A stretch of 64,000 nucleotides of DNA from Microbispora amethystogenes (GTDB lineage Bacteria > Actinomycetota > Actinomycetes > Streptosporangiales > Streptosporangiaceae): NCBI RefSeq assembly GCF_016863015.1, contig NZ_BOOB01000004.1:1-64000 (forward strand), given 5' to 3'. Under the pieces are notes generated by a model that worked only from the letters and a program-made list of their open reading frames with translations, did not search any database and was not told the DNA's origin. Positions 1 through 64,000 of this stretch are shown here, piece by piece. Position 1 is the stretch's first letter, and each line of letters starts with the position of its first letter. The translations under genes and the position numbers were made by a program.

Positions 1-439
1 GGACCGCAACGTCACCGATCTTCGGTAACCGTAGTTTCCCGCCGGGGGTGATGGCGAAGCGGGCGTTGCGGGTGAAGCGGATCGCCTGCCGGTTGTCCCT
101 TTTGGACCGGAACCGGGGCGGGGCGACCTTCGCCCCCTTCCGCTTCCCCGTGACGGAGGCGAAGAAGTTCCGGTAGGCGGTGTTCAAGTCGGCGAGCGCC
201 TGCTGTAACACCACGGCGGAAACCTCGCCCAGCCAGGAACGTTCCGGGGTGTGCTTCGCCTGCGTGATGACCCGCTTGGACAACTCCCCATCCGAGATGT
301 ACGGCAGCCCGGCGTCGTGGGCGTCGTGTCGTGCGCGCAGCCCGTCGTTGAACACCACCCGCGCGCACCCGAACGCGCGGGCCAAGGCGTGACGCTGGCC
401 CGGCGTCGGATAAAGGCGGAAGTTGTACCGGAGCCGCAC
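1..439 (-). CDS. tnpB: TnpB RNA-guided nuclease, N-terminal part (cut by window edge)
   Basis: A GTG start at 437-439 opens a frame that reads to the window edge without a stop. The protein begins VRLRYNFRLYPTPGQ, followed by LARAFGCARVVFNDGL, the classic TnpB/OrfB N-terminal helix-turn-helix region, then LQQALADLNTAYRNFF and FRSKRDNRQAIRF. About 146 residues are visible; the RuvC-like catalytic residues and zinc ribbon would lie outside. TnpB nucleases use an omega RNA from the element's right end to cut DNA and keep the transposon in place. The conserved N-terminus and open frame suggest it is intact here. Confidence 0.85.
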   Translation of the reverse strand, partial: MRLRYNFRLYPTPGQRHALARAFGCARVVFNDGLRARHDAHDAGLPYISDGELSKRVITQAKHTPERSWLGEVSAVVLQQALADLNTAYRNFFASVTGKRKGAKVAPPRFRSKRDNRQAIRFTRNARFAITPGGKLRLPKIGDVAV

Positions 440-469
440 ACCATGATTTTACCGACGGTGCACGGCTGA

Positions 470-881
470 TTACAGGGAGACCTCAGAACTGGCAGGCACT
501 GTGTTTTCGTCCTGCACGCTCCTCTGGTCGTCGTGACCACGTTCCGGCATCGGGCGTTCACCGGGGCACACCTGGAACGCATGGAGCAGATCATGCGGGA
601 CCTCCTGCGCCGACTTCGAGACCGAACCGTCCGAGTACAACGGCGAGACCAGCCACGTGCACCTGCTGGTGAACTTCCCGCCCAAGGTCGCCCTGTCCCG
701 CCTCGTCAACTCGTTGAAAGGGGTGTCCTCCCGGCGGATGCGGACCCAGTTCCCCGAACTGGCCCGCCACTACTACCGGGCGAACAAGCTGTGGTCGGGC
801 TCCTACTTCGCCGGGAGCGTGGGCGGCGCACCGATCAGCGTCCTGCGCCAGTACATCGAACAGCAGAACCGCCCCGTCTGA
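470..881 (+). pseudogene. tnpA: TnpA Y1 transposase (IS200/IS605), frameshifted, no start codon
   Basis: One frame reads HCVFVLHAPLVVVTTFRHRAF and then EHLERMEQIMRD-like sequence up to about 600. Homology continues in the next frame from about 604 with ADFETEPSEYNGETSHVHLL, NFPPKVALSRLVNSLKGVSS and the C-terminus GSYFAGSVGGAPISVLRQYI. The HVHLL motif holds the HUH metal ligands. One extra base near 600-605 explains the break. The upstream frame has a stop at 467-469 and no ATG/GTG/TTG before the conserved N-terminus. Two independent lesions make this a pseudogene rather than a sequencing error. Confidence 0.85.
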
Positions 882-892
882 GCCCACTGGAC

Positions 893-918
893 GCCGATCC
901 GCCTGACGGCGGATCGGC
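893..918 (+). terminator. Perfect 11-bp stem-loop after tnpA
   Basis: GCCGATCCGCC is followed by the loop TGAC and GGCGGATCGGC, an exact inverted repeat, then TTTCCCTTCCCC. It begins 12 bases after the tnpA stop. It can act as a terminator or belong to the transposon right end; the sequence does not decide. Confidence 0.6.
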
Positions 919-1035
919 TTTCCCTTCCCCGCTACGCGGGCAAGTCCGCTTCACCCCCGGCCTGAAGCCCGGAGCACTGCGGACGAATCAGGTAGCCGAG
1001 GAGGGACGAAATCTCACTCGACGCCGCCGGCGAAC

Positions 1036-1455
1036 TCACTTGTGGTCTCCCAACCCGATCAGCCACTCACGTAGCTGCTCGTCGCTGCTCAGGCAGAACA
1101 TCTGCACCAGACCCCAGTTGTCCCTGTGGCCGGGGGCATCCAACAGGCGATCCTGCCAGTCCTCGGCGTACTCCCGGACAGCGTCGATCAGCTCATCGAT
1201 CGCCTCGTCGAATGTCGATCCGTCCGCGGCAAACGGAAGGCCGGGGATGAAGGCCGACCATCCACCCGCCTCCGCCCCTACCTGGACCTTGGACGGGCAG
1301 GTGCGAGCGAGGAAGCGACGCAGGCACTCACCGTCCACTACGGCGACGGTGCGGTCACCGAAGCGGGCGGTCGCGCTGCGGCCCCGCTCGGCCGCGTCAA
1401 GAAGCTCCCCGAGCCTGGCCTGGGTCTCCGTGTAGCCGGCGAGATGCACTCCCAT
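1036..1455 (-). CDS. Orphan antitoxin-like protein (Phd-like N-terminus, HicB-like C-terminus)
   Basis: The protein has 139 residues. The ATG at 1453-1455 is chosen because AAGGGG lies five bases upstream; a longer frame exists but has no ribosome site. The first 45 residues (TETQARLGELLDAAERGR, then FGDRTVAVVD) resemble Phd/YefM antitoxins that bind their operator and the toxin. Residues about 65-100 (GGWSAFIPGLPFAADGSTFD, then EAIDELIDAVREYAEDW) resemble the HicB fold. No toxin-like frame is adjacent: the IS element lies downstream and the convergently placed next gene is an acyltransferase. It may be an orphan antitoxin or a stand-alone regulator. The assignment rests on motif resemblance. 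Confidence 0.6.
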   Translation of the reverse strand: MGVHLAGYTETQARLGELLDAAERGRSATARFGDRTVAVVDGECLRRFLARTCPSKVQVGAEAGGWSAFIPGLPFAADGSTFDEAIDELIDAVREYAEDWQDRLLDAPGHRDNWGLVQMFCLSSDEQLREWLIGLGDHK

Positions 1456-1602
1456 GCCGGTCCCCTTCGTCGGCGTCAGTGTCAGGCACTTGCCTATCCG
1501 ACGAAAGCCCACGCCGGAGTGGGTTTCAGGCTCATCACTTGGATTAGGCGGCCACCGCCGAGGCTTCACGCCCGGCACCGTGGCATGAGGAGGCACTGAC
1601 CG

Positions 1603-2883
1603 TCAGCTCACCTCGTCCGCCCCCATCCGGACGACCGTGGCCTTACTGCCGGGCGGCGTCAGGTCTGCTGAGGTGAGGCGTTTGGCGAGGCGTTGTGCGG
1701 GGGCTTCGACGAAACGCCACGTCAGCGCGCTGAGCACGAGCAGCAGCGTTACCACGAAGGCCAGAGCCGCGATGCGCAGGTGCAGGGGTACGGCCAGCGG
1801 CTCCGGCCAGAACCACTCGACCCACTCCAGCAGCAGGGGATGGAGCAGGTAGACCGAGTAACTGACCAGCCCCAGCCATGCGAGTACGCGCGGCATCCTC
1901 TGATGCCGCAAGGCCAGGCCGGCGGCGAAGGTGAGCCAGGCGGCGACCGTGGCCGTCTGTGTGCCGATGTCGTCACGCGCCAGCCAGATCCCGGCGACCG
2001 GGACCAGAGCCACCCAGCCTGCTTGCCTCCAGGAGAGTTCACGCTGCTCCGCCCTGTACAGCACGGTGCCGGCGAACATCGTGGCCAGGATCAGCAGGCC
2101 CTGCCATGGCCCGGGATAGCTCTGGTTGACGGCCAGGAGTGCCAGCACAGTGAGCCCAATAACGATCGCGCCTACGTGCCGCACCGCACCCGAACCCCTG
2201 ATCGCAGCGGTCAGTCCCGCCGCTGTCAGCGTGGTCACCACCAGGGCGACCGTCAGCATCCGGCCGGATCCGCCCGCCGACAACAGGGCGACCGGGAGAG
2301 CGCCGGCGCCCAGCAGGGCCGCTGCGGTGAAACCGAGTGCGCCGGTGATGCTTTTCCGGTTGACGCCGAGCGTGAACATCGCCGTCAGCAGCAGATAGAA
2401 GGCCATCTCGTAGGACAGCGTCCAGAGGACGTTGAGCAGGTTGGGCATGTACAGCAGGTTCTGCAGCATCGTCAGGTGGCCCAAGACGAGGGAGACCGGC
2501 CGGGACGTCCACCAGATGTGCGGGTCGTCCCAGCCTGCCAGCGCCAGCAGAGCCATGGCCGCCGCGGCGATTCCGAACAGCGGATACAGACGAAAGAAAC
2601 GGGAAATCCAGAATTCCCGTAGGCTGGCCCGCCGTTCCAGGGACGCCGGCACGATGTATCCGCTGACCAAGAAGAACACCATCACGCCGAACCAGCCAGG
2701 GTCGAAAACCACTTTCACCGGTAGCCGCGCTTCGGGTAACAACGGCTCAAGGCTGTGCTCGAAGACCACGGTCAGGGCCGCGAGGCCACGGAGGGCGTCG
2801 AGCCACGCCAAGCGTTTCCTGGTCTGTAGCGGCATATCCCGAGTTGTGAGCATTCGGCCCATGCTAGCCATCGATGACAGCAC
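1603..2883 (-). CDS. Acyltransferase family 3 membrane protein (OafA/YrhL-like)
   Basis: A 426-residue integral membrane protein. After a short cytosolic N-terminus, RLAWLDALRGLAALTVVFEH is the signature of acyltransferase-3 proteins, and the His of VFEH is the expected catalytic residue. SGYIVPASL and roughly ten hydrophobic segments follow. Such enzymes O-acetylate or acylate sugars, antibiotics or envelope glycans with acyl-CoA. The GTG at 2881-2883 gives the longest form; in-frame ATGs at about 2869, 2860 and 2851 are alternatives and ribosome sites are weak. It stands alone, so the acceptor cannot be inferred. Confidence 0.85.
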   Translation of the reverse strand: MLSSMASMGRMLTTRDMPLQTRKRLAWLDALRGLAALTVVFEHSLEPLLPEARLPVKVVFDPGWFGVMVFFLVSGYIVPASLERRASLREFWISRFFRLYPLFGIAAAAMALLALAGWDDPHIWWTSRPVSLVLGHLTMLQNLLYMPNLLNVLWTLSYEMAFYLLLTAMFTLGVNRKSITGALGFTAAALLGAGALPVALLSAGGSGRMLTVALVVTTLTAAGLTAAIRGSGAVRHVGAIVIGLTVLALLAVNQSYPGPWQGLLILATMFAGTVLYRAEQRELSWRQAGWVALVPVAGIWLARDDIGTQTATVAAWLTFAAGLALRHQRMPRVLAWLGLVSYSVYLLHPLLLEWVEWFWPEPLAVPLHLRIAALAFVVTLLLVLSALTWRFVEAPAQRLAKRLTSADLTPPGSKATVVRMGADEVS

Positions 2884-3078
2884 CTACGGGCCAGCTCACT
2901 CCTTAAAGCATTTGGATGTGAACGGGATGTGGGAAATTACCAATGCCATATACACCACAGTGGCGGACGGCCGAAATCGGCTTTTCAGACCTGCCGGCAT
3001 CGCTTTCCAAAATGGTTTGCCCGCGGTCCGTACGCATTGGCATGCTCGGCCGGGCAGGTTCGGAGAGGAGACCGCGAA

Positions 3079-4608
3079 GTGGCCGTCACCGCGTCTGGCA
3101 CGCCGTACGAGTCCGAGCCGGAGGTCCGCACGGCGGCCGGTGTCCTGCGCGGCGGCCGGGAGGCGGGGATGGCGGTCTTCCGCGGCATCCCGTACGCCGA
3201 GCCGCCGGTCGGCGCCCTGCGGTTCGCCGCGCCGCGGCCGGTGCGCGGCTGGGACGGTGTGCGCCCGGCGGTCGCGTACGGCCCGCCGCCCCCGCAGTCC
3301 GGCCTGCTCGGGGGATCCCAGGAAGCCTCCGGCGACGACTGGCTGACCGTCAACGTGTGGACGCCGGAACCGGACCAGGCGGCGGGGCTCCCGGTGATGG
3401 TGTGGATCCCCGGCGGTGGGTACGTCTCGGGCAACTCCGGCCTTCCGGAGTACGACGCCGGGCGCCTGGCCGCGAGCGGAACCGTGGTCGTGACCCTCAA
3501 CTACCGGCTCGGCATCGAGGGCTTCGCGCTGATCGACGGGGCCCCGGCCAACCGGGGGCTGCTCGACCAGGTCGAGGCCCTGCGATGGGTGCGGGACAAC
3601 ATCCGGGCCTTCGGCGGCGACCCGGGCCGGGTCACGGTCTTCGGCGAGTCGGCGGGCGGCGGATCGGTCGCCGCGCTGCTCGCCATGCCTTGCGCCGCCG
3701 GGCTCTTCCGCCGGGCGGTCGCGCAGAGTGTGCCGGGCACGTTCTTCTCCCCCGAGCTGGCCGCCGACATCGCCGCCGCGTGCGCCGACGAGCTGGGCGT
3801 ACGGCCCACGGCGCACGGCCTGTCGGCGGTGGACCCGGCCCGGTTGCCAGCCGCGGGCGACGCGATCTCGGCGAAGATCGTCCGGTGGCGAGAGCGCTGG
3901 GGGCAGATCATCCACCGGCCGATCCCGTTCGCGCCGGTCGTCGACGGCGACGTCCTGCCGATGACCCCCTGGCAGGCGCTGGCCGACGGCGCCGCCCGGG
4001 ACGTCGAGCTTCTCGCCGGGCACACGCGTGACGAGCACCGGTTGTTCAGCCTGATCGACGGCGTGCTCGGCCAGGTCACACCCGAGCAGACCGAGACCGC
4101 TCTGCGCATGCTCGCCCCCGGCCCGGACGGCGCACGCCGCTACCGGGAGGCGTTCCCGGGCGCGGCCGAGGAGGAGCTGTACGAGCTGGTCAACGGGGAC
4201 TGGCTGTTCCGCATGCCGAGCCTCCACCTCGGCGACGCGCAGATCGCCGGGGGCGGGCGGGCCCACCTCTACGAGCTGACGTGGCCCGCTCCGGGGCTGG
4301 GTGGTGCCCTCGGCGCCTGCCACGGCCTGGACGTGCCGCTCGTGTTCGGCAACCTCAGCAGTGGTCAGCCCGCCATGCTGATCGGCACCCCGCCCTCCCC
4401 TGCGGCGGAGGAGCTGTCCGCGCGGATCCGTACGGCGTGGACGGCGTTCGCCGCGCACGGCGACCCGGGCTGGCCTCCGTACGACGCCGAGCGCCGCCTC
4501 GCGCAGGTCTTCGACACGCCGTCGACGGTCACCGCCTATCCGGAGGAGGCCTCGCGGCTGCTGTGGCAGGACCACGCCTTCCCGGCGCTCCCGCTGCTCG
4601 CGCCGTAG
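3079..4608 (+). CDS. Type B carboxylesterase
   Basis: The protein has 509 residues. The GTG at 3079 follows GGAGAGGAG with good spacing; the longer upstream frame is not family-like. The family hallmarks are all present: AVFRGIPYAEPPVGALRF near residue 35, VMVWIPGGGY (oxyanion loop) near 105, the nucleophile elbow FGESAGGGSV with Ser near residue 191, and a late GACHGLDVPLVFG carrying the probable catalytic His. It has no signal peptide, so it is probably cytosolic. It hydrolyses carboxylic esters of unknown type. It converges with the SDR gene, whose stop is 17 bases away. Confidence 0.9.
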   Translation: MAVTASGTPYESEPEVRTAAGVLRGGREAGMAVFRGIPYAEPPVGALRFAAPRPVRGWDGVRPAVAYGPPPPQSGLLGGSQEASGDDWLTVNVWTPEPDQAAGLPVMVWIPGGGYVSGNSGLPEYDAGRLAASGTVVVTLNYRLGIEGFALIDGAPANRGLLDQVEALRWVRDNIRAFGGDPGRVTVFGESAGGGSVAALLAMPCAAGLFRRAVAQSVPGTFFSPELAADIAAACADELGVRPTAHGLSAVDPARLPAAGDAISAKIVRWRERWGQIIHRPIPFAPVVDGDVLPMTPWQALADGAARDVELLAGHTRDEHRLFSLIDGVLGQVTPEQTETALRMLAPGPDGARRYREAFPGAAEEELYELVNGDWLFRMPSLHLGDAQIAGGGRAHLYELTWPAPGLGGALGACHGLDVPLVFGNLSSGQPAMLIGTPPSPAAEELSARIRTAWTAFAAHGDPGWPPYDAERRLAQVFDTPSTVTAYPEEASRLLWQDHAFPALPLLAP

Positions 4609-4625
4609 GAGACGAGCGGCCGCGC

Positions 4626-5381
4626 TCACGCTCCGCCGGTGACCTTGACCGCCTGTCCGGTGATGCCGGTGTTGGCGGCGGAGCCCAGATAGACGACGGC
4701 GCCGGCGACCTCGGCGGCGTCGAGCAGGCGGCCGATCGGAGCCAGCGCGCTGTAGTGGCCGCCCGCCTGCTCGACGATCGCGCCGTTGGTCTCCGTCCTG
4801 GTGAGGCCGGGCATGACGACGTTGGAGAGGATGTCGCCGTCCTTGCCGAGCCCGAACGCGGCGGACCTACTGAAACCGTGCAGTGCCGCCTTGGCCGCGC
4901 CGTAGTACTCACCACCGGCCATCCCGTCGACCGCGATGCCCGAGGAGATGTGCACCAGCCGGCCCCATCCGCGCTTTCGCATGGACGGGACGACCGCCCG
5001 GCTGAGCTGGAGCGCACCCTCGACGTTGGCCCGGATCGTCTTCTGCCACCTCTCGTCGGACACGGCCTCGAAGGCGAGGCCCGCGTCCGGTTCCGTGGCG
5101 CCCCAGTGCACCGCGTTGTTGACCAGCACGTCGATCCGGCCGGACCACTCGATCACGGTCTCGGCCAGAGTGCGGGCCGCCTCGTCGTCATCCAGGTCGT
5201 ACGGCGCGACGAGCGAGCGTCCGCCGATCTCCTTGGCGAGCCGCTCCGCCCCCGCCTGGGAGTGGTGATAGGTGAGCACGACGTCTGCCCCTTCGGCGGC
5301 GAAGCCGCGGGCGATCTCGCGGCCGATGCCGCCGGAGGCTCCCGTCACGACGACCGTACGGCCGGTGAGTCCCAGATCCAT
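4626..5381 (-). CDS. Short-chain dehydrogenase/reductase
   Basis: The protein has 251 residues. The ATG at 5379-5381 has GAGGAG seven bases upstream, so the longer upstream frame is rejected. TGASGGIG at 13-20 is the Rossmann NAD(P) loop, NNA follows at 88-90, and the catalytic set is Ser146/147 with Y160-GAA-K164. The substrate is not evident. It is divergent from the XRE-family gene at 5509, separated by 127 bases, which suggests that regulator controls it. Confidence 0.88.
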   Translation of the reverse strand: MDLGLTGRTVVVTGASGGIGREIARGFAAEGADVVLTYHHSQAGAERLAKEIGGRSLVAPYDLDDDEAARTLAETVIEWSGRIDVLVNNAVHWGATEPDAGLAFEAVSDERWQKTIRANVEGALQLSRAVVPSMRKRGWGRLVHISSGIAVDGMAGGEYYGAAKAALHGFSRSAAFGLGKDGDILSNVVMPGLTRTETNGAIVEQAGGHYSALAPIGRLLDAAEVAGAVVYLGSAANTGITGQAVKVTGGA

Positions 5382-5508
5382 TTCGACGCTCCTCAGCACA
5401 GTGGAAACCCAAGGATCCGGCGGCGGCGACCATCGGAGGGAGGCCGGGCCGAGGCTGGCCCCGGCAGGGCCACGATCGGAGCCGAGGTCACTCGGTAGCC
5501 TGCGAATC

Positions 5509-6369
5509 GTGAGCGACACCACTCTGGGCGAGTTCCTGCGGGCCCGCCGCGAGGCCGTCACCCCCGCCGATGTCGGGCTGCCGGGCGGCGGCCGGCGCCG
5601 TACCCCCGGCCTGCGCCGTTCCGAGCTGGCCGCGCTCGCCGGGATCAGCGTCGAATATCTGACCCGGCTTGAGCAGGGGCGGGATCGCCACCCCTCGATG
5701 CCCGTGCTCGCCGCCCTCGCCGACGCGTTGCGCCTGTCCGCCGACGAGCGCCTCCGTCTGCTGAACCACTACAAGGCGGCCGACGGCGCCGGCCGGCTGG
5801 TCGGCATGTGCCAGGGGCCGCCCGCGCAGTCGGTGCGCCCCACCGTGCGGGCGTTGCTCGACCGGCTCGAACCCGCCCCCGCGCTGGTGGTCAACCGGCT
5901 CGGTGACGTGCTCGCCCACACGGACGGCTTCGAGCGGCTCGCCGGGCCCATCGGGCTGCTGGACCACCGGCCGGCCAATCTGTTGCGCTACCTGTTCGCC
6001 GACCCGAGGGCCAGGGCCGCCTATCCGGAGTGGGAGCGGGTGGCCGACGAGCGGATCGCCGTCCTCGGCCTGGGCCTTCGCCGGGAGGACCCGCACGTCG
6101 GCCATCTCGTCGACGAGCTGACCCTCGCCGTCGGCGCCCCCTTCAGCGACCGATTGCAGGCTCCGCCCGGCCCGCCCAGTCGCACGGGCGTCGAACGGCT
6201 GGAGCATCCGCAGGAGGGCGAACTGCGGCTGGCCTACGAGACCCTCGGCCTGTCCGACGACGAGAGCCAGCTACTGATCGCCTATCTCCCCGCCGACGAC
6301 TCCACCGCCGCGCGGCTCGATCGGCTCACCGGCCGTCACCCCGGAGCCCTCCGCGCCGTCAGCGGCTGA
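5509..6369 (+). CDS. XRE-family regulator with MmyB-like ligand domain
   Basis: The protein has 286 residues and a GTG start. The N-terminus LGEFLRARREAVTP leads into a helix-turn-helix with RRTPGLRRSELAALAGIS, then EYLTRLEQGRDRHPS. The C-terminal two thirds (LDRLEPAPALVVNRLGDVLA, later NLLRYLFADPRARAAYPEWE) is the MmyB-like domain common in actinobacteria. Proteins of this type often repress a divergently transcribed SDR, which is exactly the layout here. The ligand is unknown. Confidence 0.88.
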   Translation: MSDTTLGEFLRARREAVTPADVGLPGGGRRRTPGLRRSELAALAGISVEYLTRLEQGRDRHPSMPVLAALADALRLSADERLRLLNHYKAADGAGRLVGMCQGPPAQSVRPTVRALLDRLEPAPALVVNRLGDVLAHTDGFERLAGPIGLLDHRPANLLRYLFADPRARAAYPEWERVADERIAVLGLGLRREDPHVGHLVDELTLAVGAPFSDRLQAPPGPPSRTGVERLEHPQEGELRLAYETLGLSDDESQLLIAYLPADDSTAARLDRLTGRHPGALRAVSG

Positions 6370-6377
6370 GACCGGCG

Positions 6378-7190
6378 TCACGTCGTACGATGCTCGTCCA
6401 CCCGGTCGAGCCACTCGGCGGCGAGGGCGGTGAACAGGCCGAGCTGCTCGTGCGGCAGCGCGTGACCGGCGCGGTCCAGGACGGCGAACGTGGCCCGCGG
6501 ATACCGCTCCACCAGCTCCCACGGGCCGGCGTACCCGACCGTGCCGTCCTGGCGTCCGGCGAGGATCAGCGCCGGGCCGGTGTACGGGGGCGTCTCCGCG
6601 GGAGCCTTGCTCAGCCGCCAGTGTCCGGAGATCCGCTCAAGGCCGTCACCGTCGACGAGGGGCAGAGCCGGAGCCACGTGCTCGCGGAACCGCTCCGCCA
6701 TGGCGGGCGTCTGCACCACGAAGTAGTCGCGGAACTGGGCCTGCTCGTCCGGGCTCAGCGCGTCGGCCGCGTCGGCCGAGCCGTGCAGCACCGCGTGCGC
6801 GGGCACGTCGCCCGCCTCCTCGCCGATGGGGCAGATCAGCGCCAGTCCCGCGACCCGCTCCGGGCGGCGGTCGGCGACGGCCCTCGCGAGGTACGCGCCG
6901 AAGGAGTGGCCGACGACCGCGAACGGCTCGTCTCCGACCAGAGCGTCGACCAAGCCGAGCACGACATCCAAGGTGTCGTCGGAGCCACGGAACCAGTCCG
7001 GCAACGGGGTGCGCCCCATTCCCGGCAGGTCCGGATAAATGCGCCGATAAGCGGGCCGGCCGCGGAACACCGGCTCCAGAACGCCGGCTATTTCCCGATG
7101 ATCCACGCCCGCGCCGTGCAACGCCAGAACGGGCATTCCGCCGCCGCGCTCCACGACGTGCACCGGAACACCGCTGATCTTCACGTCCAT
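6378..7190 (-). CDS. Alpha/beta-hydrolase fold esterase or lyase
   Basis: The protein has 270 residues. VLALHGAG is the oxyanion strand-loop, FAVVGHSFGAYLAR holds the nucleophile Ser, AGRQDGTVGY supplies the acid and DRAGHALPHEQ the catalytic His, so the triad is complete. It has no signal peptide. It converges with the XRE gene, with stops eight bases apart. The substrate cannot be inferred. Confidence 0.88.
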   Translation of the reverse strand: MDVKISGVPVHVVERGGGMPVLALHGAGVDHREIAGVLEPVFRGRPAYRRIYPDLPGMGRTPLPDWFRGSDDTLDVVLGLVDALVGDEPFAVVGHSFGAYLARAVADRRPERVAGLALICPIGEEAGDVPAHAVLHGSADAADALSPDEQAQFRDYFVVQTPAMAERFREHVAPALPLVDGDGLERISGHWRLSKAPAETPPYTGPALILAGRQDGTVGYAGPWELVERYPRATFAVLDRAGHALPHEQLGLFTALAAEWLDRVDEHRTT

Positions 7191-7278
7191 GACCCCACCC
7201 TAACGAGGGCACCGGAGCCGCCCGGCCCGAGAGAAACGATCACGAAATGGAAATTCGGATGATCACGTTCGTACGGCG

Positions 7279-8031
7279 ATGAATGATGATTCCTCACCCC
7301 CTCCTGAGGAGTTCTCCGTGTATCCCACAGCACCGCCCACGCCGTTGCAGCCGATACGGGCGCTGGGGACGGCGGCGGTCGTGATGCTGGCCGCCGACTC
7401 CCTGGTGAGCGTGCTCTCCTCCGCCGTCGACGTGCAGCGGGCCCTGCTCATCGACAGGTTCCTCGCCGACCCCGCCTCCGCCTCCCAGGCCGACGGCGAC
7501 GCCAGCGACACGTTGTACGCCCTGTCGGGCCTGGTGGAGACCGTCGTCTACGTCGCCACCGCGGTCGTGTTCCTGGTCTGGCTCTTCCGAGCCCGGACGA
7601 ACGCCGAGACGCTGAGCCCGTGGCCGCACCGGCGCGCCAGGCCCTGGCTGGTCTTCGGCTGGGGCTTCCCGGTCCTCTGCTGGTGGTATCCCAAGCAGAT
7701 CGTCGACGACATCTGGACGGCGTCGAAGCCCGGCGCCGTCGAGGAGACCGGAAACCTCGCGACCGCCCGCCGGTCCGGGCTGATCTGGGCCTGGTGGCTG
7801 GCGTGGCTGGTCAGCATGTGGATCGCCAAGGGAGTGGGCCGCAGATACCTGAACGCCGAAGAGCTGCCGGAAATGCGGGAGGCCGCGCTCTTCGACATCG
7901 CCGTCAACGCCGCGTACATCGTCACCGCCGCCCTCACCGTCGCGGTCGTCCTGTCGATCACGCGTTTCCAGGAGGACCGCCGTACCGCCGCGACGCCGAT
8001 GCCCAGCGTCGTCCAGAACCCCGCTGTCTGA
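7279..8031 (+). CDS. DUF4328 membrane protein
   Basis: The protein has 250 residues. A Pro-rich cytosolic N-terminus is followed by hydrophobic segments at about 27-50, 85-105, 118-135, 165-180 and 205-230. The block WLFRARTNAETL, then RPWLVFGWGFPVLCWWYPKQIVDD, matches DUF4328 proteins of actinobacteria, which have no known function. It is separate from the minus-strand operon that ends at 8085. Confidence 0.8.
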   Translation: MNDDSSPPPEEFSVYPTAPPTPLQPIRALGTAAVVMLAADSLVSVLSSAVDVQRALLIDRFLADPASASQADGDASDTLYALSGLVETVVYVATAVVFLVWLFRARTNAETLSPWPHRRARPWLVFGWGFPVLCWWYPKQIVDDIWTASKPGAVEETGNLATARRSGLIWAWWLAWLVSMWIAKGVGRRYLNAEELPEMREAALFDIAVNAAYIVTAALTVAVVLSITRFQEDRRTAATPMPSVVQNPAV

Positions 8032-8084
8032 ACCCCCGCCGTCTTAACCCCGCTGTCCAGAACCCCGCCGGGTGGACCGACCTG

Positions 8085-8642
8085 TCACTCGGTGTTCGCG
8101 TGGGCCTGCCTGGCCTGCTCGTCGGTCACGTCGTGGCGCCGGGCGAGCTCCAGGCAGACGCAGTCGAGCAGCAGATGCGTGCATTGGTCGAACAGGCTCG
8201 ACAGGGGCTGCACCGTGGCTGCCTCGCCCTCGCGCCGGTGCTTGGTGGCGGCGGGCACGTGCAGGACGTGCAGCGCGCCGGAGGCGAGGGGCGACGACGG
8301 CGCGGTGGTGACGGCCAGCACTCCCCCGCCGCCGTCGGTCACCGCCCGCGCCGCGCGTACGGTGGCCGCCGTCGTGCCGGACCCGGAGACGGCGACGAGC
8401 AGGTCGCCCGGCCCGGTCGACGGCGTGCAGGTGTCGCCGACGAAGTACGTCGTACGGCCCAGATGGACGAGGCGCATGGCGAACGCCCGGGCCATGTAAC
8501 CCGACCTGCCCTCCCCCGCGACGAAGATGCGCGGCGCGTGGTCCAGCAGGTCGGCGGCCGTCTCCAGCGTGGCCAGGTCGATTTCGGCCAGGACGCCGGA
8601 CACCTCCGCCTGGACGACGTCGAGGAGGCTGCGCGCGGTCAT
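8085..8642 (-). CDS. SIS-domain isomerase, 6-phospho-3-hexuloisomerase-like
   Basis: The protein has 185 residues, the length of HxlB-type isomerases. It holds a single SIS domain: IFVAGEGRSGYMARAFAMRL near 38, then VGDTCTPSTGPGDLLVAVSGSGTT near 70-92, where the Ser/Thr loop binds sugar phosphate. It is the last gene of the operon, and its ATG overlaps the stop of the PfkB kinase, so translation is coupled. Together kinase and isomerase imply that the pathway yields a phosphorylated keto-sugar. The exact substrate is an inference. Confidence 0.82.
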   Translation of the reverse strand: MTARSLLDVVQAEVSGVLAEIDLATLETAADLLDHAPRIFVAGEGRSGYMARAFAMRLVHLGRTTYFVGDTCTPSTGPGDLLVAVSGSGTTAATVRAARAVTDGGGGVLAVTTAPSSPLASGALHVLHVPAATKHRREGEAATVQPLSSLFDQCTHLLLDCVCLELARRHDVTDEQARQAHANTE

Positions 8643-9601
8643 CGCGTTCCCTCCACAGGTAGGTCGGCCGCGAGGAGCGCGTCCAGTTCCGCGCGGGTGG
8701 GCATGCCCTCGTTGTCTCCCTTGTTGCTGGTCGCGAGCGCCCCCACCGCGCAGGCGCGCCGGAGCCGCCGCTCCTCGTCGAGCCCGTCGAGCAGGCCGCT
8801 GACGAACCCGGCCGCGAACCCGTCGCCCGCCCCGATCGTGTCGACCGTGACGACCCGGAACGGCGGGCAGGTCCACGACCCCTCGGGCGTGAACAGCCTG
8901 GCCCCCGCCGCGCCGAGCTTGACGGCGACTCCGCGCGCTCCGCGTGACAGGTAGTGGTCGGCGATGGCCTCCGGCTCGCGCCGTCCGGTCAGCGCCTCGC
9001 CCTCCGCGACGCCGGGCAGCACCCAGTCGGCCCGCACGGCCAGGTCGTCCACGAGGCGCGTCATCTCGCCGTGGTCCGGCCAGAGGGTGGGACGCAGGTT
9101 CGGATCGAAGGTGACGCTCGCCCCGGCGTCCCGCGCCGCCTCCATCGCCTCGTACGCGAACCGGCGGGCCGTCGCCGACAGCGCGGGCGGGATGCCGGTG
9201 GCGTGCAGGTGCCGGGCCGACGCCACGTAGGCGAGCGTCTCGGGGGACGGCGCGAGCAGCGACCCGGCCGACCCTCGGCGGTAGTACACGTAGCGGGGAT
9301 CCCCGACGAGCACGCGTTGCTTCAACTGGATGCCGGTGACCGCGTGGTCCTCGGCGCGCACGTGCGCGTCGTCGATGCCCTCCTCGCGCAGGCGGGCGCG
9401 GGCGGCGTCCCCGAGCGGGTCGTCGCCCACGCGGCCGACGTAGCCGGTCCGGTGGCCGAGCCGCGCCAGCGCGACCGCGACATTCAGCTCCGATCCCGCG
9501 AGCCGCCGTTCGAACAGCGTGGCCTTCTCCAGCGGTCCCACCTCGGTGGCCACGAAGTTGCCCATGATCTCGCCGTACGTGACGACGTCGGGTGCGCTCA
9601 C
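8639..9601 (-). CDS. PfkB-family sugar kinase (2-keto-3-deoxygluconate kinase-like)
   Basis: The protein has 320 residues and starts at a GTG overlapping the hydantoinase stop (GTGA). VVTYGEIMGNFV at the N-terminus, AGSELNVAVALARLG, and the C-terminal signature DTIGAGDGFAAGFVSGLL with the catalytic Asp and anion hole are all typical of PfkB kinases. The N-terminal motif is closest to KDG or fructokinase-like members. It lies between the hydantoinase and a sugar-phosphate isomerase in an operon with a ribose-type importer, so it probably phosphorylates the sugar part of the imported compound or a derived keto acid. Confidence 0.85.
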   Translation of the reverse strand: MSAPDVVTYGEIMGNFVATEVGPLEKATLFERRLAGSELNVAVALARLGHRTGYVGRVGDDPLGDAARARLREEGIDDAHVRAEDHAVTGIQLKQRVLVGDPRYVYYRRGSAGSLLAPSPETLAYVASARHLHATGIPPALSATARRFAYEAMEAARDAGASVTFDPNLRPTLWPDHGEMTRLVDDLAVRADWVLPGVAEGEALTGRREPEAIADHYLSRGARGVAVKLGAAGARLFTPEGSWTCPPFRVVTVDTIGAGDGFAAGFVSGLLDGLDEERRLRRACAVGALATSNKGDNEGMPTRAELDALLAADLPVEGTR

Positions 9602-10995
9602 GGCCGCCCGCCTGCTTGCCGGGCCATCGGCGCGCGGGCGAGGAACCGTCCGGCGCCCCTCTCCCCCGCGAAGGTCCCGTTCTCGACGACCAGCCGGCCC
9701 CCGGCCACGACGTGCCGGGCGAGCCCGGTGCCGCTCGACCGCTCGTACAGGGAGAAGGTCGCGGGCGAGACGGGCCGCAGGTCGGCGCCGGTCCAGGCGC
9801 GGGCCGGGTCCCACAGGACGAGGTCGGCGTCGGCGCCGACCGCCACGCGGCCCTTGCGCGGGAACAGCCCGAGCGCCCGCGCGGCGCGCTCCGCCGAGAC
9901 CTGGACGAACTGGCACGGGTCGAGCCCGCGAACGTTCACGGCCTCGTTCCACAGCACCGGCGTGCGGGCCTCGATGCCGGGGGCACCCGCCGGGATGTGG
10001 CGGTGGTCGTGCTCCCAGCCCCGCTTCGCGGAGGTGTCGTACGCGCAGTGGTCGGAGCCGACGGAGACGACCGTGCCGTCCGCAATGCCCGACCACAGGT
10101 CGAGCCGGTCGGCCGCGCCGCGGATCGGCGGGGAGATGACGAAGCGCCACGCGTCCTCGCCGGTGAACACGCTCTCGTCGTGCGCCAGGTAGTGCGTGCA
10201 GGTCTCGGCGTGGACGACCGTGCCGGCCTGGCGCGCGAAGCGCACGGCGTCGAGCGCGTCGGAGCCGGAGACGTGGAAGATGTAGACCGGCGTGCCCAGC
10301 CGCCGGGCGTACATCGACACCATGTGGATGGTCTCGGCCTCGGCCAGCCCGGGGCGGCTGTGGGGATAGTCCGCGAGGCCCAGATGGCCGGAGCGGACCT
10401 GGTCGTCCAGCGCGTTGGTGAGGATCTCGTGGTTCTCGGCGTGGAAGCCGGGCAGCCCGCCGTTCGCGGCGATGGCCCGCATCAGCGTCCAGGCGGCTCC
10501 GTCGTCGACCCGCCGGTCCTCGTACGTCGTGTACATCTTGAACGACGTGAAGCCCTCGGCGATGACCTTGCCGATGTCCTCGACGTCCCGGGTGTCGGAC
10601 GCCGTGAGGATCGGGTGGAACCCGAAGTCGATCACCGCGTCGGCGGCGGCCTCCTCGACCCGGGCGCGGCAGCGCGCGGCCAGGCCGCCCTCGGCGGGCG
10701 GGACGAAGTCCATGATCGTGGTCGTCCCGCCGAGCACCGCGGCCCGGGTCGCCGAGTGCCAGTCGTCCACGGTGACGGTGTCGTCGTACGGCCAGGCGAC
10801 GTGGGTGTGGGTGTCGACGCCGCCGGGCATGACGAGCAGCCCGGTCGCGTCGATCTCCCGCTCGGCGGCGGCCGGCGAGCCGGGGGCGAGGAGGGCGGCG
10901 ACCCGCCCTCCGGCCACGCCGACGTCCAGCGCCGCCCGGGCGTCGCCGTTGACGACCTCACCACCGCGGATGAGCAGGTCGAAACCGGGCCTCAT
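9598..10995 (-). CDS. Dihydropyrimidinase/hydantoinase-type cyclic amidohydrolase
   Basis: The protein has 465 residues, normal for the family. All six metal-centre residues can be placed: H63 and H65 (DTHTH), carbamylated K153 (SFKMYTTY), H185 (GFHAEN), H241 (IFHVSG) and D315 (GSDHCAYD). The binuclear site should be active on cyclic amides such as hydantoins, dihydropyrimidines or allantoin. It overlaps RidA upstream and the kinase downstream by four bases each. With an isochorismatase-type amidase and RidA in the operon, ring opening followed by removal of a carbamoyl group is a reasonable inference. Confidence 0.9.
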   Translation of the reverse strand: MRPGFDLLIRGGEVVNGDARAALDVGVAGGRVAALLAPGSPAAAEREIDATGLLVMPGGVDTHTHVAWPYDDTVTVDDWHSATRAAVLGGTTTIMDFVPPAEGGLAARCRARVEEAAADAVIDFGFHPILTASDTRDVEDIGKVIAEGFTSFKMYTTYEDRRVDDGAAWTLMRAIAANGGLPGFHAENHEILTNALDDQVRSGHLGLADYPHSRPGLAEAETIHMVSMYARRLGTPVYIFHVSGSDALDAVRFARQAGTVVHAETCTHYLAHDESVFTGEDAWRFVISPPIRGAADRLDLWSGIADGTVVSVGSDHCAYDTSAKRGWEHDHRHIPAGAPGIEARTPVLWNEAVNVRGLDPCQFVQVSAERAARALGLFPRKGRVAVGADADLVLWDPARAWTGADLRPVSPATFSLYERSSGTGLARHVVAGGRLVVENGTFAGERGAGRFLARAPMARQAGGRP

Positions 10996-11384
10996 GCCAC
11001 TTCCTCGGGCTTGACGGCCAACGCCTCGATCTCGAACAGCAGGTCGCCCGCCAGCACGACGCCGACCGTGCTGCGCGCGGGCAGCGGGTCGGAGAAGTGC
11101 TTCCGGTAGATGGCGTCGAACTCCGGGAAGTCCTGGATCCGGGTGAGGAAGCAGGTCGTCTTCACCACGTGCGACAGGTCGAGACCGGCCGCCGCGAGCA
11201 CGGCCTTGAGGTTGGCGATGGCCGACTCCACCTGCCCGGCCAGCGTGTCCGGCAGTTCGCCGGTCGCCGCGTCGCGGCCGACCTGGCCCGCCGTCACGAC
11301 GAGCCGGCCCGCCACGATGCCCTGGGAGTAGGACGCGCTCGGCGCCGCCGCGGCGTCGGTGATGATCGGGGTGATAGTGGACAC
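10992..11384 (-). CDS. RidA/YjgF family deaminase
   Basis: The protein has 130 residues from the GTG at 11382-11384, which has GGAGGA four bases upstream; an ATG at 11400-11402 would add six residues. YSQG, AGQVGRD and the conserved Arg in LPARSTVGVV identify the RidA trimer fold, in which that Arg binds the carboxylate of imine or enamine substrates. RidA proteins hydrolyse reactive 2-aminoacrylate-type intermediates, and RutC-like members work in pyrimidine catabolism. Its place beside a hydantoinase fits the second role. Confidence 0.88.
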   Translation of the reverse strand: MSTITPIITDAAAAPSASYSQGIVAGRLVVTAGQVGRDAATGELPDTLAGQVESAIANLKAVLAAAGLDLSHVVKTTCFLTRIQDFPEFDAIYRKHFSDPLPARSTVGVVLAGDLLFEIEALAVKPEEVA

Positions 11385-11398
11385 GGGTTCCTCCAGGG

Positions 11399-12241
11399 TC
11401 ATGTGCCGCCGCCGATGACGGGGCTGTGGTTCTTGAGCAACAGTTCGATCGCCAGGCGCGTGGACGGGGCGACCACGGCGCTGGCGTCGGCGATGAGGCG
11501 GTTGATGTGGCGGACCATGGCCGCCTCCGCCGCGTCCGGGTCGCCGGCCCGGATGGCGCGCATGATCTCCTCGTGCTCGTGCACGGAGTGCATGGTCGTG
11601 CCGCGCCCGGCGGTGACCATGTCGAGGACGTGCTCCAGCATGTCGAAGCGGGGATCGAAGATCACCATGGCGACGGCGCGGAGCATCGTGTTCTCCACGG
11701 TCGACGCGAGCGCCTTGTGGAAGTTGGTGGAGACGTCGCGGCGCCGCTCCTCGGTGTGGACGGACCGCTCGTACTCCTCCATGACGAACTGCAGGCGTTC
11801 GACGTCCTCGCCGGAGACCGACGTCGCCGCCTCCCGGACGATCTCGCGTTCCACGCCGCGCCGGGCGACCAGCAGGTCGCGCACGTCCTGCACCGTACGG
11901 ATCTCCAGGGAGCCGATCTGCTGGTGCCAGGTGACCTCGGCCGCGGCCCGCTGCGCGAGCACCCGGCCGGCCTCGGACACGACCCGTCCCCGGCCGTCCA
12001 TCGAACGGGTGAGGCCCTGCTCGTCGAGCCGCCGCAGCAGCCGGTTCACCGTCGACTCGCTCAGCGGCCGGTTGCCGGCCTCGATGCGGCGGCCGAGCTC
12101 CCGCGCGCCGAGCGGTTCCGGCGAGTCCGCGATGGCCCGGAGCAGCTCCAGGGCCCTCGGCTCCAGCGAGGCGTGGACGGAGGCGTGGGGACCGGCCTGC
12201 AGGGGGTCGCCGGCCTCGGGGTTACTGCGCTGTGTAGCCAC
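11399..12241 (-). CDS. FCD-domain transcriptional regulator of the operon
   Basis: The protein has 280 residues; a GTG start lies within the last codons of the SDR gene. Residues 28-100 form a winged helix with PLGARELGRRI and STVNRLLRRLDEQGL, which looks more like an IclR- or NrpR-type domain than the usual GntR head. Residues 110-265 are an all-helical FCD ligand domain (RDLLVARRGVEREI, FHKALAS, HEHEEIMRAIRAGDPDAAEA, MVRHI) whose His residues normally bind a metal for organic acid ligands. It probably binds the GTGTC-N6-GACAC dyads at 16726-16806. Confidence 0.8.
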   Translation of the reverse strand: MATQRSNPEAGDPLQAGPHASVHASLEPRALELLRAIADSPEPLGARELGRRIEAGNRPLSESTVNRLLRRLDEQGLTRSMDGRGRVVSEAGRVLAQRAAAEVTWHQQIGSLEIRTVQDVRDLLVARRGVEREIVREAATSVSGEDVERLQFVMEEYERSVHTEERRRDVSTNFHKALASTVENTMLRAVAMVIFDPRFDMLEHVLDMVTAGRGTTMHSVHEHEEIMRAIRAGDPDAAEAAMVRHINRLIADASAVVAPSTRLAIELLLKNHSPVIGGGT

Positions 12242-12959
12242 CGTCGACCGTCCATGCAGTGCCGGTGACGAAGGCCGCCGCGTCGGACAGCAGGAAGCAG
12301 ATCGTGGCGCTGATCTCCTCCGGCCGGGCGACGCGGCCCAGCGGCACCCGCGAGGCCGCCAGGTCGTATCCCTCCCCGGTCTGCTCGAAGCCCTCGCGCA
12401 GCATCGGGGTGTCGACGGGCCCGGGGCAGACCGCCACGGCGCGGACGCCGCTGTCGCGGGCGTCGACGCTCATCGCGCGGACCAGGTTGATCACGCCCGC
12501 CTTCGCCGCGCAGTAGGCGACGTTCTCGGGATAGCCCACGAGCCCCACCTGCGAGGCGACCGCGACCAGCGCGCCGCCGCCCGCCCGGCGCATCGCGGGC
12601 ACGGCGGCCTTCGCGAGCAGGAAGACCGAGGTCAGGTTGACCCGCAGCACCTCGTTCCAGGTGTCCAGGCTCATGGAGTCGACCGTCCCGGCGCGGGTGA
12701 TCCCCGCGCAGGCGACCGCGCCGTTCACCAGGCCGAAGGCGTCCTCCCCCGCGCGTACGGCGTCCAGCACCTGGCGCTCGTCGGCGGCGTCGGCGACGAC
12801 GGGCAGCACCCCGTCTCCCGCGAGCGCCTTGACCTCCCGCGCCCGGTCCACGGCGACCACCCGCCCGCCGCGTTCCAGGACGTCGCTGACGGTCGCGGCG
12901 CCCAGGCCGGAGGCCGCGCCCGTCACCACCACCACCTTCCCGGCAAGGTCGGCCGTCAT
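12222..12959 (-). CDS. Short-chain dehydrogenase/reductase of the operon
   Basis: The protein has 245 residues. The ATG at 12957-12959 follows GAGGGGATCGAG. TGAASGLG at 13-20 binds NAD(P), Ser136 and Y149-CAA-K153 form the catalytic set, and the C-terminal VTGTAWTVDGGYT is typical of FabG-like sugar or polyol dehydrogenases. It overlaps the regulator gene by 20 bases and follows the substrate-binding protein gene. It probably oxidises or reduces a sugar or hydroxy acid in this pathway. Confidence 0.88.
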   Translation of the reverse strand: MTADLAGKVVVVTGAASGLGAATVSDVLERGGRVVAVDRAREVKALAGDGVLPVVADAADERQVLDAVRAGEDAFGLVNGAVACAGITRAGTVDSMSLDTWNEVLRVNLTSVFLLAKAAVPAMRRAGGGALVAVASQVGLVGYPENVAYCAAKAGVINLVRAMSVDARDSGVRAVAVCPGPVDTPMLREGFEQTGEGYDLAASRVPLGRVARPEEISATICFLLSDAAAFVTGTAWTVDGGYTAQ

Positions 12960-13014
12960 CTCGATCCCCTCGTTGATTTCGCGTTGATGATGTTCGACAG
13001 CGACAGTGCCACGA

Positions 13015-14049
13015 TCAAGAGCAGCTTGTGGGGTAGAGCAGCTTCTTGATCTCCGGCGAGTCGACGTTGTCGGCGGTGACGATCGCGTTCGGCACAACGT
13101 TGTCGAAGGCCGCCCCCTGCGGCACCTCGCCGCGGATGTCCTGCACGAGCCGGGTCAGCGCGTCGTACCCCTGGGTATAGGAGCCCTGCGCGACGAGCGC
13201 GTCGAGCGTCCCGGCGCGCAGCGCGGTGACCAGCGTCGGGCCCGCGTCGTACGCGATCACGGTCATCTTGTCGTTGTCGACCTTGGCGGCCTGGAGGCCG
13301 GAGACGGCGCCCATCGCGCCCGACTCGGAGGTGGCGAAGATCCCGACGATGTCCGGGTTGGCACCCAGCGAGCTCTGCACGATGGTCGCCGCCTTGGTGG
13401 GGTCGTCCTCGTAGTACTGCGTGCCGAGGATCTGCAGGCCCGAGCCGGAGTCCTTGAGCGCCTTGACGAACCCCTCGGCGCGCTCGTTGGTCACCGGCAG
13501 GCCGGGCCGGGTGTCGAGCACCAGCACCTTCCCGCTCTGTCCCTTGGCCCGCTTGAGCAGCTCTTCGGCCGCCAGCGCGCCGCCCGCGTTGTTGTCCCCG
13601 CGGAACTGCGCCTTGGCCACCTTCTCGTTCAGCGTCGCGTCGGTGGTGACGACCGGGATGCCGGCGTTCACCGCGAGCCTGATCGGCGCGACCATCGCGG
13701 CCGGGTCGGCCGGTACGAAGATCATGCCGTCGGGGCGCCGGTTGACCACCCCTTCGAGGACCGGGGTCTGGTCGGCGGCGTTCATGCCCCGCGACGGCCC
13801 GTCGGCCTTCACCGTGATGTCGCCGCCCAGCTTCTTGGCCGCGTCCTGCGCGCCGCACTGCATCGCCGTGTAGAAGGGCAGGCCGTTGTACGTCGTGAGA
13901 AGGGAGATCTGCAGGGGGCCGGACTTCTGCTCGGCGGTGGCGCCGCTGGTGCCGCCCGCCGCGCCGGTGTCACCCGATGAGCCGCAGGCGGCGGAGGTCA
14001 GGGCGATCGCCGTCAGCGCGGCGGCCAGCACACTGGTGCGTACGTTCAT
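13015..14049 (-). CDS. Ribose-type ABC transporter substrate-binding lipoprotein
   Basis: The protein has 344 residues with a lipoprotein signal ending TSAAC (Cys at 22). It is followed by a periplasmic-binding-protein-type-1 fold: ISLLTTYNGLPFYTAMQCGAQ, DGMIFVPADPAAMV, VVTTDATLN, and IAYDAGPTLVTALRAG near the C-terminus. This is the RbsB/XylF group, which binds sugars and related small molecules. It is attached to the outer face of the membrane and feeds the permease at 14156. It is separated from that gene by a 106-base spacer filled with 13-bp repeats. Confidence 0.88.
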   Translation of the reverse strand: MNVRTSVLAAALTAIALTSAACGSSGDTGAAGGTSGATAEQKSGPLQISLLTTYNGLPFYTAMQCGAQDAAKKLGGDITVKADGPSRGMNAADQTPVLEGVVNRRPDGMIFVPADPAAMVAPIRLAVNAGIPVVTTDATLNEKVAKAQFRGDNNAGGALAAEELLKRAKGQSGKVLVLDTRPGLPVTNERAEGFVKALKDSGSGLQILGTQYYEDDPTKAATIVQSSLGANPDIVGIFATSESGAMGAVSGLQAAKVDNDKMTVIAYDAGPTLVTALRAGTLDALVAQGSYTQGYDALTRLVQDIRGEVPQGAAFDNVVPNAIVTADNVDSPEIKKLLYPTSCS

Positions 14050-14087
14050 GGTGGTTCTCCGTGTTTCGGCGCGAATCTCGGCGCGGG

Positions 14088-14153
14088 GTCTCGGCAGGAG
14101 GGATCTCGGCAGGGGATCTCGGCAGGGGATCTCGGCAGGGGATCTCGGTGAGG
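14088..14153. repeat. 13-bp tandem repeats between permease and binding-protein genes
   Basis: GATCTCGGCAGGG occurs three times without change at 14102, 14115 and 14128. A fourth degenerate copy is at 14141 and another upstream at about 14088. The block fills the spacer between the permease stop and the ribosome site of the binding-protein gene. It may form or disrupt RNA structure and so set the ratio of binding protein to permease, or it may be a slippage array without function. Confidence 0.85.
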
Positions 14154-14155
14154 GG

Positions 14156-15181
14156 CTACTTGCCGCGCAACTGGTCGAGCCAGACGGCGATGATCAGGAC
14201 GGCGCCGATGGCGATGTTCTGGTAGAAGGACGAGACGCCGACCATGACGAACCCGGCGAGCAGCATGGTCGGGATGAAGGTGGCGAGGACCGAGCCCAGC
14301 ACCGAGGCGCGCCCGCCGAACAGGCTCGTCCCACCGATGATCACGGCGGACAGCGCCTGCAGCATGGTCGTCTCGTGCCCGGAGATGGCCGTCGTGCCGA
14401 AGCGGGTGATGTCGAGGAATCCGGCGATCCCGGCCATCAGCCCGGAGATGACGAAGACTGCGATCGTGCTGCGCTGGACGTTGACGCCCGCCCGCATGGC
14501 CCCGTCGGAGGAGGAGCCGATGGCGAGGGCGTGCCTGCCCGCGCTGGTCTGCGACAGGACGACCCCGGCCACCAGGGCGACCACCACGGCCAGCACCAGC
14601 GGGAGCGGGATTCCGGCGACGGAGTTGAGCCCGAAGGACGTCTGGACGTCCGGCGGGATCCCGGCGACGTTCGACCCGTTCGTGAGGACCTGCGCGGTGC
14701 CGGTGGCCACGCCCATCGTGCCCAGCGTGACGACGAAGGAGTTGACCTTCAGTTTTGTCACCAGGAGCCCGTTGACCAGCCCCGCGATCCCTCCCACGAC
14801 GACCGCGGCGAGCGCCGCGACGGCGATGGCGGGCCCGGCGCTCGGGAAGGCCCCCGACGCCGACGGAGGTCCGGCGATGTCCACGGCCACGGTGCCCGCC
14901 ACCACCGACGACAGCACGAGCGTGGCGCCGACGCTGAGGTCGATGTGCCCGGCGCCGAGGACGAAAGTCAGGCCGACGGCCAGCAGGACGAGCCCGGCGC
15001 TGTTGCGCCCGACCGCCTGCAGGTTGGTGGCGTCCAGGAAGCGCCCCTCGGGCGAGATGATCGTGAAGACCACGACCAGCGCGACCAGTGCGACCACGAT
15101 GTAGGCGGGGGTGGACCGTATCAGCGCGCCGGCGCGGGCGCGGTTCGACGGGGCCCGGAGTGTCGGTTGCGTCGCGGTCAT
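14156..15181 (-). CDS. Ribose-type ABC transporter permease
   Basis: The protein has 341 residues and about ten hydrophobic segments. AVGLTFVLGAGHIDLSVGAT near 95-115 is the signature of RbsC-type permeases (BPD_transp_2), as are VLTNGSNV and a C-terminal ISALSAVIIGGTSLFGG-like motif. It sits in the cytoplasmic membrane and pairs with the ATPase whose stop it overlaps (ATGA). GAGGAGAG upstream supports the start. Confidence 0.9.
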   Translation of the reverse strand: MTATQPTLRAPSNRARAGALIRSTPAYIVVALVALVVVFTIISPEGRFLDATNLQAVGRNSAGLVLLAVGLTFVLGAGHIDLSVGATLVLSSVVAGTVAVDIAGPPSASGAFPSAGPAIAVAALAAVVVGGIAGLVNGLLVTKLKVNSFVVTLGTMGVATGTAQVLTNGSNVAGIPPDVQTSFGLNSVAGIPLPLVLAVVVALVAGVVLSQTSAGRHALAIGSSSDGAMRAGVNVQRSTIAVFVISGLMAGIAGFLDITRFGTTAISGHETTMLQALSAVIIGGTSLFGGRASVLGSVLATFIPTMLLAGFVMVGVSSFYQNIAIGAVLIIAVWLDQLRGK

Positions 15182-15966
15182 GCCGGCAGGCTCTCCTCAC
15201 GTGGGTCGTTCTGCTCGCCGAGCATCAGCGCGACGATCTGGCCGATCTTCAGATCCCGTGCGGGAACGTCGGCCACCACCCGGCCCAGCCGCATGACCAC
15301 GATCCGGTCCGCGACCTCCAGCACCCTCGGCAGGTCGTGCGAGATGAGGACCACCCCGAGACCGCGGTCGCGGGTCGCCCGGATGGTCTCGATCACCATC
15401 TGCGACTGCCGGGCGCCGAGCGCCGCCGTCGGCTCGTCCATGATCACCAGACGCCCCGCGCGGGAGACGGCGCGGGCGACCGCGACAACCTGGCGCTGCC
15501 CTCCGGACAGGTCGCCGACGGGCAGGGTCACGTCCTGGAGGGTCGTGATGCCGAGACTGTCCATGAGCTCCCAGGCGCGCTCGCGCATCGCCTTCTTGTC
15601 CAGGAGGCCGAGCCGGCCCAGCAGCCCGGGACGGCGCAGCTCGCAGGAGAGGAACAGGTTCTCGGCCACCGACAGGTCGGGGGCCATCGCCAGGCCCTGG
15701 TAGACCGTGGCGATGCCGTGCTCCATCGCGGCCTTGATCGACCCGAGCGGCATCGGACGGTCGTCCACCCTGACCTCGCCGGCGTCCGGCAGGTGGGTGC
15801 CGGAGATGCAGGAGATCAGCGTGCTCTTGCCGGCGCCGTTGTCGCCGACGAGCGCGACCACCTCCCCGGCGTGGACGGTGAGCTCACCGTGCCGCAGCGC
15901 CTGCACGTGGCCGAAGGACTTGGCGAGGCCGGTGGCCCGCAGCACCGGAGGTTGCCGGTCGGTCAT
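15178..15966 (-). CDS. Ribose-type ABC transporter ATPase, single domain
   Basis: The protein has 262 residues. Walker A GDNGAGKST, signature LSGGQRQ, Walker B LVIMDEPTAALG and the switch His in VVLISHDL are all present. RbsA normally has two fused ATPase domains; this is the single-domain version, like FrcA, and would act as a homodimer. The gene starts three bases after the isochorismatase-family stop and has GGAGGAA as ribosome site. Confidence 0.9.
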   Translation of the reverse strand: MTDRQPPVLRATGLAKSFGHVQALRHGELTVHAGEVVALVGDNGAGKSTLISCISGTHLPDAGEVRVDDRPMPLGSIKAAMEHGIATVYQGLAMAPDLSVAENLFLSCELRRPGLLGRLGLLDKKAMRERAWELMDSLGITTLQDVTLPVGDLSGGQRQVVAVARAVSRAGRLVIMDEPTAALGARQSQMVIETIRATRDRGLGVVLISHDLPRVLEVADRIVVMRLGRVVADVPARDLKIGQIVALMLGEQNDPREESLPA

Positions 15967-15969
15967 CGG

Positions 15970-16665
15970 TCATTCCTCCGCGGCGCGGGGATGGGTCTGG
16001 GGCAGCGCTCGCAGGTGGTCGAGCACCTCGGCCTCGGGCAGCACGTCGCCGTAGCGGGCGTCGATGTCGAAGAGGTTGGCGGCGTGCGCGGAGGGGCTCC
16101 GGTCGCCGACCGCCTCACGCGGGACGATGACGTGGAATCCCCGGTTGAACGCGCTCTCGGCGGTCGCCCGGATGCAGCCGCTGGTGCTGCACCCCACCAC
16201 GATCACCGTGTCGGCCTTGGCGGAGATCAGCATCGCGTCCACGTACGTGCCGAAGAACGCCGAGGCGCGCGGCTTGACGACGAGCGGCTCCTCGGGACGG
16301 CGGCCCATCTCCGGCCGGAGCGCGACCCGCTCGGTGCCGTGCAGCATCAGTTCGCTGTGCGGCGTCTTGCGGCGGACCACCTCGCCGATCTCGGCCAGGC
16401 TCGGGTCCCACGCCATGGTGGTGAAGATGATCGGCAGGCCCGCGCGGCGGCCCTCCTCCAGGATGCGGACGATGCTGTCGGACACCGCCGACAGGTCCGA
16501 GCCGATCCGCTCTCCCGGATCGGCCCAGGCCCCGGCCATGTCGATCACGAGGATCGCCGGCCGCTCGCCCCATCCGACGCGCCCGGCGAAGCCGGCGGCC
16601 TCGTAGAAGGCGCGCAGGTCCGCGTTCTCCAGGCTGTGCGCGTACGTCTCGTTGACAGTGGTCAC
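15970..16665 (-). CDS. Isochorismatase-family amidohydrolase (N-carbamoylsarcosine amidase-like)
   Basis: The protein has 231 residues from the GTG at 16663-16665, preceded by GAGGAGG. The catalytic triad can be placed at D42 (LVIDMAGAW), K131 (VVKPRASAF) and C164 (GCSTSGCIRATAE). The STSGC(I/V)RAT motif is that of N-carbamoylsarcosine amidase rather than of isochorismatase. These enzymes release ammonia and CO2 from N-carbamoyl compounds or hydrolyse other small amides. As first gene of an operon containing a hydantoinase, it is a natural second step after ring opening. Confidence 0.87.
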   Translation of the reverse strand: MTTVNETYAHSLENADLRAFYEAAGFAGRVGWGERPAILVIDMAGAWADPGERIGSDLSAVSDSIVRILEEGRRAGLPIIFTTMAWDPSLAEIGEVVRRKTPHSELMLHGTERVALRPEMGRRPEEPLVVKPRASAFFGTYVDAMLISAKADTVIVVGCSTSGCIRATAESAFNRGFHVIVPREAVGDRSPSAHAANLFDIDARYGDVLPEAEVLDHLRALPQTHPRAAEE

Positions 16666-16725
16666 TCGAACCTCCTCGCGGGCGGCTCTCGCCCGTGGGC
16701 CCCGACCCTGCCACCCGCGTGAAGC

Positions 16726-16745
16726 GTGTGTCAATACCGACACAC
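16726..16745. promoter_or_regulatory. Operator-like dyad 1, overlapping a minus-strand -35
   Basis: GTGTGTC and GACACAC form a perfect dyad around AATACC. On the minus strand it contains TTGACA, followed 18 bases later by CAGGGT, a possible promoter for the amidase/ABC operon that starts at 16665. A repressor bound here would block the -35. Its core GTGTC-N6-GACAC recurs at 16790. Confidence 0.75.
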
Positions 16746-16788
16746 CAAATGACCTGTTCTGCGGTTTCATGGTCAGGAAGATGATTCA

Positions 16789-16806
16789 TGTGTCACAGTT
16801 GACACA
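16789..16806. promoter_or_regulatory. Operator-like dyad 2, same core and spacing
   Basis: TGTGTCA and TGACACA flank CAGT. The core is again GTGTC-N6-GACAC, and its centre is 62 bp (about six helical turns) from dyad 1. Both sites would face the same side of the helix, fitting one dimeric regulator, most likely the FCD protein encoded in the operon. Confidence 0.75.
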
Positions 16807-16932
16807 CTGGCGTTGTGAGGGGCAGGATCGGCGACGGACGTCCCGCCGACCCGTGGAGGGGATGTGAAGGCGCCCTTTCCGCTTGCCCTCCGCCCGCTTG
16901 CTCTTCGACCGCTCGAACGCCGAAAACGCCGG

Positions 16933-16964
16933 GGGGCCCGCTCCTCGTCCATGGAGCGGGCCCC
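16933..16964. terminator. Bidirectional terminator-like hairpin
   Basis: GGGGCCCGCTCC and GGAGCGGGCCCC form a perfect 12-bp stem with an 8-base loop. It lies in the 405-base gene-free stretch 16666-17070, which otherwise holds the two dyads and the start of a 13-bp repeat array. It would stop minus-strand transcripts from the 22.9-17.1 kb operon before they enter the amidase/ABC operon. Confidence 0.65.
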
Positions 16965-17029
16965 GGATGCGCCGTATGCGAACTCGGCACCGGCCGCCGT
17001 GTTCCGTTCGGCGGTCCGGCCCCAGGTCC

Positions 17030-17081
17030 GATCAGATGGCCCGATCAGATGGGCCGATCAGATGGGCCGATCAGGTGGGCA
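17030..17081. repeat. 13-bp tandem repeats running into the amidohydrolase stop codon
   Basis: GATCAGATGGGCC is repeated four times (17030, 17043, 17056, 17069); the first and last copies differ slightly. The last copy overlaps the stop codon of the amidohydrolase gene, so the array may have grown from the gene end. The period equals that of the array at 14088 but the sequence differs. Confidence 0.85.
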
Positions 17082-17937
17082 GGTCGTACACGCGGAGGGC
17101 GTTGTCGCGCAGGAGCTTGCGCTCGGAGCCGGGGCGGAGGCCCAGCTCGGCGATCTCGGTCCGGGCCCGCTGGTGCGGGATCACCGGGAAGTCGGTGCCG
17201 AAGAGCACCTTGTCCTGACCGAAGGTGTTGGCGTAGTGGACGAGCTTGGGGTCCCAGTGCCGGGGCGCGTAGGCGTCCACGCCGATGTAGACGTTGGGGT
17301 GCTTGTACGCGACCGCGATCATCTCCTCGGTCCACGGCCAGCCGATGTGGATGCCGAGGATCTTCAGCTCGGGGAAGTGACAGGCGATCGTGTCGAGCAG
17401 GATGGGGCGGCCGACCGAGGGCAGCGGGTGCTCGTCGCTGTAGCGGAGACAGTGGCCGACCTGCATCTGGATCGGGACGCCCAGCTCGGCGCACTTGGCG
17501 TAGAGCGGGTAGTAGCGGGCGTCGTCGGGCGGCAGTTCGAACCAGTGCGGGTAGAGATGCGCGCCGACGAAGCCGTACTCGCGGACCCATTTCTCCAGCT
17601 CGCGCACGCCGCGCATGCCGGCGTAGGGGTCCAGGCCGATGAGGCCGCTGAAGCGGTCGGGCCGGGCCTGCACGGCGTCGGCCACGTGGCGCGGGTCCAT
17701 CTGCCACGACTCCGGCAGGCCCACCCGGCCCATCTTCGGGGCGATCAGCAGCGCGCGTTCGACGCCGGCCTCGTCCAGCCGCTCGACGTGCTGGTCGAGG
17801 GTGAGGCCGCCCAGCGTGCGGTCCTCGGTGTGCACCTTGCCGCCCAGGAAGGTCTGCGTCCAGCCCGGCCGCGACCGGACCACCTCCGGGGTGAAGAGGT
17901 TGCAGACGATGTCGATCGCCGCGACCCGCTCGCTCAT
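17071..17937 (-). CDS. Amidohydrolase-2 family protein lacking the usual HxH
   Basis: The protein has 288 residues and an ATG start with AAAGG upstream. The fold is that of ACMSD-like decarboxylases/hydrolases: GLIGLDPYAGMRG, GAHLYPHW, QVGHCLRYSD, KILGIHIGWPWTEE and LFGTDFPVIPHQ are recognisable. Members normally open with DxHxH, whereas here the strand reads AIDIVCNLFTPE, so two metal-binding His are absent. The later His residues and the Asp of GTDFP remain. It is the last gene of the minus arm and follows the PaaK-like ligase by 44 bases. It may use an altered metal site or none. Confidence 0.8.
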   Translation of the reverse strand: MSERVAAIDIVCNLFTPEVVRSRPGWTQTFLGGKVHTEDRTLGGLTLDQHVERLDEAGVERALLIAPKMGRVGLPESWQMDPRHVADAVQARPDRFSGLIGLDPYAGMRGVRELEKWVREYGFVGAHLYPHWFELPPDDARYYPLYAKCAELGVPIQMQVGHCLRYSDEHPLPSVGRPILLDTIACHFPELKILGIHIGWPWTEEMIAVAYKHPNVYIGVDAYAPRHWDPKLVHYANTFGQDKVLFGTDFPVIPHQRARTEIAELGLRPGSERKLLRDNALRVYDLPT

Positions 17938-17981
17938 TGCCGAACCTTTCGTCAGTGCTCTTTGCTGCCCAGTGGTGGTGC

Positions 17982-19358
17982 TCACCGATTCGCGGAGGCG
18001 CGTTCGTCGAGGAAACGGCGTGGCTTCATGCGCTCGTCCGCCGGGAAGATCTCGTCGGCCGTCGCCACCTCGACGAGCGGGGTGACGCGGCACGCCTGCT
18101 TGACCGCCGTACGGACCGCCGGGACGACCTCGCGGGCGTCGGCTCCCGCGGTCAGGGCCACCGCCACGACCAGTTCGTCGCCGGAGAGCGGGTCGGACGG
18201 GACCGTCCAGCGCACCGTCGCCCGGTGTTCGAGCACGCCGGGCACCCGCTCGACGGTCCGCCCCAGCACCTGGCCGTCCAGCAACTGGCCGCGCACCTTG
18301 GTCGCGCTGCCGGTGCGGTGGTGATAGGCCACCACCCGGCCGCCGCCGCGGCCACAGTGCGGGCACCTGCCGTGGTCGACGGTCACGACGTCTCCGAGCA
18401 GATATCGCAGCAGCACGGTGCCCCGGCGGTCGAGGTGGGTCAGGGTGAGCCGGCCGGGAGTCCCAGGCGCGCAGGGCCGCCCGTCGTCGTCCACCGCCTC
18501 GATGTGGAACAGCTCCGGGGCGGGGTTGTGGAACCCGCCGCCCGGCTCGCACTCGACCAGGCCGCACTGCAGCTCGGACGCGCCCAGGCTGTTGGAGACG
18601 ACGACCTCCCGCGCGCCGAGGTCGCGGGTCAGCCCGGCGAGCACGTCCGCCGTCTCGGGGGTGCACGGCTCTCCGCTGACCGCGAGCATGCGCACACTCG
18701 GCAGCCGTCCGCCCTGACGGGCCACCTCGTCCAGCACTCTGCGCAGGTAGCTGGGGACGCCCCACAGCGTGGTGGGGTCGCTCGCGACGACCAGCTCGGC
18801 CACCTCGGGCAGGCGGCGCGACACCCCGAACCAGCCGGTGGCGCCGCTCATGCCGCAGACCACGGACGCGCCGAGCGCGGCGGCGGCGTGGTTGGCGCGG
18901 GTCCAGGCGCCGTGCGGCTGCGGGGTGAGCGGATAGAGGTTGGCGATGCGGTCCGCCGAGGTCATGCCGCGGATCTCGGCCATCCGCCGCTGGGCCAGCA
19001 GGATCGCGTGGAAGTCGTACGCCGCCTGGTAGATCGGGGTGGGCGTGGAGGTCGATCCCGAGGTGTAGGCGATGTCCCACAACTGGTCGGCGGGGTCGCC
19101 GGTCGGCTCCAGGCGGAAGCGCTCCGGGGCGGCGGCGAAGTCGGCCTTCCCGGTCAGCGGCAGCAACGGCAGGTCGGCCACGCCCTGTACGTCGCCGGGG
19201 TCGATGCCGCGCTCACGCAGCAGGTCCCGGTAGTACGGGTGCCGGGAGGCGACGCGCCGCATCGTCGCGCGCAGCCGCTCGTCCTGGAGAGGCGCGACGG
19301 CGTCGGGGTCCCACGGGAGACCGGAGGGGCAGGGACGACCGGAGGGGAGCGCGCTCAT
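17982..19358 (-). CDS. PaaK-like adenylate-forming CoA ligase
   Basis: The protein has 458 residues. Early motifs ATMRRVASRHPYYRDLLRE and LPLLPLTGK are typical of phenylacetate-CoA ligases. YTSGSTSTPTPIYQ is the phosphate-binding loop, VSNSLGASELQ the adenine-binding motif, and YLLGDVVTVD the ribose-binding Asp. A GRCPHCGRGGG knuckle (two Cys) follows, and MKPRRFLDERA carries a plausible C-terminal Lys. It probably activates an aromatic or other carboxylic acid with ATP and CoA. Its ATG overlaps the stop of the upstream hydrolase-fold gene. Confidence 0.82.
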   Translation of the reverse strand: MSALPSGRPCPSGLPWDPDAVAPLQDERLRATMRRVASRHPYYRDLLRERGIDPGDVQGVADLPLLPLTGKADFAAAPERFRLEPTGDPADQLWDIAYTSGSTSTPTPIYQAAYDFHAILLAQRRMAEIRGMTSADRIANLYPLTPQPHGAWTRANHAAAALGASVVCGMSGATGWFGVSRRLPEVAELVVASDPTTLWGVPSYLRRVLDEVARQGGRLPSVRMLAVSGEPCTPETADVLAGLTRDLGAREVVVSNSLGASELQCGLVECEPGGGFHNPAPELFHIEAVDDDGRPCAPGTPGRLTLTHLDRRGTVLLRYLLGDVVTVDHGRCPHCGRGGGRVVAYHHRTGSATKVRGQLLDGQVLGRTVERVPGVLEHRATVRWTVPSDPLSGDELVVAVALTAGADAREVVPAVRTAVKQACRVTPLVEVATADEIFPADERMKPRRFLDERASANR

Positions 19359-20305
19359 CCGGCGGCCCGCCCGTCCCCGGAGGGCGTCGCTCCGGGCACC
19401 GCCGTGGGCTGCCCGTGCCCGGCGGAGATGGCTGTGGACGCCGCCGTCGCCGAGGACGCCACCCTCGCCGTGGCTGCCGCCGTGGACTCCGCAGAAGGTG
19501 CCGACGATGGCGCCGATGGGATCGGCAGCACGCGGTCGGCGAAGCGGCGGAGCATCGCGGCCAGTTCCGCCGGTCGTCGCACCGACGGCTGACCGGGAAT
19601 CCCGGGGATCATCTCGTACGCGAAGCCGAGTTCGGCGGCGGCCTCCCGGGTGGCCGGCTCCAGGAACTCGCCCTCGGCGGCGGTGGCCCAGACCGGGCAG
19701 GTCACCTCGCGCAGCGGCGGCAGCGCCTCGTACTCGAACGCGGAATGGTAGGCCCAGTTGAACCGCTCGATCGACCCCAGCATCGCGCTCACCGCCTGGT
19801 GCCGGACGGCGGGGCCGAGGCCGCGCCACAGCGCGTTGTAACGTTCCCAGGCCGCGGTCAGGTGCGAGCCGTCCTCCACCGGGGGCTGGTCGGGCGCCCA
19901 GTTCCGGCGGCGGTCCGCGCGCTGCGCCGGGGTGTACGTCGCGAGCCCCAGCAGGGCGAGCCCGGCGACCCGGCCGGCGGCCTGGCGGGCCACCTCGATC
20001 GCGATGCTCGCGCCGGTGTGCGACCCGGCGACCAGGACGGGACCGTCCAGACCGCGGATGATCTCCACCATCGGCTCGGCGTACTCGGGGATGGTCAGCC
20101 GGCGCGGCGGCGGGTCGGACATGCCGTATCCCGGCGTGTCCGGCGCGATCACCCGGGCCCACGCGGAGAGCGGGGCGATCATGTCCTCGTACACGAAGGA
20201 CGACAGCGGGCTCTCGTGCAGGAGCAGCAGGTGCGGGCCTCCGGTGCCGCCGATCCGGGCGTGGATCTGCCCGCAGGACGTGTCGAAGTACATGCGTCGG
20301 CTCAT
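19355..20305 (-). CDS. Alpha/beta-hydrolase-fold protein with degenerate catalytic triad
   Basis: The protein has 316 residues. LLLLHESPLSSF and VIAPDTPGYGMSDPP are clear alpha/beta-hydrolase landmarks. The nucleophile elbow is AGSHTGASIA, with His where Ser/Asp/Cys is expected. The region of the last catalytic residue reads GIPGQPSVRRPAE, with no His. A tail of about 50 residues (after 265) is rich in Ala, Ser and Thr. GHHTGA-type elbows are known in some uncharacterised hydrolase relatives, so this may be a non-canonical enzyme or a binding protein. It is translationally coupled to the PaaK-like ligase. Confidence 0.75.
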   Translation of the reverse strand: MSRRMYFDTSCGQIHARIGGTGGPHLLLLHESPLSSFVYEDMIAPLSAWARVIAPDTPGYGMSDPPPRRLTIPEYAEPMVEIIRGLDGPVLVAGSHTGASIAIEVARQAAGRVAGLALLGLATYTPAQRADRRRNWAPDQPPVEDGSHLTAAWERYNALWRGLGPAVRHQAVSAMLGSIERFNWAYHSAFEYEALPPLREVTCPVWATAAEGEFLEPATREAAAELGFAYEMIPGIPGQPSVRRPAELAAMLRRFADRVLPIPSAPSSAPSAESTAAATARVASSATAASTAISAGHGQPTAVPGATPSGDGRAAG

Positions 20306-20358
20306 GACGAGCTCAGCTCCTCGCGGAAGACGTGCGGAAAAGCGGTGATCGGTGGGTG

Positions 20359-21177
20359 CTAGGGGCGGTAACCGGCCGCCCGGGACGCCTCCTGCGCCGC
20401 GCCGGCGACCAGCGCGCCGTAGTGCGGCATCTCGGTGGTCTGGAAGCGGTGCAGCGGCCCGCACACCGAGATCGCGCCGAGGACGCGCCCGCCCGCACCG
20501 AGTACGGCGGCGGCGATGCTGGCCGCGCCGGCCTCGCGTTCGCCGGTGCTCACGGCGTATCCACGACGGCGGATCATCGCGACCTCGGCCAGCAACTGGT
20601 CACGGGAGGAGATGGTCGTCGCGGTGACGTGGTCGAGGGAGTGGGTGGCGAGGTAACGCGTGATCTCCTCGTCGTCCATCGCGGCCAGCAGGGCCTTGGA
20701 CGACGCGCCCGCGTGCAGCGGGTACGGATGGCCCAGGGTGACCGACATGCGGATCTCCTGGGGAGACAGCACCTGGTCGACGTAGATGCGCGACCAGCGC
20801 TGCCGCACCGACAGGGTCGCGGTCTCGTCGGTCACGGCGACCAGGCGCTCCAGCAGGGGCCGGACGATGCGCTGGATGTCGAGCTGACGCAGCGCGGCCA
20901 GCCCGACCTGCAACGCGCCGGGGCCGAGGGTGTAGCGCTTGGTGTCGCTCTCGAAGCTGAGGAAGCCGTCGTCGCTGAGCACCTTGAGGATGCGGTGGGC
21001 GACGGCCTTGGACAGCCCGACCTCCCGGGCAAGGGCGGAGACGCCGACGCCCTCCGGGCCGGACTCGCCGACGGCGTAGATCACCTGCAGCGCGCGGCCC
21101 AGCCCGGAGGCCGACCCGTTCGCGCGCGCCGGGTCCTCGCGTTCCTCGCGTTCCTCGAAGGGGGCGGAGATCAGCAT
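20359..21177 (-). CDS. IclR-family regulator of the divergent catabolic locus
   Basis: The protein has 272 residues. The winged helix at about 25-90 includes GLGRALQVIYAV, VGVSALAREVGLSKAVAHRILKVL and DTKRYTLGPGAL. The effector domain follows with SRIYVDQVLSP, HPYPLHAGASSKALLA and REAGAASIAAAVLG. Its ATG overlaps the permease stop (ATGA), so it is made with the transporter. It probably binds the GTTYCG-N5-CGGAAC dyads at 22908 and 23071; IclR-type effectors are often aromatic or small organic acids. Confidence 0.88.
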   Translation of the reverse strand: MLISAPFEEREEREDPARANGSASGLGRALQVIYAVGESGPEGVGVSALAREVGLSKAVAHRILKVLSDDGFLSFESDTKRYTLGPGALQVGLAALRQLDIQRIVRPLLERLVAVTDETATLSVRQRWSRIYVDQVLSPQEIRMSVTLGHPYPLHAGASSKALLAAMDDEEITRYLATHSLDHVTATTISSRDQLLAEVAMIRRRGYAVSTGEREAGAASIAAAVLGAGGRVLGAISVCGPLHRFQTTEMPHYGALVAGAAQEASRAAGYRP

Positions 21178-22034
21178 CAGTGTGCGCCACCTCTGTCGCC
21201 GGAGTTCCAGAACACGATACGACGGTTGGCGTACCGGACGATCAGATGCGCGACGATTCCCAGCACGGACAGCGCGAGCAGCACCGCGAACAGGCCGGGG
21301 ATGTCGAAGTTGTAGTTGGCCTGCAGCAGCTGGTAGCCCAGGCCCTCCTTGGCACCGATGAACTCGCCCACGATCGCGCCGAGGATCGAGAACACGACGC
21401 CGATGTCGAGCCCGGCGAAGATGAACGGCAGCGCGCTGGGCAGCCGCACCATCCGGAAGATCTGGAACTTCGAGGCGCCGAAGCTGGTCAGCATCTCGAC
21501 CTTGTCCGCGTCGGCGGACTTCAGCCCGGCGATGACGTTGACCAGGACCGGGAAGAACGCGATGACCGCGGCCATGATGATCTTCGACTCGGCGCCGAAG
21601 CCGAACCACACCACCATCAGCGGCGCGATGGCGACCTTCGGGATGGTCTGGATCGCCACGACGTACGGCATCACGGTGCGCTCGACGACCCGCACCTGGG
21701 CCACGAAGGTGCCCACCAGGATGGCGCCGACCGCGGCGATCACGAAGCCGGTCAGCGCCTCGGTCACCGTCACCCGGACGTTGCTCCAGAAGGCCGGCGA
21801 GCCGAGCTGGGCGACGAACGCGTCCAGGATCTGCGTCGGCCGGGGCAGCACGTACTCCTTGATCCCCAGTGGCACCGTCAGGAACTGCCAGGCGAGGACC
21901 ACGACGACGAAGACGGCGGGCACGAGGATCAGCTCGGGACGCTCGTGCAGGTCGAGGCGGCGCCGCCGGCGGGGTGCGGCGGTGGCGGCCGGGGCGGCGT
22001 CCGGCTTGGACGGCGCCGTGTTGAGGGAGGCCAT
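21177..22034 (-). CDS. ABC transporter permease (SsuC/TauC type)
   Basis: The protein has 285 residues. A basic cytosolic N-terminus (RRRRRLDLHERP) precedes about six membrane segments. The EAA-type loop VLVNVIAGLKSADADKVEML and FGASKFQIFRMVRLPSALPF identify the BPD_transp_1 permeases of the nitrate/sulfonate/taurine group. It pairs with the ATPase at 22045 and with the binding lipoprotein encoded on the other arm at 25394. Confidence 0.9.
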   Translation of the reverse strand: MASLNTAPSKPDAAPAATAAPRRRRRLDLHERPELILVPAVFVVVVLAWQFLTVPLGIKEYVLPRPTQILDAFVAQLGSPAFWSNVRVTVTEALTGFVIAAVGAILVGTFVAQVRVVERTVMPYVVAIQTIPKVAIAPLMVVWFGFGAESKIIMAAVIAFFPVLVNVIAGLKSADADKVEMLTSFGASKFQIFRMVRLPSALPFIFAGLDIGVVFSILGAIVGEFIGAKEGLGYQLLQANYNFDIPGLFAVLLALSVLGIVAHLIVRYANRRIVFWNSGDRGGAH

Positions 22035-22044
22035 CGTTCGTCTC

Positions 22045-22869
22045 CTAGTTGATGACGCCGGAGTTGTTGAAGTAGCGGCGGATGCGCTCGACGTACACTC
22101 CGGCGGCGTCCGAGGCCATGATGCTGAGATCGCGCGGACGGTCGAGATCGATGTCGATGATCTCGGCGATCCGGCCGGGGCGCGGGGTCATGACGATGAC
22201 CCGGTCGGACAGGAACACCGCCTCGGGGATCGAGTGCGTGACCAGGACGGCCGTCTTCCTGCTCTCCCGCCAGATGCGCAGCAGCTCGACGTTCATGTAC
22301 TCGCGGGTCATCGCGTCGAGCGCGCCGAACGGCTCGTCCAGCAGGAGGACGGCCGGGTCGTGGACGAGGGCGCGGCAGATGCCGGCGCGCTGCTGCATGC
22401 CGCCGGACAGTTCGTTGGGGTACTTGTCGGCGAAACCGCCGAGCCCGACCATGTCGAGCAGTTCCACGGCCCGTTTCCGGTGCGCGGTTCTGTCGAGTTT
22501 CTGCACCTCGACGGGGACCAGCACGTTTTCCAGGATGGTCCGCCACGGCAGCAGCGTCGGCGCCTGGAAAACCATGCCGACCTCGCGCTTCGGCCCGTCC
22601 ACGTCCACCCCGGAGATCCGCACCGTCCCCTCCGAGCGCTGGACCAGCCCGGCGAGGATCTTCAGCAGGGTCGTCTTGCCGCATCCGGACGGGCCGACGA
22701 CCGCGACGAACTCGCCCTTGCGTACGGTGAAGTCGACATCCGCCAGCGCGTGCGTCGGCTCGGACTTCCGCGGCCGGTAGATCTTCTGCAGCCCCCGGAC
22801 GTCGATCCAGCGATCGTGCGCGTCCTCGGGCGTCCGGACGTTGCCGGAACTGGCGGCTGAACGAGTCAC
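22045..22869 (-). CDS. ABC transporter ATPase (SsuB/TauB type)
   Basis: The protein has 274 residues from the GTG at 22867-22869, chosen because GAAGGGA lies six bases upstream; the longer frame adds eight residues. GPSGCGKTT (Walker A), VFQAPTLLPW (Q-loop), ELSGGMQQRAGICRAL (signature), VLLLDEPFGALDAMTR (Walker B) and the VTHSIPEAV switch are complete. It energises uptake of a small organic compound. It is the first gene of the minus arm; dyad GTTTCG-N5-CGGAAC lies 39 bases upstream. Confidence 0.9.
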   Translation of the reverse strand: MTRSAASSGNVRTPEDAHDRWIDVRGLQKIYRPRKSEPTHALADVDFTVRKGEFVAVVGPSGCGKTTLLKILAGLVQRSEGTVRISGVDVDGPKREVGMVFQAPTLLPWRTILENVLVPVEVQKLDRTAHRKRAVELLDMVGLGGFADKYPNELSGGMQQRAGICRALVHDPAVLLLDEPFGALDAMTREYMNVELLRIWRESRKTAVLVTHSIPEAVFLSDRVIVMTPRPGRIAEIIDIDLDRPRDLSIMASDAAGVYVERIRRYFNNSGVIN

Positions 22870-22907
22870 AGATGTCCCTTCGGGTGGGCCCAAATTGTGC
22901 CGACCGC

Positions 22908-22924
22908 GTTTCGATCAGCGGAAC
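22908..22924. promoter_or_regulatory. IclR operator-like dyad, minus-arm side
   Basis: GTTTCG-ATCAG-CGGAAC differs at one base from the perfect dyad at 23071-23087. It lies just upstream of the ATPase gene start. IclR-family proteins often bind short inverted repeats of this kind. Confidence 0.7.
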
Positions 22925-23019
22925 GGGATATCGATAGGGGAGACCGTAAGTCCGCATTCCGGGCGCCGTCAAGAGGTCACCCAATGATGTTGACGAGCCA
23001 TTTCTCCATGCGGAGAGGG

Positions 23020-23048
23020 TTGACGCGGTCTTCCAGGGCTCTTAGCCT
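23020..23048 (+). promoter_or_regulatory. Probable promoter of the plus arm
   Basis: TTGACG (23020-23025) and TAGCCT (23043-23048) are separated by 17 bases, a good match to the major actinobacterial promoter form. Transcription would start near 23055, about 73 bases before the GTG at 23128. The perfect dyad at 23071 then lies in the early transcribed region, where a bound regulator would block. Confidence 0.55.
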
Positions 23049-23070
23049 GCGTTCGTCTTGCAAATATGTT

Positions 23071-23087
23071 GTTCCGCTCAACGGAAC
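23071..23087. promoter_or_regulatory. IclR operator-like dyad, plus-arm side (perfect)
   Basis: GTTCCG-CTCAA-CGGAAC is an exact inverted repeat with 5-base spacer, about 20-30 bases downstream of the predicted transcription start of the plus arm. It matches the dyad at 22908 in arm sequence and spacing. Confidence 0.75.
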
Positions 23088-23127
23088 GATCAGGGGACGC
23101 TTTCCGGCTCGGCAGAAGGAGTCAGAC

Positions 23128-23955
23128 GTGGAATTGAATGGGTTCTCGAACCCGCTGTCTCCGTCGGGGACCGCGTCCCTGGTCGAACCGCCGCCGCACC
23201 ACATCGGGGCGGACGCGATCCGCGTCGTGTTCCGGGCGGGCCGTGACCTGGCCCGCCGCTACCTGCCCGAGCCGCTGGAGCCGGTCGAGGACGGCCTCGG
23301 GTTCGCGTACGTCGCGGACATGGTGAAGGTCAGCGCCGACGAGCCGGACCAGGCGTTCCTCTCACCGCGCCGCACCCAGTACGGCGAGGGCATCGTCGGG
23401 TTCTACTGCCGACTGGGCGAGCGGGCCGGGCGGTTCAGCACGTTCATCTGGGTCACCCAGGACTGGTCGATGGGCTTCGGCTCGATCATGGGCTGGGGCA
23501 AGAAGATCGGCGAGGTCTGGCGGACGCACCTCAACCCCTACAACCCGGCCATGGGCGAGGTGGGGCCGGGCGCCCGGCTCGCCGGCGAGGTCACCCGGCT
23601 CGGGCGTCCCGTGCTGCGGGTCGGCATCGAGATCGAACGGGCCATCACGCCCGCCGAGATGCCGGGTTACGGCGACCGCGGCTACCTGCTCCGCCACCAG
23701 CCGTCGCCCGGTCCGGAGATCCCGGCGGCCACCCAACTGCTCGAACTGCAACTGCGCGACGTGCGGACCGGCGACGTGTTCACCGGCCGCCCCCACCTGG
23801 AGATCCACGACGCGGAGAACGAGGACCTGGCCCCGCTGCGCGACTGCGAGCCCATCGCGGCGTACGCGTACAAGCAGGGCTGGACGACCGACACCGACGC
23901 CCGGCTCGTGCACGACTACTCCGCCGCCGACCACTCCACGGGCCGGCGGGCCTGA
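23128..23955 (+). CDS. Acetoacetate decarboxylase-fold protein
   Basis: The protein has 275 residues with a GTG start after AGAAGGAG. MGWGKKIGEVW near 121-131 corresponds to the paired-lysine motif of acetoacetate decarboxylase, in which the first Lys forms the Schiff base (K125) and the second lowers its pKa. YCRLGERAGRFSTFIWVTQD is also family-like. Relatives act as decarboxylases, aldolase-dehydratases or cyclases on keto acids. It is the first gene of the plus arm and overlaps the next gene by one base, so it is central to the pathway. Confidence 0.82.
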   Translation: MELNGFSNPLSPSGTASLVEPPPHHIGADAIRVVFRAGRDLARRYLPEPLEPVEDGLGFAYVADMVKVSADEPDQAFLSPRRTQYGEGIVGFYCRLGERAGRFSTFIWVTQDWSMGFGSIMGWGKKIGEVWRTHLNPYNPAMGEVGPGARLAGEVTRLGRPVLRVGIEIERAITPAEMPGYGDRGYLLRHQPSPGPEIPAATQLLELQLRDVRTGDVFTGRPHLEIHDAENEDLAPLRDCEPIAAYAYKQGWTTDTDARLVHDYSAADHSTGRRA

Positions 23956-24191
23956 TGACGACGGCGCCGCGCTACCTCGGCGAGCCGCACGCCGACGCGC
24001 TGCTGTCCGGGCTGCTGCTGCTCACGCAGGAGGTCGCGGTGCTGCGGCACCGGTGCGCCGTGCTGGAGGCCGAGCGGGACGGCCGGCAGCCGCCCTCGCC
24101 GGACGACTCCGACCTCATGCCGCGCCTGGTGGACGAGCTCTTCGGGCGCCTCGGCACGACCCAGGGCACGACCGGGAAGGAAGACCGATGA
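23955..24191 (+). CDS. Small protein of unknown function
   Basis: The protein has 78 residues. Its ATG shares a base with the upstream stop, and its own stop overlaps the methyltransferase ATG, so it is locked into translation between the two. It is predicted to be mostly helical: residues 11-40 (ADALLSGLLLLTQEVAVLRH) look like an amphipathic or coiled-coil helix, with a short helix near the end (LVDELFGRLG). No family was recognised. It could be a small subunit or adaptor of one of its neighbours; it resembles the short helical partner proteins found beside multi-subunit enzymes. Confidence 0.7.
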   Translation: MTTAPRYLGEPHADALLSGLLLLTQEVAVLRHRCAVLEAERDGRQPPSPDDSDLMPRLVDELFGRLGTTQGTTGKEDR

Positions 24192-25348
24192 CAGGAGCGG
24201 CCCTCGCCGACGGCCAGACCGTCCACGACGCCCTCGCCGTCCCCACGGCCGAGGAGGCGGTGCGCCAGAACGAGATCTGGACGCTCAAGCGCAAGCTGGC
24301 CGAGGAGATCGCGCCCGAGCTGCGGCGGCACTACGAGACCGAGATCGTGCCCCGCCACGTCGCCGAGCACGGCGCGCCGCCGGCCGACCGCCGCGTCATC
24401 GCGTCGCTGATGGCGCCCGACCCGCGGATGCGGCTGTTCAGCGCGCTGCGGCGGCGCTCGCAGGAGCAGATGTGGGATCTCGTCCTGACCAGCGCGAACC
24501 GGCAGCTCGACCGCCTCCTCGACCTCGCCGCCGGCGCGTCCGCCGCCCCGGGCTCGCTCGACCTGGACCCGGCACTGGAGATCCCCCGGTATCTGCGCGC
24601 GGTCGACATCCACTGCATGCCGACCGGTTACTACCGCGAGTTCGCCCCCGACGACGTCACGGCGGGAGCGCTCTACGACCGCGGTGTCTACGTCTACGCC
24701 GGCGGCCAGCTCGGCGGGCTGAACGACGACAAGGGATGGTCGGTGATCAGGGGCTACCTGGACCGGCACCGGCCCGGCTGGACGCCCGCCCGCATCCTCG
24801 ACATGGGCTGCTCGGTCGGGCACAGCACCGTCCCCTACACGCTGCGCTACCCGGCGGCCGAGGTGCACGCGATCGACGTCGCGGCCCCGATGCTGCGCTA
24901 CGCCAGGGCCCGCGCCGCCGCGCTCGGCGCCCCGGTCCACTTCGCGCAGCGGGACGCCACCGCGACCGGGTATCCCGACGCGAGCTTCGACCTGGTCGTG
25001 TCGCACATCCTGCTCCACGAGACCAGCGTGAAGGCCGTACAGCAGGTGCTCGCCGAGAGCTACCGCCTGCTCCGTCCCGGCGGCCTGATGATCCATGCCG
25101 AGTATCCGCCGTTCGACACCATGGACCCCTTCGCCCAGTTCCTCGTCGAGTGGGACACCACCAACAACAACGAGCCGTTCTGGAGCAAGGTCCGCACGCT
25201 CGACCTGGTGGCGATGGCCGCCACGGCCGGCTTCGACCCCGCGACCGTCCACCGCGAGCTCATCCCGACCGGGCGGCGCCTCACCACGGGCCAATCCGGC
25301 AGCACGTCCGGCGGCGGCCGGATGCAGGTCCTCGCCGCCTCCCGCTGA
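24188..25348 (+). CDS. SAM-dependent methyltransferase
   Basis: The protein has 386 residues with GGAAGGAAG upstream. Residues 1-190 are a family-specific helical part (QNEIWTLKRKLAEEIAPELR, MPTGYYREFAPDDV). Residues 195-330 are a class I methyltransferase: ILDMGCSVGHSTV (motif I), VHAIDVAAPMLRYAR (motif II), FDLVVSHILLHE and LLRPGGLMIHAEYPPF. An O- or N-methyltransferase inside a catabolic cluster is unusual. It may remove or add a methyl group on the substrate, or mark a step in activation. The acceptor is unknown. Confidence 0.82.
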   Translation: MTGAALADGQTVHDALAVPTAEEAVRQNEIWTLKRKLAEEIAPELRRHYETEIVPRHVAEHGAPPADRRVIASLMAPDPRMRLFSALRRRSQEQMWDLVLTSANRQLDRLLDLAAGASAAPGSLDLDPALEIPRYLRAVDIHCMPTGYYREFAPDDVTAGALYDRGVYVYAGGQLGGLNDDKGWSVIRGYLDRHRPGWTPARILDMGCSVGHSTVPYTLRYPAAEVHAIDVAAPMLRYARARAAALGAPVHFAQRDATATGYPDASFDLVVSHILLHETSVKAVQQVLAESYRLLRPGGLMIHAEYPPFDTMDPFAQFLVEWDTTNNNEPFWSKVRTLDLVAMAATAGFDPATVHRELIPTGRRLTTGQSGSTSGGGRMQVLAASR

Positions 25349-25393
25349 CACTCCACACCCCAGCCCGCACCACATCTTGCAAGGAGTCCCGCA

Positions 25394-26512
25394 GTGAGGA
25401 AGTCACTGGTCGCGATCGCGGTGCTCGTCGCCACCGCGCTGACCGCGTGTTCGGGCGGCGACGAGACCGGCGGCGTCGCCGCCGCCCCGAGCAGCGGCGG
25501 AAAGACCAAGGTCACGTACGTGACCACGGCCGCCGTCCCCGGGTCGACGCAGATCGCCCTGTTCGCGGTGCCCACCGCGATGAAGTACTTCGAGGAGGAG
25601 GGCCTCGACGTCACGCTGCAGACCACCAACGGCTCCACGGCGGCGCTGCAGGTGATCGCCGCCGGTGACGCGCTCGCCACCAACGCCGAGGTCGTCTCGA
25701 CGATGGCGGCGGTGCAGAAGGGCGTGGACGTCCGCACCGTCGGGTCGATCAACACGTCGTTCCCCTGGAAGATCGGCGTGCCCGAGGGGTCGAAGATCGC
25801 CACGGCCGCCGACCTCAAGGGCAAGAAGATCGGCATCATCTCGCTGGCGTCCGGCTCGAACCTGTTCACCCGCTCGTTCCTGCAGCAGAACGGCCTCAAC
25901 CCCGACACCGACGTGCAACTGCTGCCGGTGGGCCAGGGCGCGCAGGCCAAGGCCGCGCTCGACTCCCACCAGGTGGACGCGCTGGCCCTCTACGCCGAGC
26001 TGTTCGCCCAGCTGGAGATGAGCGGGTCGAGCTTCACCTACCTGCAGAACCCGCCGCTGTTCGACGGCATGCCGAGCATCGCCTTCACCGCCCGCGCCGA
26101 CGACCTGACGGACGCCAGGAAGGACGTGCTCACCCGCTACATGCGGGCCGCGTACAAGGGCCTGATGTTCGCCGCGGTCAACCCGGAGGCGGCCGTGGAG
26201 ATGGGGACCAAGGTCTTCCCGCAGATCGCCGGGCCCAACGCGAGCCCGCAGAAGAAGAAGGAACTGGTCACCCTGATGAAGGCGTGGCTGTCCACCTCCA
26301 GCCCGCAGAGCGGCGACCCGAGCACCTGGCCCGACTGGGGCGTGCTCACCGAGGACGGGCTGAACAAGGCCGCCGAGTACGCCGTGTCCACCGGCCAGGT
26401 CGCCAAGAAGCCGGTGCCCTCGGAGGTCTGGAACGGAAGCCTCGTCACCGAGGTGAACAAGTTCGACAAGGAGGCCCTGATCAAGCAGGCGCGCGACTAC
26501 ACGACCGGCTGA
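25394..26512 (+). CDS. ABC transporter substrate-binding lipoprotein (NMT1/SsuA type)
   Basis: The protein has 372 residues with a GTG start and a lipoprotein signal ending LTAC (Cys at about 19). The type II periplasmic fold is recognised from KVTYVTTAAVPGSTQIALFA, ALQVIAAGDALATNAEVVST and ADLKGKKIGIISLASGSNLF. Such proteins bind nitrogen- or sulfur-containing small organics (taurine, sulfonates, pyrimidine precursors, phthalate-like acids). It is the only binding protein of the locus, and its ATPase and permease are on the divergent arm. Confidence 0.87.
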   Translation: MRKSLVAIAVLVATALTACSGGDETGGVAAAPSSGGKTKVTYVTTAAVPGSTQIALFAVPTAMKYFEEEGLDVTLQTTNGSTAALQVIAAGDALATNAEVVSTMAAVQKGVDVRTVGSINTSFPWKIGVPEGSKIATAADLKGKKIGIISLASGSNLFTRSFLQQNGLNPDTDVQLLPVGQGAQAKAALDSHQVDALALYAELFAQLEMSGSSFTYLQNPPLFDGMPSIAFTARADDLTDARKDVLTRYMRAAYKGLMFAAVNPEAAVEMGTKVFPQIAGPNASPQKKKELVTLMKAWLSTSSPQSGDPSTWPDWGVLTEDGLNKAAEYAVSTGQVAKKPVPSEVWNGSLVTEVNKFDKEALIKQARDYTTG

Positions 26513-26592
26513 CGCCGCGGGTGGCGCGCCCCGGCCGAAGCGCGCCGCCCCCGCCGAAGCCGCATCAGCCATCTCACGAAGGGACCGCTTCT

Positions 26593-28005
26593 GTGAACAA
26601 GGCGTGGGACGTCATCGTCGCCGGTGCCGGCACCGGAGGACTCGTCCTGGCGACCTTCGCCGCCCGCCGGGGCGCGCGGGTGCTGGTCGCCGATCCGGCG
26701 CCGCGCGTCGGCGGCACGCTGCACATCGCGACCGGGCAGCTCAGCGCCGCGGGCACCCGCCTGCAGGCCGAGCGGGGCATCGAGGACTCCCCCGAGGCCC
26801 ACCTGGCGGACATCCTCCGGATCAGCAAGGGCACCGTGGACGAGGGCCTGGTGCGGCTCGCCGTCGAGAACGCGGCGGACACCTTCGAGTGGCTGCTCGG
26901 GAACGGGTACGAGGTGCTGCCGGACCACCCGGTGCAGGGCCAGAACCACGAGCCGTACAGCACCCCGCGGTACTACTGGGGCCCGGAGGCGGGGCGGTCC
27001 ATCCTGGCCGCGCTGCTGCCGCCGTTCGAGGCCGAGCGCGCGAAGGGCGGCATCACCCTCCTCCTGGAGACCGAGGTGGTCGCGCTGCGCCAGGAGGACG
27101 GCGCGGTCACCGGCGTCGCGGTGCGGCGCGCGGACGGGAGCACCGAGGAGCACACCGGCCGCAACGTCGTGCTCGCCACCGGCGGCTACAACTCCGACCC
27201 GGAGCGGTTCAGGAAGCTGAACGGCGTCACCGCGTACGCCGCCGCCTCCTATCCGTACGCCAGGGGCCGGGGTCTCGACCTCGGCGTCTCGGCCGGAGGG
27301 TACGTGCGCGGCGGGGAGAAGTACCTCTGCTCGTTCGGCTCGGTGCTCGACCACGACGGCCACCCCGCGCCGGTGCTGTGCCGGCCGGTGCACTGGCCGG
27401 AGATGCGGCAGCCCTGGGAGATCTACGTCAACGCGCACGGCGAGCGGTTCGTCGCGGAGGACGACCCGAGCGTGGACCGGCGGGAGCACGCCCTGCGCGC
27501 GCAGCCGGAGCTGCGGCGCTGGATCGTCTTCGACGACCGCATCGCCCGGGAGGCGCCGCGGCTCGTCCCGGACTGGCCGCTGGAGACGCTGCTGGGCCAC
27601 TTCGGCACCCACCCGATGTTCCACCGGGCGGACACGCTGGAGGAGCTCGGCCGGCTGGCGGGGGTCCACCCGGAGAACCTCGCGCGCACCGTCGCCGAGT
27701 ACAACGCGGCGCTCGGCGGCGAGGACCCGCTGGGCCGCACGCACCGGCCGCTGCCGGTGGCCGAGCCGCCGTTCTACGCGATCCGCGTGCAGGGCATGTC
27801 GATCACCTCCACGGCCGGGCTCGCGGTGGACACGCGGCTGCGCGTCGTGGACCGGGCCGGTGACCCCGTCCCGAACCTGTACGCCATCGGCGAGATCCTC
27901 GGCTCGGGTCAGCTGATGGGCGACTCGTTCTGCGGCGGCATGCTGGCCACGCCCGCCATGACGTTCGGCCGGCTGCTCGGCGATCGGATGCTGACATGGA
28001 CCTGA
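26593..28005 (+). CDS. FAD-dependent dehydrogenase (fumarate reductase/KstD-like)
   Basis: The protein has 470 residues with a GTG start after GAAGGGA. VIVAGAGTGGLVLATFAARRG is the FAD-binding Rossmann motif, VVLATGGYNSDPERF the second nucleotide motif, and the C-terminal FCGGMLATPAMTFGRLLG the flavin contact typical of flavocytochrome c and 3-ketosteroid dehydrogenases. It probably introduces or removes a C=C bond next to a carbonyl. It overlaps the CoA-transferase gene by ten bases. Confidence 0.86.
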   Translation: MNKAWDVIVAGAGTGGLVLATFAARRGARVLVADPAPRVGGTLHIATGQLSAAGTRLQAERGIEDSPEAHLADILRISKGTVDEGLVRLAVENAADTFEWLLGNGYEVLPDHPVQGQNHEPYSTPRYYWGPEAGRSILAALLPPFEAERAKGGITLLLETEVVALRQEDGAVTGVAVRRADGSTEEHTGRNVVLATGGYNSDPERFRKLNGVTAYAAASYPYARGRGLDLGVSAGGYVRGGEKYLCSFGSVLDHDGHPAPVLCRPVHWPEMRQPWEIYVNAHGERFVAEDDPSVDRREHALRAQPELRRWIVFDDRIAREAPRLVPDWPLETLLGHFGTHPMFHRADTLEELGRLAGVHPENLARTVAEYNAALGGEDPLGRTHRPLPVAEPPFYAIRVQGMSITSTAGLAVDTRLRVVDRAGDPVPNLYAIGEILGSGQLMGDSFCGGMLATPAMTFGRLLGDRMLTWT

Positions 28006-29228
28006 CCCCGACGCAGCCTCACAAGCAGCAGCCCACCGGCCCGCTGGCCGGCGTCCGGGTGATCGACGCCTCCACGATCCTGGCCGGGCCGCTCTGCTGC
28101 CAGATCCTCGGCGACTTCGGCGCCGACGTCATCAAGATCGAGCACCCGGTGGCCGGGGACAGCATGCGCGGGCACGGCAGGTCGAAGGACGGCAAGCCGC
28201 TGTGGTGGAAGGAGATCTCCCGCAACAAGCGCACGATCGGGCTCAGCCTCTCCGACCCCGACGGCGCGGCGGTGTTCCTCCGGCTGGCCGAGACCGCCGA
28301 CGTCGTCGTGGAGAACTTCCGCCCGGGCACGCTGGAGCGCTGGGGAATCGGCCCCGAGAGGCTGCACGAGGTGAACCCGCGGCTCGTGCTGGTGCGGGTG
28401 ACCGGGTTCGGGCAGCACGGCCCGTACGCGAGCCGGCCCGGCTTCGGCACCCTGGCCGAGGCGATGAGCGGCTTCGCCCACCTCACCGGCCAGCCCGACG
28501 GCCCGCCGACGCTCCCGGCCTTCGGCCTCGCGGACAGCATCTGCGGCATCGCCGCCTCGTCGGCCACCATGATGGCCCTCTATCACCGGGACCTGCACGG
28601 CGGCGCCGGACAGGTGATCGACATGAGCCTGCTGGAGCCGATCCTGACCGCCGTCGGCCCCGGCCCGCTCGAATACGACCAGCTCGGGCACGTGGGGCAC
28701 CGGCACGGCAACCGTTCGACGAACAACGCGCCGCGCAACACCTACCGCACCAAGGACGGCCGCTGGGTGGCGATCTCGACCAGCGCCCAGCAGATCGCCG
28801 AACGCGTGCTGCGCCTCGTCGGGCACCCCGAGGTGATCGACGAGCCGTGGTTCGCCACCGGCGCCCAGCGCGCCGAGCACGCCGACGAACTGGACGAGTA
28901 CGTCGGAGGCTGGATCGCCGCACGCACCCGCGCCGAGGTTCTGGAGGCCTTCACCGCCGCCGGCGCCGCGGTGGCGCCGATCTACGACATGGCGGACATC
29001 GCCGCCGACGAGCACGTGCGGGCCACCCAGATGATCACGACGGTGGACGACCCGGACTTCGGGCCGATGGCCATGCACAACGTGATGTGGCGGATGTCCG
29101 CGACGCCCGGCTCGATCCGGTTCAGCGGCCGGGATCTGGGGGCCGACACCGACGAGGTGCTGGTGGAGGGGCTGGGTTACGACCCCGAGCGGGTGGCGGA
29201 GCTACGCGCCCGCCGCGTCGTCCGATGA
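27996..29228 (+). CDS. Class III CoA-transferase (CaiB/BaiF)
   Basis: The protein has 410 residues. GVRVIDASTILAGPLCCQIL and DFGADVIKIEHP at the N-terminus, ENFRPGTLERWGIG, and FGLADSICGIAA with the expected catalytic Asp180 identify the family. It moves CoA between carboxylic acids through aspartyl-CoA anhydride intermediates. Here it probably activates a pathway acid before the lyase at 33084 cleaves it. Confidence 0.9.
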   Translation: MDLTPTQPHKQQPTGPLAGVRVIDASTILAGPLCCQILGDFGADVIKIEHPVAGDSMRGHGRSKDGKPLWWKEISRNKRTIGLSLSDPDGAAVFLRLAETADVVVENFRPGTLERWGIGPERLHEVNPRLVLVRVTGFGQHGPYASRPGFGTLAEAMSGFAHLTGQPDGPPTLPAFGLADSICGIAASSATMMALYHRDLHGGAGQVIDMSLLEPILTAVGPGPLEYDQLGHVGHRHGNRSTNNAPRNTYRTKDGRWVAISTSAQQIAERVLRLVGHPEVIDEPWFATGAQRAEHADELDEYVGGWIAARTRAEVLEAFTAAGAAVAPIYDMADIAADEHVRATQMITTVDDPDFGPMAMHNVMWRMSATPGSIRFSGRDLGADTDEVLVEGLGYDPERVAELRARRVVR

Positions 29229-29276
29229 GAGGGCGTCCGATGAGAGATGCGCGATGAGTGACGTCCGAATGAGAAG
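29217..29276. repeat. Short direct repeats CGTCCGATGAGA after the CoA-transferase
   Basis: CGTCCGATGAGA occurs at the CoA-transferase stop codon and again 15 bases later, with a third degenerate copy (CGTCCGAATGAGA) near 29262. The 127-base spacer to the cyclase gene consists largely of these copies. The pattern looks like end-of-gene duplication. Confidence 0.7.
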
Positions 29277-29355
29277 CGCGCGTGACAGCGCGGTGGAAGC
29301 GGCGACACGGCCGAGCCCGCCCGCGTACGGGCGAGGCAGTGAAACGAGAGGAAGC

Positions 29356-30192
29356 ATGACGACCGCGACGAAGGGGGACCCGCTGCTGCGCATCGCCGGC
29401 GGCGGGCTGCGGATCTACGACCTGGGCAGGCCGTTCACCATCGGCATGCCGCAGTCGCCCAACCACCCGCCGTACTGGCACACCCTCCCGCGCCGTCACG
29501 GCGACCGGGTGCGGGCCGACGGCGGATCGGCCGCCAACGACCTGATCAGCATGGGCACGCACGTCGGCACGCACATCGACGCCCTCGCCCACGTCTCGCA
29601 GGACGGCCGCCTGTACGGCGGCGGGGACGCCGCGGCGGCCGGGGTCGGCGGGCGGTACGAGGAACTCGGCGCGCACACCATCGAGCCGATCGTCCGCCGC
29701 GGGGTGCTGCTGGACGTGCCCGCCGCCATCGGCGAACGGCACTGCGCGCCCGGCTACGAGATCACCCCGGCCGACCTGGAGACCGCCGTACGGCGGCAGG
29801 GCACCGCGCCGGAGGCCGGTGACGTGGTGCTGATCCGCAGCGGCTGGGGCCGGCACTTCGACGACCCCGACCGGAACGTCTACATCGGGCAGGACTCCGG
29901 CGTTCCCGGCGTGTCCGAGGCGGGGGCGCGCTGGCTCGCCGAGCGCCGGGTGCACGCGGTGGGCGCCGACACCATCGCCTTCGAACGGCTCGCCCCCGGC
30001 GCCGGGCACGCCGCGCTGCCCGCGCACCGCGTGCTGCTGGTCGAGCACGGCATCTACATCATCGAGGCGATGGCGCTGGAGGACCTGGCCGCGGCCGGGG
30101 TGCACGAGTTCCTCTTCGTGCTCAGCCCCCTGGCCCTTTACGGCGCCACCGGTTCCCCGGCGCGCCCGCTGGCGGTGGTCACCGGTGCCTGA
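29356..30192 (+). CDS. Cyclase-family metal hydrolase (kynurenine formamidase/isatin hydrolase-like)
   Basis: The protein has 278 residues with an ATG after GAGAGGAAGC. The metal motif H69-V-G-T-H73-I-D75 is complete, and RIYDLGRPFTIGMPQSPNHP and VVLIRSGWGRHFDDP are family-typical. Members hydrolyse amide or lactam bonds such as N-formylkynurenine or isatin. The gene ends inside the start of MmgE/PrpD. In this locus it offers a second amide- or ring-opening step next to the hydantoinase. Confidence 0.86.
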   Translation: MTTATKGDPLLRIAGGGLRIYDLGRPFTIGMPQSPNHPPYWHTLPRRHGDRVRADGGSAANDLISMGTHVGTHIDALAHVSQDGRLYGGGDAAAAGVGGRYEELGAHTIEPIVRRGVLLDVPAAIGERHCAPGYEITPADLETAVRRQGTAPEAGDVVLIRSGWGRHFDDPDRNVYIGQDSGVPGVSEAGARWLAERRVHAVGADTIAFERLAPGAGHAALPAHRVLLVEHGIYIIEAMALEDLAAAGVHEFLFVLSPLALYGATGSPARPLAVVTGA

Positions 30193-31624
30193 CCGGACCC
30201 TCGCGGAGGAACTCGCCGCGTTCGCCGCCAGGACGGCGGCCGGCGCGCTGCCCGAAGCGGTGGCGGCCAGCGTGCGGCGGCGCGTGCTCGACGTGCTCGG
30301 GCTGTGCGTCGCCGCGGGCGACCTGCCCACCAGCCGCGCCGCGCTGGAGCACGTGGTGGAGCAGGGCGGCCGCCCGGAGGCGCACGCCATCGGCGCGCCG
30401 CGCCCGGTGCCGGCCGCGTGGGCCGCGTTCGTCAACGGCGTGACCGCGCACTCCCTCGACTACGACGACACGCACCTGCCCTCGGTGCTGCATCCCAGCG
30501 CCGCCGTCGTCCCCGCCGCGCTGGCCGCGGCGGAGGTGGCGGACGCCGACGGCGCCGCCGTCGTCAGCGCGATCGCCGTCGGGCTGGAGACGACGGTGCG
30601 GCTCGGCATGGCGGCCTACGATCCGGAGCTCGGCAACTCGGTGTTCTTCGAGCACGGCCAGCACGCGACCTCGATCTGCGGCGCGATGGGCGGCGCGGTC
30701 GCCGCGGCCCTGCTGCTCGGCCTGGGCGAGGAGGGCGTACGGCACGCGCTCGGCGTCACCGCCTCGATGGCGGCCGGGGTGATCGAGGCGAACCGCACCG
30801 GCGGGACGGTCAAGCGGCTGCACTGCGGCTGGGCCGCGCACTCCGCGGTCACCGCCGCCCAGCTGGTGCGCCGCGGGTTCACCGGGCCGCCCACCGTGCT
30901 GGAGGGCCGGTTCGGGTTCTTCGAGGCGTTCGTCCGGGACCGCTACGACCCCTCCGCCGTCACCGACGGGCTCGGCGAGCAGTGGGAGGTGCCGGGCATC
31001 TTCTTCAAGCCTTACCCGGCCAACCACTTCACGCACACCGCCGTGGACGCCGCCGCCCTGCTCCGGAAGCGCGGGGTGCGGCCCGAGGACGTCCGCTCGG
31101 CGACGCTGGGCGTGCCGTCGGCGGTGGTCCGCACGATCGGCGAGCCGATCGCCGGGAAACGGGAGCCGCAGACCGGCTACCAGGCCCAGTTCTCCGGTCC
31201 GTACGCCGTCGCGGTGGGCCTGTTCGGCGGGTCCGGCCTGGGCGCGGGTCTCGCCGACTACACCGACGAACTCGCCGCCGACCCGGCCCGCCGGGCGCTC
31301 ATGGCCCGCGTCGAGGTCGTCCCCGACGCGCGCTGCGACGAGATCTTCCCCCACCAGTTCCCGGCCGTGCTCACGGTCACCACCCACGACGGCGCCGAAT
31401 GGGTCGAGGAGGTGCCGGAGAACCGGGGCGGCCCGCGGCGCCCGCTCACCGACGCGGAGCTCGCCCGCAAGTTCCGCGACAACGTCGCCGGACGGGTGCC
31501 GCCCGGCGCGGCCGCGGATGTGGAGCGGGCCGTGCTGACGCTCGGCACCGGTCCCTCCCTGCCCGTCATCGGCTCGCTGCTCGCCCGGCTGTCAGTTCAG
31601 GAGGATTCATGGCCCTCGATTTGA
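30185..31624 (+). CDS. MmgE/PrpD family protein
   Basis: The protein has 479 residues with a GTG start overlapping the cyclase gene by eight bases. LDYDDTHLPSVLHPSAAVVPAA and MAAGVIEANRTGGTVKRLHCGWAAHSAVTAAQLVRRGFTGP-type blocks (about 95-115 and 195-235) are diagnostic. Members include 2-methylcitrate dehydratase and cis-aconitate decarboxylase relatives, acting on tricarboxylic or related acids as dehydratase, decarboxylase or isomerase. It has no signal peptide. It overlaps the hydantoinase gene by 16 bases. Confidence 0.88.
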   Translation: MPDRTLAEELAAFAARTAAGALPEAVAASVRRRVLDVLGLCVAAGDLPTSRAALEHVVEQGGRPEAHAIGAPRPVPAAWAAFVNGVTAHSLDYDDTHLPSVLHPSAAVVPAALAAAEVADADGAAVVSAIAVGLETTVRLGMAAYDPELGNSVFFEHGQHATSICGAMGGAVAAALLLGLGEEGVRHALGVTASMAAGVIEANRTGGTVKRLHCGWAAHSAVTAAQLVRRGFTGPPTVLEGRFGFFEAFVRDRYDPSAVTDGLGEQWEVPGIFFKPYPANHFTHTAVDAAALLRKRGVRPEDVRSATLGVPSAVVRTIGEPIAGKREPQTGYQAQFSGPYAVAVGLFGGSGLGAGLADYTDELAADPARRALMARVEVVPDARCDEIFPHQFPAVLTVTTHDGAEWVEEVPENRGGPRRPLTDAELARKFRDNVAGRVPPGAAADVERAVLTLGTGPSLPVIGSLLARLSVQEDSWPSI

Positions 31625-33075
31625 TCATCGCGAACGCGCTCGTCGTCGACCACGACCGGCCCGAGCCCGAACGACTCGACATCGGCGTCGCGGACGGCCG
31701 GATCGCCCGCCTCGCGCCCTCGATCCCCGCCGAGGACGCGGCGACCGTCGTGGACGCCGAAGGCAGGCTGGCCTTCCCCGGCGTGGTGGACGCCCACCAG
31801 CACTGGGGCATCTACAACCCGCTGTCCGTCGACACCGAGGTGGAGAGCCGGGCGTGCGCCCAGGGCGGCGTCACCTCCGCGCTCAACTACATGCGCACCG
31901 GGCAGTACTACCTCAACAAGGGCGGCCCGTACGCGGAGTTCTTCCCCGAGGTGCTGGCCGGTTCCGAGGGACGGGCACTGGTCGACTACGCCTTCCACCT
32001 GGCGCCGATGATGAACGAGCACATCGACGAGATCCCGATGCTCATCGAGCGGTTCGGGGTCACCTCGTTCAAGATCTTCATGTTCTACGGCGGGCACGGC
32101 CTGCACGGCCGGTCCAGCGACCAGAGCGCGTTCCTGATGACGCCCGAGGGCGAGCGGTACGACTTCGCGCACTTCGAGTTCGTGATGCGCGGCATCCAGG
32201 CGGCGCGGGAGCGGTTCCCCGACCTCGCCGACGAGATCTCGCTCGGGCTGCACTGCGAGACCGCCGAGATCATGACCGCGTACACGAAGCTGGTGGAGGC
32301 CGACTCGTCGCTGTCCGGCCTGGCGGCGTACTCGGCGTCCCGGCCGCCGCACTCGGAAGGCCTGGCCGTGTCGATCGCGGCGTACCTGGCGCACGAGACC
32401 GGCCTGCCGAAGATCAACCTGCTGCACCTGAGCTCGGCCAAGGCGGTCGACGCCGCGCTGCGGATGGCGAGGGCGTTCCCGCACATCGACTTCCGCCGCG
32501 AGGTCACCATCGGCCACCTGCTCGCCGACGTGGACACCGCGCACGGCCTCGGCGGCAAGGTCAACCCGCCGCTGCGCCCGCGCGAGGACGTCGAGGCGCT
32601 GTGGCGGCACCTGCTCGACGGCGAGCTCGACTGGGTGGTCAGCGACCACGCGTGCTGCCGGGAGGAGCTCAAGTTCGGCAACCCGCCCGAGGACGTCTTC
32701 CTGGCCAAGTCGGGCTTCGGCGGCGCCGAGTATCTGCTGCCCGGACTGGTCACCGAGGGCGGGCGGCGCGGGCTGTCGTACCAGCGGATCGCACAGCTCA
32801 CCTCGTGGAACCCCGCCCAGCGGTTCGGGCTGCGGACCAAGGGCGCGCTCCAGGTCGGCTACGACGCGGACGTCGCGCTGGTCGACCCGTCGGTGACCTG
32901 GACGGTGCGCGCGGAGGACTCGGAGTCGGCGCAGGAGTACACACCCTTCGAGGGCTTCGAGCTCACCGCCGCCGTCACCGACACCTTCCTGCGCGGCCGG
33001 CGGATCCTCGCCGACGGCAAGGTCACCGGCGAGGCGGACGGCGTCTACCTGCGCCGGCCGACCGTACGGGATTGA
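31609..33075 (+). CDS. Second hydantoinase/cyclic-imidase-type amidohydrolase
   Basis: The protein has 488 residues; CAGGAGG supports the ATG. The metal set is complete: H63 and H65 (DAHQH), K155 (SFKIFMFY), H215 (GLHCETAE), H273 (NLLHLSS) and D346 (VSDHACC). It differs clearly from the hydantoinase at 9598 in the loops (GGHGLHGRSSDQ insert near 161-172), so the two probably use different ring substrates. Opening of a hydantoin, imide or lactam ring is expected. Confidence 0.88.
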   Translation: MALDLIIANALVVDHDRPEPERLDIGVADGRIARLAPSIPAEDAATVVDAEGRLAFPGVVDAHQHWGIYNPLSVDTEVESRACAQGGVTSALNYMRTGQYYLNKGGPYAEFFPEVLAGSEGRALVDYAFHLAPMMNEHIDEIPMLIERFGVTSFKIFMFYGGHGLHGRSSDQSAFLMTPEGERYDFAHFEFVMRGIQAARERFPDLADEISLGLHCETAEIMTAYTKLVEADSSLSGLAAYSASRPPHSEGLAVSIAAYLAHETGLPKINLLHLSSAKAVDAALRMARAFPHIDFRREVTIGHLLADVDTAHGLGGKVNPPLRPREDVEALWRHLLDGELDWVVSDHACCREELKFGNPPEDVFLAKSGFGGAEYLLPGLVTEGGRRGLSYQRIAQLTSWNPAQRFGLRTKGALQVGYDADVALVDPSVTWTVRAEDSESAQEYTPFEGFELTAAVTDTFLRGRRILADGKVTGEADGVYLRRPTVRD

Positions 33076-33083
33076 GGCGAAAG

Positions 33084-34205
33084 GTGACCGAACAGGAGGG
33101 GCCGGGCCGCATGGTGGCGCGCAGTTACCTGTACGTGCCGGGAGACCGGCGGGAGAAGCTCGCGCGGGCACGCGAGCGCGGGGCGGACGGGCTGGTGCTC
33201 GACCTGGAGGACGCCGTCGCCCCGCCCGCGAAGGACACCGCACGCGAGGTGGTGGCGGCGTTCCTCGCCGGACTCACCGGACTCGCCGGACTCGCCGACG
33301 AGGGCGCGGCGGCCTCCGCACCGGACGGTCCCGCTCCGGGCGCACCTCCCCCGGCCACCCCGAACGAATTCGGCCCGAGCGGATCCACTTGGAGCGGATC
33401 GACTCGGAGCGGATCGACTCGGAGCGGATCGACTCCGCACGGGTCCGCTCTTGGCACATCTTCCCCGGCCGCTTCGCCCGGGTCCGCGTCGAACGGGCCC
33501 ACTCCGGCCGGGTCCGCGCCGAACGGGTCGGAGCTGTGGGTGCGGGTGAACGCGGACCGCCTGGACGAGGACGTGCCCGCCGTGACCTCGGCCTCCTGCG
33601 CCGGCGTCTGGGTGCCCAAGGCCGATCCGGAGTCGCTCGCCCGGGTCGACGCCCTGCTCACCGCGGCCGAGCGCGCCGCCGGGCTCCCGGCGGGCGTGAT
33701 GCGGATGGTCCCCGTCATCGAGACCGCTCGCGGGCTGCTCGCCGTCGCCGAGATCGCCCGTGCTCCGCGCGTGCTGCGCCTGGGCATCGGGGAGGCGGAC
33801 CTCGCCGCCGAGCTCGGCGTACGGCCCGGCCGTGACCGGGCGGAACTGGCCCCGCACCGGGCGGCCCTGGTGGTGGCCTCCGCCGCGGCCGGGCTCGCCG
33901 CACCGATCGCGCCCGTCGAGACCGACCTGTCGGCGACCCGCGCGGACCTCGCCGCCAGCACCCGCGCCCTGCTGTGCGAGGGCTTCCGGGCGCGCACCGC
34001 GATCCACCCCCGCCAGGTGCCGGTCATCAACGAGGTGTTCACCCCGTCGCCCGCCGAGATCGCCGCGGCGCGCGACGTCGTCACACGGCTGCGCGCCGCG
34101 AACCAGTCCGGTACGGGTGTCGCCGTCGACGCCCGGGGACGGATGATCGATGAGGCCGTCGCACGGTCGGCCCGCGAAGTCCTCGGCCGGGCCCCCGCGT
34201 CATAG
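33084..34205 (+). CDS. CitE/HpcH-type CoA-ester lyase with a low-complexity insert
   Basis: The protein has 373 residues from the GTG at 33084; an ATG at 33111 with AGGAGG upstream is an equally good start. SYLYVPGDRREKLARARERG, GLVLDLEDAV, VRVN, MVPVIETARGLL and RLGIGEADLAAELG are the (beta/alpha)8 landmarks with acidic metal ligands. Residues about 64-149, normally some 15 long, are a Gly/Ser/Thr/Pro-rich insert built partly from 15-bp DNA repeats. The enzyme should split a malyl- or citramalyl-type CoA ester into acetyl- or pyruvate-type products. It is the last gene of the plus arm. Confidence 0.84.
   Translation: MTEQEGPGRMVARSYLYVPGDRREKLARARERGADGLVLDLEDAVAPPAKDTAREVVAAFLAGLTGLAGLADEGAAASAPDGPAPGAPPPATPNEFGPSGSTWSGSTRSGSTRSGSTPHGSALGTSSPAASPGSASNGPTPAGSAPNGSELWVRVNADRLDEDVPAVTSASCAGVWVPKADPESLARVDALLTAAERAAGLPAGVMRMVPVIETARGLLAVAEIARAPRVLRLGIGEADLAAELGVRPGRDRAELAPHRAALVVASAAAGLAAPIAPVETDLSATRADLAASTRALLCEGFRARTAIHPRQVPVINEVFTPSPAEIAAARDVVTRLRAANQSGTGVAVDARGRMIDEAVARSAREVLGRAPAS
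33377..33436 (+). repeat. Four 15-bp in-frame tandem repeats inside the lyase gene
   Basis: GAGCGGATCGACTCG-type units occupy 33377, 33392, 33407 and 33422 and encode repeated SGSTR/SGSTW. Since 15 is a multiple of three, changes in copy number keep the frame. The array lies in a surface loop of the lyase. Confidence 0.88.
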
Positions 34206-34217
34206 GCGTCCGGTCCA

Positions 34218-34247
34218 CGGCGGCGCGGGAGGACCGTCCCGCCGCCG
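34218..34247. terminator. Hairpin after the catabolic plus arm
   Basis: CGGCGG-cg-CGGGA pairs with TCCCG-CCGCCG around the loop GGACCG, twelve bases after the lyase stop. The two-base bulge leaves a strong GC stem without a T tract, as is common for actinobacterial terminators. It separates the catabolic arm from the exporter genes. Confidence 0.6.
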
Positions 34248-34337
34248 CGCGTCCCCCGCCAGATCGGATCTAGCGGCTGAGTACCCCGGATCTGGCGCCT
34301 CCTCTGTGAACGGCTGAACAGAAGGAGACGACAGATC

Positions 34338-35471
34338 ATGCGGGACCGGACGACGGACCTGGCGATAGAGACATCGGGCCTGGTCAAGATATTCGGCAAG
34401 AACCGGGCGGTGGACGGGCTCGACCTCAGGGTGCCCGCGGGCACCGTGTACGGCGTGCTCGGCCCCAACGGAGCGGGCAAGACGACCGCGGTCAAGATGC
34501 TGGCGACCCTGCTGCGCCCGGACGGCGGCGAGGCGCGGGTCTTCGGCCACGACGTGCTGCGCGAACCCGACGCCGTACGCGCCCGGGTGAGCCTGACGGG
34601 CCAGTACGCCTCCGTGGACGAGGAGATGACCGGCGCGGAGAACCTCGTCCTGCTCGGCCGGCTGCTCGGCCACCGGAAGGCCGCGGCCAAAGACAGGGCC
34701 GCGCGGCTGCTGGAGGCATTCGGGCTGACCGACGCGGCGGGCCGGCAGGTCAAGACCTACTCGGGCGGCATGCGCAGGAGGCTGGACATCGCGGCCAGCA
34801 TCCTCGACACGCCCGACCTGCTGTTCCTGGACGAGCCTACGACCGGCCTGGACCCACGCAGCCGCAACCAGGTCTGGGACATCGTCCGGATCGTGGTCGC
34901 CCACGGCACGACCGTGCTGCTCACCACGCAGTATCTCGACGAGGCCGACCGGCTGGCCGGGCGCATCGCGGTCGTCGACCACGGCCGGGTCATCGCCGAG
35001 GGCACCCCCGGCGAGCTGAAGTCATCCGTCGGCGCGGGCATGGTCCACGTACGGCTGCGCGACCCCGCGCAGCGGCCCGCGGCCGAGCGCGTGCTGGCCG
35101 CGGAACTGGGCACCGACGTCCATCTGGATGCCGATCCCGTGGCGCTGACCGCCCGCGTCGCGGCGCGGGACGCCGACGCGGGCGCCGAGCGGGCCTCCCG
35201 CGCCCTCGGGGCACTGGCCGCGGCCGGGATCGTCGTCGACGACTTCTCCCTCGGCCAGCCCAGCCTCGACGAGGTGTTCCTCGCGCTGACCGGCGCGCCC
35301 GCCGGGGAGACCGGCCGCACCCCGGCCGGCGTGCCCGCAGGGAACCGCGCCGGGGAACCCGGCTCCGCTCTGGCGGACCGGCCCGCCGCCCGATCCGGCC
35401 GAGCCGGGCACGAGGCCCGGCAGACGCACGGAGCCAAGGAGACGTACGAGATCGAGGAGACGACGGTATGA
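34338..35471 (+). CDS. ABC exporter ATPase, DrrA-like
   Basis: The protein has 377 residues; GAAGGAG precedes the [17 protein letters not shown] (Walker A), [16 protein letters not shown] (signature), [20 protein letters not shown] (Walker B and D-loop) and [14 protein letters not shown] (switch) are those of the daunorubicin-resistance group. A C-terminal domain ([16 protein letters not shown]) ends in a long Pro/Ala/Arg-rich tail. It drives efflux of a lipophilic compound together with the permease that overlaps it by four bases. Confidence 0.92.
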
Positions 35472-36313
35472 GCGCCACGACCACCGAGACCGGCACGTCC
35501 TTCGTCCCCGCGGCCGAGACGCTGGGCGCGGTCCTGGCGCCGGGGGCACGCCCACCGCGCCCCGGCGCCCTGTCGGCCTCGCTGACCTTCGGCTGGCGGG
35601 CGATGCTGAAGGTCAAGCACGTGCCCGAGCAGCTCTTCGACGTCACCGCGTTTCCGATCATGATGACGCTGATGTTCACCTACCTGTTCGGCGGCGCGCT
35701 CGCGGGCTCTCCGACGGAGTATCTGCAGTTCCTGCTGCCGGGCATCATGGTGACGAGCGTCGTGATGATCACCATGTACACCGGGGTCGAGGTCAACAAG
35801 GACATCGAGAAGGGCGTCTTCGACCGCTTCCGCACGCTGCCGATCTGGCGGCCGTCCACGATGGTCGGCTACCTGCTGGGCGACATGTTCCGCTACACGA
35901 TGGCGGCGACGGTCATCCTCGTGGTCGGCCTGGTGCTGGGCTTCCGCCCGCAGGGCGGCGTCGTCGGCGTGGTGGCCGCCATCGCCCTGCTGGTGGCCTT
36001 CTCGTTCGCCTTCTCGTGGGTGTGGACGATGTTCGGCCTGCTGCTGCGCAGCGAGAAGTCGGTGATGGGCATCAGCATGCTGGTGCTCTTCCCGCTCACC
36101 TTCCTCAGCAACGTCTACGTCGACCCGGAGACGATGCCGGGCTGGCTGCAGGCGTTCGTGGGCGTCAATCCCATCTCACATCTGGTCACCGCGGCCCGCT
36201 CGCTGATGTCGGGCGCCGCCGACACCGGGGAGATCACCTGGGTGCTCGTCAGCGGGGCGGTGTGTGTCGCGGTCTTCGGCGCGCTGACCATGCGCCTGTA
36301 CAACCGCAGGTGA
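35468..36313 (+). CDS. ABC-2 type exporter permease, DrrB-like
   Basis: The protein has 281 residues with six predicted membrane segments. [42 protein letters not shown] sequence near 115-140, and [21 protein letters not shown] with [15 protein letters not shown] are typical of DrrB proteins. It is coupled by ATGA to DrrA. The ATPase/TPR regulator at 36333 converges on it and may or may not be related. Confidence 0.92.
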
Positions 36314-36332
36314 GTCAGCGGGTCTCAGAGGG

Positions 36333-39300
36333 TCACAGTCGCCAGGCGATCTCGCGATCGGGCTGGTATCGGCAGGTCGCCCCGGTGGAGACGGCGCCGC
36401 GCAGATGGGCGGCCAGCTCGGGGTGGAGCCCGTCGAGCTTGCGCAGGACGTCGCGGATCCGGGCCGTGACGGCCTTGCGGGCACGTTCGGCCTCGTCGCC
36501 GAGGCGGCGGTCGCGCCCGCCGAGGCCCGAGGCGGAGCGCAGTTCCGCCAGCAGCGCCGCCCGCTCCCGGTCGAACTCCGCCGCCCTGGCGTCGTCACCC
36601 CGCTCGACGGCCCGGTCGATCTCCTCGTCGAGCAGGGTGAGCCGGCGCCGGTAACGGGCCTTGGCCTCCTCGTCCAGGACGGCGTCGCCGCCCATCCCGC
36701 GGGCGGCGACGACGATCCGGCCGCCCTCCGGGGCGAGCAGCAGTACGGCGGGCAGGTCGGCCCCGGGGTGGCCCAGCAGCCTGTGGAGGTCGCGCAGGCC
36801 CTTGGCGTCGGGCAGGCGCACGGTGCGGTCCGCGAACGTCAGCGTCCAGACCGCGCCGTCCCGCCGGAACTCGTCGCCCACACCGAGCACGAGGCCGGGC
36901 GCGGGGCCGGGCCCGTGAACCGGCACGTCGTCCGGCACAGCGCCAGGGGCACGGCCCGACACAGCGCCCGGCCCACCGTCCAGCGCAGGGCCCGGCGCTC
37001 CGTCCGGCGCACCGTCCGGCGCAGGGCCCGGCGCACCGTCCGGCGCACGGCCCGGCCCACCGTCCGGCGCACGGCCCGGCGCTCCGTCCGGCGCACGGCC
37101 GGGCGTATCGCCCTGCGTACGGCCGGGTAAGCGGCCGGACGGGGACGCGCGCCGCCTCGCCCGGCGGGCGCGGGCCACGACGTGCCGCATGCCGAGCCGG
37201 TCCGCTTCGCTCTCCACGTCGGCCAGCAGCGTCCCGGCCTCCTCCGCGTCGCCGGGACGGCCCCGCGCCAGCAGCGCCTCGGCGAGATGCGCCCGCGCCT
37301 CGACCGACCAGGGGCGGGCGAGGAGGAGATCGGCGGACCGCCGGGCGGCGGCGAACCCCTCGATCGCCTCGTCCCACCGCTCCTGCGCCGCGTTGACGAG
37401 GGCGCGCCAGAAGACCATGGGGCCGCCGATGTCCCAGCCGTACATCGAGACCGCCCAGGTGCCGGCGTACGGGTCGAGATCGGCCCGGGCCTTGTCACAC
37501 AACCGCGGATCGCGCGACCACGCCGCGATCATCGCCTGGAACCGCAGCCACAGGGGCCGGGCCGAGCGCAGGCGCGGCTCTCCCCCGGCTGTGGCGTCGC
37601 GGTAGTGACGCAGCGCGGTGCCGCCGTCGCCCCGCAGCAGCGCGGTCATCCCCTCCAGCAGTCCCGGACACGGATGCCGGCTCCTGCGCAGCGTGCGGTG
37701 CACCTCGTCGAGGTCGTCGAACCTGCCCCGGAGCAGCCGTACGGCCCAGCGGTGGTGATGCAGCATGTAACCGAACTGGTCGTGCCCGTGTTGCCAGGTG
37801 AACCCGGTGAGCTCGTCGAGCAGGCTCTCCGCCTCGTCGAAGTCGCCGGTGAGCGCGCCGATGATGCTCCGGTCGGCCACCGTTGCCATGTCCATGCGGG
37901 GCAGATCGCTGCGGCGGCCGAGCACGACGAACTCCCGGAACTGGGCGAGATATCCGGGATCTCCCTGTTCGAGGAGCGCCACCCAGCGCAGGGCGGCGGC
38001 GACGCTCTCCATCTCCACGTCGGCCGTACGCCGGGCCAGTGCCTGCACCTCGCCGGTGAGCTCCGCCCGCTGCGCCGCCGTCCCCGGACCCCAGATCGCG
38101 TCGTGATAGGCCCACAGGCCGAAGGTCAGCGCCTCGTCGTCCTGGCCGCGCTTGGCCAGCACCGCGACCTGCACGGCCAGCTCCCGCGCGAGCCGGTCGG
38201 GAGAGAGCTCCTCGCCGGGCACACGGCCGTTCCCGAGCAACGCGCCGTGCGCCTCCCGCAGCAGGCCGGTGGCGAACTGGTCGCCGTCACCGTCGGATTG
38301 GTCGCCGTCGCCCCGGACACCGTGGACGGCCAGCGCGACACGGGCCAGCACCTCGGGGTCGCCGGCCTCCCGGGCGACGGCGGCCGCCTCCTCGAAGACC
38401 CGCCGCCCGCCGTCGTGGTCGTCGCCGTGGACGAGCGCGCGGCCCAGGTCGATCGCGATCACGACCCGCCTGCGCGGTTCGCCGGCCGCCGCGAGCTCCA
38501 GCGCCCTGCGGTAGTGCCCGATCGCCTCCTCGACCGCCAGGCGGCCCGCGGCGCCGCGGGCGGCGGCGAGCAGCCGATCCACCGCGACGGACACTTCGAT
38601 CCGGTCTCCGGCGAGATAGGCGTGCCGGGCCAGGTCGGCAGGCAGGACATGCTCCGCCAGACCGGGCGACCGGTCGGCGGCCCGGACGACCGCGGCGTGC
38701 AGGCGGGGCGCCTCTCCCTCGTCCAGCGACTCGTACAACGTCTGCCGGAACAGGTCATGGGCGAACGCGAACGAGTCTCCCCCTCGCTGCACGACGAGGC
38801 GGGCGGCCACGGCTTGGTCGAGCAGCCGTTCCAGGGGGAGGACGGAGGTCTCGGCGACGGCGGCCAGCACCGGACGGTGGAACTCCCGGCCGAGCACCGC
38901 GGCGGTGCTGAGCAGGTCGATGACCGGCCGGGGCAGCAGGGACAGCCGGCGCAGCAGGGTGTCACGGACGCCGGGCGCGATGGCGGTCACGGAGCCGCCG
39001 CCGCTCCACAGCCGCGCCGTCTGCTCGACGAAGAACGGGTTGCCGCCGGTGCGCCGGTGCACCTCGGCGACCAGATCGGCGGACGGCTCCCGGCCGGCGG
39101 CGTGGGCCATCAGCGCGCCGACCTCCTCCCGTCCGAGCCCGGTGAGGGTGATCGTCGCCGCCCGCGCCGTCAGCGGCAGCACGAGAGGGCGCAGCGGATG
39201 ATCCGGCGACTCCACCTCGACATCACGGTAGGTGCCCACCAGCAGCACCCGCTCGAACCAGGTGTGCTGCGCCGCGAACTCCAACAACCGGAGTGTCGCG

Positions 39301-39761
39301 GGATCGGCCCAGTGCAGGTCTTCGAGGACGACCACCAGGGGACGGCTCTGCGAGACCGACACCAGGGCACTGGTCACCGCGTCGTACAACCGGAAGCCCT
39401 CGGCCGCGTCGCCGCCCGGCGACTCTCCGAGCAGGGCGGACAGGCCGGCGCCCCCGGCCTCCTCGGCCGCCGCCCACTCCCCCGGCGCGGCGCAACGCCG
39501 CAGCCCGCGAAGGACCTGTACCCAGGGCCAGTAACCAGGGGCGCTGTCGGAGTCCCAGCACGACCCGCCGAGCACGAGCGCGCCCAGGCGCCTGGCCTCC
39601 TCCGCCACGCTGGCGACGAGTGTGGTCTTGCCGATGCCGGCCTCACCGGCGACCAGCACCAGGCCGCCGTGGCTGGCGACCGCCCGCCCTATCTCGGCAC
39701 GCAGCAGCGCGGCAGGATGCTCCCTGCCGAGCAGCCCGGTGATCGCCTCATCGATTCGCAT
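36333..39761 (-). CDS. Large ATP-binding TPR-type regulator without a recognised DNA-binding domain
   Basis: The protein has 1142 residues. LLGREHPAALLRAEI and VLVAGEAGIGKTTLVASVAEEA (Walker A near 40) begin a STAND-type NTPase, with PLVVVLEDLHWADPATLRLLEF as Walker B and GNPFFVEQTARL further on. Helical repeats fill about 400-880. A Pro/Gly/Ala linker of about 60 residues made from APDGAPGR-like repeats follows. The C-terminal part has RDLHRLLGHPG and a coiled coil (YRRRLTLLDEEIDRAVERGD), ending near EIAWRL. LAL/LuxR proteins normally end in a helix-turn-helix, which is not visible here. It may act as an ATP-dependent signalling protein. Confidence 0.8.
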   Translation of the reverse strand: MRIDEAITGLLGREHPAALLRAEIGRAVASHGGLVLVAGEAGIGKTTLVASVAEEARRLGALVLGGSCWDSDSAPGYWPWVQVLRGLRRCAAPGEWAAAEEAGGAGLSALLGESPGGDAAEGFRLYDAVTSALVSVSQSRPLVVVLEDLHWADPATLRLLEFAAQHTWFERVLLVGTYRDVEVESPDHPLRPLVLPLTARAATITLTGLGREEVGALMAHAAGREPSADLVAEVHRRTGGNPFFVEQTARLWSGGGSVTAIAPGVRDTLLRRLSLLPRPVIDLLSTAAVLGREFHRPVLAAVAETSVLPLERLLDQAVAARLVVQRGGDSFAFAHDLFRQTLYESLDEGEAPRLHAAVVRAADRSPGLAEHVLPADLARHAYLAGDRIEVSVAVDRLLAAARGAAGRLAVEEAIGHYRRALELAAAGEPRRRVVIAIDLGRALVHGDDHDGGRRVFEEAAAVAREAGDPEVLARVALAVHGVRGDGDQSDGDGDQFATGLLREAHGALLGNGRVPGEELSPDRLARELAVQVAVLAKRGQDDEALTFGLWAYHDAIWGPGTAAQRAELTGEVQALARRTADVEMESVAAALRWVALLEQGDPGYLAQFREFVVLGRRSDLPRMDMATVADRSIIGALTGDFDEAESLLDELTGFTWQHGHDQFGYMLHHHRWAVRLLRGRFDDLDEVHRTLRRSRHPCPGLLEGMTALLRGDGGTALRHYRDATAGGEPRLRSARPLWLRFQAMIAAWSRDPRLCDKARADLDPYAGTWAVSMYGWDIGGPMVFWRALVNAAQERWDEAIEGFAAARRSADLLLARPWSVEARAHLAEALLARGRPGDAEEAGTLLADVESEADRLGMRHVVARARRARRRASPSGRLPGRTQGDTPGRAPDGAPGRAPDGGPGRAPDGAPGPAPDGAPDGAPGPALDGGPGAVSGRAPGAVPDDVPVHGPGPAPGLVLGVGDEFRRDGAVWTLTFADRTVRLPDAKGLRDLHRLLGHPGADLPAVLLLAPEGGRIVVAARGMGGDAVLDEEAKARYRRRLTLLDEEIDRAVERGDDARAAEFDRERAALLAELRSASGLGGRDRRLGDEAERARKAVTARIRDVLRKLDGLHPELAAHLRGAVSTGATCRYQPDREIAWRL
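36935..37125 (-). repeat. Degenerate repeats coding for a Pro/Gly/Ala linker
   Basis: Units of about 24 bases coding for APDGAPGR or close variants occur roughly seven times within the ATPase/TPR gene. They join the helical repeat region to the C-terminal domain. Unit lengths are multiples of three, so the frame is kept. Confidence 0.8.
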
Positions 39762-39862
39762 GCCGCTACGAAGGTATCCGCCCGCTCCGACAATTTCCGG
39801 CCGCCCGGCACCCCTCGGCCGTGCGGCACGGCATCTCCTCGGCTGTACGGCCTGGCGGACGG

Positions 39863-40744
39863 TCAGGCGAAGAAGTCCGTCAGGATGCGCGCCAGTGCGG
39901 CCGGGCGCTGCAGCACCGCGTGGTCCTCTCCGGGCATCACCCGCAGTTCGGCGCCGGGAAGGGCCGCCGCGACGGCCTCCGTCGCCTTCGCGAGGCCGGG
40001 CGAGGTCCGGTCGCCGTAGACCGCCAGCACCGGCACGCCGATCCCGGCGACCCGCTCCTGCGGCGTCCCCTGCCAGGGCGCGGTGACCAGCACGTCGTAC
40101 GGCAGGCTGGGGGCCTTGTCCGCCATGAACGCCCACCCCTCGCCGGCCTTCATCCCGGCGATCGCCCCGGCCGGGACGCCGACCGCCTCGCGGAGGAACA
40201 GCTCCGCCGCACCGTCGCGGTCCCCGGCCGCGACCAGTGCCCTGAGCCGGTCGTAGACCTCGGCCGCCAGGCGCGGCTGGTTCTCGTCGGCGTGGTACGG
40301 CGGCTCATAGACGGCGACCCGGTCGATCGGCAGTCCGCGCCTGGCGGCCTCCAGCACGAGGACGGCGCCGGAGGAGTGGCCGAACGCCGAGGCCCGGCCG
40401 CCGGCGTGCTCGATGACGGCCGCCAGGTCGGCGACCTCGTTGGCCACCTGGTAGTCCTCGCTCCTGTCGTCACTGGCCCCCCGGCCGCGCCGGTCGTAGG
40501 TCAGCACGGTGAACGCCGGCGCGAGCTCGGCGGCGAGCGCGGCCACGGTCGAGCGGTCGTTGAACGCGCCGCCGATGAGGATGACCGGCGCGCCCTGGCC
40601 GATCACGTCGACGGCGAGGGTTGTGCCGTCCTTGGAGACGACGTTCACGCACGTGATGTCCACCGGCGCGATATGCCCGGGAACGTCGTCCCCGGAAACC
40701 TGCTGCTCGGAAACCTGCTGCTCGGAAACCTGGTGTTCGGTCAT
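39863..40744 (-). CDS. Alpha/beta-hydrolase
   Basis: The protein has 293 residues. VILIGGAFNDRSTV, LTYDRRGRGASDD, AFGHSSGAVLVLEA (nucleophile Ser) and MPGEDHAVLQRPAA (catalytic His) give a complete triad with the acid near VLAVYGDRTSPG. The first 17 residues contain a 15-bp repeat coding VSEQQ twice, a probable slippage product added before the conserved VNVVSKDGTTLAVDV. The function is unknown. It may share a transcript with the DHFR-like gene, which ends 63 bases downstream of this gene's upstream start region on the same strand. Confidence 0.87.
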   Translation of the reverse strand: MTEHQVSEQQVSEQQVSGDDVPGHIAPVDITCVNVVSKDGTTLAVDVIGQGAPVILIGGAFNDRSTVAALAAELAPAFTVLTYDRRGRGASDDRSEDYQVANEVADLAAVIEHAGGRASAFGHSSGAVLVLEAARRGLPIDRVAVYEPPYHADENQPRLAAEVYDRLRALVAAGDRDGAAELFLREAVGVPAGAIAGMKAGEGWAFMADKAPSLPYDVLVTAPWQGTPQERVAGIGVPVLAVYGDRTSPGLAKATEAVAAALPGAELRVMPGEDHAVLQRPAALARILTDFFA

Positions 40745-40807
40745 GTCAGTCGGCCTTCGTGTCGGGGCTTGCGGGCTGGTTTCACACTCTGGGCTTGCGG
40801 GCTGCGC

Positions 40808-41452
40808 TCACGGGCGGGTGAAGGTGATGTGGGTGACGCCGCTGGGGGTGGACACCGACTCGATGCGGAAGCGCTTCTCGAGTTCCTCCAGCCCGTCCCA
40901 CAGTCGTTCGCCGCGGCCCAGGACGATCGGGACGACGGCGACGTGCATGTGGTCGACCAGGTCGGCGGCCAGGAACTGGCGGACGGTGCTCGGCCCGCCG
41001 CCGATGCGCACGTCGAGGTCGCCCGCGGCCTCGCGGGCCTGACGCAGCGCCTCCTCGGGGGTGGCGTCGACGAAGTGGAAGGTCGTGCCGCCCTCCATCT
41101 CCACGGAGGGCCGGGGGTGGTGGGTCAGGACGAACACCGGCGTGTGGAACGGCGGGTTCGGCCCCCACCAGCCGTTCCAGTCGTGATTCTCCCACGGGCC
41201 CCGCTGCGGCCCGAACTTGTTGCGGCCCATGATCTCCGCCCCGATGCCCGTGTCCCACGTACGGACGATGGCGTCCTCGACCCCGGTGCTCCCGCCGGTC
41301 TTCCCCTGCATGGCCTGGAAGGTCCGCGTCTCGAAGAACCACTCGTGCAGCCGTCCGCCCGCGTGGCCGAACGGCTCCTCAAGGCTCTGGCCCTCGCCGG
41401 TGGCGAAGCCGTCCAGGGAGACGGCGAAGTTGTGCACCCTGACACGCGACAT
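40808..41452 (-). CDS. Dihydrofolate reductase family protein (RibD C-terminal-like)
   Basis: The protein has 214 residues with AGGAG upstream of the ATG. VRVHNFAVSLDGFATG, AEIMGRNKFGPQRGPW, FVLTHHPRPSVEMEGGTTFHF, RIGGGPSTVRQFLAADLVDHMH and VPIVLGRGERLWDGL mark the DHFR/RibD reductase fold. Most actinobacterial members are uncharacterised NADPH-dependent reductases rather than folate enzymes. It diverges from the HxlR gene, sharing a 98-base control region. A decayed copy of a relative lies at 42742-42972. Confidence 0.88.
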   Translation of the reverse strand: MSRVRVHNFAVSLDGFATGEGQSLEEPFGHAGGRLHEWFFETRTFQAMQGKTGGSTGVEDAIVRTWDTGIGAEIMGRNKFGPQRGPWENHDWNGWWGPNPPFHTPVFVLTHHPRPSVEMEGGTTFHFVDATPEEALRQAREAAGDLDVRIGGGPSTVRQFLAADLVDHMHVAVVPIVLGRGERLWDGLEELEKRFRIESVSTPSGVTHITFTRP

Positions 41453-41486
41453 GGTCGATCTCCTGATTTCCAGAAGTGCTTGCAGA

Positions 41487-41536
41487 TTGCAACCACTGAG
41501 GAAGAGCGTAAAGTAGGTGGTTGTAAAACGCAACCA
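41487..41536. promoter_or_regulatory. HxlR/DHFR divergent promoters and operator
   Basis: On the plus strand TTGCAA (41487) and TAAAGT (41509) are 16 bases apart. On the minus strand TTGCGT and TACGCT are 17 apart, facing the reductase. TGGTTG-TAAAACG-CAACCA (41518-41536) is a perfect inverted repeat that covers both. Half-site GCAACCA recurs at 41489, overlapping the plus-strand -35. This looks like an autoregulated HxlR operator. Confidence 0.7.
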
Positions 41537-41550
41537 GCTGGAGGTCGAGC

Positions 41551-42045
41551 ATGAGGGACGAGCCACGGTCGGGTTGCCCGATCAACGGGTCGGTGGAGGC
41601 GCTCGGAGACAGGTGGAGCCTCATCGTGCTGCGTGACGTGATCTTCGGGGGGCGCCGGCACTTCCGTGACCTGCTGGCCAACTCCATGGAGGGGATCGCG
41701 TCGAACATCCTCAGCAGCCGCCTCAAGGCCCTCGTCGCCAAGGGGCTCCTGACCCACGAGGAGGCGGCGCGAGGACGACGAGGGACCTACAGCCTCACCG
41801 AGGCGGGCATCCAGACGGTCCCGATCATGGTCGCGCTCGGCTCCTGGGGCCTGCGCCATCTCCCGGCGACACCGGAGCTGGCCGTACGGGCACGCTTGCT
41901 GGAGGAGGGCGGGCCGCCCCTCTGGGAAGACCTGATGGACGAGTTGCGCGAGGCGCACCTGGGCATCCCCCCGCCCGGACCCCGTCCGCCCCCGCGCGTC
42001 CCAGCTCCTCCAGGAGGCGTACGAACGCGTATCGATGAGCCCTGA
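41551..42045 (+). CDS. HxlR-family winged-helix regulator
   Basis: The protein has 164 residues with TGGAGGTCGAGC before the ATG. SGCPINGSVEALGDRWSLIV and LRDVIFGGRRHFRDLL, then GIASNILSSRLKALVAKGLLT and GTYSLTEAG, are the HxlR winged helix. The Cys near residue 9 is the one that senses electrophiles or oxidants in several members. The C-terminal 35 residues are Pro-rich and disordered. It probably represses the divergent reductase and itself. Confidence 0.9.
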   Translation: MRDEPRSGCPINGSVEALGDRWSLIVLRDVIFGGRRHFRDLLANSMEGIASNILSSRLKALVAKGLLTHEEAARGRRGTYSLTEAGIQTVPIMVALGSWGLRHLPATPELAVRARLLEEGGPPLWEDLMDELREAHLGIPPPGPRPPPRVPAPPGGVRTRIDEP

Positions 42046-42060
42046 GCATGCGATGGACTA

Positions 42061-42073
42061 AGCTAACTTAGCT
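42061..42073. promoter_or_regulatory. Palindromic operator before the toxin-antitoxin pair
   Basis: AGCTAA-C-TTAGCT is a perfect palindrome immediately upstream of the AGGAGGTGGAGC ribosome site of the antitoxin gene. It is strikingly AT-rich for this genome. Phd-type antitoxins repress their own operon through such short palindromes. Confidence 0.75.
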
Positions 42074-42085
42074 AGGAGGTGGAGC

Positions 42086-42343
42086 ATGTCCGAAGGCGCT
42101 ACCGAGCAGTACAACATCCACGAGGCGAAGACGAACTTGTCGCGCATCATCGACCGGGTCGAGCATGGCGAAGAGATCGTCATCAGCCGTGCCGGTCGCC
42201 CCGTGGCCAAAGTCATTCCCTTTCCGACCAAGGTGAGCCGCCACGGCAGGGGTTCCCTGAAGGGAGTCCTTCAGGTGACCGACGACTGGGACTCTTCAGA
42301 GGTCAACGACGCCATAGCACGGGATTTCGGATTGCTGCCGTGA
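42086..42343 (+). CDS. Phd/YefM-family antitoxin
   Basis: The protein has 85 residues. YNIHEAKTNLSRIIDRVEHG and EEIVISRAGRPVAKVIPF form the Phd DNA-binding fold, and the C-terminal DDWDSSEVNDAIARDFGLLP is the toxin-binding tail with the DFG end common to antitoxins of PIN toxins. The gene overlaps the toxin by four bases (GTGA). Confidence 0.93.
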   Translation: MSEGATEQYNIHEAKTNLSRIIDRVEHGEEIVISRAGRPVAKVIPFPTKVSRHGRGSLKGVLQVTDDWDSSEVNDAIARDFGLLP

Positions 42344-42714
42344 GGATGCTCCTCGACACACACGTCGTCCTATGGTGGCTGAGTGACGACCCGACGCTCA
42401 CGGATGAGATCAAGCAGATGATCGATCAGGAGCCAGAGGTCTTCGTAAGCCCCGCCACGCTGTGGGAAGTGGCCATCAAGCAGAGCATCGGCAAATTGGT
42501 CGCGCCCAGGGACCTGGTCGAACGCATTCGCGACAGCGAGTTCCGTGAACTTCCCATCCGCTTCGGGCATGCCATTGAGGCGGGAATGCTGCCGCTTCTG
42601 CATCGCGATCCCTTCGACCGGCTACTGATCGCTCAAGCCCGGCGCGAAGATCTCTCCCTGGTCACCAGGGATGGACAGATCGCCAAGTACGACGTTCACG
42701 TGCTGGCTGTGTGA
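42340..42714 (+). CDS. PIN-domain toxin (VapC-like ribonuclease)
   Basis: The protein has 124 residues from the GTG at 42340 (an ATG two codons later is possible). The acidic site is complete: D6 (LLDTHVVLWW), E43 (SPATLWEVAIK), D93 with D90 (HRDPFDRLLIAQA) and D111 (VTRDGQI). PIN toxins cut RNA, often tRNA or rRNA, when the antitoxin is lost. This is the common Phd-PIN form of plasmid-addiction-like modules in chromosomes. Confidence 0.93.
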   Translation: MRMLLDTHVVLWWLSDDPTLTDEIKQMIDQEPEVFVSPATLWEVAIKQSIGKLVAPRDLVERIRDSEFRELPIRFGHAIEAGMLPLLHRDPFDRLLIAQARREDLSLVTRDGQIAKYDVHVLAV

Positions 42715-42741
42715 ACAGACTGAGCCGTTGTCTGTAACGGT

Positions 42742-42972
42742 TCATTGCTTTGTGTAGTGCCGACGCCGGCCGGGCGCGCGTGACCCTCCAGGTGCGCCAC
42801 ACGTCAACCTCGACGGCATCGTCTTCGCCACGGACCGCGTCGCCACCCCGGGCCCCAACGGCACCGACCTGTGGTGGTCCGGGGGCCCCATGATCTCCGC
42901 CCCGATGCCCGGGTCCCCCGACGGCACCGGAGCCGGCCGTCCGGGCGCGGGCGGCATCCGAACGAAGACCAT
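42742..42972 (-). pseudogene. Decayed remnant of a DHFR-family gene
   Basis: The minus strand contains PGIGAEIMGP in an otherwise non-conserved frame. The DNA at 42887-42911 is identical over 25 bases to 41226-41250 of the intact reductase gene. Surrounding sequence (for example NLDGIVFATDRVATPGPNG on the plus strand) looks like scrambled reductase sequence. No long homologous frame remains. The rest of 42715-43000 holds no gene. Confidence 0.45.
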
Positions 42973-43000
42973 GAAATGCGGGCTCAGGCGGTGAGGATGC

Positions 43001-44443
43001 TCACGGGCCGCCGTACAGCAGGGGGAGGCCGACGAGGAGGACGCGGGGGTCGCGGGCGGCGGCCTCGGTGAGCGCGGGGTCGAAACCGGCGCCGCTGTAG
43101 AGGGCGAGCACCGTGTCGCGCGTGTCGAGCCCCCGCGTGTGCAACTGGTCTCTGGCCTGCTCCAGGCGCTTGAGATGGCCGACGTTCATGGTCTGCGACC
43201 ACTTCGCCTCGCCGACGGACAGAAGCCGGCGCGGGTGGTCGTCCTGCGGGGCGAGGGCGATCACGTCGACCTCGATGTTCTGCCCCCTGCCGCCGCCGGG
43301 GGCGATCCCCGCGGCGACCTCGGTCGCGTACTCGCCGTTCCAGTCGTGGGCGAGCGCGAACTCCCGGCACACGTGCTCGAAGTGCGGGCCCACGACCTGC
43401 GCCGCGAACCTGGCCCCGGCGCCCCGCCACACCCGGTCGGCCCACCCCCGCTCCAGCAGGCTCCAGGCCGGGCGCATGATGGCCTCGTAGAACGTGACGA
43501 GCGGCTCGGCGACGCGGAAGAGCGACCGCTTACGGATGGGGTCGATCTCCCTGCGGATGAGCCGGCAGTCCTCCAGGACGGCGAGCGGATGGGCGATGTC
43601 GGTCGCCTTGCGCTCCATGTGCCCGGCGATGCCGCCCCGCGTGTTGTTCCCGGCCGCGATCGCGCCGAGGACCGCGTGGTAGAGCGCCTCGTCGCGGATC
43701 TCCATCTCGTTCGTCAGCAGATATCGGGCCTCGCGGAAGAGCGGCACCGCGGGGTCGAGCACCCGTCTGACCACCCAGTCGTCGAGGTCGTCGCCCGGCG
43801 CCTCGTGGTCGACGAAACCGGTCCGGTACGCCGGTGTCCCGCCCACGATGGCGTTCACCTGGAGCGCGAGCCGGAGGTCCTCGATCCCCCAGAACCGCCG
43901 GGAGAGCCGGTGGTCGAACGGCTGCACCACCAGGTCGAGCGAGGCCCGCCCGCGCAGCGGCGCCTGCCCGGCGAGGAGCCTCCCCATCACCGACATCGCG
44001 GACCCGGCGAGCACCAGGCGCACCCGGCTCCCGGCGCTTCGATGCGCGCCCCGCCCGTCGATCTCCCGCTGGAGGATCGAGGGGATCGAGGGATCGGCCT
44101 TCGTCAGGTACGGGAACTCGTCGAGGACGATCAGCCGGTCACCGCAGTGGTCCAGCAGATGGACGATCGCCTCGTCCCAGTTGGCGAACGCCAGCGTGCC
44201 CGGCACCCCCAGATAGGCCGCGACGGCCGTGCCGAACTGCCGGAGGGCGTCGGCCGACGTGGACTCGACGGCCACGAAGTAGAAGCCGCCGTACACGTCG
44301 GCGAGCGCCTGCAGGAGGAACGTCTTGCCCTGCCGGCGGCGGCCGCTCACCACCGCCAGCCGCATCTCCGGGCTCGGCGACTCGGCGAAGGCCCTGAGGG
44401 CGGCCCATTCCCGATCACGGTCGAAGATGTGGGCGGGCTTCAT
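43001..44443 (-). CDS. DUF234-type ATPase (archaeal-like P-loop protein)
   Basis: The protein has 480 residues with GGGAGGGG before the ATG. VVSGRRRQGKTFLLQAL is Walker A, DRLIVLDEFPYLTKADPSIP Walker B, and VRLVLAGSAMSVM sensor 1. The C-terminal part, with RKRSLFRVAEPLVTFYEAIM, GPHFEHVCREFAL, EVDVIAL and SVGEAKWS, is the DUF234 region and resembles a restriction-endonuclease-like core (D-x12-20-E-x-K). The function is unknown; members occur in variable genome regions and may act in defence or DNA repair. Three 15-bp repeats lie in front of it. Confidence 0.85.
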   Translation of the reverse strand: MKPAHIFDRDREWAALRAFAESPSPEMRLAVVSGRRRQGKTFLLQALADVYGGFYFVAVESTSADALRQFGTAVAAYLGVPGTLAFANWDEAIVHLLDHCGDRLIVLDEFPYLTKADPSIPSILQREIDGRGAHRSAGSRVRLVLAGSAMSVMGRLLAGQAPLRGRASLDLVVQPFDHRLSRRFWGIEDLRLALQVNAIVGGTPAYRTGFVDHEAPGDDLDDWVVRRVLDPAVPLFREARYLLTNEMEIRDEALYHAVLGAIAAGNNTRGGIAGHMERKATDIAHPLAVLEDCRLIRREIDPIRKRSLFRVAEPLVTFYEAIMRPAWSLLERGWADRVWRGAGARFAAQVVGPHFEHVCREFALAHDWNGEYATEVAAGIAPGGGRGQNIEVDVIALAPQDDHPRRLLSVGEAKWSQTMNVGHLKRLEQARDQLHTRGLDTRDTVLALYSGAGFDPALTEAAARDPRVLLVGLPLLYGGP

Positions 44444-44455
44444 GGCCCCTCCCGA

Positions 44456-44501
44456 TATAAGTGCGCTTCTTATAAGTGGACTTCTTAGAAGTGTACTTAT
44501 A
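44456..44501. repeat. Three 15-bp direct repeats forming a palindrome upstream of the ATPase
   Basis: TATAAGTGCGCTTCT, TATAAGTGGACTTCT and TAGAAGTGTACTTAT follow without gap. The last two also form a 31-base imperfect palindrome centred on ACTTCTTAGAAGT. The block starts 13 bases before the ATPase start codon and holds its likely -10 (TATAAG). Its AT content is far above the surroundings. Confidence 0.85.
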
Positions 44502-44513
44502 CAGACGGCGATC

Positions 44514-46427
44514 TCAGTGGTCCGGCGCGAAGTGGGAGAGGACCTCGGGGTTGGCCATGGCGTCGGTGTTGGCGGCCCGGTCGATCGGCGTGCCGAGCAG
44601 GATCTTCCGTACGGGGACCTCCAGCTTCTTGCCCGACAGCGTGCGGGGGATGCCGGGGACCTCGTGGATCTCGTCGGGCACGTGCCGGGGCGACAGTTCC
44701 GTGCGCAGGGCCGTACGCAGCCGGGAGACCAGGTCGTCGGACAGGGCCGCGCCGTCGGCGAGCGTGACGAAGAGCAGCAGCCTGCCCTCCTGGCCGAGTT
44801 GCCCGGTGTCGATGACGAGGCTATCGGCGATCTCGTCGAACCGCTCCACGACCCGGTAGAACTCGCTGGTGCCCATGCGCACCCCGCCGCGGTTCAGGGT
44901 GGAGTCGGACCGGCCGTAGATGACGCAGCCGCCGTCGGGGAGGATCTTGATCCAGTCGCCGTGCCGCCAGACGCCCGGATAGTCGGCGAAGTACGACTCC
45001 CGATATCGGTCGCCGGAGGGGTCGTTCCAGAACATGACCGGCATGGACGGCATGGGCCGGGTGATGACGAGCTCGCCCACCTCGCCGACGATCGAGGCGC
45101 CGGAGGCGTCGAACGACTCGACGGACGCGCCGAGGCAGCGGCACGGGATGACGCCGGCCCTGATCGGCAGCAGCGGCACCGGCCCGACGAACCCGGTGCA
45201 CACGTCGGTGCCGCCGGAGAACGAGCCGAGCTGCACGCCGGGCCCGACCTCGGAGTAGACCCAGGCGAACCCCTCCGGCGGCAGGGGCGAGCCGGTGGAG
45301 CCGATGCCGCGCAGCCGGTCGAGGCCCTCCGGCCTCAGCCCGGCCTTCATCGACGCCACGATGTACGGCGCGCCCGTGCCGAAGTAGGTCACGCCCTCCT
45401 CGGCGGCGAGCCGCCACAGGGCCTCGGTGCCGGGATGGGCCGCGCTGCCGTCGTACAGCAGGACGGTGGCGCCTGCCAGCAGGCCGCCGATGAGGTAGTT
45501 CCACATCATCCAGCCGGTGGTGGTGTACCAGAAGAACACGTCCCCCTCACCGAGGTCCTGGTGGAAGGACAGCGACTTGAGGTGCTCCAGGACGATCCCG
45601 CCGTGGCCGTGGACGATCGGCTTGGGCAGGCCGGTGGTGCCCGAGGAGTAGAGCACCCACAGCGGATGGCCGAACGGCACCCGCTCGAACTCCAGCGGCG
45701 CCGGCTCGGCGCGCAGGTCGTCCCAGATCGCAGCGCCTTCGGGCGCGTCCGCGCGGAGCCGGGGGATCCAGACGGTCGCCCGCAGCCCCGGCAGCTTCGC
45801 GGCGATCTCCCGCACCACCTCCGACCGGTCGTACGCCTTGCCGCCGTAGCGGTAGCCGTCCACCGCGATCAGCACCTTCGGCTCGATCTGGGCGAACCGG
45901 TCGGTCACGCTGGGCGCGCCGAAGTCGGGCGAGCAGGAGGACCAGATCGCCCCGAGCGAGGCGGTGGCGAGGAACGCGATGAGCGCCTCGGGGATGTTCG
46001 GGACGTAGGCCGCGACCCGGTCGCCGCGTCCGACGCCGAGCCGCACCAGCCCCGCCCGGACCCGGGCGACCTCCTCGCGGATCTCGCCGAGCGAGTACTG
46101 CCAGCGGCTGCCCGACTCGTCGCGGAAGACCACCGCCGTACGGCCGGGGTGGCCGCGCAGCGCGTTCTCGGCGTAGTTGAGGGCCGAGCCGGCGAACCAT
46201 TTGGCGTCCGGCATCGTTCCCTGGATGACGGGCCCGTCGCCACGCGTGCCGATCACGCCGAAGTAGTCCCATATCGACGTCCAGAAGTCGGCCGGAGACT
46301 CGACCGACCACTTCCACACGTCCTCGTACGCCCCGGTGTGGCCCAGCCGTTCCATGTATCGGGTGATCCGGGCGGCACGCACGACGTCGGGCGTGGGTTC
46401 CCAGAGCAGAGCGCCTTCCTCGACCAT
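44514..46427 (-). CDS. Acetoacetyl-CoA synthetase
   Basis: The protein has 637 residues. It opens with the family-typical WEPTPDVVRAARITRYMERL and DFWTSIWDYFGV. YSSGTTGLPKPIVHGHGG is the phosphate loop, TTTGWMMWNYLIGGLLAGAT and SFSGGTDVCTGFVGP are diagnostic of acetoacetate-CoA ligases, and TLSGKKLEVPVRKI holds the C-terminal catalytic Lys. It makes acetoacetyl-CoA from acetoacetate, ATP and CoA in ketone-body or polyhydroxybutyrate metabolism. It appears to be monocistronic. Confidence 0.93.
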   Translation of the reverse strand: MVEEGALLWEPTPDVVRAARITRYMERLGHTGAYEDVWKWSVESPADFWTSIWDYFGVIGTRGDGPVIQGTMPDAKWFAGSALNYAENALRGHPGRTAVVFRDESGSRWQYSLGEIREEVARVRAGLVRLGVGRGDRVAAYVPNIPEALIAFLATASLGAIWSSCSPDFGAPSVTDRFAQIEPKVLIAVDGYRYGGKAYDRSEVVREIAAKLPGLRATVWIPRLRADAPEGAAIWDDLRAEPAPLEFERVPFGHPLWVLYSSGTTGLPKPIVHGHGGIVLEHLKSLSFHQDLGEGDVFFWYTTTGWMMWNYLIGGLLAGATVLLYDGSAAHPGTEALWRLAAEEGVTYFGTGAPYIVASMKAGLRPEGLDRLRGIGSTGSPLPPEGFAWVYSEVGPGVQLGSFSGGTDVCTGFVGPVPLLPIRAGVIPCRCLGASVESFDASGASIVGEVGELVITRPMPSMPVMFWNDPSGDRYRESYFADYPGVWRHGDWIKILPDGGCVIYGRSDSTLNRGGVRMGTSEFYRVVERFDEIADSLVIDTGQLGQEGRLLLFVTLADGAALSDDLVSRLRTALRTELSPRHVPDEIHEVPGIPRTLSGKKLEVPVRKILLGTPIDRAANTDAMANPEVLSHFAPDH

Positions 46428-46489
46428 GCCCCCATCTTCGCCATGCCCGGGCCACGTGTCACCCTCGCGGCCCACACAGAACGCCCCTG

Positions 46490-47377
46490 TCATATGTGGG
46501 TTCTGAGCTGGTCGATCGCGACGCGGGCGGCGGCCCCGATCGCGGCGTCGGCCCGCGGCTGGTTCTGCGCCGTGCTGAGCGACCGGGTGAAGACCGCGAC
46601 GGCGTAGCGCCCGCCGTCGGGATACTCGACCACCCCGACCTCGTTGCGGAGCGTGGGCAGCGTGCCCGTCTTGCCGCTCACCGCGACGTCGTCGAACGGG
46701 AAGCCCGAGGCCAGCCGGTGCGGCCAGACCTGCAGGGCCATGAGGCGGCGGATCGCCGCGCAGGAGGCCGCGCCCGCCGCCTCGTCCCGCCAGATCATGG
46801 CCAGCAGCCGGGTCATGTCGCGGGGCGTGCTGCGGTTGCTCCGCGCCGGGTCGAGCGCGCGCAGCCGCGCCACCACCTCGGGATCGGCGCACGCCTGCGT
46901 CACGTCGGACTGGTCCGCCACGCCCGCGTCCTCCCACAGGCTGGTGAGCATGTCGCGGCAGTCGTGCACCACCCGCGTCTCCGTGAGCCCGAGACGGTCG
47001 AGCAGCGCGTTGACCGCCTCACGGCCCACCCGGGCCAGCAGCGCGTCGGCCGCCGCGTTGTCGCTCACCGTCATCATCAGGTACGCCAGGTCGCGCAGCG
47101 ACAGCGTGGCGTCGTCGAGCATCGCCGCCAGCCCGGTGCCCCCGCGCGTACGGCCCTCCGCCGGCACGCGGACGAGCCCGGCGAGGTCGAGCAGCCCGCG
47201 CTCGGCCTGGCGGTGCAGTTCCAGCAGCAGGGGCAGCTTGAAGACCGACGCGAGCACCACCGGCTCGCCGGCCCGCAGGCCCACCTCGCGCCCGCCGTCG
47301 ACGTCGACGGCGTGCAGCCACCCGGTGACGCCGGCGCCCCGGAAGACGCGCTCCAGCGGGTCCACGCCGGGGCTCAC
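46490..47377 (-). CDS. Class A beta-lactamase-like serine hydrolase without signal peptide
   Basis: The protein has 295 residues with a GTG start overlapping the LysR stop. S44-VF-K47, S105-D-N107 and K236-T-G correspond to the three catalytic motifs of class A beta-lactamases. The omega-loop ExxLN motif that provides Glu166 is not visible, and there is no export signal. It therefore may be a cytosolic esterase or peptidase rather than a resistance enzyme. Translation is coupled to the LysR regulator. Confidence 0.85.
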   Translation of the reverse strand: MSPGVDPLERVFRGAGVTGWLHAVDVDGGREVGLRAGEPVVLASVFKLPLLLELHRQAERGLLDLAGLVRVPAEGRTRGGTGLAAMLDDATLSLRDLAYLMMTVSDNAAADALLARVGREAVNALLDRLGLTETRVVHDCRDMLTSLWEDAGVADQSDVTQACADPEVVARLRALDPARSNRSTPRDMTRLLAMIWRDEAAGAASCAAIRRLMALQVWPHRLASGFPFDDVAVSGKTGTLPTLRNEVGVVEYPDGGRYAVAVFTRSLSTAQNQPRADAAIGAAARVAIDQLRTHI

Positions 47378-48321
47378 GCGAGGAACCCGGTCGCCGGGCG
47401 CGGCGCCACGCGGGGCGTGGGCGGCGCTCCCTCGTCCACCATGCCCGCGCTCTCCTTCAGCACCCGTACGGCCACGGCCGTGAAGTCTCGCACGTACGGC
47501 CCCGGCTCGGCCCGCCAGGCCGGGAGACAGCGCCAGGCGAGGGGCGTGCCCGCGAGGGGCCGCCACACCACCCCCGGCGTCTCCGCCGGGGCGCCGAACG
47601 CGACGGCCGTGCCGGACAGCACCAGGCCGAGGGCGAACTCCGCGCGGTCGGTGCAGGTGATCGCGGTGGGCACGAAGCCGCCGCGGCGGCAGGAGGCCAG
47701 CGTGTCGTCGTACAGGCCGGGTTCGGCGTCCCGGGGGAACAGCACCAGTTCCCGCCCGGCCAGGTCGCCGAGGTGCACGGTCGCCCAGGCCGTCAGCTCG
47801 TCGTCCTCGGCCAGCAGGACGCCCGGGTGCCGGACGAGCACGGGCCCGTAGGCGAGCCCGTCCGCGGCGACCGGATGCCGCAGCAGCCCGACGTCGAGCC
47901 TGCCCTCAAGCAACGCGGCGACCTGCGCGGCCGTGCCCATCTCGGCCGGTGCCAGCCGTACGTCGGGACGGCGGTCGCGGAACCCCGCGATGAGCGCGGC
48001 GAGCACGGGGGCGCCCAGGTCGGCGGGCACGCCCGCACGCACGACCGCCGCGTCGCCGCGCGCCAGGTCGGCCATGAGGTCGCGCATCCGCTCCACCCTG
48101 GCGACGATCTCGCGGGCCTCGGGCACCAGCAGCCGGCCCGCCTCGGTCAGCGCGACCCGGCGGCTCGACCGCTCGAACAGGCGCATGCCCAGCTCCTCCT
48201 CCAGCCGCCTGATGCGCTGGCTCAGCGGCGGCTGGGCCATGCCGAGCCGCGCGGCCGCGTTCCCGAAATGCAGCTCTTCCGTCACGACGAGGAAGTAGCC
48301 GAGATGCCGGACAAGGTCCAC
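47374..48321 (-). CDS. LysR-family regulator coupled to the serine hydrolase
   Basis: The protein has 315 residues. The GTG at 48319-48321 gives VDLVRHLGYFLVVTEELHFG, the normal LysR N-terminus, followed by RLGMAQPPLSQRIRRLEEEL and LFERSSRRVALTEAG. The C-terminal effector domain is of the PBP type. It precedes the hydrolase gene and shares the four-base GTGA junction. AmpR controls beta-lactamase genes in other bacteria, but there the two genes are divergent. Confidence 0.88.
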   Translation of the reverse strand: MDLVRHLGYFLVVTEELHFGNAAARLGMAQPPLSQRIRRLEEELGMRLFERSSRRVALTEAGRLLVPEAREIVARVERMRDLMADLARGDAAVVRAGVPADLGAPVLAALIAGFRDRRPDVRLAPAEMGTAAQVAALLEGRLDVGLLRHPVAADGLAYGPVLVRHPGVLLAEDDELTAWATVHLGDLAGRELVLFPRDAEPGLYDDTLASCRRGGFVPTAITCTDRAEFALGLVLSGTAVAFGAPAETPGVVWRPLAGTPLAWRCLPAWRAEPGPYVRDFTAVAVRVLKESAGMVDEGAPPTPRVAPRPATGFLA

Positions 48322-48429
48322 GAGCTGGGAGCATATCCAAACCGCACATGAAGCGCGTTGATATCCATATTGGACACACTCCCGGCCGGTCTGCTGCTCT
48401 TGACGCGCACTCGAATCCAAGGGGGACAC

Positions 48430-49983
48430 ATGCGAGAGCGAAGGCGGTGGCCGTACGTCACGGCGGGGGTGCTCGTTCCGGTGGTGGCCGCGGGGGCGAC
48501 CATCTGGGCGCTGCGCACGAAGGGCTCGCCCGAGGAGACCGCGCGGGACTTCCTCGCGGCCTGGTCGCGCTCGGACTACGTGGCGATGCGCGCACTCACC
48601 GCCGACCCGCCGTCCGCTTTCGACAGCACCTACCGCCGCTTCCACGACGACCTGAAGCTGACCGGCCAGCGGTTCCAGGTGCGGGACGTCCAGGAGGAGA
48701 CCGTGCGGTTCCGGGCCCGGCTCACCGGCCCGCTGCCCGTCGCGTACGACGGGAGGCTGCGGCTGGTCGAGCGCGACCGCGCCTGGAAGGTCGCCTGGAC
48801 CCCGGCGGCCGTCCACCCGCGGCTGACCGGCGGCGTGCGGGCCACGCTCACCACGGTGCCCGCCGAGCGCGCCCCGACGACCGCCGCGGACGGCACCCGC
48901 ATCGACACTCCGGACGCTCCCGGCTCCGTGAGGCAGCTCGTGGAGGCGCTGCGCGAGCAGTACGGCTCCCGCCTGGACGGCACCGCGTCCGCACGGGCCG
49001 ACCTCGTCGACACGCGGACGGGCGCGAAGGTCGTCACCCTCGCCGAGGGCGGGGCGAAGCCCGGCGAGCCGCTGCGGACCACGCTCGACCTGCGGGTGCA
49101 CCGGGCGGGGGCGCGGGCCCTTGAGGATGTGGACAAACCCGCCTCGCTCGTCGCGCTGCGCCCGTCCACGGGCGAGGTCCTGGCGGTGGTGAACAAGCCG
49201 GGCGGCTACAACCGCGCCCTGCTCGGCGCGTACCCGCCTGGCTCCACCTTCAAGGTCGTGACCGCGTCCGCTCTCGTGGCGGGCGGCGTCACGCCCGGCC
49301 AGACCGTCGAGTGCCCGGCCGAGAAGACGATCGGCGGCTTCCCGTTCCACAACTCCCGAGACGAGAACGGGCGGTTCCACGACTACGGCGCGCTGCCCTT
49401 CGTGGACGCCTTCGCCCACTCGTGCAACACGACGTTCGGCGAGATGTCGGTGCGGCGCCTCGGCGCGGACCGCCTGGCCAAGGTGGCCGCCGACTTCGGC
49501 TTCGGCGCGAGCATCAAGATCGGCGTGCCCGCCGTGGACGCAGCCTTCCCCGCGCCGCGCGACGACACCGACCTCGCGTCCGCCGCCATCGGCCAAGGTC
49601 GCGTCCTGGCCAGCCCGCTGAACATGGCCGCGGTCGCGGGCGCCGTCGCCGCGGGCACCTGGCGCCAGCCCCGGCTGGTGCCGGCCGCGCTCGTCCCGGA
49701 CGGCGGCACTCCCCCGCGCCCGCTCGAACCCGCGGTGGTCTCCGCCCTGCGCCGCCTCATGCCCGCCGTCGTCAGCGAGGGCACCGCGAGCGGCGTGTCG
49801 TTCCCCGCCGGCACCGCCGGCAAGACCGGGACGGCCGAGTACGGCTCCGGGACCAACCCGCCCACCCACTCGTGGTTCATCGGCTACAAGGGCGACCTTG
49901 CCTTCGCCGTGGTGGTCGAGGGCGGCGGCACCGGAGCCCAGGTGGCCGCCCCCGCCGCGGCCCGCTTCCTCAAAGCCCTCTGA
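48430..49983 (+). CDS. Penicillin-binding protein with MecA_N-type domain
   Basis: The protein has 517 residues; GGGGGACAC precedes the ATG. A membrane anchor (about 9-27) is followed by an NTF2-like MecA_N domain (SPEETARDFLAAWSRSDYVA, residues 33-140). After that comes a transpeptidase domain with S272-TF-K275, S331-C-N333 and K465-T-G. The usual PBP dimerisation domain seems reduced to about 60 residues. It should crosslink peptidoglycan on the outer face of the membrane. SCN in place of SxN with other residues is within family range. Confidence 0.9.
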   Translation: MRERRRWPYVTAGVLVPVVAAGATIWALRTKGSPEETARDFLAAWSRSDYVAMRALTADPPSAFDSTYRRFHDDLKLTGQRFQVRDVQEETVRFRARLTGPLPVAYDGRLRLVERDRAWKVAWTPAAVHPRLTGGVRATLTTVPAERAPTTAADGTRIDTPDAPGSVRQLVEALREQYGSRLDGTASARADLVDTRTGAKVVTLAEGGAKPGEPLRTTLDLRVHRAGARALEDVDKPASLVALRPSTGEVLAVVNKPGGYNRALLGAYPPGSTFKVVTASALVAGGVTPGQTVECPAEKTIGGFPFHNSRDENGRFHDYGALPFVDAFAHSCNTTFGEMSVRRLGADRLAKVAADFGFGASIKIGVPAVDAAFPAPRDDTDLASAAIGQGRVLASPLNMAAVAGAVAAGTWRQPRLVPAALVPDGGTPPRPLEPAVVSALRRLMPAVVSEGTASGVSFPAGTAGKTGTAEYGSGTNPPTHSWFIGYKGDLAFAVVVEGGGTGAQVAAPAAARFLKAL

Positions 49984-50186
49984 GCGACCCCTGTGCGCTC
50001 GTCGACCTCCTCGGCAGCCCCGGAAGGAGCGAGCTGTACTGAACCACCCGTCCCCCGGCTCACCTGCAGGGCCGAGAGGCGCGTCGCGGGCACCTGGGTA
50101 AGGCCAGGGCGAGCGTCACCCCAGCCTGGCGGCCAGGTTCCTGGTGAGCTCACGTCACCTGTCGCCGCTGCCTGGTGGACGGGTGT

Positions 50187-50699
50187 TCAGCCGCCGATGC
50201 CGACGACGTCGATGTGTACCTGCCACAACTTCTGCGGAAGTGCACACCGGGGCGTGGTGTGCAGGCAGGCGTAGTCGGTAGCGGTGCTCACGTCGGCGGA
50301 ACCGGCGGTGCCGGTGCGGTACACCTCGAACAGCGGCTGATCGGTCGGGTATCCGCCGCGGGTCAAGGCCTTCACGAGAGCCGGTCCACGGACGACGGTC
50401 GGGCGGTACGCCGCGGGGAGGGAGATGCCGAGGGTCTGTCCGACGCGGAGGGTGATCGTCTTGCCGGCGTCGGCCTCGGTGAGGGTGACGCTCGGCTCAG
50501 CGGTGATGGCGTCGTTGACGCAACTCGCCGTCGGGGTCGGCCCAGTGCCGGTGACCTGCATCCCGAAGGTGGTGGCGGCGCACCCGGCCGCCTGGGCGGC
50601 CGCCACGGCGGCTCCTCCGGCGACTGCCGGTGTGGCGAGCATGCTCAGCAGGCCGACGATCGTGCTCAGGCCCAAGGTCATCCGTCTTGTCCAGACCAC
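50187..50699 (-). CDS. Secreted protein of unknown function
   Basis: The protein has 170 residues. The GTG at 50697-50699 has GAGAGGTG upstream and yields VVWTRRMTLGLSTIVGLL, a signal peptide ending near ATPAVAGG. The mature part carries three or four Cys (AAGCAAT, ASCVND, YACLHTTPRCALP), suggesting two disulfides, and a beta-rich segment ITLRVGQTLGISLPAAYRPT. It resembles short Ig-like secreted actinobacterial proteins, but no family is recognised. The 203 bases on its 3' side and 275 on its 5' side hold no other gene. Confidence 0.75.
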   Translation of the reverse strand: MVWTRRMTLGLSTIVGLLSMLATPAVAGGAAVAAAQAAGCAATTFGMQVTGTGPTPTASCVNDAITAEPSVTLTEADAGKTITLRVGQTLGISLPAAYRPTVVRGPALVKALTRGGYPTDQPLFEVYRTGTAGSADVSTATDYACLHTTPRCALPQKLWQVHIDVVGIGG

Positions 50700-50974
50700 G
50701 GCTACGCACCTCTCAGCGCACGCGGGGCCGACCCAGGCCGGGACACCGCACGATGGACTTCCGGCAGACGCATCGTCAACGGCGACCTTGTCGGTGTCAA
50801 GGATCGGTGAAGCTTTCAGGAATCGCCCACTCGCGGCTCGCCCCTTGACCTGCACCTACCACTCTGACGTGCACGTTCGTTCTGCCGGACAGGAGAACGT
50901 GGCTACTGGGACCAGAACCCGGCCCAGTACTCCAGAGGCAGGGTCGTGCCGGGGCACCGGCACACGTCGACGTC

Positions 50975-51757
50975 TCAGCGGCCCGTACGGCCGGCGGGGG
51001 TGGTGAGGCGGGCGACGGCGGCGACGACCTCGGAGGGGTTGGTGAGGTCGGGCAGCACGATGTCGGCGCCCGCCTCGTGCAGTTCGGCGGGGGTGGACCG
51101 GCCCGAGGCCACGGCGATCATCGCCGCGCCGCCGATCCGGGCGGCCTGGACGTCGCGGGCGGAGTCGCCGACCAGCACGGTGTTGCCCGCGGTGAAGGCG
51201 GCACCGTGCCGCTCTTTGGCCCGGCCCTGGGCGACCTGCAGCAGAGTGGCCTTGGGATAGACCTCCTCGCCGTACCCGCCCACCTCGAAATCGATCCACT
51301 TGTCCAGGCCGAAGGCCTTGAGCTTGAGGACGGCGTTGCTCTTGACGGTCCCGGTGAGCACCGACTGCACGACGCCGTCGAGGCGGGAGACGGCCTTGAG
51401 CGCGTCCTTGGCCCCGGGCATCGCGCGCCCTTCCCTGGTCAGGCGGTCGCGCCGTTCGGCGAAGCAGACGGCCAGCGCGTCGAGGAACCTCGGCAGGTGA
51501 TGGTCCTCGACGGCGATGCCGTTGACGGCCAGGGTCTCGAAGACGATCTCGGAGTCGGGACGGCCCGCCGCGGGCGCGAGTTTCACCAGCGGCCGTCCCG
51601 TCACCATCCGGAAGGCGGCCGCGTAGGCGTCGCGGGTGACGATGGCGACGTCGACGAGCGTGAGGTCGACGTTCCAGAGAACGAGGCGGTTGATCGCGGC
51701 CTCCGTGGGGGTGCGTCGGGGATCGTGCCCAGCGTACGGCCCACGGGCGGGGCACAC
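50975..51757 (-). CDS. HAD-fold protein with Asn in place of the nucleophile Asp
   Basis: The protein has up to 260 residues. The start is unsure: the GTG at 51757 gives about 20 non-conserved residues before RLVLWNVDLTLVDV. Motif I reads WNVDLT where HAD phosphatases have DxDGT, so the nucleophile is Asn. Motif II (VLTGTVKSN), the Lys of VYPKATLL and motif III (VLVGDSARDVQAAR) are intact. Similar WN(V/I)DLT proteins seem to occur in other actinobacteria, which argues for a conserved change and not for decay. It may bind a phosphate ligand without hydrolysis. Confidence 0.8.
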   Translation of the reverse strand: MCPARGPYAGHDPRRTPTEAAINRLVLWNVDLTLVDVAIVTRDAYAAAFRMVTGRPLVKLAPAAGRPDSEIVFETLAVNGIAVEDHHLPRFLDALAVCFAERRDRLTREGRAMPGAKDALKAVSRLDGVVQSVLTGTVKSNAVLKLKAFGLDKWIDFEVGGYGEEVYPKATLLQVAQGRAKERHGAAFTAGNTVLVGDSARDVQAARIGGAAMIAVASGRSTPAELHEAGADIVLPDLTNPSEVVAAVARLTTPAGRTGR

Positions 51758-51936
51758 GATGCGGCGGCCGCCACCGGCATACCGGACTGGCGAGCCGGCG
51801 GCAGCGAGTGCGCGGCCGAAAATCGGCCCGACACCACACCAGACGGCCCGTTTCAGGACCGGAAAGCGGCAGAGACGACATACGGAACGACCGCAATCCC
51901 ACTCCAGCGACGCCTCCGAACAACTAAAATCCCGGC

Positions 51937-52938
51937 ATGAAGCTGGTCGTGCAGGTGAAACTTCTCCCCGACGCCACCACGGAGGCGGCGCTCAGGGAGA
52001 CGCTCGCCCTGTGCAATCAGGCTGCCAACCACGCCCCCCGCCGCGCATTCACTACCGGCATCACGGGCAGGACCTCCCTTCAGCGCCTCGTCTACGGCGA
52101 CCTGAAAGCCATGGGCCTGTCCGCACAACCGGCGATCCACGTCACGCGGAAGGTCGCCGGGGCATACGCCACTCTGAAGGCCAACCTGAAAGCCGGGAAC
52201 CATGGCCCGATCGGGTCCAAACGGCGGGCCAAAGCCGAGAACGACCCGATCCGGTTCCGGAAGGATGCCGCGCAGCCGTACGACGACCGATGCCTGTCCT
52301 GGCAGTACGACGCCCGCACCGTCTCCATCTGGACCCCACGCGGACGCTCCGGCCGCATCCCCTTCGCCTGCTCGCCCGAACAGATGAAGCTCCAGCGACG
52401 GAGACCGGCACACGGGCGGACGGTTGAAACAGGTACGGCATCGCAACCGCCGTCTGCGCTCTCGCCTCCAGACGAAGGGCACCAAGTCCGCGAGACGGCT
52501 CCTGCGCAAACTGTCCGGCCGGGAAGCGCGCTTCGCGGCCGACACCAACCACCGCATATCCAAGACCATCGTGACCGAGGCGCAACGCACCTCGCGCGGC
52601 GTCGCCCTGGAAGACCTGGGCGGCATCCGCGAGAGGGTACGGCTCCGCAAGCCCCAGCGGGTCACGCTGCACTCGTGGAGCTTCCACCAGCTCGCGACGT
52701 TCATCTCCTACAAGGCCCAGCGTTCCGGGGTACCGGTGGTGTACGTGAACCCCGCCACACCTCCCAACGGTGCAGCGCGTGCGGCCACATCGCGAAGAAG
52801 AACCGGCCCGACCAGGCCACCTTCACCTGCACGTCATGCGGCTTCGCTGAGCACGCCGACGTGAACGCAGCCCGCAACATCGCCGCGCGCGGTGTCGCGG
52901 GCTGGGCAGTGAGTCACGCTGCCGACGACGCGGCCTGA
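51937..52938 (+). pseudogene. tnpB: TnpB pseudogene with central deletion and frameshift
   Basis: Frame 1 gives the N-terminus MKLVVQVKLLPDATTEAALR to about 52395. Then a different frame gives DGDRHTGGRLKQVRHRNRRL, ISKTIVTEAQRTSRGVALED and LHSWSFHQLATFISYKAQRS. After about 52752 frame 1 returns with TSQRCSACGHIAKKNRPDQ and HADVNAARNIAARG. Compared with intact TnpB, about 55-60 residues around the first RuvC Asp (usual GVDLG) are missing at 52395-52415. One base is lost at 52750-52755. The nuclease cannot be active. Confidence 0.88.
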
Positions 52939-52974
52939 ACCGTCGAATCCATCGACGGCGAGGAGCTGCAAACC

Positions 52975-52996
52975 CGGCCCTTCAGCTTCAGGGCCG
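52975..52996 (+). other. Right-end hairpin of the tnpB element
   Basis: CGGCCCT and AGGGCCG enclose TCAGCTTC. Stem-loops with CTTCAG in this place are typical right ends of IS1341-type elements and form the 3' part of the omega RNA. The element end lies just after, near 53000. Confidence 0.65.
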
Positions 52997-53079
52997 AGAA
53001 GCTGACGAAGGGGTGGAAGATCGCTCTGGACAGCCTTGCGGCCGCCCCGGCCGAGGTCGCGGGCTACCCGCACGCGCCG

Positions 53080-53400
53080 GTGTGGGCGGTGCTCGCCGCC
53101 GCCCTGCTCGCGATCCTCGGCGTCGTCAACCACGTCAGGTTCGTTCGGAGCGGGCCGGACAGCACCTGGGCGGCCCGCTACTTCGACACCGACAACCCCA
53201 AGGAGCTGCGCAACCTGCCGTTCGCGCAGCTTCCCGGGGCCGTCATGCTCGCGATGTGGGCCGTGATGCTCGCCTACACCCGGGTCTCCGGGCAGGAGAC
53301 CTGGGACGCGGTCATGGGCCTGTTCCTGTTCGCGTCGTTCGTCTTCGGCGGTGTCGCGGTCAAGCGGCTCTACCGGCCGCCGCGCAGGGCCAAGCCTTAG
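53080..53400 (+). CDS. Small membrane protein, probably 5'-truncated by the IS
   Basis: From the GTG at 53080 the protein has 106 residues with membrane helices at about 1-15 and 58-95. RFVRSGPDSTWAARYFDTDN and PKELRNLPFAQLPGAVMLAM look conserved. The same frame extends upstream through GWKIALDSLAAAPAEVAGYP to the IS right end, without ATG or GTG and without a ribosome site. The original N-terminus probably began there and was cut by the insertion. The function is unknown. Confidence 0.55.
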   Translation: MWAVLAAALLAILGVVNHVRFVRSGPDSTWAARYFDTDNPKELRNLPFAQLPGAVMLAMWAVMLAYTRVSGQETWDAVMGLFLFASFVFGGVAVKRLYRPPRRAKP

Positions 53401-53511
53401 TGGCTCCTCGACGAGGAGGAACGCCAGGCCCGCCGGGACGCGTGAGCCCGGGCGGCTGTCCGGCGGCCCGCCCTCGGGCGGCCGCCGGGTGGCGGCCCAG
53501 GGTGGCGGCCG

Positions 53512-54144
53512 TCAGACGAAGTCGAGGGCGTCGGCCAGCGAGTCCACCACGGGGACGCCGACGCCCTCCAGGTCGGACCGCCGCGTCATGCCGCCCGTGT
53601 AGAGGATCGCGCGGGCGCCGACGTGCAGGGCGGCGTGGGCGTCGTCCACGCTGTCGCCGATGACGACGACCTTCGCCGAGTCGATGCCCAGGGCCCGCAG
53701 GTGCTCGACCATGTGCTCGGCCTTGTGGCCCCCGGACGCCGAGCGCAGCCCGTCGACCCGCCGGAAGTGACCGTCGATGCCGAACTCGCCGACCTTGCGG
53801 ACCAGCCGCTCGTGGCCCCACATGGACAGCAGCGACTGCGTGCGGCCCGACTCTTCCCAGGCGCGCAGGCTCGACTGCGCCCCCTCGGCGAGATTGCAGA
53901 CCTCCATCAGCCGGTGATAGTGCTCGTGGAAACCCGTGTCGAGCAGCTCCCACTCACCCTCGCGCAGCGGCCGGCCGAGCATGCGCTCGTACGCCACCCA
54001 GATCGGGCGGGTGTAGACCTCGCGGAAGCCCTCCACGTCGTACGGCCCGAGGCCGTACGACTGGAAGAGCTCGTTGGTCGCGCCGATGACGGCGTCGACG
54101 TCGTGGAAGAGCGTCCCGTTCCAGTCCCAGACTATGTGTGTCAT
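53512..54144 (-). CDS. HAD-superfamily phosphatase (phosphoglycolate phosphatase-like)
   Basis: The protein has 210 residues. HIVWDWNGTLFHDV is motif I with both Asp, LLSMWGHERLV includes motif II, GGHKAEHM the Lys, and VVVIGDSVDDAHAA motif III. The cap is helical (type C1). It probably dephosphorylates a small metabolite. It is the downstream neighbour of DUF6912 on the same strand, 50 bases away. Confidence 0.87.
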   Translation of the reverse strand: MTHIVWDWNGTLFHDVDAVIGATNELFQSYGLGPYDVEGFREVYTRPIWVAYERMLGRPLREGEWELLDTGFHEHYHRLMEVCNLAEGAQSSLRAWEESGRTQSLLSMWGHERLVRKVGEFGIDGHFRRVDGLRSASGGHKAEHMVEHLRALGIDSAKVVVIGDSVDDAHAALHVGARAILYTGGMTRRSDLEGVGVPVVDSLADALDFV

Positions 54145-54194
54145 CTCGTCTCAAGCTTAGACGGCGCCTGTGACGAAATCGTGAACGGCGCCGG

Positions 54195-54716
54195 TCAGCT
54201 CAGCAGATCAGGGATCTCCTGCGTGGCGTACCAGAGCAGTTCGTGGTCCTCCACGCCGTCCACGACGAACCGCGCGTCGTCGTCCCCGGCGTCGGCCGCG
54301 GGCAGTGCCGCGATCGCCGCCTCGACGTCCGGCACGGCGGCCGGGTCGTCCACGTGCACCGCGGCGAGCAGCTTCAGCGGGACCGGCTCGACCACCCGGA
54401 CATGGGCGCGCTCCTCCAGGCCGGCGCCGGCCTTCACGGTCTCGTCCGGCACCTCGGCCGCGAGGACCACCCGCCGGGCGGCCCCTTCTTCCTGACCGGC
54501 GGCAGGTCCGGCGGCGGGGTCGGCGGCCAGCAGGCGCAGCGAGGCGCGGGCGGCCTCGGTGAGCGCGACGTACTCCAGCTCCTCGGTGTCCCCCGAGGCG
54601 TACCACTCGACCAGCGCGGGGGTGACCGCGAAGCCGTTCAGCGGAGCCGGACCCAGCTCACCGGCGGCGACGACGCGCGCCAGCGCGGGCAGCGTGGACG
54701 GCAGATACACGCGCAT
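54195..54716 (-). CDS. DUF6912 family protein
   Basis: The protein has 173 residues with GAGGAAC before the ATG. It starts MRVYLPSTLPALARVVAAGE, followed by GFAVTPALVEWY and EYVALTEAARASLRLLA. The end VDGVEDHELLWYATQEIPDL matches a conserved actinobacterial family of unknown function that is usually next to HAD or NUDIX-like genes. It is soluble and acidic. Confidence 0.75.
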   Translation of the reverse strand: MRVYLPSTLPALARVVAAGELGPAPLNGFAVTPALVEWYASGDTEELEYVALTEAARASLRLLAADPAAGPAAGQEEGAARRVVLAAEVPDETVKAGAGLEERAHVRVVEPVPLKLLAAVHVDDPAAVPDVEAAIAALPAADAGDDDARFVVDGVEDHELLWYATQEIPDLLS

Positions 54717-54777
54717 GCGTTCCTCGACTCGATATCGGTGCGGCCGGGACACCCCCGGCCCGTCCCTGCGGCTGAAT

Positions 54778-55473
54778 TTACCGACCGGGCGGCTGTTCCG
54801 CGGAGCGTGCCGCGCGCAGCGGCAGGCCGAACAGGCGCTCCATCTCGGCGATGGTCGCCACGGGATCGGTGTGGTGGACGCCGACCAGCCCGACGGCCCG
54901 CGCCGCCGTGATGTTCTCCTCGATGTCGTCGACGAACACGCACTGCCCCGGCTCCAGCGCGAGCAGGCCGAGCGCGTGGTGGAAGATGCGCTCCTCCGGC
55001 TTGCGCATGCCGACCTCGCCGGAGATGACGACGGCGTCGAAGATGGCCTCCCAGCCCTCGCGCGTGTAGTGGTCGCCCCACGAGTTCGACACCAGGCAGG
55101 TGCTCAGCCCCGCGACGCGGGCGAGGCGCAGCATCTCGTTCATCTCCTCGACCGGCCGGAACCCGGCGAACATCCGGGTCAGCAGGCCGTCGGCCTCGGG
55201 CGGGCCGCCGTCGAGGGTCAACAGGCGGGCGGCCAGGTCGCGCTCGAACTCCAGGATGGGGATCTCGCCGCGCTCCAGCGCGTGGATCGGGTTCTCGGCG
55301 ACCGACCCGGCACCGGCCTCGCCGCCGGCCCCGTATGCCTGGGTGACCAGCGCGCGCATGACCTCCCGGTAGTGCCGGGGGTCGATCCGGTCGGCCTCGA
55401 TCCACTCCACGAGAGACTCGGTCAGGCTCGTCGTCAGAACCCCGCCCCAGTCGATCAGCACACCCTTGAGCAC
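54778..55473 (-). CDS. HAD-IA family hydrolase
   Basis: The protein has 231 residues with a GTG start after GGGAGG. LIDWGGVLTTSLTES is motif I (D-x-GGV form, in which Gly replaces the second Asp as in many HAD-IA proteins). CLVSNSWGDHYTREG is motif II, GMRKPEERIFHHAL the Lys region, and CVFVDDIEENITAAR motif III. It probably acts on a phosphorylated sugar or haloacid. Confidence 0.87.
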   Translation of the reverse strand: MLKGVLIDWGGVLTTSLTESLVEWIEADRIDPRHYREVMRALVTQAYGAGGEAGAGSVAENPIHALERGEIPILEFERDLAARLLTLDGGPPEADGLLTRMFAGFRPVEEMNEMLRLARVAGLSTCLVSNSWGDHYTREGWEAIFDAVVISGEVGMRKPEERIFHHALGLLALEPGQCVFVDDIEENITAARAVGLVGVHHTDPVATIAEMERLFGLPLRAARSAEQPPGR

Positions 55474-55670
55474 CGCGCCTCCCAGCCGACGTGCCTCAAA
55501 TATAGGCCTACCCCGGCCCCCGCCCCGCCCGGCGCGGGCGCCCGGGCGAGGTGGCCGCTCACGCGACGGGGGTCCGGTCGGCGTGGGTGCCAGGGCGGGG
55601 GCGGCAGCTCAGGCGAAGTGGGGCCCGACCGGTGCCGGGCCGGGTCGGGGCCAAGCGGGTTCGGCGGGCT

Positions 55671-55697
55671 CAACGGGCGCAACGGGCGCAACGGGCT
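55671..55697. repeat. Three 9-bp repeats CAACGGGCG
   Basis: CAACGGGCG occurs at 55671 and 55680, with a near copy at 55689, just after the end of the GH3 gene. The 232-base gap 55474-55705 contains no gene. Confidence 0.6.
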
Positions 55698-55705
55698 GGA
55701 TGGGC

Positions 55706-57064
55706 TCAGCGGGACTGGGCGAAGACGCGCTGGGCCACCTTGAGGTGCTCGGGGGACCGCAGCGCGCCGGGGTCGGTGCGGATCGGCCCGAAGAGGCCGC
55801 GCCTCTCCTTCAGCCGCAGGATCCGCAGCACCGACTCGTTGATCCTGCTTTCGGATATCCGCCCCGACTTGACCGCCTTCAGGATGGCGTCGTACGCCTT
55901 CGGGAGGTTCGGCGGCATGAGGAGCATGTCGGCCCCGGCGAGGACGGCCCGCACGACCACCTCACTGTCGCCGTACTTCTTGCGCACCCCGGCCATGTCC
56001 AGCGCGTCGGTGCTGATCACGCCGCCGAAGCCGAGTTCGTCGCGGAGCAGGCCGGTGAGGATGCGGTGCGACAGCGTCGCCGGGTCTCCGGACGGGTCCA
56101 GTTCCGGCATCACCACGTGCGCCGACATGACGACGTCCACGCCGTGGGCGATGGCCGTACGGAACGGCGGCGCGTCGAGCGTCCGCCACTTGGACATCGT
56201 GTGTTTGATGACCGGGAGGCCGGTGTGGCTGTCGACGGAGGTGTCGCCGTGGCCGGGGAAGTGCTTGGCGACGGAGGCCACCTTCGCCGCGTGGAAGCCG
56301 TCGACGGCCGCGCCGACCATCGGCGCCACCTTCTTGGGGTCCGAGCCGTAGGCGCGCGGCCCGATGACCGGATTGCGGGGGTTGACGTTGACGTCGGCGA
56401 CCGGCGCGAAGTCGAGGGAGATGCCGAGAGCGCGCAGTTCCTCACCGGTGACCCGGGCGACGTCCCGCGCGTTGGCCGTCTGGCCGGTCGCGCCGATCTG
56501 CGCCGCCCCGGGGAGCTTGGTGACCAGGGCCCGGAGCCGGGAGACGATGCCGTTCTCCTGATCCACGCCGATCACGAGCGGTGCGCCGCCGTCCTCGCGG
56601 GCCGCCTCGCGCAGGCCGGTCGTGAGCGCCGCCACCTGCCCGGCCCCCGACACGTTGCCCGCCCAGTCGAACAGGATCACCCCACCGGGCCGGAACTTCT
56701 CCACGACCTCCGCCGGCGTCGCGGCGCCGTACCGCGCCTGGTTCTCCTTGCTCGGCGCCCCGGCCTTCGGGCCCCACACCACGACGGTGAACAACTGCGC
56801 GACCTTGTCCCGCAGGCTCATCGCGGCGAGCGTCCGCTCGGCCAGCCCCTTCGACGACCCGCCCGACGACCCGTCCGATGACGACGTGGCCGGGGTGGTG
56901 TCGGCAGAGGCGGCGGAGCCTGCGGTGGAAGCGGTGGAAGCGGCGGAGGAGGCCGGCGCGGACGCACCCGGCGAGGTCTGCGCGCCCACGGCGCCGGTTC
57001 CGGACGAGCATCCGGCCACGAGGAGGGCGGCGAGCATGACCACGCCTTGTCTGAGTGCTGGCAC
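55706..57064 (-). CDS. GH3 family lipoprotein, beta-N-acetylhexosaminidase (NagZ-like)
   Basis: The protein has 452 residues from the GTG at 57062-57064. A lipoprotein signal ends LLVAGC, and a Ser/Ala/Thr-rich spacer of about 50 residues follows. The catalytic domain has VILFDWAGN, VIGVDQENGIVSRL, KHFPGHGDT with the His used by NagZ-type enzymes as acid/base, and GFGGVISTDALDM with the nucleophile Asp. It should cleave N-acetylglucosamine from cell-wall or chitin fragments outside the cell. This fits the DasR-controlled PTS genes next to it. Confidence 0.9.
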   Translation of the reverse strand: MPALRQGVVMLAALLVAGCSSGTGAVGAQTSPGASAPASSAASTASTAGSAASADTTPATSSSDGSSGGSSKGLAERTLAAMSLRDKVAQLFTVVVWGPKAGAPSKENQARYGAATPAEVVEKFRPGGVILFDWAGNVSGAGQVAALTTGLREAAREDGGAPLVIGVDQENGIVSRLRALVTKLPGAAQIGATGQTANARDVARVTGEELRALGISLDFAPVADVNVNPRNPVIGPRAYGSDPKKVAPMVGAAVDGFHAAKVASVAKHFPGHGDTSVDSHTGLPVIKHTMSKWRTLDAPPFRTAIAHGVDVVMSAHVVMPELDPSGDPATLSHRILTGLLRDELGFGGVISTDALDMAGVRKKYGDSEVVVRAVLAGADMLLMPPNLPKAYDAILKAVKSGRISESRINESVLRILRLKERRGLFGPIRTDPGALRSPEHLKVAQRVFAQSR

Positions 57065-57256
57065 GCCTTTTACCGTAACCGCACCTCGGGCCTGCTCACC
57101 CACCGGCTCGCGAACCGGCTGTGACCCGGCGGTGAACCGACTCCCGGACCCGGCCGCACCCGGCTGGTGGCCGACTATCAGACCGGCTGGACACCGACTC
57201 GCGAGCTGACTGGGGGCCGGCTGTGAACCGGCTCCCGGACCGGCTCCCGGACAGGT

Positions 57257-57288
57257 ATGGGCGGCGGGACGAGGCGCCCGCCGCCCAT
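57257..57288. terminator. Terminator-like hairpin after ptsI
   Basis: ATGGGCGGCGGG and CCCGCCGCCCAT form a perfect 12-bp stem with an 8-base loop, twenty bases past the ptsI stop on the minus strand. The remaining 57065-57256 holds repeated CCGGCTCCCGGA-like words and no gene. Confidence 0.7.
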
Positions 57289-57308
57289 GCCGTACAGATC
57301 AGTACAGG

Positions 57309-59228
57309 TCAGAGCCCGAGGTCCTCCAGGCCGGGCAGCACCGCACGCGCGGCGGCCTTGGCATCCCGGGCGGAGACGGCGGAGCGGGCCGTCACAGCGG
57401 CGGAACGGCACTCGTCGAGCGTGTGCCGGGCCAGCGCGGCGCGCACCCACGGGAGCGCGGGAGCGCCCATCGACAGCGAGGTCACCCCCATGCCGACGAG
57501 CACGCAGGCGAGCACCGGATCGGCCGCCGCCTCGCCGCAGACCCCGCAGCCCTTGCCCGTCTCCGAGGCGGCCGAAGCCGCCATCGCGATCAGGTCGAGC
57601 ACCGCCGGATGCCACGGGTCCTGCAGCCCGGCGACGGCGCTGACCTGGCGGTCGGCCGCGAGCGCGTACTGCGTGAGGTCGTTGGTGCCGATCGAGAAGA
57701 AGTCGACGGCCCGGACGAGGTCCGCCGCCCGCAGCGCCGCCGACGGCACCTCGATCATGATTCCCGCGCTGTCCAGCCCCGCCGTACGGCAGGCCTCGGC
57801 GAACCACTCGGCCTCCTCGGCCGTGGCCACCATGGGCGCCATGACCTGGACCTTGGCGGAGGTGCCCGCCGCCGCGGCGGCCAGCGCGCCGAGCTGGGCG
57901 GCCATGATCTCGGGATACCGACGGAACATCCGCAGGCCGCGCTCCCCGAGCGCCGGGTTCGGCTCCTCCTCCGGCGGCGGCAGGAACGCGAGCGGCTTGT
58001 CGGCCCCGGAGTCGAGCGTGCGCACCACCACCCGGCCGCCCGGGAACGCCTCGAACACCGCGCGGTAGGCCTCCTCCTGCTCCTTCGCGGACGGCGCCGA
58101 CGCACGGTCGAGGAAGAGGAACTCGGTGCGGTACAGACCGACGCCCTCGGCGCCGTGTTCGAGGGCGTCCGGCAGGTCGCGCGGGCCGCCGATGTTGGCG
58201 AGCAGCGGCACGGCGTGACCGTCGGCGGTCGCGCCGGGGCCGTCGGCCGCCGACAGCGCCGCGCGCCGCGCCTCGACGGCCCGGCGGGCCGCCGCGACCC
58301 GGTCCGGGCCGGGGGCGAGCAGCACCTCGCCCGAGCCGCCGTCCACCAGCACGGGTGTGCCGGGGGCGATCGCGGTGGCGCCCGCGCAGCCGACGACGGC
58401 GGGCACGCCCATCGCGCGGGCGAGGATCGCGGTGTGACTGGTCGGCCCGCCCTGCTCGGTGACGAACGCGGCGACCACGTCCTTCGACAGCAGCGCGGTG
58501 TCGGCCGGGGCGAGGTCCCTGGCGACGAGCACGAACGGCTCGGCGGCGCTCGCCGGCACGCCGGGCATGGGCAGGCCGGTGAGCACGGCGATCGTCCGGT
58601 CGCGGATGTCGTCGAGGTCGGTCACCCGCTCGGCGAGATAGCCTCCGGCCGCGGCGAGCAGGTCGCGATACTTGCCGAAGGCGTCGAAGACGGCACGCGG
58701 GGCGGCCACGCCCCGGTCGATCAGCGCGCCGACCTCCGCGGCCAGGCTGGGATCGCGGGCCATCAGCGCCTGCGCGCCGAGCACCTCCTGGGCCTCCCCG
58801 CCCGCCCTGGCTCCGCGCGCCTCGAGGTCGGCGGCCACCTCCTCGACCGCCCGCTCGGCGCGGGCCCGCTCGGTGGCGGCGTCGCCGCCGTGCCGCGACT
58901 CCTTGTCGGGCTCGGGGATCTCCCCCGCCAGCACGTGGGCCGGGCCGTACCCGGCGCCGGGGCTGACCGCCGTACCGGTCAGCGACCCCGGCGATCCCGG
59001 ACCGGTGAGCGGCGCCGGGCCGGTCTCCGTCTCTGCTCGCCCGGCCGCGCCCTCCCGCCGTGCGGGGAGCGACCCCTGGTCGGTCGCCGTCCCTCCCGTG
59101 CCGGGCGCCTTCCGGCCTGTCTCTCCGGCCCCCGGGAGGGCTCCCTGACCGGTCACCCCGTCACCCGATCCCGTGAGCGGCCCCGGGCCCGTCGCCTCTC
59201 CGCCCGCCGGCGTCCGCCGTGTGTTCAC
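57309..59228 (-). CDS. ptsI: Phosphoenolpyruvate-protein phosphotransferase (PTS enzyme I)
   Basis: The protein has 639 residues, some 80 longer than usual. The conserved enzyme begins near residue 83 (LTGTAVSPGAGYGPAHVLAG). GGPTSHTAILARAMGVPAVV holds the phosphorylated His, FLFLDRASAPS and VVRTLDSGADKPL the PEP site, and GCGVCGEAAADPVL the catalytic Cys. The first 80 residues are a Gly/Pro/Thr-rich tract without homology. It takes phosphate from PEP and passes it to HPr. The GTG at 59228 lies 16 bases after ptsH; an internal start would remove part of the tract. Confidence 0.92.
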   Translation of the reverse strand: MNTRRTPAGGEATGPGPLTGSGDGVTGQGALPGAGETGRKAPGTGGTATDQGSLPARREGAAGRAETETGPAPLTGPGSPGSLTGTAVSPGAGYGPAHVLAGEIPEPDKESRHGGDAATERARAERAVEEVAADLEARGARAGGEAQEVLGAQALMARDPSLAAEVGALIDRGVAAPRAVFDAFGKYRDLLAAAGGYLAERVTDLDDIRDRTIAVLTGLPMPGVPASAAEPFVLVARDLAPADTALLSKDVVAAFVTEQGGPTSHTAILARAMGVPAVVGCAGATAIAPGTPVLVDGGSGEVLLAPGPDRVAAARRAVEARRAALSAADGPGATADGHAVPLLANIGGPRDLPDALEHGAEGVGLYRTEFLFLDRASAPSAKEQEEAYRAVFEAFPGGRVVVRTLDSGADKPLAFLPPPEEEPNPALGERGLRMFRRYPEIMAAQLGALAAAAAGTSAKVQVMAPMVATAEEAEWFAEACRTAGLDSAGIMIEVPSAALRAADLVRAVDFFSIGTNDLTQYALAADRQVSAVAGLQDPWHPAVLDLIAMAASAASETGKGCGVCGEAAADPVLACVLVGMGVTSLSMGAPALPWVRAALARHTLDECRSAAVTARSAVSARDAKAAARAVLPGLEDLGL

Positions 59229-59244
59229 CGCGCGTCCGCCGGCG

Positions 59245-59502
59245 TCAGGGGGCCGCGGCGATCTGGGCGAGCTCGTCCAGCAGCGCGTCGGCCCCCTCGC
59301 CCTCCGCGCTGATGACGATCGACTCCCCCTGTCGTACGTCGAGCGCCAGCACCGACAGGATGCTCTTCGCGCTCACCGGCGTGCCGCCCGCCTTGGCGAT
59401 GGTGACGTCGTACGACGCCTTCGCCGCGGTCTGCACGAACGTCGCCGCCGGGCGGGCGTGCAGCCCGACCTCCGACGTGACGCTGACTCTGCGTTCGGCC
59501 AC
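59245..59502 (-). CDS. ptsH: HPr phosphocarrier protein
   Basis: The protein has 85 residues with a GTG start after GAGGAGG. GLHARPAATFV carries the phosphorylated H15, and AKSILSVLALDVRQGE the regulatory-type Ser47. It accepts phosphate from enzyme I and gives it to EIIA. A dre-type operator lies 20-33 bases upstream of its start, so ptsHI can be controlled apart from the upstream genes. Confidence 0.95.
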   Translation of the reverse strand: MAERRVSVTSEVGLHARPAATFVQTAAKASYDVTIAKAGGTPVSAKSILSVLALDVRQGESIVISAEGEGADALLDELAQIAAAP

Positions 59503-59521
59503 GTTTCCTCCTCTGCGGGCG

Positions 59522-59535
59522 GTGGTCTAGACCGC
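59522..59535. promoter_or_regulatory. DasR-type dre site before ptsH
   Basis: GTGGTCTAGACCGC is one or two bases from the known dre consensus (A/G)(C/G)TGGTCTAGACCA(C/G)T. It lies directly before ptsH, and its TAG is the stop codon of the HAD gene (59527-59529). DasR bound here would block ptsHI and is released by glucosamine-6-phosphate. Confidence 0.8.
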
Positions 59536-60162
59536 CCGTGGTTCCGTCAAAGGCCAGTCAATACCCGACATGTCGGGGATTACCAGATCCGCATGCGACA
59601 GTTCATCCGGGTGATGCGTGGTCGCCACCGCGACGCAGGTCATACCCGCCGTCCGGGCGGCTTCGATGCCCGCGAGCGAGTCCTCGAACACCACGCACGC
59701 GGCGGGGTCCACCCCGAGCAGGTCCGCGGCCAGGAGATAGCCGGACGGATCGGGCTTGCCCACGGTCACGTCCTCGGCGGACACGATGGTCCGGACCACC
59801 TCCAGGATCCCGATCTCGGTCAGCCGTCGCACCGCCCAGTCCCGATCCGCCGAGGTCACCAGCGCGAGCGGAGATCCGTGCCCGGCGACCCGCAGGACCA
59901 GGTCGGCCGCCCCCGGCACCGGCACGATGGCGGGCAGATCCGGATGGTCGTAGTAGGTGGAGATCTCGTCCATCAGCGCCCGCGGATCCATGTCGGGGAA
60001 CACCTCGGGGATGACGTCGGAGCCGCGGCGGCCCATGAAGCGCCGCAGCAGCGTCTCGTCGTGGTCGATCCCGTGGTTGTCCAGGAGCATCCGCCACAGG
60101 GCCCGGCTGCGGATCTCCGTGTTGATCAGAGTGCCGTCGAGGTCGAAGAGCGCGGCCTTCAT
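59527..60162 (-). CDS. HAD-IA phosphatase (beta-phosphoglucomutase-like)
   Basis: The protein has 211 residues. LFDLDGTLINTEIRSRALW is motif I, PLALVTSADRDWAVRRL motif II, VTVGKPDPSGYLLAADLLG the Lys motif, and CVVFEDSLAGIEAARTAGM motif III. This is the ST1/beta-PGM group that dephosphorylates or isomerises sugar phosphates. It lies inside the PTS operon, seven bases after EIIA, and may clear excess amino-sugar phosphate. Confidence 0.88.
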   Translation of the reverse strand: MKAALFDLDGTLINTEIRSRALWRMLLDNHGIDHDETLLRRFMGRRGSDVIPEVFPDMDPRALMDEISTYYDHPDLPAIVPVPGAADLVLRVAGHGSPLALVTSADRDWAVRRLTEIGILEVVRTIVSAEDVTVGKPDPSGYLLAADLLGVDPAACVVFEDSLAGIEAARTAGMTCVAVATTHHPDELSHADLVIPDMSGIDWPLTEPRAV

Positions 60163-60169
60163 GACGCCG

Positions 60170-60616
60170 TCACGACCACTCGAACAAGGTGTCGCCCGCG
60201 TTCACACTGCCCTCGGCGATCCCGCCGACCGCGTCCCGCACCGCGTCGAGCGCCACCACCGGGCAGACCGGCGACCGGCCGCCCGCCTCCACGACCGCGG
60301 GGTCCCACGCCACCACCGGCTGACCGGCCCGTACGCGGTCGCCCTCGGCGGCGAGCAGGCGGAAGCCCTCCCCCTTGAGCTGGACGGTGTCGATGCCGAG
60401 ATGCACCAGCACTCCCCTGCCGTCGTCTCCCACCACGACGTACGCGTGGGGGTGCAGTTTCACGATCGTGCCGTCGATCGGGGCCAGGGCCTCGACGGGC
60501 TCCCTGCGGGGATCGATCGCGGTGCCGGGGCCGACCATCGCCTGGGAGAACACCGGATCGGGCACGGCGGACAGCCCGATGGCCGCCCCCGCGACAGGGG
60601 CGAGAACAGTCGTCAA
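60170..60616 (-). CDS. crr: PTS EIIA component, glucose family
   Basis: The protein has 148 residues from the TTG at 60614-60616, chosen because GGAAGGG precedes it; a longer upstream frame lacks homology. VLAPVAGAAIGLSAVPDPVF, IDGTIVKLHPHAYVV (H57) and VLVHLGIDTV (H72, the phosphorylated His) are complete. It takes phosphate from HPr and passes it to EIIB. In other actinobacteria Crr also signals carbon state. Confidence 0.92.
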   Translation of the reverse strand: MTTVLAPVAGAAIGLSAVPDPVFSQAMVGPGTAIDPRREPVEALAPIDGTIVKLHPHAYVVVGDDGRGVLVHLGIDTVQLKGEGFRLLAAEGDRVRAGQPVVAWDPAVVEAGGRSPVCPVVALDAVRDAVGGIAEGSVNAGDTLFEWS

Positions 60617-60722
60617 TGAAGCGCCCTTCCCTGATGTGATCCGGGCAGGCGTCACGCCAGGAACCGCCGGAGACCCGTGAGGGACAGGTGAGGGACCGGC
60701 GGACCCGTCGTGACCTGCCGGT

Positions 60723-60959
60723 CTAGCCGATGATGTCCTCGATGTCGCTGGCGATGGTGTCGGCCTCGGGGCCCACCACGACCTGGACGACGTTGCCCGC
60801 GGCCATCACTCCGTGGGCACCGGCCGCCTTGAGCGCGGCCTGGTTCACCTTCGACGCGTCGTGCACCTCGGTGCGCAGCCGTGTGATGCACGGCTCCACC
60901 TCGATGATGTTGTCGGCGCCACCGAGCCCGGCGATGATCGCCTCGGCGTCTGCAGCCAT
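60723..60959 (-). CDS. PTS EIIB component, glucose/N-acetylglucosamine family
   Basis: The protein has 78 residues with CAGGAGG upstream. EPCITRLRTEVHD has the phosphorylated C24, and LKAAGAHGVMAAGNVVQVVVG is the typical second half. This free-standing EIIB form is used by actinobacterial N-acetylglucosamine systems together with a separate EIIC. No EIIC gene lies in the window. The stop codon lies in GGTCTAGCC, a weak dre-like match. Confidence 0.9.
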   Translation of the reverse strand: MAADAEAIIAGLGGADNIIEVEPCITRLRTEVHDASKVNQAALKAAGAHGVMAAGNVVQVVVGPEADTIASDIEDIIG

Positions 60960-60992
60960 GGGGGTCCTCCTGGTATTCGATCGGCCTGTCGT

Positions 60993-62027
60993 TCAGTCGG
61001 TCTGGGTGACCTTCTTCAGACCGCGGGGGGAATCGGGGTCGATACCGAGCCTGCGCGCGAGCGCCTCGGTGAGCAACTGCCCCGGGACGATGAGTCCCAA
61101 CGGCGCCACCCACTCGGGCAGGTCCGGACCGTTCAGCGCGGCGGTCGAGGCCGTGGCGAGCCGCTCGCCGCCCCCGACGCCGTACGCGGCGGCGCCCGCG
61201 CCGGTGACCCGCTCGGCCAGCGCGACGGTGCCCGCGAGGGTGGGCCCCTGCCCGGACGCGACCAGGATCGCCGGGGTGTCGGCGTCCACGACCGCGATCG
61301 GGCCGTGCAGCAGGTCGGCGTACGAGAGGCCCATGGCGTGCAGGTAGCACGCCTCCTTGAGCTTGAGCGCGAGCTCCAGCGCGGTCGAGAACGCCAGCCC
61401 GCGGCCGGAGACGACGACGCCGGGCTTGTCGGCCAGGCCCTCGACCACGGCGTCGAGGTCGCCGGGGTCGGAGACGAGCTTCTCCACGGCGTCCGGCACC
61501 CGGCGCAGGTCGTCGGGGTCGACGTCGGCGCCGAGGCCGATGGCGAGCACGGCCAGCGCGGCGAGCTGGGTCGTGTAGGTCTTCGTGGCCGGGACGGCCT
61601 TCTCCTCGCCGGCGAGCGTGCACAGCGCGAGGTCGGCCGCCCGGGCCAGCGGCGAGTCCTCGCCGCCGTTGGTGACGGCGACGGTCCGCGCGCCGCAGTC
61701 CTTGGCCCACTGGAGGGTCTCGACGATCTCCTCCGTACGGCCCGACTGGGACAGGCCCACGGCCAGCACGCCGTCGAGGTCGAGCCTGCGGCGGTAGGTG
61801 GTGGCGATCGAGGGGGCGCCCAGCGCGGCCAACCGGCCGGCCCGCGCCTCGATGAGGTAGCGGCCGTAGACCGCCGCGTTGTCCGAGGTCCCCCGGGCGA
61901 CGAACAGCAGGTGCCGGGTGCCGCGGGCGACGGCCTCGACCTCGCCGGTCCGCGGGAGCAGGGCGTCCAGCGTCGCCCGGATCGCCGCGGGCTGCTCGGC
62001 GATCTCACCGCGCATTCTGGTCGTCAT
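60993..62027 (-). CDS. Double-SIS sugar isomerase/deaminase-like protein
   Basis: The protein has 344 residues with two SIS domains: LFVARGTSDNAAVYGRYLIE with GLSQSGRTEEIVETLQWAK, and VVVSGRGLAFSTALELALKL with EACYLHAMGLSYADLLHGPI. The layout is that of the isomerase half of GlmS and of AgaS/FrlB-like proteins, without a glutaminase domain. It probably isomerises or deaminates amino-sugar 6-phosphates made by the PTS. It is the first gene of the operon and divergent from dasR. Confidence 0.88.
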   Translation of the reverse strand: MTTRMRGEIAEQPAAIRATLDALLPRTGEVEAVARGTRHLLFVARGTSDNAAVYGRYLIEARAGRLAALGAPSIATTYRRRLDLDGVLAVGLSQSGRTEEIVETLQWAKDCGARTVAVTNGGEDSPLARAADLALCTLAGEEKAVPATKTYTTQLAALAVLAIGLGADVDPDDLRRVPDAVEKLVSDPGDLDAVVEGLADKPGVVVSGRGLAFSTALELALKLKEACYLHAMGLSYADLLHGPIAVVDADTPAILVASGQGPTLAGTVALAERVTGAGAAAYGVGGGERLATASTAALNGPDLPEWVAPLGLIVPGQLLTEALARRLGIDPDSPRGLKKVTQTD

Positions 62028-62087
62028 AGGTGATCATCCCCCGCTTGACGAGATTTGTCTGTTATGGATCCGTCGTCGGCCCATACA

Positions 62088-62117
62088 TTGACACATATTT
62101 CCCGGCTGTGGTCTAGT
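62088..62117 (+). promoter_or_regulatory. Probable dasR promoter
   Basis: TTGACA (62088-62093) and TCTAGT (62112-62117) are 18 bases apart. The -10 lies inside the dre-type palindrome, which would give autorepression. Transcription would begin about 57 bases before the GTG. Confidence 0.55.
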
Positions 62118-62130
62118 CCGGACTAGACCA
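62109..62130. promoter_or_regulatory. Extended DasR-type operator (22-bp perfect palindrome)
   Basis: TGGTCTAG and CTAGACCA flank TCCGGA, making a perfect 22-bp palindrome between the SIS gene and dasR. The standard dre site has the two halves sharing CTAG (TGGTCTAGACCA); here they are separated. Confidence 0.8.
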
Positions 62131-62180
62131 GTAAGAACCTTAACTTATCCACACGATCCGGAGCGAGAGGGGAGGGATCA

Positions 62181-62921
62181 GTGGCCCAGATCGACCCGGA
62201 CAGCCCGGTGCCCAAGTATTTCCAGCTACGGGAGATCCTGCTCGACCTCATCGAGAACAACGAGCTGCCGATCGGCGCGGCGATCCCCTCCGAACGTGAC
62301 CTGAGCCAGCGCTTCGACCTGTCTCGTATGACGGTACGGCAGGCCGTCGACCACCTGGTGTCCGAGGGGCGGCTGCACCGTGTGCCGGGCAAGGGCACGT
62401 TCGTGGCGCGGCCGAAGATCGAGCTGGCCCTCCAGCTCACCTCCTTCACCGACGACATGCGGGCGCGCGGCATGGAGCCGGGCTCCCGCGACCTGGACCG
62501 GCGGGTGGTCCGGGCCAGTGCCCACCTCGCGCGGCAGCTCGGCATCCAGCCGGGCGACGCCGTCCACTTCATCGAGCGGCTGCGCACGGCGGACGGGGAA
62601 CCGCTGAGCATCGAACGGGCGCACATCCCGGTCAAGCTCGCGCCCGACCTCGATGAGTTCGACCTGACCGGACGATCCCTGTACGCCCTGCTCGAGTCGC
62701 GCTACGCGCTCGTGATGGACGCCGGGGAGCTGACCATCGACGGCGGCGTCGCCGACCCGAGCGACGCCGACCTGCTCAAGCTGCCCCGGGGCGGGGCCGT
62801 GCTGCTGCTGCAGCGCCGGTCCTTCGCCGGCGGGGTCTGCGCCGAACTCGGCGTCTCGACCTACCGGGCCGACCGCTACCAACTCCGGACGCTCCTCGGA
62901 GCCCCGGCCAGACGCCTCTAG
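62181..62921 (+). CDS. dasR: GntR/HutC-family regulator DasR
   Basis: The protein has 246 residues with a GTG start after GGGGAGGGATCA. VPKYFQLREILLDLIENNEL, IPSERDLSQRFDLSRMTVRQ and GRLHRVPGKGTFVARPKIE form the winged helix. LTSFTDDMRARGMEPGSR starts the UTRA ligand domain, with HFIERLRTADGEPLSIERAH and DRYQLRTLL at the end. The sequence, its PTS neighbours and the dre sites agree with DasR, which represses chitin and N-acetylglucosamine genes until glucosamine-6-phosphate binds. Confidence 0.9.
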   Translation: MAQIDPDSPVPKYFQLREILLDLIENNELPIGAAIPSERDLSQRFDLSRMTVRQAVDHLVSEGRLHRVPGKGTFVARPKIELALQLTSFTDDMRARGMEPGSRDLDRRVVRASAHLARQLGIQPGDAVHFIERLRTADGEPLSIERAHIPVKLAPDLDEFDLTGRSLYALLESRYALVMDAGELTIDGGVADPSDADLLKLPRGGAVLLLQRRSFAGGVCAELGVSTYRADRYQLRTLLGAPARRL

Positions 62922-62950
62922 CAACCCCCCACATCCTGGAGGAACAGCCC

Positions 62951-63200
62951 TTGACATCCTCCCCTCCCTGGAGGGAGGGGATTCCAACCCTCACAGGTTG
63001 GGCTTCCTGTTTCGCTGCCGGTTGCCCGCTCGGAGGTCTCCGTTGAGGTCTTACACCAGCTCCACAGGCGTTTCACCTCTCCGCCAGCCCGGCGGCGAGG
63101 ATGTTCCTGGCGGCGTTGACGTCCCGGTCGTGGACCGCGCCGCAGGCGCACACCCACTCCCGGACGTGCAACGACATCACATCTTGCAAGCTCCCGCAGG
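62951..63200 (-). ncRNA. Probable omega RNA (reRNA) of the tnpB element
   Basis: By analogy with studied IS200/IS605 elements, the RNA spans the tnpB 3' end and the right end. Two stem-loops are visible: CCCCTCCCT-GG-AGGGAGGGG (62961-62980) and CCAACC-CTCACA-GGTTGG (62984-63001). The guide would be read on the minus strand from the flank 62931-62950. The 5' end is an estimate. Confidence 0.5.
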
Positions 63201-64000
63201 CCGAGCACAGCTTCGAGCTGGGAAACCACCGGTCGATCACGACGAGTGCCCGCCCGTACCACCGGGCTTTGTACTCCAGCATCGAGCGCAGTTCCCGCCA
63301 GGAGGCGTCGGAGATGGCGCGGGCGAGCGAGTGGTTCTTGACCATGTGGCGGACGGTCAGGTCCTCGATCACGACCGTTTGGTTCTCGCGGACGAGCGAG
63401 GTGGTCAGTTTGTGCAGGTGATCCCGGCGCCGGTCGGCGATCCGCGCGTGCAGGCGGGCGACCTTCACCCTGGCCTTGGCCCGGTTGGTGCTGCCTGCGG
63501 TTTTGCGGGCGAGCGCACGCTGAGCCCTGGCCAGCGCGCGCCGGTCGGCCCGCTCATGCCGGGGGTTGGTGATCTTCTCACCGGTCGACAGGGTGACCAG
63601 GGCGGTGATCCCCGCATCCACGCCAACCGCGTTCCCCGCCGGGTCGAAGGGGCGGATGGTCTCTTCCACCAGGAGGGACACGAACCATCGCCCGGCCGCG
63701 TCCTTGCTCACGGTCACCGTGGACGGCTCCGCCCCTTCCGTGAGGGGACGCGACCACACGATGTCCAGCGGGGCGTCCATCTTCGCCAGCGTGAGCCGTC
63801 CGTCGCGCCAGCGGAACGCCGAGCGGGTGTACTCGGCCGACGCCCGCGACTTCTTCCGCGACTTGAAGGTGGGGTACTTGGCCCGCTTGGCGAAGAAGTG
63901 GGCGAAAGCGGCCTGCAGGTGTCGCAGCGCCTGCTGCAACGGCACGGACGATACCTCGGAGAGGAACGTCAGCTCTTCGGTGCGTTTCCACGCCGTCAGC
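63073..64000 (-). CDS. tnpB: TnpB RNA-guided nuclease, C-terminal part, apparently intact
   Basis: About 309 residues are visible and the start lies outside the window. VSSVPLQQALRHLQAAFAHF and KYPTFKSRKKS are N-terminal-core landmarks. The RuvC-like triad can be placed in AVGVDAGITAL (Asp), TVVIEDLTVRHM (Glu) and HDRDVNAARNILAAG (Asp). The zinc ribbon is LCSACGSLQ with WVCACGAV. All catalytic residues are present, unlike the copy at 51937. It belongs to a different lineage from the TnpB at the left edge. Confidence 0.9.
   Translation of the reverse strand, partial: LTAWKRTEELTFLSEVSSVPLQQALRHLQAAFAHFFAKRAKYPTFKSRKKSRASAEYTRSAFRWRDGRLTLAKMDAPLDIVWSRPLTEGAEPSTVTVSKDAAGRWFVSLLVEETIRPFDPAGNAVGVDAGITALVTLSTGEKITNPRHERADRRALARAQRALARKTAGSTNRAKARVKVARLHARIADRRRDHLHKLTTSLVRENQTVVIEDLTVRHMVKNHSLARAISDASWRELRSMLEYKARWYGRALVVIDRWFPSSKLCSACGSLQDVMSLHVREWVCACGAVHDRDVNAARNILAAGLAER

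Follow-up and report, generated by a model that had tools for sequence, protein, structure and literature searches.

A divergent cluster of 16 genes in a 64,000-nucleotide stretch of the Microbispora amethystogenes genome (contig NZ_BOOB01000004.1, positions 1 to 64,000; hereafter the window) looks built for import and ring cleavage, apparently under one regulator. We assign a probability of about 0.5 to the reading that it forms one inducible catabolic unit in which an imide- or hydantoin-like ring is opened and a 1,4-dicarboxylate is loaded with CoA and split.

Two arms, one importer and a recurring motif

Six genes on the minus arm (m1 to m6) and ten on the plus arm (p1 to p10) are all present as open frames, as a first-pass annotation had stated, and the enzyme families it named were confirmed by Pfam for every gene except one of 78 residues (minus arm: Amidohydro_2, AMP-binding, alpha/beta hydrolase, IclR, BPD_transp_1, ABC_tran; plus arm: ADC, methyltransferase, NMT1 binding protein, FAD_binding_2, CoA_transf_3, Cyclase, MmgE_PrpD, Amidohydro_1/3 of the hydantoinase type, HpcH_HpaI). 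In the NCBIfam matches listed (the best 25 each for ATPase, methyltransferase, FAD protein and hydantoinase), no protein of the 16 passed a curated cut-off. A codon-based gene caller recovered 16/16 genes, placing the starts of m2, m3 and p10 later than those used, the start codons of the 16 frames being our own choice. The same caller leaves gaps in some relatives' loci (e.g. L121), and a domain search in stretch 5719-6960 of locus L141 covers its gene only in part. The claim that most junctions overlap had to be reduced to half of them (7/14 same-arm junctions).

Importer, regulator and operator-like sites are arranged as follows:

20359..21177, minus strand: m4, IclR regulator (Pfam; relatives in both locus sets)
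21177..22034, minus strand: m5, ABC importer permease (Pfam; 60-66% in relatives' operons)
22045..22869, minus strand: m6, ABC importer ATPase (Pfam; 75-78% in 6/288 other genomes of the family)
22908..22924, no strand: operator-like copy 1, GTTTCGATCAGCGGAAC (motif search)
23071..23087, no strand: operator-like copy 2, GTTCCGCTCAACGGAAC (motif search; 163 bases from copy 1)
25394..26512, plus strand: p4, binding lipoprotein (NMT1/SsuA type) belonging to the importer (Pfam, NCBIfam matches)

Relatives of m6 at 75-78% were found in 6/288 other genomes of the family, each in an operon of this kind. In six relatives, ATPase (72-77%), permease (60-66%) and binding protein (38-44%) adjoin the core enzyme genes described below; this bears out the earlier proposal of a single importer split over both arms. 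The row binding protein-ATPase-permease-hydantoinase also occurs on a Streptomyces plasmid. In all six of these transporter-selected relatives, importer, IclR gene and CoA-transferase lie in one cluster on one strand, and we therefore regard the two arms as one unit, as had been claimed; cyclase, MmgE/PrpD and hydantoinase are also present in five of the six. As a complete set the unit holds only in part: 12/16 genes recur, while the ADC-fold, PaaK-like, amidohydrolase-2 and FAD (p5) genes are unmatched in the six transporter-selected stretches.

A juxtaposition of two unrelated operons is extremely improbable. The core does occur without the minus-arm importer, accompanied by transport of the LIV or Dpp type (largely by look) or MFS type, but the single-strand cluster of the six relatives, the recurrence of the motif and genome G001, which keeps remnants of both arms in order, all argue against it; a division of the arms into unrelated operons in relatives, named beforehand as a refutation, was not seen.

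Within the divergent spacer, positions 22870 to 23127, the sequence GTTCCG-N5-CGGAAC occurs twice, and the same motif recurs in the relatives' spacers of such operons. Given that relatives repeat the set and have this operator-like motif in common with it, we consider the arrangement to be beyond chance. Sites of the looser form were intergenic in 47/61 cases against 17% expected; their total of 61 is a modest excess over the 41 found on average in shuffles, so that it is the placement that carries the signal, and the window's own three of these sites are not independent, as the motif was derived from the window itself. The reversed motif, used as control, occurred 0 times in 15 genomes. Only the looser form is general: 11 of the 15 genomes searched, including ten that carry the core, lack the strict form. 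In the host genome the strict form occupies three places, two within the locus. As additional regulon members we rejected the third host site (contig C18), near genes of unrelated look, and a site in genome G266 (contig C51), which adjoins a different IclR gene. Relatives of m4 were found in 9/17 core loci (37-54%) and in 6/6 transporter-selected loci (51-58%). The recurring palindrome, to which the regulator may bind, makes the suggested IclR control likely.

A conserved core of five enzymes

The 3' part of the plus arm encodes the core:

27996..29228, plus strand: p6, class III CoA-transferase (Pfam; 59-76% in 16/17 loci)
29356..30192, plus strand: p7, cyclase-family hydrolase (Pfam; 51-76% in 12/17 loci)
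30185..31624, plus strand: p8, MmgE/PrpD protein (Pfam; at least 50% in 14/17 loci)
31609..33075, plus strand: p9, hydantoinase-type cyclic amidohydrolase (Pfam, NCBIfam matches)
33111..34205, plus strand: p10, CitE-like CoA-ester lyase (Pfam; 37-46% in 10/17 loci)

These genes travel together across the 17 core loci. Among 296 genomes of the class, the hydantoinase was found in 18 and MmgE/PrpD in 19, with both in 17, only p8 in two, only p9 in one and neither in 276. At locus L114 the hydantoinase stands alone, the remaining core genes being absent, and locus G463 has importer, IclR gene and CoA-transferase without the rest of the set.

Alignments revealed conservation of p6 Asp180, which we take to be the catalytic residue of class III CoA-transferases, and of the p7 motif H-V-G-T-H-x-D-A-x-x-H, presumably its metal motif. 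In p8, residues H89, D92, H103, H160, K210 and K275 correspond to H85, D88, H99, H150, K198 and K266 of IDS epimerase, and the family's six-residue set for 1,4-dicarboxylate binding is complete. The catalytic tyrosine (Tyr145 in IDS epimerase, Tyr148 in methylsuccinate isomerase) is replaced by Phe155, and phenylalanine occupies this position in 13/13 aligned MmgE/PrpD sequences, the window's included. A two-base epimerase or isomerase was rejected on account of this replacement; the one-base type points to dehydration/hydration or decarboxylation as the probable reaction, rather than epimerisation.

For p9, relatives reach 66-78% in 14/17 loci and 44-46% in the other three, and across 17 aligned rows identity is 95% or higher in the columns of H63, H65, K155, H215, H273 and D346. 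We take these residues to be the dimetal ligands (His-x-His, carboxylated Lys, two His, Asp), which makes the set complete. Fold and ligands are common to the hydantoinase / dihydropyrimidinase / allantoinase family, from which p9 differs in its scores and its constant partners, CoA-transferase and MmgE/PrpD: among the best 25 of 60 matches it scored 225.3 of 357.85 bits against allantoinase and stayed under the cut-off for the allantoinase, hydantoinase, dihydropyrimidinase and ErtD equivalogs. The lyase p10 contains an insert, some 75 residues long and rich in Ser, Gly and Pro, is less conserved than p6 to p9 and scored 150.2 of 375 bits, under the cut-off, against the itaconate degradation lyase RipC/Ccl.

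A salvage route for hydantoins or N-carbamoyl amino acids, in which p9 would open a 5-substituted hydantoin, an M20-type carbamoylase encoded elsewhere would free the amino acid, and CoA-transferase and lyase would finish the carbon skeleton, appears rather unlikely to us. It draws on the best NCBIfam matches of p9, which include allantoinase and hydantoin-5-propionate amidohydrolase, on an M20 protein in 4/6 relatives' operons (by look, one Pfam-confirmed) and on a protein of the Asp/Glu/hydantoin racemase type, encoded close to the hydantoinase in 4/17 loci (one Pfam-confirmed). However, p9 is far from the family cut-offs, CoA-transferase and MmgE/PrpD are much more constant partners of the hydantoinase, and the N-carbamoyl amino acid hydrolase expected beside a hydantoinase in hydantoin catabolism was not recognised among the 16 genes.

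Variable genes of both arms

The remaining genes are:

17071..17937, minus strand: m1, amidohydrolase-2 family protein without N-terminal His-x-His (Pfam PF04909)
17982..19358, minus strand: m2, PaaK-like acyl-CoA ligase (PF00501)
19355..20305, minus strand: m3, alpha/beta hydrolase (Pfam)
23128..23955, plus strand: p1, acetoacetate-decarboxylase-fold (ADC-fold) protein (PF06314)
23955..24191, plus strand: p2, 78-residue protein of the methyltransferase partner family (profile search)
24188..25348, plus strand: p3, class I methyltransferase whose catalytic-family domain is preceded by about 200 residues (Pfam)
26593..28005, plus strand: p5, FAD protein of the fumarate reductase / tricarballylate dehydrogenase type (Pfam, NCBIfam matches)

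The description of m1 as an altered amidohydrolase proved apt, as it lacks the N-terminal His-x-His that we assume to be expected of its family. Its relatives in genome G154 and an Erythrobacter locus (54-55% identity) likewise lack it, so we regard the loss as a shared trait and not as decay; both adjoin an acyl-CoA ligase, the former by look, the latter by Pfam. The best NCBIfam matches of m2 were FlxY and PaaK, all under cut-off, and relatives of m3 occur at 38-40% in four of the six transporter-selected operons and in genome G391. In the 17 core loci and six transporter-selected stretches (23), nothing matched the ADC-fold, PaaK-like or amidohydrolase-2 gene, and these three are linked to the locus by position alone; p5 had no match in the six stretches, reaches 42% in G391 and is mostly below 35% to the FAD proteins of core loci. 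From these comparisons, p1, m2, m1 and p5 look like a lineage-specific addition. Use of the ADC-fold gene as a search anchor was dropped because its relatives are only distant, none exceeding 33% in 245 other genomes of the phylum searched. Its product p1 has in common with 5upb and MppR a G-x-x-K stretch and a preceding Glu, presumably the catalytic residues.

The methyltransferase p3 belongs to a family of hundreds of relatives. A scan of genome contigs returned 80 loci at 45-52%; the whole set was found in none of them, a hydantoinase (64%) in one (L054) and an amidohydrolase-2 protein (55%) in another (L069); p3 is only 33-34% identical to the methyltransferase of the transporter-selected operons. 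Methyltransferase and core occur together in 4/4 genomes, but we give this no weight as a test, since core-adjacent sequences and the host's own had entered the profile; in the sole independent case, G131, they lie on different contigs. When 3077 frames were searched with a profile built on 67 small proteins encoded at methyltransferase loci, p2 was retrieved at E 1.5e-5, the next unrelated frame following at E 3.2, and p2 aligns with these partner proteins at 21-34% identity; neither p2 nor one family member from G266 had a Pfam or NCBIfam match. The protein p2 thus falls into a family of small proteins that accompany p3-type methyltransferases.

That the locus makes a small secondary metabolite is very unlikely, although a methyltransferase is part of the set, the single NCBIfam match of p1 is the enduracididine enzyme MppR (under cut-off), and the locus is followed by an ABC ATPase gene whose DrrA-type end scores below threshold. 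Against this speak the importers of several types and the IclR regulator that accompany the core, a CoA lyase as the last step, and the exporter-like ATPase gene, which was not seen in the conserved set. Catabolism of a nitrogen-free terpenoid, steroid or polyketide fragment, with p9 as lactonase and p7 hydrolysing another bond, we judge unlikely: PaaK-like ligases, amidohydrolase-2 proteins, FAD proteins and ADC folds are common in such pathways, and methyltransferase relatives adjoin dehydrogenases on sphingomonad plasmids, but unrelated C-N hydrolase families (HyuA/HyuB, isochorismatase, carbon-nitrogen hydrolase, M20) recur near the core or the methyltransferase.

Proposed pathway and related systems

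The first-pass annotation had a nitrogen ring opened by the hydantoinase and/or the cyclase and a di- or tricarboxylate loaded with CoA and split, which we infer as well. What the computations show is the unit, its conserved core, the recurring motif and the catalytic residues, whereas regulator binding, substrate, order of steps, products and the role of each variable gene belong to the proposal that follows. The IclR regulator, acting at the two palindromes of the divergent spacer, would control both arms, and a nitrogen-containing ring compound would be imported by the NMT1/SsuA-type ABC importer. Methyltransferase and small partner, FAD and ADC-fold proteins, ligase, amidohydrolase-2 and alpha/beta hydrolase may work on side chains. 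The hydantoinase p9 would then open a cyclic imide- or hydantoin-like ring and p7 cleave the remaining amide, hydantoinase-family proteins acting on several kinds of ring and the substrate class of p7 being broad. A substituted 1,4-dicarboxylate would be dehydrated/hydrated or decarboxylated by p8 and loaded with CoA by p6, and p10 would split a malyl/citramalyl-type thioester into acetyl-CoA and a 2-oxo acid. Ring opening and CoA chemistry on C5-dicarboxylates are in keeping with the partner genes of relatives, which encode an M20 amidase, an isochorismatase, a carbon-nitrogen hydrolase, an aconitase-family protein (in one gammaproteobacterium) and a mesaconyl-CoA-hydratase-like MaoC adjoining the core on an R. 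gordoniae plasmid. Among the 16 genes Pfam recognised neither a carbamoylase nor a clear half-amidase nor a MaoC hydratase, so these steps are missing or done elsewhere.

In the isonicotinate/citrazinate route, tricarballylate is converted via aconitate to itaconate. This is attractive as p5 resembles the tricarballylate dehydrogenase TcuA (162.3 of 369 bits among its best 25 matches, under cut-off) and p8 keeps a one-base site. We did not adopt the route, for which no paper was among the matches listed and for which no molybdenum enzyme of the ring-hydroxylating kind was noticed in the core loci, and keep it as a possibility.

In agreement with the earlier note, no described pathway with the full set was found in the literature searched, and no paper on R. 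gordoniae strain DND3 was among the matches listed. In the nicotinate fermentation of Eubacterium barkeri, the reduced ring is opened hydrolytically and methylated C4-dicarboxylates and a lyase follow, a course that the proposed pathway may resemble; its enamidase step is named in the excerpted text of PMC9304392. In the nicotinate pathway of Aspergillus nidulans, the same excerpts describe old-yellow-enzyme reduction, opening of a cyclic imide by an imidase and an amidase step (PMC9304392), a logic shared with our locus, whose relatives carry an OYE-type gene in 4/6 operons (Pfam-confirmed in G393). Unlike p9, the imidase HxnM is of the PuuE/deacetylase kind, and the pathway leads to alpha-hydroxyglutarate, the excerpts mentioning no CoA-transferase or CitE-type lyase (PMC9304392).

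The itaconate/methylsuccinate degradation cluster of Cupriavidus necator and Pseudomonas aeruginosa likewise combines CoA-transferase, MmgE/PrpD and CitE-type CoA lyase in 1,4-dicarboxylate chemistry, whereas cyclic amidohydrolase and cyclase are not named in the excerpted source and its MmgE/PrpD member, an isomerase of the two-base type, has Tyr where p8 has Phe (PMC12290011). Conversely, the MaoC-type itaconyl/mesaconyl-CoA hydratase (MaoC domain in 0/16 genes) and the acyl-CoA dehydrogenase are missing from our locus.

For bacterial microcompartment (BMC) loci of unknown function, amidohydrolases and deaminases are taken to indicate nitrogen compounds, and isochorismatase is listed, in excerpts of PMC4207490 and PMC8217296. 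At locus G391, BMC shell genes stand together with relatives of p3, p5, p6, p9 and m3, while no BMC-H or BMC-P shell gene is among the 16 window genes. With considerable reserve, as we hold it for distinctly unlikely, one may picture a widespread route that degrades cyclic imides from tetrapyrrole or pyridine decay (alkyl-maleimides, glutarimides) to acetyl-CoA and a 2-oxo acid, with methyltransferase and small partner as a needed two-part enzyme of the upper half and a microcompartment enclosing it in some lineages.

Should the preferred reading of one catabolic unit be right, a catabolic route without description in the literature searched would be present in about 6% of the genomes sampled from this class, and the conserved core, importer and recurring motif, with a single regulator, a single importer and a single ring-opening enzyme, would make its substrate directly findable. 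In that case the methyltransferase family with its hundreds of relatives and its small partner would gain a context, and one kind of microcompartment of unknown function may have a possible lead.

Gene content and arrangement of the two arms

The locus at 17071–34205, carried by an 8.13-Mb genome that is probably an actinomycete's, judging from composition and named relatives, comprises six minus-strand genes (m1–m6: amidohydrolase-2, PaaK-like ligase, alpha/beta hydrolase, IclR regulator, and permease and ATPase of an ABC importer) and ten plus-strand genes, which diverge from a 258-base spacer. The plus arm encodes an acetoacetate-decarboxylase (ADC) fold, a 78-residue protein, a methyltransferase, an NMT1/SsuA-type binding lipoprotein and an FAD protein (p1–p5), followed by a class III CoA-transferase, cyclase, MmgE/PrpD protein, hydantoinase and CitE-like lyase (p6–p10). 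Overlaps of 1 to 16 bases occur at seven of the 14 same-arm junctions. Pfam agreed with the families named in the first-pass annotation for every gene except p2. In the best NCBIfam matches listed, no protein passed a curated cut-off.

When 289 family genomes were searched with the ATPase m6, six besides the own genome matched at E 1e-90 or better (75–78% identity), and all six share the single-strand order binding protein, ATPase, permease, IclR, CoA-transferase, with extra genes between permease and IclR in five. Cyclase, MmgE/PrpD and hydantoinase come next in five (the exception being G463), the CitE-like gene is found in four (not G712 or G463) and the alpha/beta hydrolase also in four; those with the hydrolase carry upstream an old-yellow-enzyme (OYE)-type gene, a methyltransferase (33–34% to p3) and its small partner. 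Thus, 12 of the 16 window genes (m3–m6, p2–p4, p6–p10) recur as one operon type, which is divided into two arms in the window. As importer, IclR and CoA-transferase are joined on one strand in all six relatives, the earlier grouping of both arms was right, and the two arms belong together. On a Streptomyces plasmid, binding protein, ATPase (74%), permease (66%) and hydantoinase (74%) are consecutive. The CitE-like p10 (33111–34205) is interrupted by roughly 75 inserted residues rich in Ser, Gly and Pro; its relatives in this operon type (three and that of G393) have total lengths of 277–293 residues.

The genes m1, m2, p1 and p5 had no match within the six stretches of about 40 kb. The relatives carry an SDR-type gene (five of six) and an M20-type gene (four of six), with OYE, SnoaL and M20 confirmed by Pfam in G393 only and the remainder named by inspection. 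Because they lack a match in the relatives, the ligase, amidohydrolase-2, ADC fold and FAD genes seem to occupy the place of the OYE, SnoaL, SDR and M20 genes.

A conserved core and the history of the locus in the genus

The hydantoinase p9 is a member of a distinct subfamily, with matches at E 1e-100 or better in 18 of 296 sampled class genomes including its own; identity in the 17 others was 66–78% in 14 and 44–46% in three. In one stretch around the p9 match from each of these 17 genomes, we found p6 in 16 (59–76% identity), p8 in 14 (at 50% identity or more), p7 in 12 (51–76%), p10 in ten (37–46%) and m4 in nine (37–54%), all counts being lower bounds since several stretches end at contig ends or at the 20-kb limit. 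In contrast to this widespread core, p1, m1 and m2 were found in none of the 17 loci at E 1e-3. A second search returned p8 matches at E 1e-80 in 19 of 296 class genomes, both thresholds being chosen by us and the two samples treated as identical given their equal size and agreeing handles. Both genes occurred together in 17 genomes, p8 only in two, p9 only in one and neither in 276 (Fisher 1.7e-24; 2.5e-23 without the own genome), a value that overstates independence because the sampled genomes are related to one another. The first-pass annotation had regarded the 16 genes as one full set; in it, a widespread core is combined with what looks like a lineage-specific addition (m1, m2, p1 and p5).

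In G001, a one-contig genome from the same genus, the flank (window 7459–8144) is followed by locus fragments in window order (17065–17354, 17429–17757, 32141–32245 and 34156–34224), with 95.7–97.6% nucleotide identity and all inside about 1 kb. The simplest reading would be that the locus was once present in G001 and then decayed through deletion. No match to m1 was found in three further genus members of the class sample, and a p1 search of 14 genus members returned distant ADC-fold proteins (26–30%) in four and none in ten.

The neighbouring minus-strand group at 8085–16665, of which only the edge piece 8085–8144 matches the G001 site, encodes a second amidohydrolase (9598–10995), a SIS protein, a PfkB kinase, a RidA-like protein, an FCD regulator, an SDR, a sugar-type ABC importer and an isochorismatase, and resembles a further catabolic unit, for rings or nucleosides.

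Operator-like palindromes

Two candidate operator copies lie in the divergent spacer:

22908–22924, candidate operator copy 1, GTTTCGATCAGCGGAAC
23071–23087, candidate operator copy 2, GTTCCGCTCAACGGAAC

The loose motif GTTCCG-N5-CGGAAC, allowing up to two mismatches, was searched in 21 sequences (the 17 core loci, a second G131 cluster, G393, G391 and the window stretch). Of 61 sites, 47 were intergenic by our own gene calls, against 17% expected (binomial 2e-24), although the total is only a modest excess over the Markov-shuffle mean of 41. The sites are often paired, about 100–190 bases apart, ahead of FAD, CoA-transferase, IclR or transporter genes. The strict form GTTYCGNTNANCGRAAC is present three times in the own genome (twice in the spacer of the locus), twice in G266 and once each in G131 and G157; it was absent from the other 11 of the 15 genomes searched, and a reversed control gave zero in all 15. 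The remaining own-genome site, like the second one in G266, adjoins other genes. In G131, a motif pair precedes an FAD–methyltransferase–small protein–importer cluster on a different contig from the core, which suggests that cluster and core form one regulon.

Methyltransferase partner, catalytic residues and predicted chemistry

Relatives of p3 are common (at least 567 confirmed in one scan), and among 80 loci kept, 67 contain one small-gene family (median 110 residues). Its member follows the methyltransferase within 400 bases in 61 of these, lies upstream in four and is more distant in two. A profile built from the 67 members and searched against 3077 frames of the window and actinomycete loci matched nine, namely p2 (E 1.5e-5) and eight adjoining methyltransferase or importer genes, the next frame having E 3.2; in G391, the match lies inside a longer protein ahead of the methyltransferase. 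By this profile match, p2 is a short, divergent member of the methyltransferase partner family.

Several other arrangements were observed. In loci L143 and L117/L144 (G266, G095) and L152/L153 (G131), an apparent Dpp-type importer is interspersed with two genes each for the methyltransferase and the small partner. In Nostocales and other cyanobacterial loci (among L017–L085), the methyltransferase follows a tryptophan synthase beta-like gene, so named by inspection, at a distance of up to 400 bases; this arrangement is found in 28 of the 80 loci. Novosphingobium megaplasmids (H4–H9) carry three to five p3 relatives apiece; on the Novosphingobium plasmid pSA1, a p3 relative with an apparent small partner neighbours an Amdase-type protein, an FAD monooxygenase and an apparent PuuE-type cyclic imidase lacking a Pfam hit.

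Six metal ligands of p9, the H-V-G-T-H-x-D-A-x-x-H motif of p7 and Asp180 of p6 are kept in alignment columns at least 95% identical, their roles being those we presume from the respective families. For p8, comparison with IDS epimerase, which has H85, D88, H99, H150, K198 and K266 (PMC12290011) and Tyr145 as second catalytic base, revealed that all six residues are kept, whereas Tyr145 is replaced by Phe in 13 of 13 aligned sequences. From this pattern, dehydration, hydration or decarboxylation of a substituted 1,4-dicarboxylate would be most likely for p8.

In Rhodococcus gordoniae, a plasmid carries the core next to HyuA, HyuB, an amidase, a further CoA-transferase and MmgE/PrpD, and a MaoC protein matching mesaconyl-CoA hydratase. 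A second gene group in G266, G095 and G131 (families confirmed in G266, named by inspection in the others) includes FAD monooxygenase, isochorismatase, arylmalonate-decarboxylase-like and carbon-nitrogen hydrolase genes, and one gammaproteobacterium combines hydantoinase (64%) and methyltransferase (49%) genes with HyuA/HyuB, an aconitase-family protein and an apparent small partner. These neighbours point to ring C–N cleavage before C4/C5-dicarboxylate CoA steps, with substrate, order and products inferred. A bacterial microcompartment (BMC) shell locus (L139/L140, G391:C7) holds relatives of p3 (47%), p5 (42%), p6 (43%), m3 (40%) and p9 (32%), together with HyuA, an isochorismatase and, by inspection, HyuB and a Dpp-type importer.

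Among the open-access papers listed, judged by title and start of abstract, none describes this gene set; within that literature, the pathway is undescribed. An imported nitrogen-containing ring compound, as proposed in the first-pass annotation, would be a plausible substrate. The locus is a real, conserved catabolic unit that is probably co-regulated.
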